Source: Sipunculus nudus
Taxonomy: Eukaryota > Annelida > Sipuncula > Golfingiida > Sipunculidae
Assembly: GCA_026874595.1 (NCBI GenBank)
Contig: CM049322.1
Location: 39,612,840 to 39,676,839 of the forward strand
Reading direction: 5' to 3'
DNA length: 64,000 nucleotides
This document shows positions 1 through 64,000 of the stretch, one piece after another. The position numbers were made by a program, and so were the translations under genes. A model generated the notes under the pieces. It saw nothing but the letters and a program-made list of their open reading frames with translations, made no database searches and had not been told where the DNA came from. Each line of letters opens with the position of its first letter. Position 1 is the first letter of the stretch.

Positions 1-691
1 TTCCGGGCTGGTATAAGCCAGTTTTAACCGGTATAAACCTCGTTACATCTGTTTACCCTCATATGTGATAAAGTATCATGTACATCCAAGTATTATTTCG
101 CATATATAAATAACATTTTCTAAAAAAATCTTCGGATATTTGCTGAAGCACGACTGTTGTCCCTATTTGATAGTTATCCCTATGTTAATGTCTGGGGTAC
201 TTCCGTGCACATGTTATCCAAAGGTCTCCAAGCCTTTATATCCATGGACACGACCTAACCTTATTTTGCCTGATAAAAGATTAGCATTTTATTGAAACAA
301 TATATTGCACAGCTAAAAAGTAAAATGTAAGTATACTTTGTAAGAAAATGGTACATACCTTAGTTGTTTATTTATCTTATTTCAAACTGACAGTGCTATT
401 TACGTAAATACTGCAAGTCTAACGGGAGAGATTATGACTTACGGTCATATTTTTGGTTTTTATAATTTAACCTACAGATATTCACTCTGTTGCTTGAAAA
501 AATTGTTATAACATCTGGAAGCTTGAAAATAATTTACAGGATTAAGTAACTTTTTAACGAGGATTAACACAAGATTATATATATATGATAGCCAGGAACC
601 GATACTTATTTTCACGATAAATAAATCATATTTTTGTTAAATCCTGTATATTTTTATTCTTTTAAACGAAAAAGCTGGCAGACAAATCACA
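1..691. other. Upstream flank of the MCT-like gene
   Basis: AT-rich sequence with no coding exon or RNA gene that I can support. A promoter or 5' untranslated exon of the transporter may lie here, but no diagnostic element was recognised. Confidence 0.4.
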
Positions 692-3600
692 ATGATATCA
701 TCGAAGAGAGATATACCGCAGCAAAAGATGGAAAAGGTGACAGGAAAAACTGAAAGAACACAACACATTACGGAGAAGGCAACAATTGAAAAGGAACAAA
801 ACGAACCGATCCACTCATGGATAGCACTTACAGGCAAAATACATTTAATGTTTCATCAGCCACTTAACAAATGTAAATAAATAAATTCTAACTTGCTCTC
901 ATATTATAGTATGAAAATATGCAACTGTGCAATGTGATATAAAGTACGTTACATTTTTTGCAATAAATATTGAATATAAATTAAAAATAATAAGCATAGC
1001 ACCTCTTCTTTTCATATAATGTTCATAATTTTTGTTTATAACATAACAGTACTTAAATACTGATCGGTTATCGCGATATTCATATTAAACATTTATTCAT
1101 AACATATTAGCAAACTCATTTAGCAATCAAATTTCCCGTGACACGTTTTATCATCCATACGCTATTAAAGACAACCCTTTTTTCTATATGTTGTCAACAT
1201 TTCATTAAAATGTTTACGAGTTAAACTTTATACCAGATTCAGTAACCACATTTTGTTATTATATACATACCTATTTGTTAACTCTACGTTTGGCATTTGA
1301 GCAGTATACAAATATGAGAAGTTTACAATTATAGCCGTTTTTGCCCAGGTAAGAAGGGTACGCGTTCATCCTCGTTCGTGTGTGTGTTTCTGTGTGTGTT
1401 TGTTCACACAGAACTCCCGCATTCCTGAACGGAATCACATGAAATTTCCAGGGTCCTTCGTGAATGGGACAATGTTTAGATAATATTTCGATGTAGATTC
1501 GGCACATGGTCTGGATTTAGGAATGTCGCCAATAACAATTGATATTTTCCAATAAAGTGCACGATTGCACCTCTGATTAAAGGGAGAATAAGTGAATGCA
1601 TCCCACAATAATGGTCCCAGAAAGAGTGGAGGCTTGCATTCCTAAATATGCAGATATCTAGTTGTATTTTCTTAATTTGTTCTTGAATGTGTTTTTTTTT
1701 TCCGTTCCCAGGTATCACCGCCTGCTTGGCAATAATGAACGGTACAATCATGTGTTTTGGCCAGGTATACGTAGAGCTACTTGACCTTTATAATGAGGGG
1801 CCGCTGAGAACCAGTCTAGTTATGACAGTTTCCGGAATCTGCTTTACAGTGTCGGGTAGGTCATCACGTCATACATTTGTATAATTGCACTATCTTTCCC
1901 AAAGAGGTTGTTACTACCCGACACAAACCTCGCCCTGTTAGGCACCGTGGGACAGCTACGACTTCTAGTCTCAGTATTATTTTTGTTCACATTTAATAAA
2001 ACATCTTCTGTTTATATTTAACAAGTGTATACTTTCAAAATATTACTAATTCCCTTAACTCCTTGCCCCAAAACACACATGTTTATGCAATTTGCCTTAA
2101 AATTATTCTTATCCAACATGTATGGACAAAACATATTACCCCCTTCACTACATTTTACCTGCCTCACTTTTGTATGTATATGCCGCGGTTTATTGTGGGA
2201 GCAGATTGTGACGCTCATTAACCAAAAACAGTAGGGACGTACTCTTGTGTATAATGGTATCTTGTGTATTACCCATGCATTTTAAAAGGACTGATTCGTT
2301 GATTTAAGAAGATCATTATTGGGACTTTATTTTTTTAAACGTTATATATCCATCAGTTCAATATTTATATAGTTATATATTTTCTATTCAAGGGTTCATG
2401 TTCGGTTTTCTCAGCCATTACGTGACGGCACGTTTGGTAGTAGTGCCCTCTGGTGTCATCTCGTGTTTAGCCTACCTTGCTTCTGCATTTTCTCCGAGCT
2501 TGATGTTCATCTTTTTATCCTACAGTATCATAATCGGTAAGGTTAAAGAAAATATTTTTTTTCAGGCCACTAAAATGATAAAAGATACCGCACCTTGGGC
2601 CCTTCACCGCAATTGGTTCGCATCTTAAACGGATTTTACTAAAATGGTTCACTATAGTATACAGGTAGTACACTTTATGTCCTCACTGTAGTTAGCTTTA
2701 CAAAACCTAAATCAGTTCATTCAATCAAACATAAGTTTGGTGTCCGCACTAGGTTGTTAATCCAATTAATTGTGCTGCAAAAAGATATATTTCGCACCAA
2801 AAACTTCGTCAAATGGTGGCACAACTGGCTCCATGCAGATTAGAAACTAGTATGGAACCACCTTTTAAGCAGACAACAGTGAACCGAACTGTTACGGATT
2901 TGTTGCCTAGTACCTACACAAAAAAAACCCGATTCACGATCCGTATTATTTGCTCGTGGGGATACTGCCTTACTCTCGTATTTCAATTATCCCTAAATAT
3001 GTTTACATATCATGGCTTGTTTAACATTATACTAATCGTAACGGCACTCATCGGTAAACTTTCATGAAAGTTCTAAACTTTCATGCCCATAAAATTATTT
3101 TTTTAATTTTATATCAACAGGGTGCTGTAATGGGGCAGTCTTCGTTTATTGTTTTCGGATGGTAAATCTTTACTTCAACAAGAGGCGAGTGTTTGCAAAC
3201 GGCATTGCTAATGCTGGAAATGCTTTCGCAATTTTATTCTTTCCTCCTATTGCTCGTGTTGTGATCGAAAAATATTCTGTGCGCGGGTTTTTCCTTATCT
3301 GTGCTGGATTGTGGCTTAATTTATCAGTGACTGGCTCACTCCTAAGACCCGAACAAGTTGTAAAAAGAAACAGAAGTAAAACGAATAATTATAAGGGCGT
3401 GGAAAATTGTGCGTTTTCTGAAGAATGTACATCGGCAGCCGGCAGTCTGGACAAGGCGAATCAGGAGGAAGACAATAATCCAGAAACAGGAAAGGAAAAT
3501 AATCGGATCTTTTCATATAACAAAGTAAAACCCAAAACTGATACAGAAAAGGAAATAGACAAAATGACTTCAAACAGTACAGGTCATTTTAATGCAGAAA

Positions 3601-5700
3601 TTAAAAAAGGACAAAACCAAACTTTTCCAAGTATTAATGCTTACCATATATCAAAGACAGAAAAAGAAACACACCGAGATTTCCGAAATGGAAAACCAAA
3701 AGTATCAATCATATATCTTGTTGCCGACGAAGAGACTGAAAACGTGAATCCAAATGGCATCCAACATCTATCGAATGGTAAAACACCAAGGAGTCTGTTG
3801 AAATCACTGTGTACATTCCAGTGTTTCTTACTTGCTTTTCATTGGATAATAGCAGAAGTAGTAGTCGTTGCACCTTTATCCTATATTCCTGCTTATGCCG
3901 TAGACTTAAAAATTCCTCTGTCACAGGCCTCGTTTTATATTTCACTTATCGGCGGCTTTGACCTCGTTGGAAGACTAACTCTTGGTTATTTCGGGGACAA
4001 CAAGTTCTGTTCTCAAAATGCAGTAGTTGCAGCAGGTTTCCTGATATCCGGGACAGTGACTCTTTTATTGCCGGTGTTCGAGTCAGACACATATTTTATA
4101 ATCTACAGTGTGATCTTCGGTGCGACCCATGGTATGTTTCTAGTATTTGTGGGACCAATGTCGGCTGAGGTTTTGGGATTAGAGCATGTTGGAACGGGAT
4201 TCGGTATATTCTCTCTATGCTTTGGAATGGCGTCCAGTATTCTGCCTTTTATATTCAGTGAGTAGATCGACACTATGGTTGCTGCTTAATTGCAAGGTTA
4301 AATTTTGCGGGTGTCCCATGTTCTTGGCGTTTTGTGACGGTTCCATTTTCGCGATGTCACATGTAATATAGAGTTCTCTGTATATATATAATATTCGGGG
4401 GAAGTCTTTTATTGAGGACCAAACGGAATTTCGAACGAGTATAAATCCAGTTCAGAATCATCAAAAAATATAAAGAACAGCTATTATATAACTTTTTCAT
4501 AGATTTGTAACATTTTAAATCTCTTGTTATTTAAAATATTATTCCTCACCGACTGGTTATGCGCGTTGCAATCCGATGTGGCCACGGATCGTTCAAATGA
4601 GTAGATAGGGCGCTTTATTCATGATGGTCTTATTTTCGCGCATAATATTCTGATTCACGAAAATTGCAAGTTAAAACCCTCATGAACAAAAGACAACCAC
4701 AACTGATCTACCTTAATATAGTTTATGCCTCTACAAAAAAAACCAACGCTCAGATAATTTACAAAAGGTGAAGAACGTTTATCTGATTATGCAACCCCCC
4801 CCCCCCCCCAAAGGAATGTGTTAATAATATGTCTTCGCCAGCTCGCATTCTTGTGAGAAAATGAAAATTATATATAGTTGACAAGACACTGAGACATGCA
4901 AAATGACAGACAAGCATTCCGACAAACAGACAGATAACCAGAAAGAATGATACAAGCAGATTCGTGAAAAATATTTTGTGGCGGAGATTTTTAGTTTGAG
5001 ATGTAACTTTATTACGTTTAAGTGCAAACACATTGTACACATTTATTGGTTGATACAGTGGTTGTCTTTTTGCTCGCAAAAGTCGTTGAAGGGAAGGGAA
5101 AATATTGATATTAAGAATAATAATATATGCTGTATGTTCAAATTGCCATTATAAATGATATCTTTTAAATTATCTGCCACCAATAAACAACAGTATCCAC
5201 TCAATCGATGTTTCCTTTGATTCGAGTGTAATTGTAAAAAAATTACGCACATATGGATATAATTAATAAAATAATGGTTTTGTCCTGTGTAGAATTTCAT
5301 ATGATGAGATCGCCAAAATGGAACTCTTGAAACATTCAAAAAGTGAAAATTGCGAAATTTTAACTCCAGGGTTATGGATCCAAATACAGTATATATGTTA
5401 CGACATTGGTGCTCAAAGGAACACCATTTCTATTTATATACCCGCTTCTCATTAAGCATTACTTTGGTAGAATTGTATTGCGAATATTCAAATAATGGTA
5501 TGAATATTGAATGTAAAATCTTGTTTACAGGTCCTATAAAAGAGATGACGGGGTCATATTCCCTCGGTTTTTGGTTTGTTGGTGGGGCTAATATCCTAAA
5601 CGCCTTCATTGCTGTTATCGTACAACTACTGTGTCCAAGGAAGCGCAGGACTGTAGAAGACAAAAGGCGTGAGCGAGGTAATAATAGACCTATTCATTAA
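692..5700 (+). CDS. Monocarboxylate transporter-like protein (SLC16/MCT family), 5 exons
   Basis: Predicted plasma-membrane transporter of the major facilitator superfamily; MCTs move monocarboxylates or related solutes, but the substrate here is unknown. Exons: 692-833, 1712-1855, 2393-2536, 3121-4257, 5531-5700. Together they form one open frame of 578 codons plus stop, and phases agree at every junction. A basic/acidic cytoplasmic N-terminus of about 45 residues precedes TM1 (starting near HSWIALTG). The TM4-TM5 MCT signature is clear at about residues 161-173 (YFNKRRVFANGIA). A polar loop of roughly 140 residues separates the two helix halves. VGRLTLGYFGD near residue 425 matches the conserved TM8 Arg region. 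The last exon (SGPIKEMTGSY) is the usual TM11-12 segment with a basic C-tail. Oddities: the TM1 signature DGGWGW is degenerate, and intron 1 needs a GC donor (834-835). The start is the first ATG of the exon; an upstream noncoding exon is possible. Confidence 0.82.
834..1711 (+). other. Intron 1 of the MCT-like gene, predicted GC-AG type
   Basis: The donor reads CTTACAG|GCAAAA and the acceptor reads TTCCCAG|GTATC. Joining them in phase 1 fuses HSWIALT to GITACLAIMNG and completes a hydrophobic first membrane helix. No GT donor nearby gives the same frame. The intron also carries a copy of the dispersed TG-rich repeat at 1340-1530. Confidence 0.55.
1340..1530 (+). repeat. Dispersed TG-rich repeat, copy A
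   Basis: Begins with a TG microsatellite followed by a conserved body: TTCACA..AACTC, GGAATCACATG, TTTCCAGGG, GAATGGGACAATG, then GGCACATGGTCTGGATT and AGGAATG. The same order of blocks occurs at 6735-6915 (reverse strand), 16738-16920 and 63605-63765. No terminal inverted repeats were seen; the family is unclassified. Confidence 0.7.
5060..5345. repeat. Degenerate CGCGAAA-type interspersed repeat
   Basis: Fragments such as CTCGCAAAAG and AAAATTGCGAAATTTTAA recur with related ones at 7725-7800, 8020-8130 (where TCGCGAA appears repeatedly, then AACCACAGTATT) and 62650-62700. The copies look like an old interspersed family that I cannot classify. It sits in the last intron of the MCT-like gene. 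Confidence 0.35.
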
Positions 5701-6734
5701 CACTACCGCAATCTGTTGGTAATGACTAACACTTTGTGTTCGGGTCCCGTTAAACTAAGGAAATGCACCTTAAAAGACCACTTAAAAATGAACTGATTGG
5801 ATCATTCCCAGAAAACTTGACAGCTTTAGGCTTTCTTTACTTGCAATATCGACTATTCCATTTCATGTTAAAGATGGTCCCAGACACTTAAATATTATTT
5901 ATGTCCTTTCTCACAGAATTTAACGTTAAATATTTTATTTTAACATACACAAAATCAAATGTGCAGACATAACATTTTACACATATTGATATATATGGAC
6001 AGGATCACTGTAAATGCGATATCGATCCACCCCATAAAACCGGTGAAATGATCAATATATGTTTCTGCGATTACTAATATCGTTATTGATCGTTATTTGA
6101 GTTTTTATTTGCACAACCCTGGGTAAATATTTGCTTGAAAAAGTGTTATTGATCTGACACAAACATATCTAATTAAAGAAGCCCTCTGACAATATTGTAA
6201 TTATAATTAACTGTTCATGCAAAATGTGTTTATATCCTACCATCCTGCCGTATGCCGACACTTTTTGTCTCAAGCTCATGACATTGTAAATTGTGAGCTG
6301 GTTTCAACCCGTGCATGAAAGTATACTAGTAATAAGATGAAACATAAAATCCATTTGCTCTTTACGTCCTTTTTTGAGCCCATCACCTGTTTTGAATACA
6401 GGTCAGGTCTGAAAACGAACTCCCATGTTTATGAATACGTTTAAATGCAAATTGCCATTGATCAGTTATGATATACAAGGAAACTGATTAAAGAACGTAA
6501 CCAGCCCAAAGCTAGGGAAGTTAAGTCTCTCATGAATGAGCTGGGATGTCTTGGTGAAATTTTAGACTTGCAATAGTTCTCATATTGTTATGCATGAAAA
6601 TTATTAAATTCCAAAAAAAAATTTTTTTAATTAGAAATATGCTTTCTAAGGAATGCAGGCCACCGTCATGTAGGCGGCCCATATTGCTTGATGCTCCCAA
6701 ACTCGTGTTTGCGTTTAATTATTATACCCATATT

Positions 6735-6915
6735 CCCAGGTTTATTCGTGCATTAGTGTGGATTTCCTTCCTAATCATGTGCTGAATCCACAACAAAATC
6801 TAATCGATTGGCCCATTCCCGAAGTGCCCTGGAAATGTCATGAGAATCCGTTTATGTTTGCGTGAGATATGTTGCGAACAAACACGCACACACACAATCA
6901 CGAACGGGAGATATC
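6735..6915 (-). repeat. Dispersed TG-rich repeat, copy B
   Basis: Read on the minus strand, it has the TGTGTGTGTGCG tract, TTTGTTCGCAAC, CTCACGC, TTTCCAGGGC, GGGAATGGGCCAATCG and a TGTGGATTCAGCACATGAT block. These occur in the same order as in copy A. It lies just downstream of the MCT-like gene. Confidence 0.7.
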
Positions 6916-7724
6916 GTACACTCTCGGCGGAGGAAAATATTAACAAAACATGAACCAAACCTCTGCATATTGATGTTAGCTGTTCAGATAATGAAATTGA
7001 CTTCAGCCAGCGCAAAGATATTTTTTTTTATTTGTAGCAGTAGATCCAACAAGCTTGTGAGAAAGTATCAGGGTGTCTGTAAGAGCTTCACTACAACTGG
7101 GAAAGAAGGTTAACCAGACACATTTGGTAAACCAGGTAAAGCAAGTCAAGAAAAACTAGATAAGGCAGATTGGAACAACTAGAAAAGCTAACAAAACATC
7201 CCGGTTTAATGCAACACTTAGGACAGGTATTGCCACCTTTAGGTATATTATATAATTACTATATTGTACTTTGCCAATTGCCCATCAATGGGACAGTCAT
7301 GGACCTTCCAGCCACAGTTCGTCTAACCAGGCATGGAATTAAGTTTTATTTTACATACTGACGGGAAAACCTAATTTCTTACGGCCTGGAACGTCTAAAA
7401 GCTGCTTAAGAGTATACGTGTGTTTAAAATCCTGCTTTCACATTAAAATAAATATTGCTTTTGAACAACATTTGTCAATATCGATATTAAGGACTGTATA
7501 TATGTCGTAGAAGTGTATTGTTGTAAATGTCAGCAGCCTGTTGGCAAAACCCAATAAACCCCGCTATAGCAAGCAATGGTTAGTATGAAGTTGCAGAACG
7601 AATGAAGCGCATAGTCGCTGCATAAGAACTGATGTGGAACAATGTTTGCTGGGATGATTAACACTTCGTTAAGCTTACAGCAGCCACAGATTTTGCCTTT
7701 TGGAAATAAAGCAATTACTGTGGT

Positions 7725-8135
7725 TGCCTTTTTGTTCGCAAAGGTTTCAAATATGCGAAAATCGTGAAGGGGGAAATATCGCAAAGATAATACCTTTGCG
7801 AATAAGAAACAAATGGATGAACAGTAATCTAACTTGTAGCTTCAGTGGCTTCTCATGTATATTTTGGCGGTAGCAACAATATTACCATACATTTTATGTT
7901 GCCTTTAATTCAAAAATAAATAATATAAATAATAGCAATGCTTATTTATATATGCATATATTGCATGAAGACTTTCAAACTGTTCGATGTTCCCTGGGCT
8001 CAGCAGGTACAATTATTGACATTTTTGCGAACATATTTGGTGAATCGCGAAAATGAAACACTCGCAAAATAGTGAAAAAGTAGAAATCGCGAATATATCA
8101 CCTCGCGAATATAAAGCCAACCACAGTATTCTCTG
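7725..8135. repeat. CGCGAAA-type interspersed repeat, best copy
   Basis: Two stretches, 7725-7800 and 8020-8130, are dense in (T)CGCGAA/TTTGCGAA words. The second ends in CCAACCACAGTATT. No coding potential was recognised. Confidence 0.4.
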
Positions 8136-8689
8136 TAGGTTTTAATGTGAGTGCACTTCACTGAATTTTGCACTGAAGTGCACAATTTAAAATTGTAAAA
8201 TTTGAATAAACCTTGTGTTTGGGGTGTTTTGTATTCGAACGATTACTGGAATAATTCACATATATTATTTTCTGTAAAAAATGGGACAAGTGGAATAAAC
8301 TAATGCAAATTTCTGTTAAAATTGTTATGTGTCTTATTTTAACCTAATTTGTTTGTGGTGTGTATTTGTAAATAACACACCTGTTCCGGCTTACCTGCTG
8401 ATAAGGCGCATTTTATCAGAAACAGAAGTGGTTTTAAACAATCTGTGAAGCGCTTTCTTCCTAAAAATGCCATATCCAACTGATCGGGCCTACCTGAATG
8501 TATGTCACATCAAGACAAATATTTACATATAACCAATAAACATGGATTAGAATTCAAAAAGAAGTCCATACACATTCACTGTTATAAACTGAAAAATATT
8601 CAAGTAATTTTAACTCAACATCAGGTTATCTGTAACAGGAGTAAAGTCCAAACGACATACATGTGTGTAATATATCAAAAAGTATTAAA

Positions 8690-8860
8690 TCGGGGCCTGG
8701 ACAGGCGCGGGATACATCGCTTGTCTCTTTCCCTGGTGACACGGGTAAGATCCCTGGCGTGGCTATGAGAGTGGCATATAGTCGCCTGTCCAAGCCCGGT
8801 GGTTTTCATCCGGTTCTCCGGTCCCAATACGAAAAGACACTACAGAACAGCATCATCTGA
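8690..8860 (+). repeat. SINE-like interspersed repeat fragment
   Basis: GC-richer than its surroundings. It carries the phrase GCCCGGTGGTTTTCATCCGG followed by TTCTCCGG and ends near CATCATCTGAGCTATGG. Similar wording (GGTTTCCTCCGTGTCCTCC) appears on the minus strand at 24890-25105. Such phrases are common in molluscan short repeats as far as I recall; family assignment is uncertain. Confidence 0.4.
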
Positions 8861-11800
8861 GCTATGGAGAATGAGGAGAATTGGTTATAAATAGCTGTTC
8901 AATCCATGTTAAATTATTTTCTTTTTATATACTGTGTGTTTGAGTTCATTTATTAGGTAATATACTGATATTACGTGTTTTGTTTGATATTTTGTAAATG
9001 TGTGCCTCCTACGATCTTTAACGATGTCTTTTTGTGTGTTCATATAATGAACCTTATATAGGTATTTCAGAAAAAAAATATACCCATATATATACCCATT
9101 TGATCCGCGTGGTGTACATTAACATATTTAAATGAACGTTGGTGTTTGAATATCACGCACGCCATCTACCGATTTAGTGCATTCATGCGGCCGTTAATAA
9201 TTTTTTACAAGTATCATTCTGTCAAAATAAAGCAGCGTATATACCTTTCCTTGACTTGCCGAATAATTACTTAATTTCGATTAAAAAGTGAGATAAACAA
9301 AAATAAATGAAGAATTCTAAGATTTGGCTTACGCTTGACAGTCACTTACAGCACCCATTTCAGATGTGACAGAAAAGTTTGCCGTGACAAATTTCTTGAT
9401 ATTCTTTTTATAAAGCGAAGTAGGAAGCTTTCAAGATTCATTACCCAAAGTATTTTTGCGAATTCAAAATGGAAATTCCTATTTTTCTAGTGCTATTTCT
9501 GTGCCATGTCAAGCGGGCCAAATCCGCCGCATCGGCGGTACACTTGCACTTGTGACGTCACTCACTCGCGAGTTTCTGAACACAGCAAGCCTCGTTGACA
9601 TCCATCGAAGCGAGGTCTTTGGTTCCCCGCTTACAAAAATGTGACAGGAAACGTTGCCGAATGACCGAAATATCTACAATTCTCAGCTTTAGAGTACTTT
9701 TATGTGCTCTGTCGTTCTGTAATGGTCCCGTCGGTGTCAAAAGCCAATTCTACAAGTATATTACGTTTAACACGCGCAAAATGCATCTCTTCTTAGCATA
9801 CTGATGCGGTCCTGTGGCGTTTGTTTCCAAAATTACATGACCAATAATTGATGATTCGTGGTTTTAGTCATTGCTTACAGATGTCAGGAATTTGTTTCAA
9901 CGATCATTTGGCAAATCGATACCATTGTTTACACAGCAACGGGCTTTAACCTAGGGGTCGCTTGATATTTAAAAATAAACAATCGGTCATGTTACCTTCA
10001 GGTTTTAGCAGCAGGTGGCGCGTCGGAGCACAGGCAATGTTAACAAAGCACACCTTGAGTTCACCGCGCGGATCGACTGTACAATCTTCCAAATCAAGTA
10101 CCCCAACGCTGAACTAAGCAGGGAACACCTGGTCCGTAATGAATTAATATCATCATGTTACGAGCTAAAACCAAGACAAAACAAAATACAAGAGCATGTA
10201 TAACCTTCCTTGAATCAGGCTTTTATGTAGTCTAGTGATTAAACGGCTGAGCTCCGCTTTGTGTCGTAATGAGATACTCAGGTGACGTATTACGATTATG
10301 CTTGTTTTCAAAAAAGAGATATCATGCAATGGAGCGAATACTAGCAAACCAGAAAGTTTATTTTATGATCGTACACATATTCTATATAAACAGGATATGC
10401 ACATTTTAGGCTACACACAGTTACAGGTACGCTGATCTCTGTGTCCCCCATTAAGGATAGATTTCAGTGAAGCACGTGGCCTGGCCAGTTGGCCGCACAT
10501 GCTTCAGTCAAATCTCTCACAGTTTCAGCGATGTCTACTGATGGATTTTGGTTTTTGCCGTGCTGTTTGTCCCTGTGCATGGACAAGGTACGTTTTTATA
10601 CATTTCTATTGAATTATAGTATACCTCAGGTAGGGCTGCACATCATCATACATGTCAGAGCTGATACATTTCATTGCTACACATACGGTGGCGTACAATG
10701 GATAATGTTATCACAGCTGACTTACTAAAACACTGACACTGAATATATTATATTCAAGGATATATTATAGGATAATAATAATAATAACTATTTTCATAAT
10801 TATTATTCAAATAAAAAGTATGTCTGGGTATTTCGTAACAAATGGACTTCTTTATGTTTAGGCCTATGAATAAACGGTACAAAAACATTTCCTGCCTTAT
10901 GAGTAGCCATTCCACGTGCAGACGTAGCGTGGACTGTCAGATGTTCAAAAGTATAAAGCATTGTTTCGTTCAGGTTCTCATAGCTTCGTCTAGGCTTCGA
11001 TGGCTCATTTAAGTCAGTTTCTTCAGTAACGTTAGTAACGTGTAATATTCCTTATGTACGGAATGCCGAACGCATGTTGAGAGATATCATCTGAACCTGT
11101 ACGGCGACATATATTTTTGCTATGTGTTGCCCCTGGATACTATCCAGAAACTTATGAAATCGCTACATGTAGCCATCGTTTTGCCGGAATCACATCCCAC
11201 ATACCGTAATCGATTTTTAAAGGTTTTTCTAATATGAAAAATCTATTCTAATATATCATTCTGGAAATAACAGAATCTGCATTCACGGACACACACACAG
11301 ATGCAGTCGGTGAGGAAGCGAGGTAACATTAAGACTGCTGTAGAGTTTAGAGGATGGGTTTTCATCGATTAACACCAAATTTATTGTATATATTGTCATA
11401 TATTCAACATAAAGTGTGGTATGATAAATAATGGGCAAATTCAGAGTTGTTGCAACAGGATGCTTATAACGTTATTGATATTATCTAACTTGGGGAAACA
11501 TGCATTTAACGTGGTCATGGTGGGTCCTGTTTTGCGATGATTTGATATATCATATACGTGCAATAAACAAACCACTATACATGTCACGATCCTTCAACAA
11601 GATTGGCCACTTTGAGAGGATTGTATATTTATGCCCACGCCACAACACCATAGAGAGATTAAAAAAATACACCACTCTTAAACTGAGCTACTTTTACTTG
11701 TATTCAAGACTAAATAGTCCATACAGTTTAGCCCTATATCTGGCTTGGTCAAGAGAAGGTATATGCCCAGTGGTATGCTGGCATGCTTTTGTTAAACTTC

Positions 11801-14330
11801 CGTGTATAGATTAATCATATGACATTTCGTCGCATGGCTGAACATAACATGCCCTGTCACAATGATAATGTTATTGTTTTGTTGTTTCATTGTATTAAAT
11901 CCTTATTAATTATAAACATACACACACATATATTTGTGTGTGAATGTATGTATGTGTGTATATGGCGGGACCTGTCTGAAAGACAACCTGTCTGATAAAA
12001 CAAAGCCTTTACAGCAACGGCATTGTTTGGTGGGGAAATGCGACGGGACGGGTGCAAACCGAGGAGGGATAATTCACCTTCCGATCGGAAACCATGCCCA
12101 GTCTCATCAGAATCCAGTGTGTTATGGGGAAAAAAGATAAAGCCCCATACCATACCCTTCACATTCTCAATATGAGATGCTTACACGGATGCTAACTCAG
12201 GAAAACATTAGGAAAATATAAACTGCATGACAAGGTTACCAAAAATTTGCTATGTAAAATATTATGCGTTGTATATTTATAAAACGTGTACTTTGTCCAA
12301 TACCCACGAAACGTTATCAGGGTATTCCCTCAGCCTCCATGAAACAATGCCAATGCTTCCTATTAGTTTGTTTGGTCACCAGTAACAAAGGGACTTTAAC
12401 GCTTAACGAGTCAATTGACAGTAATTGTGCTTCAAAATGATTACATCGCCTTTTCACATTGGTTGCAACTCATTAATATTTTCTATGCTGTGCATTCAGT
12501 GTTACCGTTGAGAACCTGATGTGCGTGAGCTTTTGTTTGTGCATATTAAATTCTACATATATAAATAAAACTTGAAGCATATTATTTATCACGCATTAAC
12601 CTGCTAAATAACATAGTATAAAGAACCAAGATCCTAAAATTATGGTATACACAAGGATTACAGGCCTTAAGATAGAGATTGACAAACTTAACAATTTGCC
12701 GCCGTGTGTCATATGCCTGCACTGAAGTCTACCCCTTTAACTATCAACCTAACGTCGTACAAATATAAGCTTGAGTGATATTTGGTGGGCTAATTTCCTT
12801 ATTTCCTGTGATCTCCTGATACAATATAATCACAACGTTTAAAAATTCAAAAGCAGGTTAAAAATGTTAAATTTTGGCAAATAATGTATTAGACTCGAAA
12901 TACATGTAGTATATAACTATTAAACACATATCACGTTTACCAAGCCTGGCTTATGCTCTTATTAGGTGCATGTTTGTGTAAAATTCACAACTTGATAGTG
13001 TTTTTTATTGTGGTTTAACACGAATCTCCGCTAATGTCTCATACAAATTGAATATATGCTTCAGATCCTTAAATGTGAAGTTACAGTCCATTTCAACGTG
13101 ACATGATAGCCGCGGTGCATCTCGAAAGAGAGAGCGGCATTACGTACTGCAACATTATGTCTTGCTGTATATAAATATAATAGATAACTATAAACATATC
13201 CCCTTTCTGGCCCAGAGACTCATTTAGGTTAACTTATAAGTCTTTCGGGTGTGTTCCCTCTTCTTTAAAAATAATCCTGGATCCGCCCCTGTACAATGCT
13301 GTTTTACAGTGTGTTCATGACCATAGACAGATGTCGGAAGTGCTGACACATCACTAGCTATAGGTGATCGCTTCTCCTCATGTTAATGCAGCGCCTAAAG
13401 TTTTGAGTGGATTGCCTTGGCCCGGGGTTCTAGGATTTGAGCTCCGTATCGACGAACTTATCAAAATCCTGTAAATGCATTATTAGCTATAGGATGTGGT
13501 AAGCTATCAGTTTCACTTTTGTTGTTTTTTTTTTAAACAAAATATTAAGTGCGTGATGTGAATTTAGAGACCACACATCGGATACATATAACGCTGGCGA
13601 TACACATGAGCGGGCCTGATGACCCCAGTTGAGATAAATAACACAGATAAGGCGGCACCTCAGCAAGACATATCCATGGTAATCTATATACTTGTTGTCC
13701 TTTCATACAATACTGGGCCAGACACATATTTTCACCCTAATATTACTTAGATTCTGCGTGCTGTTTACTTAGTTACGGTGACATGAAGAATAACGACGGA
13801 TTTCATATACAATTTGCAATGCCTTCCAGTTATGCGGCATCCTGTTCAGGGTACCCATTTGGTATCCCAGGAACTACTGTTGGGGAATCCCCCATCCCCG
13901 CCATTGTTGGCTATTGTACACACCTTGGTTTTGAATAGTGTGCTGTTTCGACAACATTCGACCACGTTTGCAGATCTAGGTACAGCTGCCAGTGTCTCGA
14001 TCCGATGATCACATATTTCAAAAGAAAGGTGTGCAGCTGTTTTCTGTTATTAGCAATGGAGCCGAAGTGGCACGTCCGTGAACACAGTGTGAACCATATT
14101 TTATGCAACATATTGTCCCACATATAGTAGGAGGAAACCCTTTGATTATGTGACCTCCACGCGTCATGGTCGTGTGGCTTTTCATTGACACAGGGTAGTC
14201 ATATCCATAAGTATGTGATATACGGTGTATTCACTGAACTGACGCGTGTCGCAGTGTTATAGAGTTAATGCTTTTTAAGTATAAGGCAGATTTTAATCCG
14301 AAAAGGATACTTCTTTTCATTGGTACTATC
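8861..14330. other. Long intergenic region, no confirmed gene
   Basis: Contains several short open stretches with above-average GC, such as 10012-10202, 10490-10590 (open to a GTACGT donor) and 13815-13975 (ending before a CAG|AT). I could not connect these into a gene or match them to a family. A single half of the CAGGGGCGGATCCAG-type inverted repeat seems to be present near 13271-13292 (CTGGATCCGCCCCTG). Confidence 0.35.
9661..9762 (+). other. Possible signal-peptide exon (unassigned)
   Basis: An ATG opens a short frame with a hydrophobic stretch (ILSFRVLLCALSF) followed by small and polar residues, as in a secretory leader. It could precede the open stretch at 10012-10202, but no joining splice pair was established. 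Function unknown. Confidence 0.15.
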
Positions 14331-14334
14331 TCTT

Positions 14335-14339
<5 letters not shown>

Positions 14340-14422
<83 letters not shown>
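14340..14422. repeat. (CT)n(AT)n compound microsatellite
   Basis: About 43 bases of CT repeat run directly into about 38 bases of AT repeat. They abut the left arm of the large inverted repeat at 14419. The same CT-AT arrangement precedes the related fragment at 36545. Confidence 0.95.
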
Positions 14423-14423
<1 letters not shown>

Positions 14424-14588
14424 CTCTGAAGAAAAACAACACTGTTAATTCACAACAGACTGTTTCACGGGATGCGACCCGATCATCAGGTGAATGTGTG
14501 ATTCTAACCACATTCACCTGATGATCGGGTCGCATCCCGTGAAACAGTCTGTTGTGAATTAACAGTGTTGTTTTTCTTCAGAGTTATA
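14419..14588. repeat. Exact inverted repeat, 80-bp arms, 10-bp loop (MITE-like)
   Basis: The left arm 14419-14498 (TATAACTCTGAAG..GGTGAATGTG) is the exact reverse complement of the right arm 14509-14588 (CACATTCACC..CTTCAGAGTTATA). The spacer is TGATTCTAAC. The outer 47 bases of an arm recur once at 36545-36591 with a single change. This would make a strong hairpin or cruciform. It may be a foldback/MITE-type element or a recent inverted duplication at a microsatellite. Confidence 0.95.
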
Positions 14589-14649
14589 CCGCTCTGGCCT
14601 AGCTTGTAGGCCATAGAGCACTTTACATCGGAGGGTAACACTACCTTCT

Positions 14650-14689
<40 letters not shown>

Positions 14690-14690
<1 letters not shown>

Positions 14691-14835
14691 ACGAAGACAA
14701 ATTGTTCAGGGCCGATCCGGGATTCGTACCCATATCGGTGGGGCACAAGTCCGGCGTACCAACCGCTTGGCTAGAAAAGCAAGCTTCAGAACAGTTCGGT
14801 CCGCTTTTATGTCACCCCGTAATAAACCCCCTTTT
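14690..14835 (-). repeat. tRNA-derived SINE-like repeat, copy 1
   Basis: Read on the minus strand, it carries a tRNA B-box-like TGGGTACGAATCCCGG and an A-box-like AGCGGTTGGTACGCCGG. Both flanks have TTACG. It is about 85% similar by eye to the copy at 14943-15103. It lacks a complete cloverleaf, so it is not called as a functional tRNA gene. Confidence 0.6.
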
Positions 14836-14942
14836 AAGAGCGTTCTGCTATCAGAACAAGACTAATTATCCCAGGAGTCACACTTTGGTGAGCTTACTTC
14901 CTGGGCCACAAAGTCTACCGTAACGCTGGACGAGTCCCATTT

Positions 14943-15103
14943 TGTTACGGAGACTAATTGTTCAGGGGAAAACATTGGTCCGATCCCGGATTCGAACCCA
15001 TGTTGGCGGCGCACAAGTCCGGCGTTCTAACCGCTTCGCTAGCAAAGAAAGCTTCTCTAGTGAGACGGTTCGGTCCGCTTTTATGTCACCCCGTAACACA
15101 CCA
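14943..15103 (-). repeat. tRNA-derived SINE-like repeat, copy 2
   Basis: On the minus strand: GCGAAGCGGTTAGAACGCC (A-box-like) and ATGGGTTCGAATCCGGGAT (B-box-like), about 30 bases apart as in a tRNA. It is followed by a non-tRNA body and bounded by GTTACGG/CCGTAAC. The same orientation as copy 1 makes a local direct repeat pair. Confidence 0.65.
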
Positions 15104-15260
15104 CTTTGATTGAGGCAGCCGGTAATGGCAATTGAATATACATATATATATATACCATCTTTTATTACTGGTAAAGCAACCTGGAATGCATAAAAGAAGC
15201 AAAGTCTATTTTCTTATTATTCATTTATTTCTTTCAAATATAGAAATATTTTTTTTTCAG

Positions 15261-15380
15261 AACAGCTGTTCGCTCCTCTCCGCCACCTACAAGCTAGAAT
15301 GTAGGATGATCACCGCCGTTTCCTGTAATTCACTCCCCTGTGTTAAAATAAATGTGACAGGCGCAGATTCAGTTGAATGA
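15261..15380 (+). other. Candidate cysteine-containing terminal exon, unassigned
   Basis: A strong acceptor (T-run then CAG, 15260) is followed by an open frame of 39 codons ending in TGA. It has four cysteines (NSCSLLSATYKLEC...VSCNSLPC) and one N-glycosylation motif (NVT). It could be the last exon of a small secreted protein, or coincidence; no partner exon was identified. Confidence 0.2.
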
Positions 15381-16493
15381 CCAATACGTCACCTTATAAA
15401 ATATATTTTATATTCAGTTGTGTCTACTCAAGTATACCTGTGTTTGTATATATATGGCCTGCTTTTTATTCAACCAAACATCACTATATTCATCATTAAC
15501 GTCCTTGAACTAAAACGTGAATTGTATGGAATTTTTTTTATCGGGAACGTGCTGCCTCCAGCAGATTTACCCGAATTTCACAATAAAATTGTAGAAGAGA
15601 GACGAGACTACACACTACATCCTGCGCGTAGTACTGCGGTTTGTTATATTCACCGGTGGAGGGGTTTGAGCCCTTTCCACGTTGAGAGCTCTTTAGCTTA
15701 AATCACTCCCCCCCCCCCCCCCCCCCCAACCTCCTTGACCCAGGTGGACCATTTATAGGAACAAACCTCGAAACGGACGTATTAAGGGAGCGATGAAAGA
15801 TGAAAGGATTAACGGGATCTATTGTTCTGTTGTTTCACCATTTAAGTTTTCCTACAAGTATAGCAAAAACAAGGAAACGTTTATAACCTTTATAATTATC
15901 AGTGTTGTGTGTAACCTAACTGCGTGTTAACGGCCCTACGTAACAGAGGGAATGAAATGTGCCTGTGAGCAACGTGGTGAGAGAGGACGCAAGCGGGACG
16001 GAAATATAACACGTAACATAGTCCTTCGTAGAAAATATAACTCGTGATGCATTAAACAACCAATATTTCCCTTCCCTATATAGTGTCATTTTAAGACTTT
16101 ATCAGGACTCGAGCGTAAATCAAGTAGTTGAAAAACAAATTTGAGAAAATAGATAAACGTATATTACGGTTTTGGTTATTTGCTTTACTGAATGTGAGTA
16201 AAATGTTCAATTCAGCGGAGTTTTATAAATGTGAAACGTTATTTCACCCGGTGTGCCGTCTGTTACAATTATATTTCCTCGTTAAATCAAACTCCAGTCA
16301 AACCTAAAATAATATAAATGTACCTAAATCAAATTATATGTGAATCAAATATATCTCTTTTTGGAATTCTGAAAATCACTGCTGGCATTGCAATTTATCA
16401 GCTATTAAGACTCAGGAAACCACCTGTTGAAACGCTTAATTCAGGCATGCGGAGGACAAGATTACATGAATACAAATAAGCCATTGGCATCGT

Positions 16494-16498
<5 letters not shown>

Positions 16499-16546
<48 letters not shown>
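16499..16546. repeat. (CT)n microsatellite
   Basis: Uninterrupted CT dinucleotides for about 48 bases in intergenic sequence. Confidence 0.97.
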
Positions 16547-16551
<5 letters not shown>

Positions 16552-16737
16552 ATGAATATATCATTTTAGATATTGTATTTTATTTTTGCATCAATGCATA
16601 AAACATTTCATTTCATCAGAAAACTAAAAGGTATATCTTTTTTTATATCAACAACAAAAAATTCCATTCTTAAATTCACAGTTCCATATGTGATACAGTT
16701 ATAGCCTCCGCCAACAGGACATGCGGTTATTTTATTT

Positions 16738-16920
16738 AGTGTGTGTGTGTGTTTGTGTGTGTTATATGATGTGTGTGTGATGGTATGTTTGTCTGCTTGT
16801 TCACAACGTAACTCACGCAGTCATTAACGGAATCACTTGGAGTTTTCAGGGCATTAAGAAAATTAGTCAAAAAAGAATATATTAGATTTTGGTGTGGATC
16901 CACCTGATGATCCGATCCCG
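16738..16920 (+). repeat. Dispersed TG-rich repeat, copy C
   Basis: TG microsatellite followed by TTGTTCACAACGTAACTCACGC, AACGGAATCACTTGGA, TTTTCAGGGCATT and TTTTGGTGTGGATCCACCTGATGAT. It resembles copies A and D but is missing the GAATGRGCCAATG block. Confidence 0.6.
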
Positions 16921-17204
16921 GGAAAGCATTCTAGGAAAGTTTAACAATGTACCGTCAGTTATGCGCGAGAGAACCTTGGAATATGGACCAAATAGGTGAA
17001 TGAAAACATGGGTTGATCATTTCTCACTATTCAATCTATACATTATATATGTGTGTATGTTTTTTTTTTGCGTGTGCCATTAGGTTAGTGTGTGTGTAAT
17101 TCTTATTATGTGTGAGATCTCGTTTTATAATATTTGAGATAAAATTAAAAATATGATCATGTAGAAATGCAGGAATTGAACAAAAGTATCTCATTCTAAT
17201 TACT

Positions 17205-17235
<31 letters not shown>

Positions 17236-17740
17236 ATTATTATTTTACAATAACATGTATTGTTCTCTGAATAGCAGGGGCTAATTAAATTGATAATCCC
17301 GATTGCCTGATGTTAGAGATACATTTAAGGGATGTTTGAAAAATGGGCATGTTAATCAGTGCATATATGTATGTAACATTATTATAATAATAATTATCAT
17401 GTTATGTATATATTATTAGCATGTTCACTCAATATCATAGTACTGAAAATAAATGTCAATTTTTTAATTATGGATTGTACGAATTGAAGTCCTTATTTTT
17501 TTTTAAATTTAATTTTGGTTGAATAAAAAATTAGTTACAATAGCATTTAACTCATTAATGGATTTTGAGCTAAATTGGTAAGAAATTTTAAATTAAGGAT
17601 TGAGTATGACTGATATTTTTTTGCTAAAAAAAAATGTGGGGGGGGGGGGGGTGTTCACGTGTAATTTATAGATTTTTGCTCAGGTAATGTGTATGAAATA
17701 TTGAGTCATAAATGTTTAATAATCTGGAAAAGTTGTGAAG

Positions 17741-17776
<36 letters not shown>

Positions 17777-17778
<2 letters not shown>

Positions 17779-19080
17779 GGTTGGGCAAAACCTGGGATTT
17801 AAGCATAAAGCCCAGCCCAGTTGGTTTTCTTGGGTAAACCTGGTTTTTATGGGTTTTACCTGTTTTATGGGCAATATGATATCAATCTGAAATTGAATAT
17901 GATTATATGCAGTGGTAAATATGATTATGTGCTTTATATATTTGTTAATATAAAGCAATATCAATAGCATTGTCTGATATATAATACTTAACACATAACA
18001 CATTTAATTATGATACACTTAACTGAAAAAAATGAGAAAAAAATGTGCGTCTTTAGACACATTGTAAACATAGAGTACTCATACCATTGCCCATCAGTTC
18101 ACTTTTTTTTCAGGACTTTTTCATTGAAACTTTGAAAGTGGATTGCTTTGTGGATGTAAAGACACACTGATGTAGAAGTGGCTTCTGGCTACCAGAAACT
18201 GGCTACTAGAAATCATTTTGATAATTTTATTTTGGATATTTTTTCAGTGCATACTTAAAATATAGCATGGTTAGCAAGTCTTTTACACTAACTTCATTTA
18301 CTCAGTTAATTATAGATATTGTATCAACTTTTTTTCACAAGTAAGTATAAAAAATTAAAAAAAAAACATCTATATACGGAACTTCTTAGATACATAATTC
18401 AGTAATCATCTCATCATATGGGATTATACCATAATTCCACTCTGAAGAAAATGATGATCAAGCACAAGTTGACTGATATTCACTTAACATTTCTTTGCTG
18501 ATTCAGCCACCTATCTTGTGCAGTGCACACCCCAGCCACAGCCTCTATTGTTTCTTACCAGTATTTATGGGCAGGCTAAAAGAGGTCTTGTGCAGTTTAA
18601 ACTGTATACAAATGCCTAGATGTAGATATCAGTTAGTCAAGTGATGGTTGGGAAGGTGATTTCTCAGAAACCTTGATACAATTAAAATATCTCCTGTCAG
18701 GCTGTCATGACTGGCTAGCCTTGATGTTTCTACTTTGTCAATTCACTTTGTCTAGTCATTTGTGCTGAATAGCACAGCAATGCACATTATTAAATTAATA
18801 CACACTGACTGGGAAAAAGAAGGCTTTCAAGATAATGAATTCTATAGGGCTCTGATAAGGAACTCTTAATTGAAAAACTGATGACACTGTTCATTTAAAT
18901 TCACTTTTTTGGACAGTTATTGACTTGATTCTTTACAATTCAATCACATGTAAACAGTAATACTAATATGTTAATATATGACAGGATTTCCTAATGTTAC
19001 ACTACTTTGTACTTTGAAAATCATATATAAACACGAAAAGTTTCAGAAAAGTCCATATTATATTGCCCATAAAACCTACA
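17777..19080. mobile_element. Possible nonautonomous element with partial inverted ends
   Basis: The left end starts CAGGGTTGGGCAAAACC and continues with GGGTTTT/AAACC motifs to GTTTTATGGGCAATATGAT near 17883. The reverse complement of that inner block (ATATTGCCCATAAAAC) occurs at 19057-19074. The outer right end is not recognisable and runs into the first visible YqaJ-gene exon. No target duplication was found, and no coding region was seen inside. Confidence 0.4.
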
Positions 19081-19105
19081 CATGGGTTTTAACACTTATT
19101 TTCAG

Positions 19106-21839
19106 CCCGGTGAACAGTGGAACATTCCCAGAGCAATGAAACTGGAGCCACAACAACTTCTTAACATTGAAGTTACTTCTCCTAAGTACAGAAAAGGTAT
19201 CAAAAGATAATTACAGTATTCATTTTTCAAAGACCTAATTAAAATATCAAACCGTAAACCCTCGTTCAGTTTTTAAGGGAACTTCCTTGCCCTTTTATCT
19301 TGAACTTCATTTAGACTCAAAAACTGTGTTATCTCTGTACTTGATATGTTAATTTAAACAGAGTTGCAAGGGACTCAATTTGCAGCAAACTAAAATTAAG
19401 GATCATAAATATTTACTTTTTATGCTTGAATGAAACTATCCATTCATATCCCCAGTTTTGTGCATACAGTATTAACTTATGATAGTATTATTATTATTTA
19501 TTTTTGACATTTATTTTCGTTCAGCAATATGTACTCTGTATTGTAACTATTTTCAGTTAGTAAAGACACAGAATCAAATCCAACCACTACAACCTTTGAT
19601 CCCAGAGCACCAGCACACAGGGATCAACCGGATAACCATTACATGACTGCTGTGCAAGAGCTAATAGGCGCATGTGGTGAACTAGCTATTGGACATCTGT
19701 GGGGAATTCATTCTCAGCCTCCAGATGCTGCCCTGGAAATCACTGTTTCAACCTGCACAGCACCTGATGATATGCACACCCTTATAATTGAGTCAGGTAA
19801 ATACTGTTAATTATATTCCCCATCCATGAAACGTAGATATATAACTTTGCAAACATTTACGCATTCATTTTAAACATTATACACATTTGACTTGATACCA
19901 AACAAAAAAGTATTAAGGTGAGTACCGGGTAATTAGCCTGAACTGCCCAAGTTGATCAGACAATCATGGTAAGTGGTAATTTATTGGATCAGTGTCTTGT
20001 GCTATGTAGCATTTCAAAAGATAGGGGCCTTAAGACATGGCCTATTTTAAAGGTGGTGTTACCAAAGTCTGGCCATACTTTGGCATCTCTGATGCCTAAT
20101 TTAGATTTAAAGAGATCTCACATGATGAAAAATTCCATTGATGACATAGCACATGCCCCTGTGATTCAGTGGATACATGTATTGTAGTTAAAAAATACAT
20201 TGTACTATGGGAAACTCAGTCTCTAAGGGAATTTTGTAAAAAGTGACCCATGGGTCATGACCCACAGCCAACAATATGTCCTTGCACAGGAAACTAATTA
20301 AGATAATATAGGTGGCATCATCATTCATGCATATTATCTTATGTTCATCAAGACCCATAACCACACCAAATTTGATGACCACCCAACCAGCCTTTCCTGA
20401 GCTAATAAAAAGGAACAGTTAGCAGCTTTAATTGATGTAGTATTTTCATTAAAAAGTTTAATAATGTTGAAATACATACCATTCGTTGCCTAAATTTTAT
20501 AAAAAAAATAATAGAAAGTTTGCAATTTTGTTCATTTGTTCATTAACATTCATAATTTTGTTATACATATCATAAAATTATATTATTTAAATTCTGAGGA
20601 AATTTGGCACACTTATCAAATTCATCATACTACTATAGGTCACACACCACCAGAAATAATAATGAGGCCGATAACAGCAGAAGTTCAAGAAAAGGTGTTC
20701 AATGGGACAAAAGGTCAAAGCAGAAACCCAATGTGACAGCAACTTAGGAAGGGCCGCCTTACCAGCTCCCTGTTTGGAGACTTAATGAAGTGTCACAGCA
20801 TGCCTTCCAAGACCTTGATGAAGAGTATAATGGGTATCAGGTACATCCCAATTACTCATATTTGATAATAACATTTACTGCTTGATAAAATTAATATGAA
20901 TTAAACACAGGTTAAATAATTACATTTGTGTATTATATATTTCACTTAGTTGATATATTAAATAGTATTTTAAACCAAAATTCATGAGCATTTAATAATT
21001 TATTGTTTCTTGTGAAGCTGACTGAAAGTCATCTGAGCTAAAGCAGTTACTCTTTATCCATTGTATGTACATCCGTCCATTAACAAGGCACAAATCTTAA
21101 TGGTAAGGCCAAGGAAATCCTCAATTACATGCAGACAATTTAGGGTATTTTTTCTTGGAAACCTAAAATAGATCACTGTTACCTATTTATGTGATACAGC
21201 CTTCAATGTCAGATTCAGCTAATCACCATGGGCCAATAGTTATGATAAATATGAGGTTAACAACATAATTAACATGAAGAAATTTTAATAATTTGTATTA
21301 ATTTCATAACAGTGAAATATGAGGATTGTATTTTTTTCTGTTTTTCTGTTTGAAGCAAATCATACGGCCAAGCTATAGAATGGGGGAAGGAACATGAAGC
21401 CCATGCCCTGGCTGAGTATCAAGAACTCCTTGGGGTTAAAGTTGATGCTTGTGGGTTGTGTTTACACAACACATATCCATTCATTGGAACAAGTCCAGAT
21501 GGAGTTACAGTGGATGTTGTTGTTGAGGGGAAATGTCCCTACACAGGAAGGGACAAAACTGTTCAAGAACTTGTGGAAAGTGGCTACCCTCATATTGATA
21601 TAAATGATGATGGGAGCCTAGAGCTAAGGAAAACATCTGGTTACTATTACCAGGTAACAGGGCAAATGGCATTGATGGGCTGCAACATGTGTCATATGAT
21701 TGTATGGACTCCACAGGATATGGAGATCATTTCAGTTGCTTTTGATCCTCAACTGTGGAAGGAAGAAATGTTGCCAAAATTAGTATCCTTCTATGAGACC
21801 TTTATTGTCCCTGAAATTGTTTTACCAAAGTTTAAGTGA
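19106..21839 (+). pseudogene. YqaJ-type nuclease gene of an ISL2EU-like transposon, broken
   Basis: Exons 19106-19196, 19557-19796, 20639-20840 and 21356-21839 join in consistent phase. The N-terminal part (WNIPRAMKLEP; then FDPRAPAHR) matches the linker usually following a SWIM zinc finger in transposon YqaJ proteins, from memory of the family. The C-terminal half is a YqaJ-like PD-(D/E)XK nuclease domain: IEWGKEHEAHA, GTSPDGV, VVEGKCPY, and YYYQVTGQMALMG as the Gln-containing motif. Exon 3 has an in-frame TGA at 20734-20736, at the place of the usual Trp before LRKGRLT, so the copy is inactive unless read through. No upstream SWIM exon was found, so the 5' end is probably lost. An AATAAA overlaps the stop codon. 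It converges on the transposase gene. Confidence 0.75.
21009..21130 (+). repeat. Interspersed repeat (GAAAGTCATCTGAGCTA type), copy 1
   Basis: The block GAAAGTCATCTGAGCTAAAG..ACTCTTTATCC..GTCCATTAACAAGGCACAAATC recurs at 21875-21990 in the same orientation. It sits inside the third intron of the YqaJ gene. Classification unknown. Confidence 0.6.
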
Positions 21840-21871
21840 ATAAATCAGTAACAGATCAGTTTTAGCTCTTC

Positions 21872-21995
21872 TGACTGAAAGTCGTCTGAGCTATAGTGAT
21901 CACCCTTTATCCGTCTGTTAACTGGGCACAAATCGTAAACACTGCACCTAGAATCTTCTTACTTGACAACCAGGGAGGTCCATGAAAAATCTCCT
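21872..21995 (+). repeat. Interspersed repeat (GAAAGTCGTCTGAGCTA type), copy 2
   Basis: GAAAGTCGTCTGAGCTATAG..ACCCTTTATCCGTC..TTAACTGGGCACAAATC is closely related to 21009-21130. It lies between the converging YqaJ and transposase genes. Confidence 0.6.
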
Positions 21996-23560
21996 TGGAA
22001 ACCTTAAATTAAGTCTGTGTTAGCTATGGGGCTCAGAAGTACCCCCCAGAATAATTAAATGTGTAAACTGCTGAATTGTCAACAGCTGATCAAAAAGCCA
22101 ACGAGCATGGTAATAGTATAGATGATATATTCACAAACTGCCTACATGCTTCAGTTCAACATTAGGAAACATATGGTCAGATCACAAAATATTATTTGCG
22201 ACAATATCTTTGATCATATCAACCATACATGGTCTTTATTACCTGTTCCTCTCAGACTTTATTTCCATTTAATATTATTTTAGATTTTTAACTTTTAACA
22301 GGTGAGCAATGACCTATGGGTCCCTTGTTTATGAACATACCTGCTCATAGCTAACTAATTGTAGGGAGAATTGTATGTAGTAAGCGTTAACACAGAAATA
22401 TTGCAGGTTTATTTTACATTCAATGATAACATTTAAGTTGTAAATATACTTGCTAATAAATATTAAGCGATTCATATGCACAAGTTGTGATAACACTTGC
22501 ATTTAAGTAAGGGATAACATTTAGGTAGTAGTCAATGATAACATGCAATGTTGATTGAAATTATAGATAATATACAAAAAATGAGGATACTTGCACTGAA
22601 ATTAATTCAGTGGGAGCCTAACTGTGGTAACTTTATTGATTATACTCAAATTTAATCATCAGGGACTCTGGCTTGCACTTGAGGCATTTTCCCTCAGATT
22701 CTTATAGCGTAGACGTGACTACAGCACTGGTGTATATATGTTTTGTGTGTTCTTGTTATTTTACTTATGCCACAAGTGGTTTATCAAAGTTTGTGAGAAA
22801 TGAACACACACGAAATACACTACCCAAAACTTTTCTCAGAGAAAGTGGGATTACTGGATCCAAAATATGATATTGCTTAATACGACCAATTGCTCTTTCA
22901 ACATGAATACGTACCTCTGCTATGTCTCTTGTTCTTGAACTTCTGATAATGTAAATTGTGATGATCTCAAAAAAGGAGGAATGTTTAGGAAAGCTTTCTT
23001 CTTTGCAAGTAAGTCCCCGATCAAAAACCCCTTATCTGCTAAAACTTAATCCCCTTCTTCAATTAACTCTAAGAATCCACAAAGTTCTGTTATATGTCTA
23101 TCTGAAGTTCTCCCACCCCATGCATGACTAACAAAACAAACTGCTCCACTTGGAATAATTGCCACCAAAAATTTAACAGTAGTGTGATGTTTATAGTTTG
23201 AAAATGTTAGGTTTTGTGCAACAAGAGAAGAAGCTCGTTCAATAAATAGTTCAGTACAATCAATGATAAAATGAATATTAGGAAACTTGGAATATTGTAT
23301 AGGAATGCTGTGTTTTATCATAGTCTGGCTTGGGCATGGATTGAGCTTCTCAAGTTCCTTCTCCATTAGAAATATCCACGTGGTGAACACTCTTGACATC
23401 AGTGCTGTCGAAACATTAAATCTGTCTGCCACATCCAACCTGTAAATTTAATAAATTAATTAACTATATATATTATCAATCATCATTTAATAACTTTAGA
23501 TTAATTGTTCAACTGCTCATAGCCAGCCTACACCTGAGATGGTCATATGCACTATTTGTA

Positions 23561-23760
23561 CAGTGGCAGATCCAAATGGGGGGTTTTAAGGAGTTTAAAG
23601 ACCCCTTACTGCGTGAAATTACCTTTTTTTTGCAGTGTTTTCCTCACATTATTTATGCTGACCTCCCCCCCCCCCTTCTGGGTGTTGTGGACCTCTTAAA
23701 GGGCATTAGTCCCTTTGGTGTAGCAGTACACCCCTCCCAAAAATCCTGGATCTGCCCCTG
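23561..23760. mobile_element. MITE, about 200 bp, ends CAGTGGCAGATCC / GGATCTGCCCCTG
   Basis: The ends are imperfect inverted repeats (CAGTGGCAGATCCA versus TGGATCTGCCCCTG). The interior has C- and T-rich stretches and no frame. It is inserted in the fourth intron of the transposase gene, so it is younger than the host transposon. Flanks TTGTA and GTGTAC suggest but do not prove a short target duplication. Confidence 0.6.
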
Positions 23761-24889
23761 GTGTACAATATTTTGAATTAAGAAAATGGAAAATCATAAC
23801 AATGTTTAAATTATGCTACAGTTATGTACTTAAATAATATTTTAACTCTACTCTGTGTTATTTAGGAAACACCCTCACTTCCCTCCTGGATTCTGTCACA
23901 AATTGCTGATTCAACACATCCCCATGGAACATCAGTCAAATACACACACTTTGGGACATCTTCTTAAGGAAATATTCATTGTACTACATAATATTTTTTA
24001 TCCAGAAGATTGGACTTAAAATTAGTATAATCTTATACAACAATTACCACAACTTTACCTTCAGTCGCATCATGGTTGCAAGAAACTGGTCAATCAGTGG
24101 CATTCCGAGTCGCCGTGTGTTCCTCCTGTGCATCACCTTGTCTCCCCAGTAGGACATTTGTTCTGCTTTAGGACTGAGAAATCTAAATTGAAACAAATTT
24201 CCCATAAAATATAAATCTTGTCATAATTTTTTTTTCAAACAAATTAACACCATATGCCTATATTCACAGCCCACATATGCCACTGCACATGAATTTACTT
24301 TTTTAAATGTGTTTTTGTGTGATGGGGGGGTGGGGGTGGAGAGAAATCAATAATCTTCCTGGCAAAAAAATAATAACTGAGAACCAGTGTGATATGATAC
24401 CTGTTTTTCCCAGATTAATTTGCAATTTATGTTCCTCTTTTGATTAATTAGATTTATATAAAATTTGCATAGTAATCTGACAAGAAGCATTTAAGATATT
24501 GCTAATATTTCCTGCAATATATTATATACAGCAATAATATGATTCATATAATAATATAAAAATGCATGGCTTATGTACATTAAAAATTTATATTCCTTAC
24601 CTTGTATTTAACAGCCATACTGCATTTTTTTATTTGGCTAGCCATTAGACCATATAAAATGTACAAACTACCACAATTAACTAAGGACCTCATATCTATT
24701 AATTCACAAGTTAAATTTTAAATGAGTAACTATTAAACACTTTTCACATAAACTATACAAATGCCACGTGATAATGTTGTAACTTATGTCATATCTCAAC
24801 CATAATGGATATATGTATTTCATCAACATGTAGTTAAACTGCATGTAAATTTTTTTAAAGGAATTAAAACAATTTTTTTTCTAACTTTA

Positions 24890-25105
24890 TTTATTTAACA
24901 AGGATTGTACAAATTATTATAATAACTAGTACTTGGCAATCCCGAATGGCTCACACAGTGGCATTCAGAATTAATTGGAGGTGGAGAATACTGGAGGACA
25001 CGGAGGAAACCAATGACCTTGGATGTGTCAGTACAACACACACTCACGGCCACACTGGAAATTGCACTTGGGTTCCCAGTGGAGAAACCCAAACTTGTTA
25101 CCACT
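24890..25105 (-). repeat. SINE-like repeat within transposase intron
   Basis: On the minus strand it reads GTGACAGTCGAGTGGTAACA, GGTTTCTCCACTGGGAACCC, GTTTCCTCCGTGTCCTCC and ends in TTAAATAAATAAAG. That is a SINE-like body with a simple A/T-rich tail. It resembles the fragment at 8690-8860. Confidence 0.45.
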
Positions 25106-27294
25106 CGACTGTCACCAATAATATATTTTTATTTACTTTTTTCGTACAGTCATAAAGTAACATTATATTTATAACAGTAATGTATGTAATGTAAGCCTGC
25201 CTAATCAATAACATTATTACCCATGTTTTGGGAATTTGAAAACTTTAATATTTCCAACAGAAACCCATACTTATTTCCTTGAAAACAAGTAACATACATG
25301 TATATCCATAAAATATTAATTATATAATTAAAAAAATTATTACTAGAAATTAAATACAATAGAAAAAATGGACTTCATTTTGTATTTGTTACCTGAATAG
25401 CCAAAGGAACATTGCAAAGGTGGGTAGACCAGTGTAGAATTTGGTTGCTTTGTCATCATTTTTTATCTTTTCCACACTCCATGTCAAACTGGTAACCTTC
25501 TTCTTAAGAGCAGCCACCTCTTTCTTTAGCTGTTGATTTTCGGCAACCAGATCATCTTCAGTTTGCACACCTGCATCAATCATTGTCAAGTCTTATATTT
25601 CTTTGATTAGATCTATTAAAATTGTAAAAAAATACTTATTTAATACAATAAATATATCAAATCACTTTTATATTTATTATTGGCTTTCATGGTTTATATG
25701 AGGACTGTTTAAATATATTTTGACTAGATTATGTATTACAACATGAGGATAATATGATTGCCCACTACTAAACCACACTATTTGCAGTTACATTAAAATA
25801 TGATTGATTAAAAATTTTAAACTAAAAAAAAATATATTATTGTGTTATTTAATTAATATTATTTCATACTTTTAACTATTTATCTTAATTCTTCTTATTT
25901 ATACATAAACTGAAATATTATTTTATTACTCATCACCATTCAGTATTAATATGAATAATTTCTTAAATAAAATACCTTTGTCTGCAAAGGTTGGTCCTGA
26001 TGCAGCATCATCACTTGCAGGGGTGATAATGGTAGGCCTGATGTAGTCATGCATTTGCAGTGACACCTCTCCTGCCTCCCTCTCTCTGGTGGCTGACACT
26101 TTTGCAGCTTCTTCAAACACCTACAGTTAATATTTTTAGTCATTCTGTTAAATTTATTATTATCAGCATTAAATATTTCACTTTTTTACAAACAAGGGCT
26201 GTTCTGTTTCTTAACATTATATGATAAATATATACAAATTTATAAAAATATGATAATCTATAATGGCAACAGGATAAAACTTAATTGCTTGAATCCCCCA
26301 ACACTTCACCATTAAAAAAATATATAATATCAATATATAATATAAATTTACATGTCATCTATATATACATTTAAAAAAATGTGTAATTTATTTGTGACAT
26401 ACTGATAAACTCTACACAACAAACGGTTAATAAATACATTTTATGATTAATATTTTTATTCACATATAACAGTAATAAACCTTCAACTGATCACATTTTT
26501 ACCTGCTTCTCTAAAATACATACACATCTATTAAAATTACCACTATAAATCATTGTTCGTCTGTCATCTTATTCATACCAAATAAAAAAACATTTTACTT
26601 CCTTAATTTATTAATACACCCAAACACATTTTTGTTTGTTGGCATGTACATGATAGCTTTTCTCAAATATCTATCAATTATTGGGTAGTTTAACTCTGTT
26701 GATATTGCCTGTTGTGGTCTACAACATATTTATATATATTTATATTAATTATGTTAGAAATAAAATTATTTATAAAAATAACATATTATTTATTTATTTA
26801 TTAATAAATCACAGAAAACAATATAAACTAGGCATTATATAATACATGTTGCACGGAACACGACATGTTTATGGATTAAAGTGTAATAATATAATAATTA
26901 ATATTATCAAAATACTGTCATGACATAAGAAACTGTCATAATAAAAATAAAATACCTTCACAACTTCCCTCCGGTGTAGTCTCTCCTCTCTCTTTGTGAC
27001 GGTATCACAAACAACTGCTCCGTGTCCTCTCATATATAATGTTGGACTGTAGTCTATTTCACTCGGATCGTCACTGGGCCACCCAGAAATGAAGTGACGG
27101 CTGCACACCCTATGCCATGTCTCAGGCTTCCAATTTTTCCGGTTGACGGCCCGGATCCACGCTGCTCTCTGGTGTCTATTTGATGGAAATCTGTGAAAGC
27201 TTAAGCCTAGCGACCGGGAATTTTTATTCCTCCGCCTGGCACAACCAACAACACAACAGCTATCCGGCATTTTCCAAAACTGCACGATCTCCAA

Positions 27295-29441
27295 ATGACA
27301 GATCTAGATATCAGCATGTGCGACCTCTGTTTACAAACAACGCTTTTGCCCGCCGGAAGCAGTTCCGCGCATGCGCGAGTGACGTATGGATAAATTTGGG
27401 AAAGGCCCTATTATCAGCAATTTCCCCGAAGTCGGCATGTCTGTAAAAAGCTCAGTATTGTTAAGTGATAACCAACAGTCCGGTTGTTTGTTTAAACTCC
27501 CTTTGGACACCGTGGGTTATCGGTGCGGATCACCCCGTCTGATTTCCAACAAAACGAATGCTTACATTTAAAAATAGCCACTCAGTCAAATTAAAAGATT
27601 TAACGATAAATATATGTAAAATATTCGGTTAAAAATTATTTATTGTCACATGAAACAGTAGTAGTAGAAGATGTAGCATTTGTAGTAGTACTAGTAGTAA
27701 CGTAATGGTAGAAATAGAAGAAGTAGTTAATGTAGTAGTAGATGAAGTGATAGTAGTTGCAGTAAAAGTATAAGTATATTACTCATCTTAAATGTACATT
27801 AACCATTGAATCGATTCATCCTTGGGGATGGGGGCGGTTTTAGCGGAGGCGCAGATTAGGGCATCTTTAATTATAAAACCAAGAATATTGAAAAATCCTT
27901 TTCACCTGTTATAAATGATGTATGGTTGAAGTCATTAAAATAATTTTAAAATCCGGCAGTAAATATACCTGATTTACAACTTACCTTTCCTTTTTTATAA
28001 TTGCTGACCCAAATAATAATCCTGGTGACGAAATTAGAAGTGACCAAAATAACCTGAGAATTCTGTTAACATGCAGAAAAAATCGATAGGTGGAAGCACT
28101 CACCGGTCGGGGAGACTTTTAGATTTTACCGTTCGGTAAAAAATAATCGGCCGACAAGAAAAATGCGAGGTAGATGCGGTAGATGCTAGGCCGGTTAAAG
28201 TGATATGAAAATGTGGGCTAAAACATAGGCATGCAATGTTTGACGCAACCAATATTTTGCTTCGCCATTGCACTTACTCATCCGGTAGGTGTGATATTTT
28301 GAAACCGTCGTGTGTTTTGATAGCAACCGCATTCAGAACGTTTAGAATGGATTGTGATTGTCTTGTATGGAGGGTTAAAGTATCAACTCAGGAACAACAA
28401 TTTATTTTTTGGAGGTATTCTATATCATCATAATTTCTCTTGCCCAATAATATTTTTTAAAAAATCCGATATAGTCCATTGCTTTAGGCATTAGGGCCGT
28501 CGTCATTAACCGCTAGAAAGGAAATCTGTAAATTTTTCATGGGTTGAAAGTGCAAAGGTGACACCAAATAGGACCTCCTATGTTCCGGGAAACAGATTTG
28601 ACTTGTGATAAGATAGGATAAGATAAGATAAGATTATATAAGATAAGATCAGATCAGATAAGATATAGTTTATTGCTATATATATGTAATAAAATCACAT
28701 ACATAGCAGAAGATAAGATTAGATCAGATCAGATATAGTTTATTGCTATATATATGTAATAAAATCACATACAATAGTATTTGACTTGACTGGCTTACTT
28801 AAACACATTTGCCACACAGTTGCTGAACCGGTATACACGTTTTTCTTGGGTTGGAGTCATATTTCCTTCACTGATATAATGCACAAAATACTGAAAAAAA
28901 GTATTCATGTTTTAGATCTTGATATCAGAATGTTGGCGGAGGGTTTATGTAGTCTCTGTGTGCTTTCCATCAGATATTTAATGTTTTTTAACTTTAAATA
29001 AGCATCCTACGTAGTACTTAAATATGAGATTCATGCCTACTGCCGGATTGGAGGTTGAATATACATCTTTAGTAGGAAATAACCCAGTAAAATGCCAACT
29101 AACTCAATACACGCTTGAACATAATACCGCAAGTGCACTAACTCTTTTTCTGTGATCCGCTATATTAAATAACATGAGGTAGATAATAGTATAGTTATAA
29201 ATTTCCTTGAAGAACTGGGTATTTACCGTCTAAAGCTACATATAATCATATATTGATACAAAACAGGGATTTTAATGTTTTATAGTCATTTCTTTTTCTC
29301 GATACGACGATACAACATGGGGAAATATGACTTATGTATGGATATATGAATAGGGTGAGCACAATGCAATACAGTTTAAATGTTAAAAAATACAATATTC
29401 AGCTTTCATATATTAATGTTAATATAATTAAGCCTTTACAG
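27295..29441. other. Flank between the transposon and the phosphatase gene
   Basis: 27300-27560 is GC-richer and may include the lost right end of the transposon. 27655-27775 is a degenerate GTA trinucleotide repeat. The missing first exon(s) of the phosphatase gene (signal peptide) should lie here or further upstream, but no convincing leader exon ending in phase 1 was found. Confidence 0.4.
28615..28775. repeat. GATAA-rich tandem repeat with two 40-bp units
   Basis: AGATAAGATAAGAT words lead into GATATAGTTTATTGCTATATATATGTAATAAAATCACATAC, present at about 28660-28701 and again at 28731-28772. The units are separated by another GATAAGATTAGATCAGATC block. Confidence 0.8.
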
Positions 29442-30906
29442 GGAGCATAGTAAGAATGAAAACCGACAAGTCCATAAAGACCGATCAGCTCCAACTAGAA
29501 CCGATCGGCACGTCATTGACATTAAGAGTTAAAGCGAAGAATGATGCTACAATAGCCTTGTTCAACAACTGGACCAATCCCACAGAGGCATACGAGGTAC
29601 ATATCTATACCAAGAATGGTATATTTACATCATTTAAATGGCCGGCGAATAACATAGCGGAATTAGCAAGATTGATTCAACCTCAAAGATTCACTGTCCT
29701 AGTTTCTTCTTGAAATGGGACCACTTTCAGCACTATATTGACTGAAAGAGAATAATAAAAAATCCTGATAGTCGTTCATGAGGATAGACTTGCACGTTTT
29801 ATTGATAAAATTAGAAGATTTATAAAAACTCTTCATTGCTTGTTTATTCTTATTTCATTCAAATTGACACAAGGTGTTTTATTTTAGGAAAGGTCGTTCA
29901 AACCAGTTGTTACTTATTAGTTCTTAAATGCATTATTACTCTTCCCTTCTTATTTGTAAAAACATACAGAAATTCAGATATTTCAATGATACCACGTAGA
30001 TTTTCATGAAGCTTGAAGAAATTTATAATGTCGAATAGGTTTGATAGTGATAAAACCAACTTTTTTTAATGTACACACATTTTATTATCCTTTCGATATT
30101 AACATTATTATCAATGTGAATGCTGAATAGAGCCTCAGAACCTAGGAGCCGCTTTTAACTAAATGTAAGTGATATGTCGGAACTGTAGAAATTATATATT
30201 AAAAGTGATCAGTACTGTGATAGTTATACTCCATTTTGCATTGTGATAAATATATTACATGAATGGTACTTTTATTTGTCTTTAGTTGGCAATCGGCGGA
30301 TGGAGAAATACACGGTCAGTGTTGCGATGGGAACAGCAAGGTTATAACTTTGGGGACACCGGATACATTGGTCCTTTTTTTGGATCAGAACGCATTTAAA
30401 GACTTCTGGGCACGATGGGGGAATGGGCTGATTGCATTTGGTAGAGGAACAGAAGTTGGCAAGGACAGGTGGTTATAGTTGTACCTGTTAAGATTGTGTA
30501 AATATTTTTCGTTTAAAATGTAGTTGTTATCATTATATTTTATTTCTTATATCTCGAATATATACCCTGTCCAAAGCTAAAATACACACTGAAAGTAACT
30601 AATCAAAATATAACAGGATTGCTCATAACCTTTTTGTTAGCTTATAAATAAAGTAACAGGATATATTCCCGCTACAGTTACGACCGTGTTGCGAGCCGAC
30701 CTCTCAAGTTTACGAACGGTAATATCTATCAAACTGCACACATCATCAACTTGTGGGTAAATTTTATTACAACACTTTAATTACCACCTGACGAAGAAGC
30801 CTGTGTGCTTCGAACGCTCGTGTGTTAATAAACAAGTTGGTCTATCTAAAAGGCATCACTCTTTATCTTTACCTATGCTACAAGTACAGGCTAACACGGC
30901 TATACC

Positions 30907-30964
<58 letters not shown>

Positions 30965-32452
30965 CAGTTAATCATTTACAATGTACTGGTGACCTTTAAT
31001 TATAATACTTATATCAAACTTTGACTAATATAGTTCTTTTGTCAAATATATAAAATCTAAGATATTTTTGCACTTTTAGTGGGGTCTCTGTGTTTGTTCA
31101 CCCCATCCCCCGATAGGTTATGACGGGACTTTAATTGGTACCCCAGAGGCTTCTCAATCTGTAATTTCATCAACTTTAAGAACATATTTAATTAAAGCCA
31201 TAAAACATTCAGGTTTTGACAGTTTTTTATCATCAACAAAAATATATGCTTTTGTTTTTGGATGTTAATCACGCAAAAGCCATGTCGTGTGAGACTTGAC
31301 TAATCGAGAACAGCAAAGGCAAAAAAAAACAGATTCATGTCTTGACTCTATTACTTAATATTAACACAGCGTTATAAAAGACGTTACTGTCTTAATCAGC
31401 GAATCAAAATACATAATCACTTTGTTATATTTAGTCAGAGCGTTTTAGTCAATGTTAGTTAATGTATACTCAGTTATTGTTAAGAAATAAAGAAACACCT
31501 GCTTCTCCATTAACAAAGTTCTTATCTGCATATGATAAGAAGTGGTTAATTCAACAGTGGCGTCTTTTATCTTTATGCCTATGTGTTTTGTATTGATTTG
31601 TATAAGAGAAAATTAGTACACAATTATTTTTTCTTTAAATGAATAAATAAGCTTATCTTTTCACGAAATTTGAAACACAAATGGTTTCTACCAAAATATC
31701 GGGCGAGTTCGAAAGCTGATGACCTTAGCCTTCAGCTTCGAGGCCAAATCTGCTGAAATGTATTTATTTTACCAAAACTTTTTAGGTATTTCACATTTTG
31801 TCTTCAATTGTGGTACCCGACTTGTTTCTCTAAGTTCTTGGAACTGTCCAAAAACCGGCGATCTGAGGAGATACAACGTAAAGTAAGCCGAATAACAATT
31901 ACTGTCTTTTGAACACATTCACTTATTTCGTATTTCTACTTCAAATTCAATATACAAGTTGTTTCCGCTGAGTTCTCGGAATAATATGGGTACTGTTGAC
32001 CTTAATGTTTACTTTCAAGGTCAGATATACGCTATTCTAGGACTAGTGTGACCTAATAACTTTGTAAGGACTGAAGTTATTTCCTTCGTATTCGACAAAT
32101 CGGCTATTTTTGGCAAAATAAAAAATCTCGGCGGAGTTAAAGAAAATCGGTGACCTTGACATTGATCTTCAACGTCAAATCTCCTGAACTCTAGAATAAT
32201 TGATTTGAGATTATTTTTACCCCTTAAGTTTTGGGATGGCCCTCGGGGGAAGGCATATATCTGTTTTTACTCTGCAAAACTAAGACTCCTCAAACACGAT
32301 CAAAGAGTTTGTAACATATCAGACTGAAAGATGAATTTGTTTTTCTTCCAGTATTCTTTCCTGGACAGACCCGAATCCTCGTGCTGTTGCCATGGTTGCG
32401 ATTGCAAATGGATATGGGCGTGACGGGACATGGGAAATACCTCAGCACACAG
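29442..32452 (+). CDS. FAMeT-like domain 1 exons of the receptor
   Basis: The Methyltransf_FA (farnesoic acid O-methyltransferase-like) fold begins with LTLRVKAKNDATIALF in exon 29442-29596, which ends GCATACGAG|gtacat. It continues with LAIGGWRNTRSVLRWEQQ in exon 30286-30468. That exon then needs a one-base shift, most simply at the T7 run near 30375, to reach FKDFWARWGNGLIAFGRG. Exon 32352-32452 supplies ILSWTDPNPRAVAMVAIA, the domain's last strand. The domain is usually extracellular and of unclear ligand; despite the name there is no reason to expect methyltransferase activity here. The first exon enters in phase 1, so at least one upstream exon exists. Confidence 0.72.
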
Positions 32453-34846
32453 GTAAAACGAATGAAAATTGAATATTGTAAAAAATACTGTTTTGTTCCA
32501 TACTTATAGCACGGAATTGAGATTTACTAGTATCTTAAAAAATGAAAAATGTAAAATTTAACTGCCTTTTAACACAGGTGACTTCAGAATAAAATAGGCG
32601 TGTTCTCCATTGAAAAAGCTAATACATTTGTTTCATTTTTTTTTCTTAAACATGTTTCTTTCTTACTTAAATTTTTTTTTTCAATCAATAAAAAATTAAC
32701 TTAATATTGTCAGATATAAGAAACATGGCAGGCAAAAAATAAGCTTTGCATTATTGTAATGCTGTAAAAGCGGTTTGCTGTAACTGGTTATCAAAATTCG
32801 TGTATCAATAAAAAAAATATAAAATCCTAAAAATTGTAAACATTGCCTTTAAAAATTATATGCATTTCATAAATACATATTTCACCTGAAAGAACACTGA
32901 TACATTTTAACCTGATTTTATTTAACTGGGATTTTGCCAGGGATGGAATCTTAACACTTAAATACTTAAAGTAGTGCCAGGAGTTCGAGTCTGGTACCGT
33001 TTCATTTCCTGTACTTCTGCTACAGCCGTATGAATATAGTATATAGGATTTCCCAACACACCAGAGTGGGGTCCAAAAGGACCCCCACTCATGAGTACTA
33101 TTTAGATTACTCAGTGCTCGTGCACGAGTACTTTCTTAAAATAACCAAATCACTCATACTGGTACTCGAGTACCAAGTACGTACTCTAAATAACGAGTAT
33201 ATTTATGAATACTTTGGCGTACTTCATTATATGAACATATACTAATAAAATTTAAATATATATTTATAAACAAATAATACATACATACATCGATTCATCC
33301 ATACATACAGACATACATTCATTATACATACATACATTCATACATAGTACGTTCATACACACATTCAAGACTGATGCTGCCAACGATACCCCAAGCTTGA
33401 GGAAGCATCCGAAGGTAAGTTCTCTCCAATGTTAACGTTGTTTGTGGGGGCGGGGGGGGACACTCTAATACGATGCACATTTAGCATAGACACAAGACAG
33501 CAAACAGTAGAAGATCATCCAGTTGGTCACCGATTCAAAAAAGATGTGCTGAACACTAAACCATAGGTTTCAAGCATGCACGTTACATTATAAGTACTCA
33601 GTGCTCGTACTGGAGTACATTTATTGTACTCGGACCCGACTCTGCAACACACGTGTATTATCACAGATCAAGGTATTGACCCCCGCTACGTTTTCTGAAA
33701 TTCTCTATCCAAACCGGCACATACACGCACCCACATACTTCGACACTTACTGGTCTTACTCATTGTCCACATTGCTTTACGAACCATGCCGAGACGTTTT
33801 ATTTCCAACCAAATGAACACACCGTCTTCGGAAAATTTATGCATGGACGCACTTTGCCTACCCAGTTTCTGTTGTCATTATACACCAATATCACTGTCAA
33901 AATATTATAATAAAATATTCATATAATGTACCCGTAACCTTCATTTTGTTATTTCAGCCAAACGAATGAAGATCAAAACACCAATTTGGAAAACGTACGA
34001 GGTGACTTGGTTCTCAACTACGGAAGTAAACAAATTTTCCTTCAGTGTTAAAGCCTGTAAAAATGTCTACTTGGCCTTGGCACAGGAACTCGGGAAAATA
34101 CCGGCGGGAACATATGAAATTGTTATTGGTTACGATAACTCAGCATCAGTAATTAGAATGATTCATGTCAAAACGGAAACAAGTTCAACACCAGATATTC
34201 TGAACTGCAACGAGTATAGACCATTTTGGATAACCTGGATGCAAGGGTTTATTCGGGTAGGAAAAGGGACCGATATTGGTAAGTGCCAATTTGTTATTGT
34301 AATCGCTGAATTAAGTCAAGAATAATAGCATATTAATATGGCACTTTTATTGGCATTTTTATTTAGCTTCTGTATTTATCAATGTTTAATAAAATCAGTT
34401 TAATTGATAACACAGAAATATCAGGAATAACTCCTTTTCAATCTGATTAATTAAGTTCCTGGACAGTTTAATTTCTTATTCTCTTAGCTTCCAGCGTACT
34501 AAGAATATCTACATCGCCTTATTGATGCACAAGACTTTCGTGTACAATATTGAATTAATATATGGATACAGAACCAATAAGGCTCCTAATATTACCTTAT
34601 ATATTCGTCTAAAATACTTTACCATGACGCATATATAAATACAATAGTAAGACAGAGCTAAACTAGTGCCAATTCCTGGCCACCATAAAACATGTAGAGT
34701 TCCTTTTGTAAACTACCGTTCATGCTGCAATATGGTAATGTCTTCAACTTTTCACAATTTAATAACTGTATCAAGAACACCCTTGCTCGATAAAAATCAG
34801 CAGCTATAAAAGATCATATTTGCTTTGCATGCGGAACTGTTCACTC

Positions 34847-34905
<59 letters not shown>

Positions 34906-35984
34906 TAAAAACACATTTGTTTCTATTTTTAAGGATCGGAGGAATTCTTGCAACATAACTTTAGTCACCCGTACACAATAAACGCTGTAGCCATCAGCAC
35001 TTACCGTTCAGTCAAGCGATTGCTGTTCCATAAAACTACAGGTGGATATACTGATTGTTCAATACATTGTACTCCAACTGTCTCAGTTGATTCTTTGAAT
35101 ACTTTGAATCCAAAATGTTACCCATATCTAATTGAAAGGTGGATAAATATTTAGAAAACAAGTGATACGTTATCTATAAGTATAGCCGAATTATCATGAC
35201 AATCAAAACCATACGAATACTTCAGTACAAACAAGTAAATAACGAGTAGAAACTAAGGTCATATCAAGTAAATCTGAAATAACTTGATTGTTACTGATAG
35301 ATTACCTTTAAAAAATATGCAAAATTATACGCAGAACATTACATCATTTTGTTTTGCGTTTTTAAGAATTCTATTTTCACACACTGTCCCATAAATGAAA
35401 AAAGTTAATTTTTTTAAACAAATTCCGCGGAGGGATACCAAGTGCATATTAATTTTTTTAATTATTCTGATAATAAATGCGCCCATTTTTGCACGACTGT
35501 TTTTTTTTTTATTTGAAGAACATTGTACACATGTAACTTGGTTCTTTCACGTTACACCTCATGCCACCGTTGCATTCATTACGCCGATCGAATGACTTGT
35601 GAACAAGCACGTATTGGAAATTAACATTGGATCGTATACACCAACAGCTATGTACTGGGTTCTTGATTTTTTTTTTACTGATGGTCACTTCAAATATGTG
35701 AAATACCTATTACTAATGACGGAGTAACCGTTGGATAATAAACTCATAGTGAATCAGCATTTTAACTCCTTAAAGAGATATATTTTTCTGTCTTGAAGGT
35801 ACTAAGCGACCTTCAATAAACAACTTATTTCAAAGTGTAACCAATTCTTTATGTAGGTCTCGATTATGATGCATTAGCTCCTTTGCAACGCCTGTCTAAG
35901 ACAGTGCATGGCAATATAATGTAGAGAATTAAAATATTGAAACTATCAATGAAGCGAGTAAGTCATTCTCTTCCCCTATCTCTT

Positions 35985-36036
<52 letters not shown>

Positions 36037-36451
36037 GGCTTAATGGCCTGTCTGTGAATATATATCTCGGGTATTTTAGGTATATCCAGTAAGCAGATTG
36101 TAGGGTCGCAGGCCTTTTTTCAAATCTGAAAAGCCCACAATTCTGCAAGTCGTATAATATTTTTTATATACAATATAACGAAAAATAATATAATCGTCAT
36201 AACAAATCACGTTTAACATATATCAACAATGAAAAATCGAGTGTTATAAACACAGCAAAACGACCACTAACATACTGACACCGAGCGCCATATGTTAGCA
36301 ACAAAGTTAATTAAATAATAGCTGTTAGCATTACTGTTACCTCGGCCGAATAATGTGGTCTGCATTAAGCGCCTTTGCAACGCCTGTCTAAGACTATGCA
36401 TGTAGAGAAAATTGAATTAAAATACTGGAACCATCAAAGTTGCGAGTAGGT

Positions 36452-36546
<95 letters not shown>

Positions 36547-39500
36547 CTCTGAAGAAAAACAACACTGTTAATTCACAACAGTCTGTTTCACTCAACAAAA
36601 TGAAATAAACATTATCTGTTAGAATAACTGTTACCTCGGTCAAATAATCACCATAAATTTTAAAATAAAATACTTTAATGATATTTTATAGCATTATATT
36701 CATAACCTGAATATTTCGCTATCAAAAGGTAAAGATTCCGAAACTAGGAAGTATTGAAATTTAACTATGTAAAATGTAAGGTTTGAATGACATGACCGTT
36801 TTGGCGAAAAAAGATTGATGATTGAAACAGTTAATATTAAGTTACAAAAGTTATACAAAGGTTTCATTTTCGGAGTACCTGTTCTAAACATTCAGCAGTA
36901 GCGTGTGAAAAGAGCTACAAAACGTAATATTTAGATTTGCTGGTATTAAGGGATAATCTGAAACATAGTGCAACAATAAAAGTAATGTTGACAAGTAGGT
37001 GCAGCCTGGTATGATAAACAGACGGATTGCATGATATACAGAAAATACGCTTGACACATTGTGGCTAAACTTTTCCATGGAATGTCAATCGTAGTGACCA
37101 CCACGCTTCATCACACGCCGTCAGTCGGTCTTGTATATCAAACATTGAATTAGGCTATTGATCTTTGGTCAATATTATAGTAGACACGATAAAATTAACG
37201 ATAAAATAGACAATGGGCCAGTATAACACAATGGAGCGGATTTATTTTCAATGTGCTGGATAAGTTTGTCCTCGTTGGTTTGTTTCCATGGAAATGTTCA
37301 CGGTTTGGAGATAAACCGCCGAGAAGACCTGTTTTTGGATGTGGGCCAGATAAGGTCCACAGACCAACGGAGTTTAATCAGTTAGATAGGTACTATCCTG
37401 AAAGATAGACACTTCTAATGTATTCACATGATTAGGAAACTTTTGTTTTGAACATCTAAAGGCCTTCCAACACAATTTATTTTCCTATAAAATCAGTGGT
37501 TCATCCTGAAAAAATGAGGTTTGCATATGTTCCCATTGTTTATCACAATAAGCATTTAGGAAATGTTTGTTATTAAGTTATTTACCATTTAACCCGCAGT
37601 TTGTTCTGTCGGGACATGGGGCCTCCACTGTGCTTTCAGTTGCTCCGTCGGTTGTTACGACGTCTGTGATGGAGAAATAGGCACTTGTCAGTGTAAAGAT
37701 GGCTGGTTCGGTCCTAACTGTAACAATAGTTGTTCAAGCAACTGTGTTGACACGAGATCATGTGATAAACAACAGGGACACTGTCTTTGTAAGCCAGGAT
37801 ACAAACCACCCACGTGTGAATCTGGTAAGTACTCTTCTACCTTACTTCGTAAAATAAGACCATCAACATTAAAACCACGTGCTTGCAAAGAGTTTAAACT
37901 GTTCACTTTTTCCGAATTTAAATAAAAATAAGTCACATCTGCATTAGAGCGACCAATATATACCGCCATCCATTTATCCCATAGAGCCCCCTGTCCGCGT
38001 TATTGTCGGTAGCTATCCTTGGAAATGAAAATGTTTTTCTCAATCCACTGTATAGCATATTTGACCTTATTTTATATATTTATTATTTTTTTACAATTAA
38101 GTGTATTCTGTTTAGCAGTATACTTACTGCAGTTTCGATGTGTAAACCTTTGAATGAGTTGTGATATAACGGATAAAGGTTAATTCCCCTTGGAGTCACC
38201 TTCACTCTTAGGGGAGGAACCTATTATATTTAAATGGAGCGATGGGTCGCCCTGAGGCGTTGTGGAATTTTTATGCTTCAGATCCGTGTATGTTTCCTGT
38301 GAAAAGAAATGACAATTATTCCATCAGGCATGTAATGTCTGAAAAAAAAAACTTTACTATAACTGAAATATGCTCATTTATTTTATTAAGCATAGGATTC
38401 TAACCAGACAAACATTTAGACACTCATTCATTCATAAATTTTACTGACAAACTCTCCTGCATAAGACATTTATTTGATTTGAAATGGGATGTTATTCTCC
38501 ATCACCTATATCGAAGAGGTTTACACACGCACTCTGGACTTATTCCGTCTGATTGACAAAATCCTTTTGTAGGAAAAAGAACTTTTATGTTAGATATTCT
38601 AGTGTTGGACTTCCTGAATACCATTCATCAAACTTTTCTATGTAACCGACTTTTGTTGCTCAGTGATAGAAGTCAGAATTCAAAGCCGGGAGATCATGAG
38701 TTTGAATCTCAGCCGAGGCGGTGCGATTTTTCACGGTCGGCCCCCAAACCATGGTGAGCGCTCTTCAGGCTTAACTAAAGGTATACGATATAAAGATACT
38801 GAGAATTTTTTTGCAGAATGCCCAAATGGCTACGGGGGCGCTGGTTGTACTGAAATGTATTCAGAGAATTGTGCCAACAAACATAATTGCAGCAAAATAG
38901 ACGGGTCGTGTACTTGCAAACCGGGATTCAGAGGAGTCAGTATTTGATGATTTATTATTATTATTATTACTAACCAAATGATCCTTTTCCTTTGGATTAT
39001 TGTCTCGCATGAATAACACGTATTATCCCAGAGTTATTCTTTCCAACACTCTGATTGTGTCTGGTCAAATCCCAAGTTCCGCTTTTTCAGTTGTATTATG
39101 GTCTTTGCCGCTTCTGTACATTTAACACACAACCCGGGCAAATGTGGAGAAGGCTTTCGTAAATCGTGTCCTAATATAAAGTGTCGTCAAGTTATCATGA
39201 ATTTGTATTCTTTTCAATGAATAATATAAACAAATTATATTTTTAATTAAAAAGGAGTTTGTTATAATATCATTAAAGGATAAAAATACACCTTCAGCAT
39301 GTTCCCACTTTCAGAACTGTGGTCCGTTTGCGTAAAATTGTCCTTTTTTTATAATATTTTTGGGTATGCATCTAATGTATCGATCTTACATAAATATATA
39401 TATAATGTTATGCTTTCTTTTTTTTTCATACTTTAACCATGCCTTGACTTTTTAGCCGATGACTGTTAAGCTGGCATTGTACAAATGTTTGAACTTTGAC

Positions 39501-42500
39501 TTTACTTATTCTTATGTAAATGGCAAATTACTGTAAACTCTGCAGTGTGCATGAATTGGAATGAAGATGGAGCAGACACATTTGTGACTGTGAAAACACT
39601 ATTTCTCACTAGTTATGTTCATTATAGTTATTCGTTCAATTGTGCGTTCACACCTTATAGCTTGTGATAACGGAACATTAGGATTTAACTGTGAGAGCAC
39701 CTGCCACTGTAAAAGAGGACATGATGATTGCAGTAAGGTCAACGGAACATGCAAGAGTGGACAGTGTGTAGAAGGAAGGGAAGGCGTGGCTTGCCAAATG
39801 CTGAGTACGTTTTAAGCGCTTAACACAGACGAGTGTCGCCTTCACTTTATCTGGCACATCTTAATATGACTTTTTTATATGTAAAATTTCTTTATAACAA
39901 GCTGCCTACCTATAAGGTAACTCGATGCGCAAAGTCTACCTTCCGCGCTTTCTATAGATGTATTATCAACAGCTACTATAGTTGTCATCAAAAGATATTT
40001 ACATATACATTGATCGGATGAGTAATGGGAAAATCCGAGCTTTTGGTGATTTCACTAGAGTTTGCCAACTTTCAGCTAGCCTTCTGTTCCTTTTCTTGAG
40101 ATAATTTAAACCAACGATAATCCTCTAGCTTTCATACCATAATTTACAATTCCTCTGAGGAGAAGAAACCAAGAGCACTTATGAATTCAAATTATTTTGA
40201 AAAATGCGTCTTCATAAAGCTTAAAAATAAAGTTGAAAGAATAAGTGGAGACCTATTTTCCTGACTGGTCAAAAAGGTAAATATCTAACTGTAAGATAAT
40301 TAAAATTTATGTAATTAAATATTAAATGTCGGGCTTTTTAAAAATCAAATTCAGATTTGACATTTAAAGAATTAGATTAATAAAAAAAAATGTTATAAAG
40401 AGACGAACGTTGGACAGATGTTTCATTTTGTGTTGCAATCTTGAAATAAATTATTTTATTGTTATCAAGGTTTATTTTCAAATTATGCCGTTGCAGCTTC
40501 TGCCTCTTCCTCACCTTTAAGTATAGCAATAGGTGTTGGGATTAACGCAATAATAATTGTGATTATAGCCACGATTCTGGTAATTCTCTTTTTGAGGTGA
40601 GTACCTTATATAACCCGTAAATTAAAAACATAGGGAGACCTTAAATCTAAATTTAGACATTCGTTTAGACAGGTAAACGATGTAGATTATTAGAATGTCT
40701 AGCTGCTTGTCCAATTTGCCAGATAAATTGATTGCTACTATCCAAAGTTGCAATTAAGCGAAGTTAAGTGTTTTTTTATAACTTAATTAGAATAAATCGA
40801 CTCCCACTTTTCGTTAAAAATGTGCATTTTATAAAACCACAGGTGGCTAGTATTATGATAATGATAATATAGAAATGCATGTCCTGCATTTGCCCTACTT
40901 GAGATGAGAGAGTAGTTTATGTTGTGTTGTCATGACTGAGCAAATACTATAAAATTAAAAGAATTTGTATAGTTGTTTATGTTATAGATTCATCTCATTT
41001 CATTCAGCCTGATTAAAGACTGGATTATTTCACGTCGAACTGTCTGACAGTTCCAATGTGAATGGTACTTACAATACATAATAAGTAGAATCATATAATT
41101 TTACGTAAAATTCTATCACATTTTACATTGATTACAAAGTTTCTGTCACAGCGTAATGTATTCGCTATTAGTAATCATTTGTATGAATATTTGATCAACA
41201 CTGTGACAAAACAAAGGTCATTATATTATCAAAAGACAACAAATGATAATGATATAAGCACTGGGTTGTAAATAAAATACAACAGCGGAGCGAATCTAGA
41301 CTACATAAATATATTTCGAAAATGACCTTTTTAAGTTCAGGAAATATAAACCTAATGTTCAGAAAATTAACCGTGTAACAAAATTGGTATACCTACTGCT
41401 TATTGATAATTTGGTAGACATTGCTTACTGAGAATTTTGATTTATAGATTAGACAAATAATGGTATACTTGTTCTCACAGCTATGCTTTGCTGTGAACTT
41501 TACTTTTCTTACTCCTGATAACTGATGGGCTATAACAAGTCATTATTGCAGTTTAATTTTACAAAGCAGAAGACAAAGGCGGAATGATTCTGCCAAGAGT
41601 GAAAACCACGTAACACTTGGTACGTTTCTGGTTCTATTTGCCTTTCATAATTAGAAGCGAAATCGGTCCTCGAAGTTTTTCTAAGTACAATTGTAATATG
41701 CAACCAAGTATACTCCCGACGTTTCTAGCAAGCTTAACAACCCTTGAGATTCATAATAATATCGGGTGTATTCTTAACATCTTGAAAGTTCTTGATTTTA
41801 GAAAATTTAAAAAATACTTGTATTTTCTGTACCATAAACAGTGTAATATCATCGTTTATGTTTGCATCAATATGTAAATTTTCAATAGTGAGTGGTTTGG
41901 ATTTATTTATCTGTAATGTTATGCTTGTGTAAATTTGGACTTTTGGGCATTTACATAACGTGTAAAAACAACGGCAGATGAATAAATAAAATGTTAACGT
42001 ATCGCCAGGCTGAAGGCAATTTTAGAAAGGTCAAGAATTTTAAACACTTAAAAACACAATTAAACCTTTTGAAAATACCTTAAAAAAGTAAGAAACAATA
42101 TTGGTAACATAAATCTGTAATTCAGTTTTGATGATCTTTTATTTATGATCATTTAAAATGATAGTCAATTTTGACTTTATTTAGAGACACTGCCAGCGGT
42201 TAAAACTGCTCTACCCTCATCAAACAAAAATGTACCCGAAGATACGGTCAACTATGAAAACTTGGGAATACGAGTTACAGAGTTCCCGGATTATGTCCGA
42301 GAAATGAAGCAAACTGAAAATGGGTTCCAAGAGGAATATGAGGTATTTCATAATGTAATTTGCATGTATCTATATTTCGAGTAACATGTGAATTTACTGG
42401 CATTTAAGATACTTCGGGTTAACATTCAAGAGTTGTACTAAAGATTTAATCTCGGCATGATTGTGCCTTCCTGTTGCTATTAGATTAACCTGTGACCTGT

Positions 42501-43283
42501 TGATAAAGTCTGAAGCATTAGGTTAATTTTTACTTTTATTGCAATCATCAGTCTCTGCCTACGGGACTCCGTGATCCATGCGTGGTAGGCAGCACAGCGG
42601 AAGCATCTGTCAAGAACAAGTTCAGGAACATTATAGCATGTAGGTATTAAAAGGATGTCGCTATTTTTATTATTATAACAAATGAAGGACGTTTTAGGAA
42701 TAAATGAACGGAAAATTCTTTTCCCATAAATAGTGCTAACATTGCTTAAATGGCTTCTAGTCTTACAAGAAAGGATAACCGCAGTCAGTTTAAGCATATT
42801 ATATTTGTTTCAACATACATTGTATTCATAACATTATTCATTCAGTTTAATTTCACTTATTATGACTAAATTATTTTATTACCGAATAACTAAACTGTCC
42901 TTTTTTATGCTAAACATTATAGGGGTACGGTGTAAAATGTAAAATACTATGCAGATATTGTAAATAATATATTCATGAGTCTTAAATAAAATTCTAGACA
43001 TAGAACTGTATGCTTGTTTCCTGTACAGTTAACATACATGTATTAAGTAGCCATTAGGGAATCATACACAAACAGTATGCATATTAAAACTGCGGAAAGG
43101 CTCGAACTACGCTCTTTACACACATACCATCCATCATTCAGCATGCCATTACTGATTTTTTTAATGATGTAAGGAATCTTCCACAGATGACCATAGCCGT
43201 GTAAACATCAGGGGGAGACACTCCTATTTCGAAGTATATCAACGCTAGTTTCATAAATGTAACGGTTGAAACGTTCAACTATG

Positions 43284-43343
<60 letters not shown>

Positions 43344-43824
43344 GATTTAGTTCAAAGAAAGATGAAACAAATGTGTTCATAAAATGTATGTGGTTATCCT
43401 GAAAAAAAAACAATATTTTTAAGATTCCATAACGAAGTAACCTTATTGAGCCCTTTTTCATTTGATGCCCATAAAAGTGAAAAGAAATAACCAGACCACC
43501 ACATTTCGGGTTCTCTGGTTTACTCCACCTCTCGACGTTACCGAACGTCACCACCTGATTGCCTCGAGTACCTATCGTAACTGTTTATACCATCCATGTA
43601 ACAGTTTAACGTTTATTTTGAATAACACAAATACGTTTATGAGCGTTTCCGGATAGAATGAGTTAAGTATTCTTTAAACTTACAGGGCTATGGTGCACTG
43701 AAATCTTTCATAGCGTCACAAGGTAAGGTACATCTTTGTTTATTCCAAATGTTCTACCTGATTTATCGGTGTTTACAAGGTCTGCTTTGAATTATTACTC
43801 TCCTGATCAAAGATAAACATGCTG

Positions 43825-43879
<55 letters not shown>

Positions 43880-46800
43880 TGTATTATATTAATATATACA
43901 TGTATATATAAATATATGATGTTTATTTAACAGGACCAGTAAAAGAGACAGTTGCAGATTTTATACAGATGTTGTGGGAGCAAAAGGCTCTGTAAAAAAG
44001 GCCACTGTATAGCATATTTGACCTTATTTTATATATTTATTATTTTTTTACAATTAAGTGTATTCTGTTTAGCAGTATACTTACTGCAGTTTCGATGTGT
44101 AAACCTTTGAATGAGTTGTGATATAACGGATAAAGGTTAATTCCCCTTGGAGTCACCTTCACTCTTAGGGGAGGAACCTATTATATTTAAATGGAGCGAT
44201 GGGTCGCCCTGAGGCGTTGTGGAATTTTTATGCTTCAGATCCGTGTATGTTTCCTGTGAAAAGAAATGACAATTATTCCATCAGGCATGTAATGTCTGAA
44301 AAAAAAAACTTTACTATAACTGAAATATGCTCATTTATTTTATTAAGCATAGGATTCTAACCAGACAAACATTTAGACACTCATTCATTCATAAATTTTA
44401 CTGACAAACTCTCCTGCATAAGACATTTATTTGATTTGAAATGGGATGTTATTCTCCATCACCTATATCGAAGAGGTTTACACACGCACTCTGGACTTAT
44501 TCCGTCTGATTGACAAAATCCTTTTGTAGGAAAAAGAACTTTTATGTTAGATATTCTAGTGTTGGACTTCCTGAATACCATTCATCAAACTTTTCTATGT
44601 AACCGACTTTTGTTGCTCAGTGATAGAAGTCAGAATTCAAAGCCGGGAGATCATGAGTTTGAATCTCAGCCGAGGCGGTGCGATTTTTCACGGTCGGCCC
44701 CCAAACCATGGTGAGCGCTCTTCAGGCTTAACTAAAGGTATACGATATAAAGATACTGAGAATTTTTTTGCAGAATGCCCAAATGGCTACGGGGGCGCTG
44801 GTTGTACTGAAATGTATTCAGAGAATTGTGCCAACAAACATAATTGCAGCAAAATAGACGGGTCGTGTACTTGCAAACCGGGATTCAGAGGAGTCAGTAT
44901 TTGATGATTTATTATTATTATTATTACTAACCAAATGATCCTTTTCCTTTGGATTATTGTCTCGCATGAATAACACGTATTATCCCAGAGTTATTCTTTC
45001 CAACACTCTGATTGTGTCTGGTCAAATCCCAAGTTCCGCTTTTTCAGTTGTATTATGGTCTTTGCCGCTTCTGTACATTTAACACACAACCCGGGCAAAT
45101 GTGGAGAAGGCTTTCGTAAATCGTGTCCTAATATAAAGTGTCGTCAAGTTATCATGAATTTGTATTCTTTTCAATGAATAATATAAACAAATTATATTTT
45201 TAATTAAAAAGGAGTTTGTTATAATATCATTAAAGGATAAAAATACACCTTCAGCATGTTCCCACTTTCAGAACTGTGGTCCGTTTGCGTAAAATTGTCC
45301 TTTTTTTATAATATTTTTGGGTATGCATCTAATGTATCGATCTTACATAAATATATATATAATGTTATGCTTTCTTTTTTTTTCATACTTTAACCATGCC
45401 TTGACTTTTTAGCCGATGACTGTTAAGCTGGCATTGTACAAATGTTTGAACTTTGACTTTACTTATTCTTATGTAAATGGCAAATTACTGTAAACTCTGC
45501 AGTGTGCATGAATTGGAATGAAGATGGAGCAGACACATTTGTGACTGTGAAAACACTATTTCTCACTAGTTATGTTCATTATAGTTATTCGTTCAATTGT
45601 GCGTTCACACCTTATAGCTTGTGATAACGGAACATTAGGATTTAACTGTGAGAGCACCTGCCACTGTAAAAGAGGACATGATGATTGCAGTAAGGTCAAC
45701 GGAACATGCAAGAGTGGACAGTGTGTAGAAGGAAGGGAAGGCGTGGCTTGCCAAATGCTGAGTACGTTTTAAGCGCTTAACACAGACGAGTGTCGCCTTC
45801 ACTTTATCTGGCACATCTTAATATGACTTTTTTATATGTAAAATTTCTTTATAACAAGCTGCCTACCTATAAGGTAACTCGATGCGCAAAGTCTACCTTC
45901 CGCGCTTTCTATAGATGTATTATCAACAGCTACTATAGTTGTCATCAAAAGATATTTACATATACATTGATCGGATGAGTAATGGGAAAATCCGAGCTTT
46001 TGGTGATTTCACTAGAGTTTGCCAACTTTCAGCTAGCCTTCTGTTCCTTTTCTTGAGATAATTTAAACCAACGATAATCCTCTAGCTTTCATACCATAAT
46101 TTACAATTCCTCTGAGGAGAAGAAACCAAGAGCACTTATGAATTCAAATTATTTTGAAAAATGCGTCTTCATAAAGCTTAAAAATAAAGTTGAAAGAATA
46201 AGTGGAGACCTATTTTCCTGACTGGTCAAAAAGGTAAATATCTAACTGTAAGATAATTAAAATTTATGTAATTAAATATTAAATGTCGGGCTTTTTAAAA
46301 ATCAAATTCAGATTTGACATTTAAAGAATTAGATTAATAAAAAAAAATGTTATAAAGAGACGAACGTTGGACAGATGTTTCATTTTGTGTTGCAATCTTG
46401 AAATAAATTATTTTATTGTTATCAAGGTTTATTTTCAAATTATGCCGTTGCAGCTTCTGCCTCTTCCTCACCTTTAAGTATAGCAATAGGTGTTGGGATT
46501 AACGCAATAATAATTGTGATTATAGCCACGATTCTGGTAATTCTCTTTTTGAGGTGAGTACCTTATATAACCCGTAAATTAAAAACATAGGGAGACCTTA
46601 AATCTAAATTTAGACATTCGTTTAGACAGGTAAACGATGTAGATTATTAGAATGTCTAGCTGCTTGTCCAATTTGCCAGATAAATTGATTGCTACTATCC
46701 AAAGTTGCAATTAAGCGAAGTTAAGTGTTTTTTTATAACTTAATTAGAATAAATCGACTCCCACTTTTCGTTAAAAATGTGCATTTTATAAAACCACAGG

Positions 46801-49240
46801 TGGCTAGTATTATGATAATGATAATATAGAAATGCATGTCCTGCATTTGCCCTACTTGAGATGAGAGAGTAGTTTATGTTGTGTTGTCATGACTGAGCAA
46901 ATACTATAAAATTAAAAGAATTTGTATAGTTGTTTATGTTATAGATTCATCTCATTTCATTCAGCCTGATTAAAGACTGGATTATTTCACGTCGAACTGT
47001 CTGACAGTTCCAATGTGAATGGTACTTACAATACATAATAAGTAGAATCATATAATTTTACGTAAAATTCTATCACATTTTACATTGATTACAAAGTTTC
47101 TGTCACAGCGTAATGTATTCGCTATTAGTAATCATTTGTATGAATATTTGATCAACACTGTGACAAAACAAAGGTCATTATATTATCAAAAGACAACAAA
47201 TGATAATGATATAAGCACTGGGTTGTAAATAAAATACAACAGCGGAGCGAATCTAGACTACATAAATATATTTCGAAAATGACCTTTTTAAGTTCAGGAA
47301 ATATAAACCTAATGTTCAGAAAATTAACCGTGTAACAAAATTGGTATACCTACTGCTTATTGATAATTTGGTAGACATTGCTTACTGAGAATTTTGATTT
47401 ATAGATTAGACAAATAATGGTATACTTGTTCTCACAGCTATGCTTTGCTGTGAACTTTACTTTTCTTACTCCTGATAACTGATGGGCTATAACAAGTCAT
47501 TATTGCAGTTTAATTTTACAAAGCAGAAGACAAAGGCGGAATGATTCTGCCAAGAGTGAAAACCACGTAACACTTGGTACGTTTCTGGTTCTATTTGCCT
47601 TTCATAATTAGAAGCGAAATCGGTCCTCGAAGTTTTTCTAAGTACAATTGTAATATGCAACCAAGTATACTCCCGACGTTTCTAGCAAGCTTAACAACCC
47701 TTGAGATTCATAATAATATCGGGTGTATTCTTAACATCTTGAAAGTTCTTGATTTTAGAAAATTTAAAAAATACTTGTATTTTCTGTACCATAAACAGTG
47801 TAATATCATCGTTTATGTTTGCATCAATATGTAAATTTTCAATAGTGAGTGGTTTGGATTTATTTATCTGTAATGTTATGCTTGTGTAAATTTGGACTTT
47901 TGGGCATTTACATAACGTGTAAAAACAACGGCAGATGAATAAATAAAATGTTAACGTATCGCCAGGCTGAAGGCAATTTTAGAAAGGTCAAGAATTTTAA
48001 ACACTTAAAAACACAATTAAACCTTTTGAAAATACCTTAAAAAAGTAAGAAACAATATTGGTAACATAAATCTGTAATTCAGTTTTGATGATCTTTTATT
48101 TATGATCATTTAAAATGATAGTCAATTTTGACTTTATTTAGAGACACTGCCAGCGGTTAAAACTGCTCTACCCTCATCAAACAAAAATGTACCCGAAGAT
48201 ACGGTCAACTATGAAAACTTGGGAATACGAGTTACAGAGTTCCCGGATTATGTCCGAGAAATGAAGCAAACTGAAAATGGGTTCCAAGAGGAATATGAGG
48301 TATTTCATAATGTAATTTGCATGTATCTATATTTCGAGTAACATGTGAATTTACTGGCATTTAAGATACTTCGGGTTAACATTCAAGAGTTGTACTAAAG
48401 ATTTAATCTCGGCATGATTGTGCCTTCCTGTTGCTATTAGATTAACCTGTGACCTGTTGATAAAGTCTGAAGCATTAGGTTAATTTTTACTTTTATTGCA
48501 ATCATCAGTCTCTGCCTACGGGACTCCGTGATCCATGCGTGGTAGGCAGCACAGCGGAAGCATCTGTCAAGAACAAGTTCAGGAACATTATAGCATGTAG
48601 GTATTAAAAGGATGTCGCTATTTTTATTATTATAACAAATGAAGGACGTTTTAGGAATAAATGAACGGAAAATTCTTTTCCCATAAATAGTGCTAACATT
48701 GCTTAAATGGCTTCTAGTCTTACAAGAAAGGATAACCGCAGTCAGTTTAAGCATATTATATTTGTTTCAACATACATTGTATTCATAACATTATTCATTC
48801 AGTTTAATTTCACTTATTATGACTAAATTATTTTATTACCGAATAACTAAACTGTCCTTTTTTATGCTAAACATTATAGGGGTACGGTGTAAAATGTAAA
48901 ATACTATGCAGATATTGTAAATAATATATTCATGAGTCTTAAATAAAATTCTAGACATAGAACTGTATGCTTGTTTCCTGTACAGTTAACATACATGTAT
49001 TAAGTAGCCATTAGGGAATCATACACAAACAGTATGCATATTAAAACTGCGGAAAGGCTCGAACTACGCTCTTTACACACATACCATCCATCATTCAGCA
49101 TGCCATTACTGATTTTTTTAATGATGTAAGGAATCTTCCACAGATGACCATAGCCGTGTAAACATCAGGGGGAGACACTCCTATTTCGAAGTATATCAAC
49201 GCTAGTTTCATAAATGTAACGGTTGAAACGTTCAACTATG

Positions 49241-49310
<70 letters not shown>

Positions 49311-49791
49311 GATTTAGTTCAAAGAAAGATGAAACAAATGTGTTCATAAAATGTATGTGGTTATCCTGAAAAAAAAACAATATTTTTAAGATTCCATAAC
49401 GAAGTAACCTTATTGAGCCCTTTTTCATTTGATGCCCATAAAAGTGAAAAGAAATAACCAGACCACCACATTTCGGGTTCTCTGGTTTACTCCACCTCTC
49501 GACGTTACCGAACGTCACCACCTGATTGCCTCGAGTACCTATCGTAACTGTTTATACCATCCATGTAACAGTTTAACGTTTATTTTGAATAACACAAATA
49601 CGTTTATGAGCGTTTCCGGATAGAATGAGTTAAGTATTCTTTAAACTTACAGGGCTATGGTGCACTGAAATCTTTCATAGCGTCACAAGGTAAGGTACAT
49701 CTTTGTTTATTCCAAATGTTCTACCTGATTTATCGGTGTTTACAAGGTCTGCTTTGAATTATTACTCTCCTGATCAAAGATAAACATGCTG

Positions 49792-49848
<57 letters not shown>

Positions 49849-50723
49849 TGTATTATATTAATATATACATGTATATATAAATATATGATGTTTATTTAAC
49901 AGGACCAGTAAAAGAGACAGTTGAAGATTTTATACAGATGTTGTGGGAGCAAAAGGCTCCATTGGTTGTTATGGTGACGAACCTTGAGGAGAAGGGAAAG
50001 GTACATGACATGACATTCGGCGTTATTGAAAAGCGATATTGGAGACTTTACCATGTTGCTAAATTTGTGAAACTCCTCTTTACAAGGAGTTCGATTTGGA
50101 GTTTATACGAAATATACAATGACATTCAGTTTATAACGTTTTATATATTTTATATATCATATATCTATTTCCGCAAAATAAAGTTCTTTTTTTTATTTTA
50201 AATTAGGAAAAATGCTATAAGTACTGGCCTGAACAGTTACACACCGGAACCATATGTCACCGAGGAATCGTTTTGAAGAAAATTAAAGAAGGAAAATTTC
50301 CGCACTTTATCATACGGCACCTTGAGTTTGAAAAGGTTCACCGAATTTTAGCTGTTGTCAGAGCCGCTACCTACTGACTGACTATGTATTAGTCGCATGG
50401 TCAAAATAAATGGTTTCTTTACCTTCTGATGGCATACCATGAATTTGATATCATATTTAATTCTATTCCCAAATAATATAAATGTTAATGTTTTACATAT
50501 TTTATCTTTATTCTTACAGTTCTGTCTACTCCAAAACTGGCACTTTTGTAAAACAGAACAGGAATGTTTTCGCCTATTTTACCTATTTCTTACATTATTC
50601 TGAATCAAATATTTGTAATTATGCTTACTGGAATATAACATGAAGTATATGTAAGTAAAAAATCGATTGTTGTACAAGTTCTATACATATAGTTTCCGGT
50701 TCTGGACTGTAACGTGAAAAGTT

Positions 50724-50782
<59 letters not shown>

Positions 50783-53700
50783 TTTTATCTTAATCTGAAT
50801 CCACAACCAGGGAATTTATGTAATTTATCTTTCTCATAAAATGAATCCATCTTCAATTTCAAATCAGGATAATACTAGGCAGCCATGGACACAGATACAA
50901 TACATATCCTGGCCTGACCACGGGGTACCTGAGAGTCCAGCAGCATTTCTTGAATTCCATCAAAAGGCAAAACAAATGTACAAACCAGATATTGGACCAA
51001 CAGTAGTTCACTGCAGGCAGAGCACATCTAATGTACATATATTTATTCAGGTAATACGCATGGTTATATATTTCAAAGAATTTGCCTTAAATATTTAATT
51101 TGGGAAATTTGTAGAAACTCGTGTTTAAAACCTGTAGAAAGAGAATAATCAGCTGGTAAGTTAAAACAGTTCGGTAATTTTTTTTATTGCTGAGGGTTAA
51201 GTTTGCAAAAGTCAGAGAAATAATAACAAACATCTGCTTTTTTAATTTTATTTTAATTTGCTTATATAGTAACCTTTTCCTAAACAAAAATATAACGAGA
51301 CGATTGTTCGAATATCGAGGCATCTTAATCCAGTTGTGTTAGAAACCTATTCCGTTAGGCAGCGAATACATGCATGTTTTCCCTAAGTCAGTATATGCAT
51401 TTTAAATACTGTCAGGAACTAATGGAACACACAGCGCCGCTCATTAAAATTAAACTTTTTTATTTTCATGTAACACAGTGCCTGTTTAACTATACTAAAT
51501 GACCCGCAGCTTTCCACCGTTCTTAAAAGGTGATCTATGTTCTCAGTTCTGATTTGTTCTATACATATCAACGATATGTGAAGAAGCAAACTCTGTCATG
51601 TTCTTCCGTAAGTGTATTACCTTAATTACATTTTACCGTATGGGATAACGTTACAGTTTGCAAAGTTTATTGTAAATCATTGGCATAAGTGCTGGCGTTG
51701 GTCGGACTGGGACATACTTGGCTGTGGACTATCTCCTAGAGCAGGCAGAACGTACAGGCTTCATCAGCATAAGTGATTGTGTCAGATTGATGCGGAAAGA
51801 CCGGGTCAACATGGTACAGAGCCTGGTGAGTGCGGCCATCTGTAGGAGAAATAGGAAATAAGTAAAAGGTACCATGTACTAAAATATGTACCAAAATATT
51901 TGTAATATGATTTTTACAGATGAATATTAAATGCTGAAAGGCGATATTTGTATATGTACATCCTTTTGACAGCGGATGGCTAGAGCACAAACACACACAC
52001 ATTTTCTTTAAGAATAAAGCTTACCTGAGAACGTGAATAATCTTTTAGAGTTAATGTGATGCCTAACTCTAAGAAGCACGGACGATTAGGTGTATTCATT
52101 TTTGATATTCTGATAAATACAGCTTTTGTTGTATTTTAGGACCAGTACGTGTTTATACATGAGAGTCTGCTGGAGGCACTACACTGCGGGAAGACGGTGT
52201 ACGATGTTGCCAGCTACGAAGGCGCATCCAGCGCGGAGAAGACAGATCTGATAAAACAATACGACGTGAGTTCAATTGTAAATGTGTAAATTAGCGAAAC
52301 CATTACTCCTGAGACTGTAATTAAATGCATCTCATTTGGTTTGTATTAATATATCCCATTTTATGAATATGTAAGAGACCTTTACAGAATGATACTGTAC
52401 AACACAGCCAAGGCACGAGAGTCCAAAGTACTAGGCGTTTTCCACGTTAAATCAAGATGCATATCATCCGTCACACGCGCACACACATATGAATATTCAT
52501 ATATATATATGACATTATTTTTGTAGATGCTTGAGAAAATGAAACCTGTTGTGTCCAGTGCCAACCTGGCCCCCGCCAAAACTACGGAAAACAGGAAAAA
52601 GAATAGATCCCAGGATGTACTTCCTAATTCTAAGTTTCGCCCTCTGTTGAGAACGAATGTTGCAGAAAGTAACGATTACATCAATGCAGTTTTCGTGCAT
52701 GTAAGTCATTGCTGCAGTCAAACATATGTTTAACTGTAACATTGTTAAAAACTATATAAGAAACCTTCTGAATTGAACCTTCTGATTAAAATCAAGAAAT
52801 GTGTTAATTACATTTCCCGGAAGCCTGACTTATGTTGTTAATATATGATATATCATTTTAACTACGTTATGGATAAATAAATTTAAAAACGTTGAAGAAG
52901 GCACTGATAACCTACCTATGCCGAGGCATATTGAATGCGTCATCACTTTTACATGTAATGTGTTGCCAAACCCGATCTGAGTAGTATACGGAAGACTAAA
53001 TCATTTCGCTTAAATTCAAAGATGCGTGCCTGGTGACCATTCGTCTGGGTAACTTTGGTTAACACAATATACGTGCTTTGAAAGAAAAAGATAAAAATAA
53101 CATATTGACTGGCCTGTTTTTGTTTTAAATGGGTACCTTGTATTTTAATCTCTGTGGGCATGTAGCAAAGAATAGCATTAAGGAACAATAAATAAAGATG
53201 TCAGGAGGAACGTGCGTTACCAGAATATCCTGAAACAAAGCCCGATATATGCTTGTTGCCGAATCCTCATCTATGATAAGACCACAGTTGTGGCCCTGAC
53301 CTTTACACTAAGGCTCTGTAATGGTGAAATTGTAGATCGTGCCAAAAACTGCTACATACACACATCAAAATACATCCGGTCCTGTCTTTGGTAGTAAATG
53401 AGTCCTTCTGGCAATATTAACTCATTCATGCCATGATATTTTAATGAAACTTTATCCCCTAAGATCCTTGTAAACCGGCCGTCATTCAAACATGAGAAAC
53501 TCCCGGAACTTGTTGCGAGCGGACATTGATCGACTAGTTCCCTGTACGGTCCTTAATTAACGCCTACTTTTTTTCAGTTCCAACAGCGGTCATATCCGAG
53601 CGGGGTCCCAGTTTAAACCCATTGCAAAGAACTGTCGGACACTAAATACAATGATGGCAAAAATATTAGGTCTCTCGGTATAATTATGGACGTGTAGGGC

Positions 53701-56700
53701 AATTGAGCATTACATTGTTTTTACAAGCTTTTCAGAAGTTTTATAAATTATCCAAAGGCAACGAAAAGGTAATATGTTGACACGGCCTAAAAACTCACAT
53801 GCGATTCCGAAGGGTCCCCTTATTCGGAACCATAAAGGGCTTTCACTGTAGCGCTGAACTCCAGACTTTGATGAAGAGCCGCAAGGCGAGAAATAAAGTC
53901 CCTTGGCTAAGACAAGATGTATGTTAACAATAAAAGCAGATTGAATCTTCCAGGGTTACCAGAAGAAACATGCCTTCATTGCTACGCAGAGTCCACTCCC
54001 AAGTACCGTGCTTGATATATGGAGACTCTTGAAAGACCACGAAAGTAATACAATTATTGCGCTTAATGATACCGGGTCGGAAAAGGTGAGTCGCCATGCG
54101 AAATTAAGCTTAGAAAATCCAATACGAACACTGTGTTTCCTTAAGTTTAATTTATGTCAACAGGGATATCAAATAAAGCAGTAAGTTATATTAGCTATCT
54201 ATGACGAATATAAGTAAATTATATTATTATTACATTTCAGCTATTTTTGTCATGTTTCCTTTGCATTCTGTGCTATTTCAATGAACGCTTATCTTTCACA
54301 ATCTTATAATCCCTTCGTCGCATGTTATCTGTTTAGCAAGTTATTTGGTCATGTTAGCAATTTATGGTTCATATCAACTCATTGATCATCATTTTATTAC
54401 TAAGGCTAGTCCAATATACTGGAGCAGAGAGGAAGAAAAAATCAGTCCATTTGTCGTAGATATAGTGGAGGAGACAGAAAGCAATGGTTACCTCAGGAGA
54501 CATCTTATATTCAAATATCAGGTATAAGATAATTTACGTTTTTAGACGTCTAAATATCGCTGTTAAAACATTGTTCTGTACAGTAGGTATTCAATGACTT
54601 TTTATCGAGACAATGATGCTGAAGGCACCTGTCGGGAACCTCACGCATTGATCTAAGAGGATAAAACACACGTGTTCCGCGTTTATCGTCAACAAGCAAA
54701 ACTGATAAACAACTAAAAAAACTTTAAATGCACTTTTCATATTTTGATTTATTCTTCATATTGAACATATTTTTTTTCCTAACGTACCCACCACAGGCAT
54801 AAAAAAAATATAACATAGTAAGGCCACTCTACATATATTTATATAACTTTCAAACAATATAAACTAGCATAAAATAATTACCAACTAATCATGAACAGTA
54901 ACGTAAGCGGCTAAGAAATTTTACAAGGACACATTTAACGCCTATATTGAATTATTACATGATTACAGGACGACAATATTTATGACTCGAAAAAAAATTT
55001 GTTTCAGGCTGTGGGGGGGGGGGGGGGGCTTGACCTCAACTGCTAACCTCAGCTAATGAAATTTTTTCAATTCATTTCAGGATGAAGAGAGAAAAGTGAT
55101 ACAGTTTCAAGTCAAATCCTGGGCTCCTGGTACACTACCAGCAGCAGCAACCCTCTTGCGTTTGTACGGAGATGTAAAGAACTGGCAGCAAGAGTCCGGG
55201 GACAGCTGCTTCATCGTTCACTGTCTGTGAGTGATAAAGCAGCAGTACTTTGTCGTGGGAGATGTATATGTGTTTGTCGTATAGACACAGATCGTCAGAG
55301 ATACGTCGAACGACGTTTAATTGGTACGGTGTACGTCATCAGAGGTCTCTATGCTGTTTAATGAAAGTCCTCATATGGCCTGTAATACACTTTGGACTGT
55401 AGGCCTCATTATGTTATTTGGTACTCCGGTAAAAGAAGTGGTTGAAATGGATTATTGGTGCTTAACTTCCTAAACAGATATTCCTTGTTGATGTTGAGGC
55501 GTACTTTAATGTAAACCATAAGAAGACAAATCAACATCTTCAGTTATTTATATTTAAACACTCATAGCATTACGCACAAATATAACTATCTGATTACAAA
55601 TCATGAACCAACTGCCATTTTGCTTAGATAACATGGAGGCCTTGTAATAAGCGCCATAAAGACATGCATGTCTGAACGTGTTTACCTACCGGGTGTTTAA
55701 AGGCGACATTCCTCACGTACACGTCATTTTGTCATTTGGTGCATTTTCCTATGTGATTTGGTGGTGTAGGGGATTGGATGTGTAATGTTAGTTTATAGGT
55801 GCAGTCTGTCGGAGAGGGGTCGATCAGTTTAGGGGGATCACTTACGATTGGTCCATCCAAACTAGATTTCTAACCAAACTTATGTCAATCTGTAGATACG
55901 GTGCAGCAAAAACAGGCCTTTATATCTGTCTGTGCCACGTGTGTGACAAGATAGAGCGGGAACAGGAAGTCGATGTGTTCCACGCAGTACAAAAAATCAG
56001 AAAGAGTCAGCCATTGTTCATCACCGACAAGGTATGTTTGTATTTAAAATATATATTGTAATTATACTACTAGTTTGCAAAGAAATCTTTACTGGTATGC
56101 CTATATTAGTAACTTGCATAAAAACTTTACACAATTTGTCTGTCATGAAAGACAATATCAGAACAAGATTTATTGAAGTTCAATAACAAGGATAATGTTT
56201 CTTGTAAAGTTTCCTATATCTAAATTCCATATTTAATATGATTTTATTAATGATTATTAGATTAATTCTAAATGTCTAACATATCAGAAGACAGTCATGT
56301 GTCATGATGTAGAAGCTTTTTTTAAGTATAGACTTTAATGGTTAAGCTGGGAGTTGTTTTAAACATTATTAACAAAACCATCCGCTTTCTCGTGGTATTA
56401 AGCGGCGCAGTTCCATAAATCCAATCGTGTACTCTAAAACTAGACCCTAACTAAGCTAACCCGCAAGAATTTTATGAAATAATACAATCCACCTTTATAA
56501 CACCATGTCTTAGGGTACGTTATGGAATAGAGTTAGAACAAGTTTGTTTGCTTGCAATAGTGAGTTTGCGTTATAAGGTACCGATACTATAATATGTGCA
56601 GGTATAACTAATGATCTGTATGATGCACATTCTTATGTGAACTACATGTATCACGTTGCTGAAAATTATACTTAAATTTCCCGGATGCTGGACTTCCGAT

Positions 56701-56824
56701 TGACTTTATTTTTAAACTTATTATAACGTTCTATTTCTAAATATTTCAGGAACAGTACGAGTGGCTCCATCAGGCGGCATATGAATACATCATTTCATTT
56801 AGTATGTATGCAAACTTTAAGTGA
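29442..56824 (+). CDS. Receptor-type tyrosine phosphatase with FAMeT-like and EGF-like ectodomain
   Basis: A single-pass membrane receptor predicted to bind an extracellular ligand and dephosphorylate phosphotyrosine through D1. Order: FAMeT-like domain 1 (exons 29442-29596, 30286-30468, 32352-32452), FAMeT-like domain 2 (33958-34278, 34934-35041), EGF-like exon 37600-37824, a duplicated block of EGF, TM, juxtamembrane and early D1 exons, the rest of D1 (50207-52265) and D2 (52527-56824). All splice phases agree from 30286 onward except two exons out by one base (30286-30468 and the one at 43187/49144). Joining FAMeT and phosphatase exons into one gene rests on shared strand, phase-1 compatibility at 35041/37600 and 37824/38817, and absence of a terminal exon between. 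The 5' end with the signal peptide was not found. With frameshifts uncorrected the gene would be nonfunctional or make truncated products. Confidence 0.7.
30786..30906 (+). mobile_element. Retroelement 3'-end-like fragment (Penelope-like?) before (AT)n
   Basis: CCTGACGAAGAAGCC, a small GAAGC/GCTTC hairpin, then GAACGCTCGTG and TAATAAAC are followed by CTACAAGTACAGGCTAACACGGC and a long AT tract. This layout recalls the CTGA-hairpin-GAA motif reported near ends of Penelope-like retroelements. Assignment is tentative; no reverse transcriptase is present. Confidence 0.3.
30909..30961. repeat. (AT)n microsatellite
   Basis: About 53 bases of uninterrupted AT dinucleotides in the second visible intron of the receptor gene. 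Confidence 0.97.
33062..33644. mobile_element. Nonautonomous hAT-like element, 583 bp with 8-bp target duplication
   Basis: The ends are CAGAGTGGGGTCC (33062-33074) and its near-perfect inverted partner GGACCCGACTCTG (33632-33644), with one mismatch in 13. The element is flanked by an exact 8-bp direct repeat CAACACAC at 33054-33061 and 33645-33652. The interior is rich in GAGTAC/GTACTC words, such as GGTACTCGAGTACC, which would be subterminal transposase sites, plus a (CATA)n tract at 33275-33365. An 8-bp duplication with CAG-type ends is typical of the hAT superfamily. It lies in an intron of the receptor gene. Confidence 0.82.
33958..35041 (+). CDS. FAMeT-like domain 2 exons of the receptor
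   Basis: Exon 33958-34278 carries FSFSVKACKNVYLALAQELG, YEIVIGYDNSASVIRM and FWITWMQGFIRVGKG, an excellent match to the Methyltransf_FA consensus. Exon 34934-35041 supplies the closing strand (INAVAISTYRSV). Both junctions are phase 1. Unlike domain 1, this domain has no intron at the YE|IVIG position, so the two domains differ in gene structure. No frameshift was seen in this domain. Confidence 0.8.
34850..34900. repeat. (AT)n microsatellite
   Basis: About 50 bases of AT repeat shortly upstream of the acceptor of exon 34934. Confidence 0.97.
35877..36034 (+). repeat. Direct repeat unit with (CT)n(AT)n, copy 1
   Basis: CCTTTGCAACGCCTGTCTAA, then a diverged body, then GCGAGTA, a CT tract and an AT tract. 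The same order is found at 36369-36545. The unit is about 160 bases long. Confidence 0.7.
36369..36591 (+). repeat. Direct repeat unit copy 2, with half of the 14.4-kb inverted repeat
   Basis: CCTTTGCAACGCCTGTCTAA..GCGAGTA..(CT)n(AT)n as in copy 1. It is then followed at 36545-36591 by AACTCTGAAGAAAAACAACA and onward, 46 of 47 bases identical to the outer arm of the inverted repeat at 14419-14588. Confidence 0.75.
37600..37824 (+). CDS. EGF-like repeat exon of the receptor
   Basis: A 225-base symmetric phase-1 exon encoding about 75 residues with regularly spaced cysteines: WGLHCAFSCSVGCYDVC, GTCQCKDGWFGPNC, then CDKQQGHCLCKPGYKPPTC. This corresponds to roughly two EGF-like/MEGF-type modules. 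It is not part of the duplicated block, so it is shared by any isoform. The donor is TCTG|GTAAGT. Confidence 0.85.
38045..43990 (+). repeat. Tandem duplication, copy 1 (about 5.95 kb)
   Basis: Repeated almost exactly at 44002-49959. The offset is 5957 bases up to the AT tract near 43290, 5967 after it and 5969 after the second microsatellite. Besides the two microsatellite lengths, the only base difference I noticed is C at 43955 versus A at 49924. Introns match as closely as exons, so the event is very recent or artefactual. Confidence 0.95.
38817..43995 (+). CDS. Receptor exons, duplicated block copy 1, ending in a truncated phosphatase exon
   Basis: Exons: 38817-38939 (EGF-like), 39661-39804 (EGF-like, ends CQML), 40497-40596 (TM: IAIGVGINAIIIVIIATILV then ILFLR), 41552-41619 (basic stop-transfer, SRRQRRND), 42185-42342 (juxtamembrane, RVTEFPDYVREM), 42552-42639 (LPTGLRDP; VKNKFRNIIA), 43187-43258 (YDHSRVNI; KYINASFIN; out of frame by one at a G5 run), 43686-43722 (FIASQ) and 43934-43995. 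The last exon opens GPVKETVADFIQMLWEQKAL and meets TAA at 43993-43995, two bases into the duplication filler. It has no donor. If used as a terminal exon it would give a membrane protein with EGF modules but no WPD or HCX5R catalytic motifs. Alternatively the block is skipped in favour of copy 2. Confidence 0.65.
43290..43331. repeat. (AT)n microsatellite, copy 1 of the duplication
   Basis: AT tract just downstream of exon 43187-43258. The counterpart near 49247-49300 is about 10 bases longer, which is the main length difference between the duplicates. Confidence 0.95.
44002..49959 (+). repeat. Tandem duplication, copy 2 (about 5.96 kb)
   Basis: Begins CCACTGTATAGCATATTTGA, exactly matching 38045, and continues past its homologue's end into the rest of the phosphatase exon. 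It is preceded by an 11-base filler (TGTAAAAAAGG, 43991-44001) with no match at either original boundary. Confidence 0.95.
44774..50000 (+). CDS. Receptor exons, duplicated block copy 2, continuous with the full phosphatase
   Basis: Exons homologous to copy 1: 44774-44896, 45618-45761, 46454-46553 (TM), 47509-47576, 48142-48299, 48509-48596, 49144-49215, 49653-49689 and 49903-50000. The last is intact (WEQKAPLVVMVTNLEEKGK, donor GTACAT) and leads into the exon at 50207. The D1 start has the KNRY-equivalent KNKFRNIIAYDHSRV split by an intron after GCAT. Exon 49144-49215 carries the same extra base in AGGGGGAGAC as copy 1. Read literally, the frame would stop shortly after (CGC TAG). Confidence 0.75.
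50207..52265 (+). CDS. Receptor D1 phosphatase catalytic exons
   Basis: Exons 50207-50335 (EKCYKYWPEQ; FIIRHLEF), 50868-51016 (QYISWPDHGVPESP, ending in VVHC plus two bases), 51690-51825 (AGVGRTGTYLAVDYLL) and 52140-52265 (DQYVFIHESLLEAL). Together they carry every D1 hallmark: KCYKYWP, the WPD loop, HCSAGVGRTG with catalytic Cys and Arg, and the Q-loop region RVNMVQSLDQY. The Ser of the P-loop is completed across a predicted GC-AG intron (donor GC 51017-51018, acceptor AG 51688-51689). Using the GT donor at 51051 instead would break the frame. From 49653 onward no frame damage was seen in D1. Confidence 0.85.
50336..50867 (+). other. Intron within D1 with long (AT)n
   Basis: The donor AAAAG|GTTCAC is weak and the acceptor is AATCAG. 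It contains an AT tract at about 50729-50780. No other feature seen. Confidence 0.6.
52527..56824 (+). CDS. Receptor D2 phosphatase-like domain exons (pseudo-phosphatase)
   Basis: Exons 52527-52700 (NRKKNRSQDVLPNSKFRP; YINAVFV), 53954-54085 (KKHAFIATQSPLPSTVLDIW), 54405-54521 (SPIYWSREEE), 55081-55226 (VKSWAPGTLPAAAT; ending SCFIVHC plus CT), 55896-56031 (YGAAKTGLYICLCHVCDKI) and 56750-56824 (EQYEWLHQAAYEYI, stop TGA 56822-56824). All phases agree. The WPD loop reads WAP and the P-loop HCLYGAAKTG, with Lys in place of the catalytic Arg. The domain is therefore expected to be catalytically dead, as D2 domains of many receptor phosphatases are, and to act in regulation or binding. The protein ends a few residues after the domain. 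Confidence 0.85.
52701..53953 (+). other. Intron within D2
   Basis: About 1.25 kb between GTGCAT|GTAAGT and TTCCAG|GGTTAC. I see no repeat or RNA gene that I can name in it. Confidence 0.6.
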
Positions 56825-59800
56825 CATCCATCAAACTTCAATCTCGTTGCTCATGTAAGGAGCAATTCATGTTTTATATGTTCGTCAAATATGTGTAAAA
56901 ATATATGTACAGGAAATCGAATAATGAAGAGGATAGCACATCGTTCGGCATAGAAAATTTATTCATCTAGGCTATTGAATGATGTAAAATATATAAACAG
57001 TTCAAGCGATTGTCGTCTAACAATATGTGATGTTAAACTGGAAAATATTTACACATGCACAGGGTAATTTTATCCATACATACAATAGCAAGTAGGATAC
57101 AGACGTATTGATTCCTTCTTTCAAACTGAATTGACAATCTTTAAAAGGGTGGTAGAGTAGTATAAACGTGTCCTTTTTAAATGGAACCCATAAATACCGA
57201 ACTGCTTATCAACTTCCTTGTAAGCTATATAAATAGAAAAAAAATTAAAGATACATTATGTTTCTATATATGTACATTTTGTACTTTTAATATTCGGTAC
57301 ACTCAGTTTTATCCCATATATAATGTATTGTATATTAGTTTGCATTTAATTTATATATAGTCCTTTAAATGCATTTACAATATAAAAATAAATATGTTCT
57401 TTTTCTCACTTCTTTGTCTTTACCTGTGACGGAGGCATTCTATTTTGCTCACTCCTGTGTGTGTGTGTTTGTATGTCTGTCTACGGAAGATATCCAGGCG
57501 TTGCAGGAAGATCCCAAATTTGCTGACATTTTAAGAGACTTCAGCCTAGTGTATGTATGCATGAATGATGGGGAGCTGTGGCTAGTAAGGGTGCATGGAC
57601 TGTTGCAAACGTTTATGATATATTACCGTGACATGTGACTAGAGAATGCAGATAGATACGCCGAGTTTATATTTGAATAATTATAATGGCGTTTATATAA
57701 ATAAAAGTATATTATAGACTGACTAAATTTGAGAGGAAAGACATAATGTATCATCTGAAATGAACTGCCAATTAACTATGACAGTTTTTTTTCTTTCACC
57801 CAACATCAAAGATTGTCAAATAGGGAAGAGGCCAGTATTACGTTTGTACATTTTCTGAAGACGCAACGGACCTCCCAAGGATCCTAGGGAGTTTGATTCT
57901 TTTATTATCAAATGGTGATATTTAGAATTGATGAAGGATGTTAGCAACAATGATACACTGGGTGCATCATATATCAGGTAAGATATCGGGGACTGCTGTT
58001 TTACATATATTTACACGTGTGTACGCTGCACAATGCAGATCACATATCAAGAGAACAGAACCGCACAATAAAAGTAATATTGTAGATAAACTAGAATCGG
58101 AAAAGAAAAAACAACCACAGTCTGTACATCCTGCTACCAGCTAGTAGAAAATTATTTATCAACACAGATAATTCATCTCAATGACAAAATAATCTAACTG
58201 GGGGATATCAGCTAGGGAGCTAAATACAAAGTTCTGCCAAATCATCATTTCCTACATTAAGCCAATACAAGGACAAACAATCCTCGATACACACAAGAAG
58301 AAAGATTTGTAAATGATTCATTTGCTAGAATTCACGTCACCGAAATTCCCATACCAACAGGAACCCTGCTACCTAGACTCTTTCAACGAACAACTATATG
58401 GGGCAATCTCCGTTTAAAGCATTGATCGATTTAGTGTTAACCCTGCAATAGCTTACCCGTACAACAGAAATCCTGGTATTGCTTTCGTCTAAACTAAAAT
58501 CCCTTCTGGTTAGGCTGTTCAGTGCCGTGTTCATAGCACATTCACCGTATACAATCTATCAACTCGGTATCCTATTATAAACAAGTGTCTCAAACCTCGA
58601 CTTATCAGATAATCGGGTGGCCCAGCCTTATATGTGATTCCCACTTCCCCGGTTATGTGTCTTCTGGACACCAACCACGTTTCTTTTGTTGAATTTCTTT
58701 GCAGAAGCCTATGCGACCAAATCAGAACATCATATCGCTTGATTCTGACTTGCACCTGAACAAAGAACAGTATCAACGATATAACAAATCATGTGCAGAA
58801 AGAATGGCTCCCATATCTTAATACATGTATATTAAATCAGGGCATAGGAACACCTTATATGCCTCAGGAAAGGAGACTTCACCACACTGGTCATGATTCA
58901 TGACACCCTCAGGTGAGACGCCCTTAAATCACAACTAAATGAATTTCCTCTTGATGAGAAACTTCAGGAACTCTTCTATAATCCATCCGTTCAAGATACA
59001 GCATACTCATGCGAGGATTAAGGCCATTACATTTGTTGATAAAAAGTATCTTTATATATTAGAAACTATTTTATATGACCGCAAAACGCTTATACACTGG
59101 CATCATATCTTCTTACATATGTGATGTGTGTCATTTTTTGTTAAACTCCTTTTTTTGTTTGTGTTTTTATTTTTTTACAAAAAAACTGAAATCAATTGGT
59201 GATCTGATCATGAAATGTAAAATATAGTTTGGTAGAAAATGTATCCCGTAATACCTTATGACAAAGATGTGAAGTCCTGGTGATTTTTGGGGGTTGGGGG
59301 TTGGGGGAATGGAACATGAAAAAGTTTGATCGATATAACATGAAAAATTAAACATTTCATCGAAACAACATTTTAGAAACATTTCCTAAACGCTGGGTTT
59401 TATTCAAATTCTCTGTGTATACCTCTTTGATATTTCAGAATATATTTTATGGGGGCACTTTTGAAAATAGAAGATATCATAGGGCCCATGAAGTTGACAG
59501 CTCGTCGAACAATTCATGCGTGGGCGTGACGACGTTCACGTTGTCCAGGTCAGAAAAAGCACATTGCACAGACGTTACTACAAGCATAGCCACGCTCTGC
59601 TACCAAGTAGGCCGGGGTTCAAGAGACACACACATGCGTGGAGAAAAAAAGACGACCCCGGACAGTATGTGAAAGTGACACATGGCTTTAATCTGCAAAA
59701 GGTTACAAAAGCACAATTGAGGGACGTGCTGTCCTCGAAGTTCGAATCCCAGAGTCTATGGACTTATATTATGAACAAACATACAAAAAAACAACTATTA

Positions 59801-60324
59801 GGTCCATCCGACTTGGCAAACATATACAGAAATATACACAGTTACATGACATTATAATGTTATATCTATTTATATCATGGCCCCATGGCCTAAATGTGCA
59901 TTTATACTAAAAACGTGGTACCATGGCCTAACTGGCCATTAAATATTACCAATTACGTGGCCTTATTATAACTATAAGTTGGCGCCACAGCAGAACTGGG
60001 CATATAGAATGTATCTCCGTTGCTAGAAATTAAAACTATTTCACAGAAAATCACTATTTACCTGGAGAACAAAAGTATGAATAATTAACACGCTCACCTA
60101 CAAAAGGCTACAAAAGCACAATTTAAGGACGTGCTGTCCTCTAAGGTTTGAATGTCACAATGAGGAGTTACAACGATGCCCGACTAGAAAACGAAAGTAA
60201 ATAACGGACTACAAACGGAAGAGTGGAGAAGTACTGCAATGATGCTGGCCTATGATCTATAGCAGATATTGTAACAGACTCCCGTTACATTCATATATAC
60301 ATATATGTCTATATATATATATAT

Positions 60325-60368
<44 letters not shown>

Positions 60369-62053
60369 ATCGGGTTCAAAGGTTATATATGTAAAGCGGA
60401 AACGTTATAACTTTTTTTTAAATCTTGAACATAATTGTAAATTATCTTAAATATGTCACACAGAGAATGCAATATATTTCTGCGTTTATAAAATAAAGTT
60501 GTCCCGACTATGATTATTCTCTCATTCCGAATCATTCCCTAACCTTGAAAAAATTGTCCCCACTGTCGGCATTTATATTAGACTTGTAAGCCTTACATGA
60601 CCTAACGCTAATACTCTATTCATAGACAGTCTAATGTCAGCGGGCCGAATTGGCGGTAGAGGTTGGTGAACTTTACAGTTGTTGACAAGCGTTATAGTGT
60701 CTCAGCTAAGTTAACGACATCGTAACGGAGGAGAAGACCGAGCGTTTTTCCGCTCAGCTGTTCAGGCCCCGCTCTTGGGTTAGGGTCGACCATGAAAAAA
60801 AAAATTCTCACCTGAAAAGTCCCTTGCCCTGTATCTATTAAACAATACAGCCTGTTTCTACTTTTAAAAGACATTTGTGATAACCTGCCCCGCTTTCAGC
60901 CTATTAAGGCACTGTAGAAATAATATCTACCTTTGTGGAACTGTCTCAGTATTGATCTTAAGTCACAATCACACCACATGCATTTGAATAAATACGTTTG
61001 GCATTCAAAAAGACTGACATGCACATTCATGGTTATTCATACAACCAATTATAAAGCAATTTAGTTAAGTGAAGTCCATTTTATTAATTAATTTGCTTCA
61101 CCTTGGCAATGAATACCTTGAACGTCATATTCGACTTAAAATATCAGTGCTGTCATTTAGCTACAGAACCAGACAAGCAGGGACTGTTTCAACGCAAATG
61201 TCTAACCAGTTACTAGAACAATGGGCATGCAGAGCAAATGTTTCTTACGGCTTTCAGGTATACGATTCTTTCCGTGCCTTATTCACTTTTATCATTTCAG
61301 ATTATCATGAAAATAAATCCGATGTGTTATTTTATAACTGTAAATCAAGGTGGCAAGCAACATGTATATGATACAATGATTTACTTATTTTTTTCATAGG
61401 CTCACCATACATCCATTTGATTTTTATTTTAAACAAAATTCTGGGCAGCAATCAGCCCCCTTCCGCTAGAGTTCGTTTCTACTCTAAACAAACCTCTTCT
61501 AATTATGCAATGTGGGACTACTTGTCTCAGCTGTCAAATTTTAAACTCAATATTTGTTATACTCAATATATTTATATTTATTTCAAGAAAAACACCTTCA
61601 GTTTACATTTCACGTGCATATGCCAGTGGTTAAGTTGTAAGTCCCGATGCCCCACAAAATCTAAGCCTCCTGTGAATCCGATTCTGCGCAAGGTATAGTT
61701 TATCCCCTCGGCGATTAGCTCTACCTTGACCTTCGTCTTTGATTCTAACCTCCAGTTTTGCCAATTAAAAAAAATGATGTTAGAATAATGTAAAAAGGGC
61801 ATGTAAACTCTACCAGTATTTTAACAGAAATCCACTCCACGGCTGTATACTTGAGGAATCTATCTGGATACAAAACATACTATAAGTTGAATCATTGCTT
61901 CGTCATCATAGAGTGTAAATATGGCATTTTAAGGGGAGCCAGAATGAGTAGGCATGTGGACCCGCACGGGGACTGCTATTCATTGTACTGTTCTACTGTC
62001 ATTAACATCGTTTTGATTATCGAGTAGCCACCCTCGCTATATATTTCCTCCAG
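56825..62053. other. Intergenic region between phosphatase and lectin genes
   Basis: No confirmed gene. Exon-like stretches occur at 57491-57551 (EDIQALQEDPKFADILRDF, between AG and GTATGT) and 61150-61257 (open to a CAG|GTATAC donor), but neither matched a family. The first exon of the lectin should lie in the right-hand part. Also present: a direct repeat at 59698/60102, (AT)n near 60337-60366, and a weak tRNA-like A-box (GCCAGTGGTTAAGTTG) near 61621. Confidence 0.4.
59698..60160 (+). repeat. Direct repeat pair, about 50 bp
   Basis: AAAGGTTACAAAAGCACAAT..GACGTGCTGTCCTC at 59698-59742 recurs at 60102-60148 as AAAGGCTACAAAAGCACAAT..GACGTGCTGTCCTC. The two copies are 404 bases apart. Origin unknown. 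Confidence 0.7.
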
Positions 62054-63512
62054 ACAATAACCATAATATTTCTGTTAATAGTTTTGCTCTTTTGGAATGC
62101 CGAGTGCAGCCCAAAGCAATGGGAGAACTATTCTGGGAGGTCGCCATGGCAACAGATTTGTGAACATGGATGCCACGTGACTCCGTTGCTTGGCAATACG
62201 GCCGTTGTCTTGGACATGGTGCTTAAATCCGCACCAAAGTGTGGTAAGTCAGTGGTTATAAAATATATGTTTAATATACGTATATACATGTTGAAATTTT
62301 GAGATATTTTATTTTTGGTAATTTGATAAGTTGGCAGGTGCTTCATTTCATTCTGTAACTAGAAACGTAGGCAAAAGGAATTAACGTTGTATAAAATTGT
62401 TTTTTTAGAATATCAATATTCGCCGATAATAAAACCATTTCTACCCCGTTAATAAGCCAAGCTTTTCCAGAGTGTTGTTCCATGTAAATATTGCCTGTAT
62501 ATTGCAGAAGATTTTTTTTCTCATAAACAACTCACCTGTCATCACAGTTCAGATAAGAAATGTTGTATAAAGGACTGATTGGTTGTGCATACTTGAAATG
62601 TCTTTTCCACAGAGATTAATACAATTACAACCTTTCCTAAAAATAAATCGCGAATATGAAAGCCTCTCGAATTGAAACCATTGACTGTATTTCGGTGATA
62701 CTCTAAACGTTAAAGAAATAAGAAAAATGTGTCAGAAAACTTAATAAATTGTAAATGAAAAGTGCATATTGTGTATAAAGTGTTGTGTAAAGCTTTGACG
62801 GTTTCTCGCTTTTGTCTATTTCATTAATAGTTCCCTGCCCCCAAGGGTACACCGATTATTTCCAGTTAATAAACGGACAAAAAAGGTCGTGTTACAGGGT
62901 GCTCCAAGAGCCACAGTATTGGGGAAGGGCCTCGAACTCCTGCAAAAAGACCGGAGGGAACCTCGTCAGCATCGAATCAAAGGAAGAAATGGAGCAAATA
63001 CGGAGCATTGTTCACAAAGCGAAAGGTGATTTAATGGATTGTTTGTATTAGCAGAAAAACCAGAATATCGAAAAACGACCTGTGACAGCCGGGTTTCAGT
63101 GTGCATGTAAAAACAGTCCCGCGTTTTTTTAATTACCCCATCTCTATGGTTCTTAACTGTTTGATAATTACTGGTGACATTCCACTTGCATATGATCGTG
63201 TTTTTAATTGTCATGGACGTATTCAATACAACTTGTGGGTATACTTAAGTAACTGTTTTTGTTTAAGAAATTTCCAACATCCACTCTCTATGGACCGGAG
63301 GAAGAAAGGTTGGACATGGCCGATGGGAGTGGGCTGGTACCGGACAGGCACTGACCTACGCCAACTGGGCTCTCGGTAGAATGGAGCATCTCCCGGACTT
63401 CATCGAAAAAGACTACATTGGTCTTGGGAGACCTGATTTAAAATGGTATCTCGCGTGGGACAGCACGTTGTCCATCGGTATATGTGAAAAGCAGAGTTCA
63501 TGTAAACCGTAA
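62054..63512 (+). CDS. Secreted C-type lectin-like protein, 3 visible exons
   Basis: Exons 62054-62243, 62831-63025 and 63268-63512 join in phase 1 to a TAA stop at 63510. The first exon starts with a signal-peptide core (IIFLLIVLLFWNAECS) and enters from an upstream exon that must supply the Met; ATG 62084 falls inside the hydrophobic stretch and is unlikely to be the start. Exon 2 begins the C-type lectin fold (CPQGYTDYF, CYRVLQE, SNSCKKTGGNLVSIES). Exon 3 has the core WTGGRKVGHGRWEWAGTG, a YANWA turn, and the final SIGICEKQSSC. Calcium/sugar-binding EPN or QPD and WND motifs are not evident, so the ligand may not be a classical sugar. The mature protein of about 190 residues would be extracellular, possibly in recognition or defence. 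Confidence 0.85.
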
Positions 63513-64000
63513 ATGGGACCCACACTAAAGTGAACCAACCAAAACTAAAAATGGCCGATTGGACCTATAGATATTTAGATAAGCAGACTTCCCTCCTGTT
63601 CGTATATATGTTTGTGTGTGTGTTCACAACATAATCAATCAATCATGAAAAATAATTTCAGGAAATTTTCAAGGCATTTCAGGAATGAGCCAATGAAGAA
63701 TCGATTGGATTTTGTTGTGAATCCGGCACATGATCCGGATTCAGGAACGCCATCAAGGAATACTCACTTATAATTTATAATATAACATATAAATTCTTAT
63801 TTGACATGTATAATTATATATGCATGAATGAACCTGCGAATATGAGCCGAATAATAAGGGTCGGAGGATTCGTTCATTAGCATTAGGATTGATAGATGAA
63901 ATTGTAATCATGAAATGTCGATGTATCATTCTTTTAAATTACTGTATCTAAAATGCCATCGGTCTGGTTGACTGTAAGAGCTTTTACACGCCGGGTGTAT
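63513..64000. other. Downstream flank of the lectin gene
   Basis: Contains dispersed repeat copy D (63605-63765) and otherwise AT-rich sequence without recognised features. Confidence 0.5.
63605..63765 (+). repeat. Dispersed TG-rich repeat, copy D
   Basis: TTTGTGTGTGTGTTCACAAC is followed by GGAATGAGCCAATG, a GATTTTGTTGTGAATCC block and GGCACATGATCCGGATTC. This is the best-preserved right half of the family. It lies just downstream of the lectin gene. Confidence 0.7.

Follow-up and report, generated by a model that had tools for sequence, protein, structure and literature searches.

A putative receptor-type protein tyrosine phosphatase with FAMeT-type and EGF-like modules in Sipunculus nudus

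Introduction

The ectodomains of receptor phosphatases are usually built from FN3, Ig, MAM or carbonic-anhydrase-like domains. In the window (the whole stretch of 64,000 nucleotides of Sipunculus nudus contig CM049322.1 that was analysed), an earlier note had proposed that two Methyltransf_FA-type (FAMeT) domains, several EGF-like modules, one transmembrane (TM) helix and a D1-D2 phosphatase pair are linked by their splice phases into one gene. The question raised by this locus is whether a FAMeT ectodomain is joined to a receptor phosphatase. A single gene encoding a single-pass membrane receptor-type protein tyrosine phosphatase is the best reading, and it is regarded as probable.

Results

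Gene model and domain order

A 25-exon gene model was built by hand on the + strand from 29442 to 56824; these two ends, the end of the FAMeT exons at 35041 and the start of the EGF exons at 37600 are identical to the boundaries proposed before. Pfam scans gave the order PF12248 (two), EGF-type modules and Y_phosphatase (two) on this one strand. The ectodomain of the model consists of two PF12248 (Methyltransf_FA) modules and roughly three EGF modules of the laminin/MEGF type. A single TM helix with a basic stop-transfer comes next, followed by the phosphatase pair, of which D1 has its catalytic motifs and D2 is degenerate. Judged from the sequence, this domain order is real. No tRNA genes were found, Rfam gave no matches at gathering thresholds, and NCBIfam gave no match with an E below 0.04.

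The phases agree at 22 of the 24 exon junctions, although this agreement is not independent evidence since the splice sites were picked with the phase already known. At the other two, FAMeT1b-FAMeT1c and D1b-D1c, the phases clash because each has an internal frame break in an exon (30286-30468 and 49144-49215), so that the proposed linkage of all parts by phase holds except at these two places. All exons but these two (23 of 25) are free of in-frame stops.

FAMeT modules

The first module is encoded by exons FAMeT1a (29442-29596, phase 1-0, PF12248), FAMeT1b (30286-30468, phase 0 in and 2 needed out) and FAMeT1c (32352-32452, phase 2-1), which ends the domain with a match to profile position 136. 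The second is encoded by the FAMeT2 main exon (33958-34278, phase 1-1, PF12248 at 1.1e-13 in the raw frame) and FAMeT2c (34934-35041, phase 1-1), with a match to position 129. Against the curated PF12248 cut-off of 24.2 bits, the 146-aa segment of module 1, with an X at the break, scored 74.2 bits (profile positions 19-136 of 140) and the 143-aa segment of module 2 scored 67.8 bits (positions 3-129 of 140). Both modules thus belong to PF12248 over most of the domain, as had been claimed, and they share 35% identity.

In FAMeT1b, the left part of the exon is in one frame and the right part in the next; joining them across the break with the X gave the 74.2 bits, versus 41.5 and 43.1 bits for the single frames. 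The frame would also be restored by a 61-bp mini-intron (30341-30401), but this is unlikely, since it cuts out domain-like sequence and lowers the score to 64.0 bits. A GC donor after 30458 was dropped after the domain end was found at 32352-32452, since that exon has a phase-2 acceptor fitting the GT donor after 30468.

Relatives of the FAMeT pair were sought in viral and prokaryote contigs, from which records near the window's genome were perhaps excluded; the pattern matches numbered 58 and 67, and not one was confirmed. Among sequences of solved structures, no convincing relative was found (best E 0.62 and 0.17).

EGF modules and membrane segment

EGF exon a (37600-37824) encodes about two modules and is followed by exons b' (44774-44896) and c' (45618-45761), all with phase 1-1. 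With a PF00053 cut-off of 21 bits, the 251-aa EGF segment alone scored 25.4 bits over three stretches, and within the whole protein the score was 16.7 bits over two stretches, under the cut-off; on the segment score the several EGF-like modules were recovered. The TM exon (46454-46553, phase 1-2) holds the helix at 46474-46551 (40517-40594 in copy 1 of the duplication described below). This helix, also proposed before, was the one strong hydropathy region (peak 3.05) in an earlier 1021-residue version of the model without the two FAMeT end exons. The TM and juxtamembrane (48142-48299, phase 1-0) exons at first appeared not to join, as a strict search for a linker was empty; a looser search gave two overlapping candidates with a common donor, of which the shorter was used. 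This small exon (47527-47576, phase 2-1; identical in letters to 41570-41619 of copy 1) closes the phase gap and encodes the basic RRQRRND, so that a single TM helix is followed by basic residues as in a receptor phosphatase.

Phosphatase domains

D1 is encoded by exons D1a (48509-48596, phase 0-1), D1b (49144-49215, phase 1 in and 0 needed out), D1c (49653-49689, phase 0-1), D1d (49903-50000, phase 1-0, truncated in copy 1), D1e (50207-50335, phase 0-0), D1f (50868-51016), D1g (51690-51825) and D1h (52140-52265). With an X at the break it scored 242.8 bits for Y_phosphatase, and its catalytic motifs are intact: WPDHGVP (50910-50930), HCSAGVGRTG, split between VVHC (51003-51014) in D1f and AGVGRTG (51691-51711) in D1g, and the Q-loop VQSLDQY, made of VQSL from D1g and DQY from D1h. 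The tandem D2, a further mark of a receptor phosphatase, scored 167.4 bits, so that the D1-D2 pair stands as proposed. D2 is encoded by exons D2a (52527-52700), D2b (53954-54085), D2c (54405-54521), D2d (55081-55226, with IVHC at 55213-55224), D2e (55896-56031) and D2f (56750-56824), which ends in the stop codon. D2 lacks the WPD aspartate, having WAPG (55120-55131) in place of the usual motif, and the P-loop arginine, which is replaced by lysine in HCLYGAAKTG. Therefore, D2 is probably inactive.

Tandem duplication

The middle of the model holds a 5.95-kb tandem duplication, in which 38045-43990 (copy 1) equals 44002-49959 (copy 2, 5958 bp) apart from one substitution, 35 bp from the junction, and two differences in the length of dinucleotide microsatellites. 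In the assembly, the TM exon therefore occurs twice, as do two of the EGF exons and the early exons of D1. The copy-1 exons lie at 38817-38939, 39661-39804, 40497-40596, 41570-41619, 42185-42342, 42552-42639, 43187-43258 and 43686-43722, with a truncated exon from 43934. The near-identical duplication, the two frame breaks, the GC donor and the weak splice sites had not been mentioned in the earlier note.

An assembly artefact is the more likely origin, as so few differences in about 5.95 kb suit one sequence assembled twice. The less favoured possibility is a real and very recent copy, leaving a spare EGF/TM/D1 cassette that is skipped by splicing, which would be compatible with the other readings. 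The 11-bp filler at the junction between the copies is of the kind that end-joining can leave, and splicing from copy-1 D1c (43722, phase 1) to the complete D1d (49903, phase 1) would preserve the phase.

An intact gene or a pseudogene

The locus might instead be a recent pseudogene copy of such a receptor, with the frame breaks, the GC donor and the exon-cutting duplication as signs of decay. The breaks in 30286-30468 and 49144-49215 are evident from the profile scores, the duplication truncates the exon from 43934, and a GC donor follows 51016. Several splice sites are also weak on the hand-made matrices used for scoring: the donors of EGF exons b' (very weak, -4.3) and c' (-1.3), D1e (-3.7) and D1b (about 0), and the acceptors of D1g (-3.9) and D1a (-0.1). 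However, the other 23 exons have no in-frame stop and the D1 catalytic motifs are retained. Both breaks shift the frame in the same direction near G runs, as sequencing errors often do; the break in 49144-49215 lies beside such a run, and the letters of copy 1 are identical there. The two breaks may be assembly errors or mark a broken allele, and decay of the whole gene is considered improbable.

One gene or two

Every exon border between the end of FAMeT1c and the start of the TM exon is in phase 1, as is usual for shuffled extracellular modules. A search of 35042-37590, between the FAMeT and EGF exons, gave no signal-peptide exon candidate under two sets of thresholds, which favours one gene. 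It should be said that no convincing N-terminus with a signal peptide was found upstream of FAMeT1 (5700-29442) either; among five candidate rows there, the only one in 27304-29441 is a weak exon at 28231-28288 (+ strand, 19 aa, phase-1 donor). A separate FAMeT gene could end after FAMeT2c, since its frame stays open past the donor until a stop near 35152, and nine AATAAA/ATTAAA hexamers lie in 35041-37600. Of the 24 introns, only the one spanning copy 1 is longer than the 2558-bp intron at this place, and stand-alone proteins with two PF12248 domains are described in crustaceans in the available text of PMC10015273. Nevertheless, with no signal-peptide candidate there and with the phase-1 donor of FAMeT2c matching the EGF acceptor, two neighbouring genes are the least likely arrangement; in it, a secreted protein with two FAMeT modules would end near 35152 and an EGF receptor phosphatase would begin before 37600.

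Since all parts lie on the same strand, the borders between FAMeT1c and the TM exon are in phase 1, no signal-peptide candidate separates the FAMeT from the EGF exons and the D1 motifs are intact, a FAMeT ectodomain on a receptor phosphatase, as first suggested, is the best-supported reading, tempered by the frame breaks, the GC donor, the weak sites and the duplication.

Discussion

Proposed function

Outside the cell, the predicted receptor would expose a pair of FAMeT-type (PF12248) modules and some three EGF modules of the laminin/MEGF type; it would cross the membrane by one helix and carry a catalytic D1 and a D2 inside. The FAMeT pair may act as a binding or adhesion module for matrix, mineral or glycan and not as a methyltransferase. 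Binding of a ligand would cluster or shift the receptors and thereby change the sites at which D1 dephosphorylates tyrosine, with D2 as a putative regulatory pseudophosphatase. Very tentatively, FAMeT-EGF receptor phosphatases could form a working class of invertebrate receptors, in which the FAMeT pair, in haemocytes or mantle for instance, senses the extracellular matrix, the mineral of the shell or glycans of microbes and relays this as tyrosine dephosphorylation. In the oyster, circulating agranulocytes were reported to express over 40 receptor-type phosphatases more highly than granulocytes, and in another comparison the phosphatase-activity set included EGF-like domain-containing proteins (available text of PMC13070813).

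In the literature searched for both together, no relevant paper pairs FAMeT or PF12248 with a tyrosine phosphatase, and the combination predicted here, FAMeT/EGF outside and a phosphatase pair inside, appears not to have been described. Receptor phosphatases would gain a further type of ectodomain. Proteins that contain PF12248 modules include adhesive, shell and complement-like ones. A membrane receptor whose enzymatic output is known would provide an assay for FAMeT, namely which ligand alters the phosphatase.

Comparison with known systems

The sea-star footprint proteins Sfp3, Sfp4a and Sfp7 likewise combine FAMeT with EGF-like domains, and Sfp7 has two of each plus a hyalin domain; unlike the model, they are secreted adhesives for which the available text of PMC9382459 mentions no phosphatase, and the role of FAMeT in them is stated there as unknown. 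PF12248 occurs in tandem, as here, in crustacean FAMeT proteins and is also shared with insect PF12248-DUF3421 proteins. In the available text of PMC10015273 these proteins are described as poorly characterised and possibly non-enzymatic, methyl transfer to farnesoic acid is doubted for the family, and no phosphatase domain is described. CPAMD8, which has PF12248 among its named representative domains, differs from the model in being a thioester-family protein without a phosphatase, as far as the available text of PMC9363628 describes it.

On the phosphatase side, of the listed PDB chains with a single domain, the R2B members PTPRK, PTPRT and PTPRM gave the top D1 scores (232, 227 and 223 bits). 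By summed score, two-domain chains (PTPRS, LAR, alpha and others) stood above R2B, with a per-domain figure for PTPRS only (209.6). Known R2B members carry MAM, Ig and FN3 outside. Since Pfam scans of the model and of the raw + frames of 29001-38000 gave no MAM, Ig or FN3, the predicted protein is not filed as R2B, from which it differs by a FAMeT and EGF ectodomain in place of MAM-Ig-FN3.

Gene structure and domain architecture

The 64-kb window has a GC content of 35%, and its genes are of animal type, with introns. A Pfam scan of raw frames on the forward strand (all three frames at 29001-38000 and 50001-59500, two of three at 37901-50000) detected pieces of PF12248 (the Methyltransf_FA or FAMeT module), EGF-type and Y_phosphatase domains between 29 and 57 kb. 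Splice sites read by hand gave a chain of 25 exons at 29442-56824, with 3283 coding bases and a stop codon at 56824. The locus is best read as a receptor tyrosine phosphatase whose ectodomain combines FAMeT and EGF modules, as the earlier note had proposed, although two of the 24 exon junctions clash and the assembly of the locus is in doubt.

The joined protein that was scanned (1094 aa) lacks its N-terminus and carries an X at two breaks. PF12248 (131 bits) and Y_phosphatase (401.2 bits) each match it in two stretches, which bears out the claimed pairs of FAMeT domains (FAMeT1, FAMeT2) and phosphatase domains (D1, D2). The claimed EGF-like modules are borne out by a scan of the EGF-transmembrane segment alone, which matches PF00053 above the cut-off in three stretches (25.4 bits); when the whole joined protein is scanned, EGF-type matches fall below the curated cut-offs. 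Related phosphatase models also match the joined protein, e.g. DSPc across D1, and some further matches, such as Stevor across the transmembrane segment, are probably due to chance. FAMeT1 and FAMeT2 share 35% identity and differ in their inner introns.

Elsewhere on the forward strand are an MFS transporter ORF (3093-4262; PF07690, 80.2 bits) and a C-type lectin exon (62791-63048; PF00059, 22.8 bits, barely over the cut-off of 22.6). Upstream of the phosphatase gene, ORFs for a YqaJ nuclease (21354-21836, forward strand), DDE_Tnp_4 (22768-23447, reverse strand) and THAP (26872-27303, reverse strand) together resemble an ISL2EU-type DNA transposon. CT/AT microsatellite stretches at 14341-14588 and 36454-36591, about 22 kb apart, match each other; a self-inverse repeat occupies 14419-14588, and 28607-28773 contains GATAA in a short tandem array, together with about two copies of a 70-bp unit.

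Splice phases, frame breaks and duplication

Linkage by splice phases had been claimed throughout. Phases agree at 22 of the 24 junctions but clash between FAMeT1b (30286-30468) and FAMeT1c (32352-32452), and between D1b (49144-49215) and D1c (49653-49689). Since splice sites were picked with the phases already known, the matching phases at the other junctions fit a single gene but do not test for one. At both clashes, profile scores show that the domain goes on in the next frame inside a single exon. FAMeT1 scored 74.2 bits when joined with X, against 41.5 or 43.1 for either single frame and 64.0 if a mini-intron is assumed; for the start of D1 the score was 68.2 bits joined with X, against 12.9 or 47.9 for either single frame. 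Both breaks, the first of approximate position, shift in the same direction and lie close to runs of G. With hand-made matrices, weak donors were seen at exons EGF b (44774-44896; -4.3), D1e (50207-50335; -3.7), EGF c (45618-45761; -1.3) and D1b (about 0), and weak acceptors at D1g (51690-51825; -3.9) and D1a (48509-48596; -0.1); the donor of D1f (50868-51016) is GC.

It is possible that a separate FAMeT gene ends between the last FAMeT2 exon (FAMeT2c, 34934-35041) and the first EGF exon (37600-37824). The FAMeT2c frame stays open to a stop near 35152, and nine AATAAA or ATTAAA hexamers occur in 35041-37600, a raw count of hexamers that are common in AT-rich DNA. Against such a gene boundary, a search for signal-peptide exons, which open with an ATG and a hydrophobic stretch and end in a phase-1 donor, found none in 35042-37590 at either of two threshold sets; 27304-29441 holds one weak candidate of this kind (28231-28288).

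The single receptor gene would span two near-identical tandem copies, 38045-43990 (5946 bp) and 44002-49959 (5958 bp), with an 11-bp filler between them. The first copy stops within its version of exon D1d (from 43934; the complete exon is at 49903-50000), and exons EGF b to D1c are available from either copy. The copies differ by 12 gap columns within two dinucleotide repeats and one substitution. Because they are almost identical and this substitution sits 35 bases from the copy junction, we lean towards an assembly artefact; a real, very recent duplication is possible. Either may hold under any reading of the gene, so that the confidences in these readings are not all mutually exclusive.

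Comparison with known phosphatases and FAMeT proteins

The motifs WPDHGVP and HCSAGVGRTG are present in D1, as is the Q-loop. In D2 the sequences read WAPG and HCLYGAAKTG, so that this domain lacks the aspartate and the arginine. The roles assigned to the WPD, HC...R and Q-loop motifs are general knowledge. Among the single-domain PDB chains listed, PTPRK (232 bits), PTPRT (227), PTPRM (223) and 2nv5 (214.5) score highest against D1. Two-domain chains outscore them, but by summed score, and the sole per-domain figure seen among these is 209.6 bits for PTPRS D1. An R2B-like D1 is therefore a lead rather than a tree placement. The best matches of D2, by summed score, are D1-D2 receptors.

No paper on a FAMeT-tyrosine phosphatase fusion was found among the matches listed from the open-licence PMC literature, where the sole record pairing the two subjects was a diabetes congress volume; since the scope was such papers, databases may well contain this architecture. 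In the excerpts of the papers cited here, a vent-snail figure legend names PTPRK (PMC7895826), and FAMeT function is called unclear, perhaps not that of an enzyme, in a source that also describes crustacean proteins with two PF12248 copies (PMC10015273). PF12248 is likewise reported in CPAMD8 (PMC9363628), an abalone shell protein (PMC6003135) and mussel shell-repair genes (PMC8194122). FAMeT is combined with DM9 in insects (PMC5712788) and, in a role which that paper gives as unknown, with EGF in sea-star adhesive proteins (PMC9382459).
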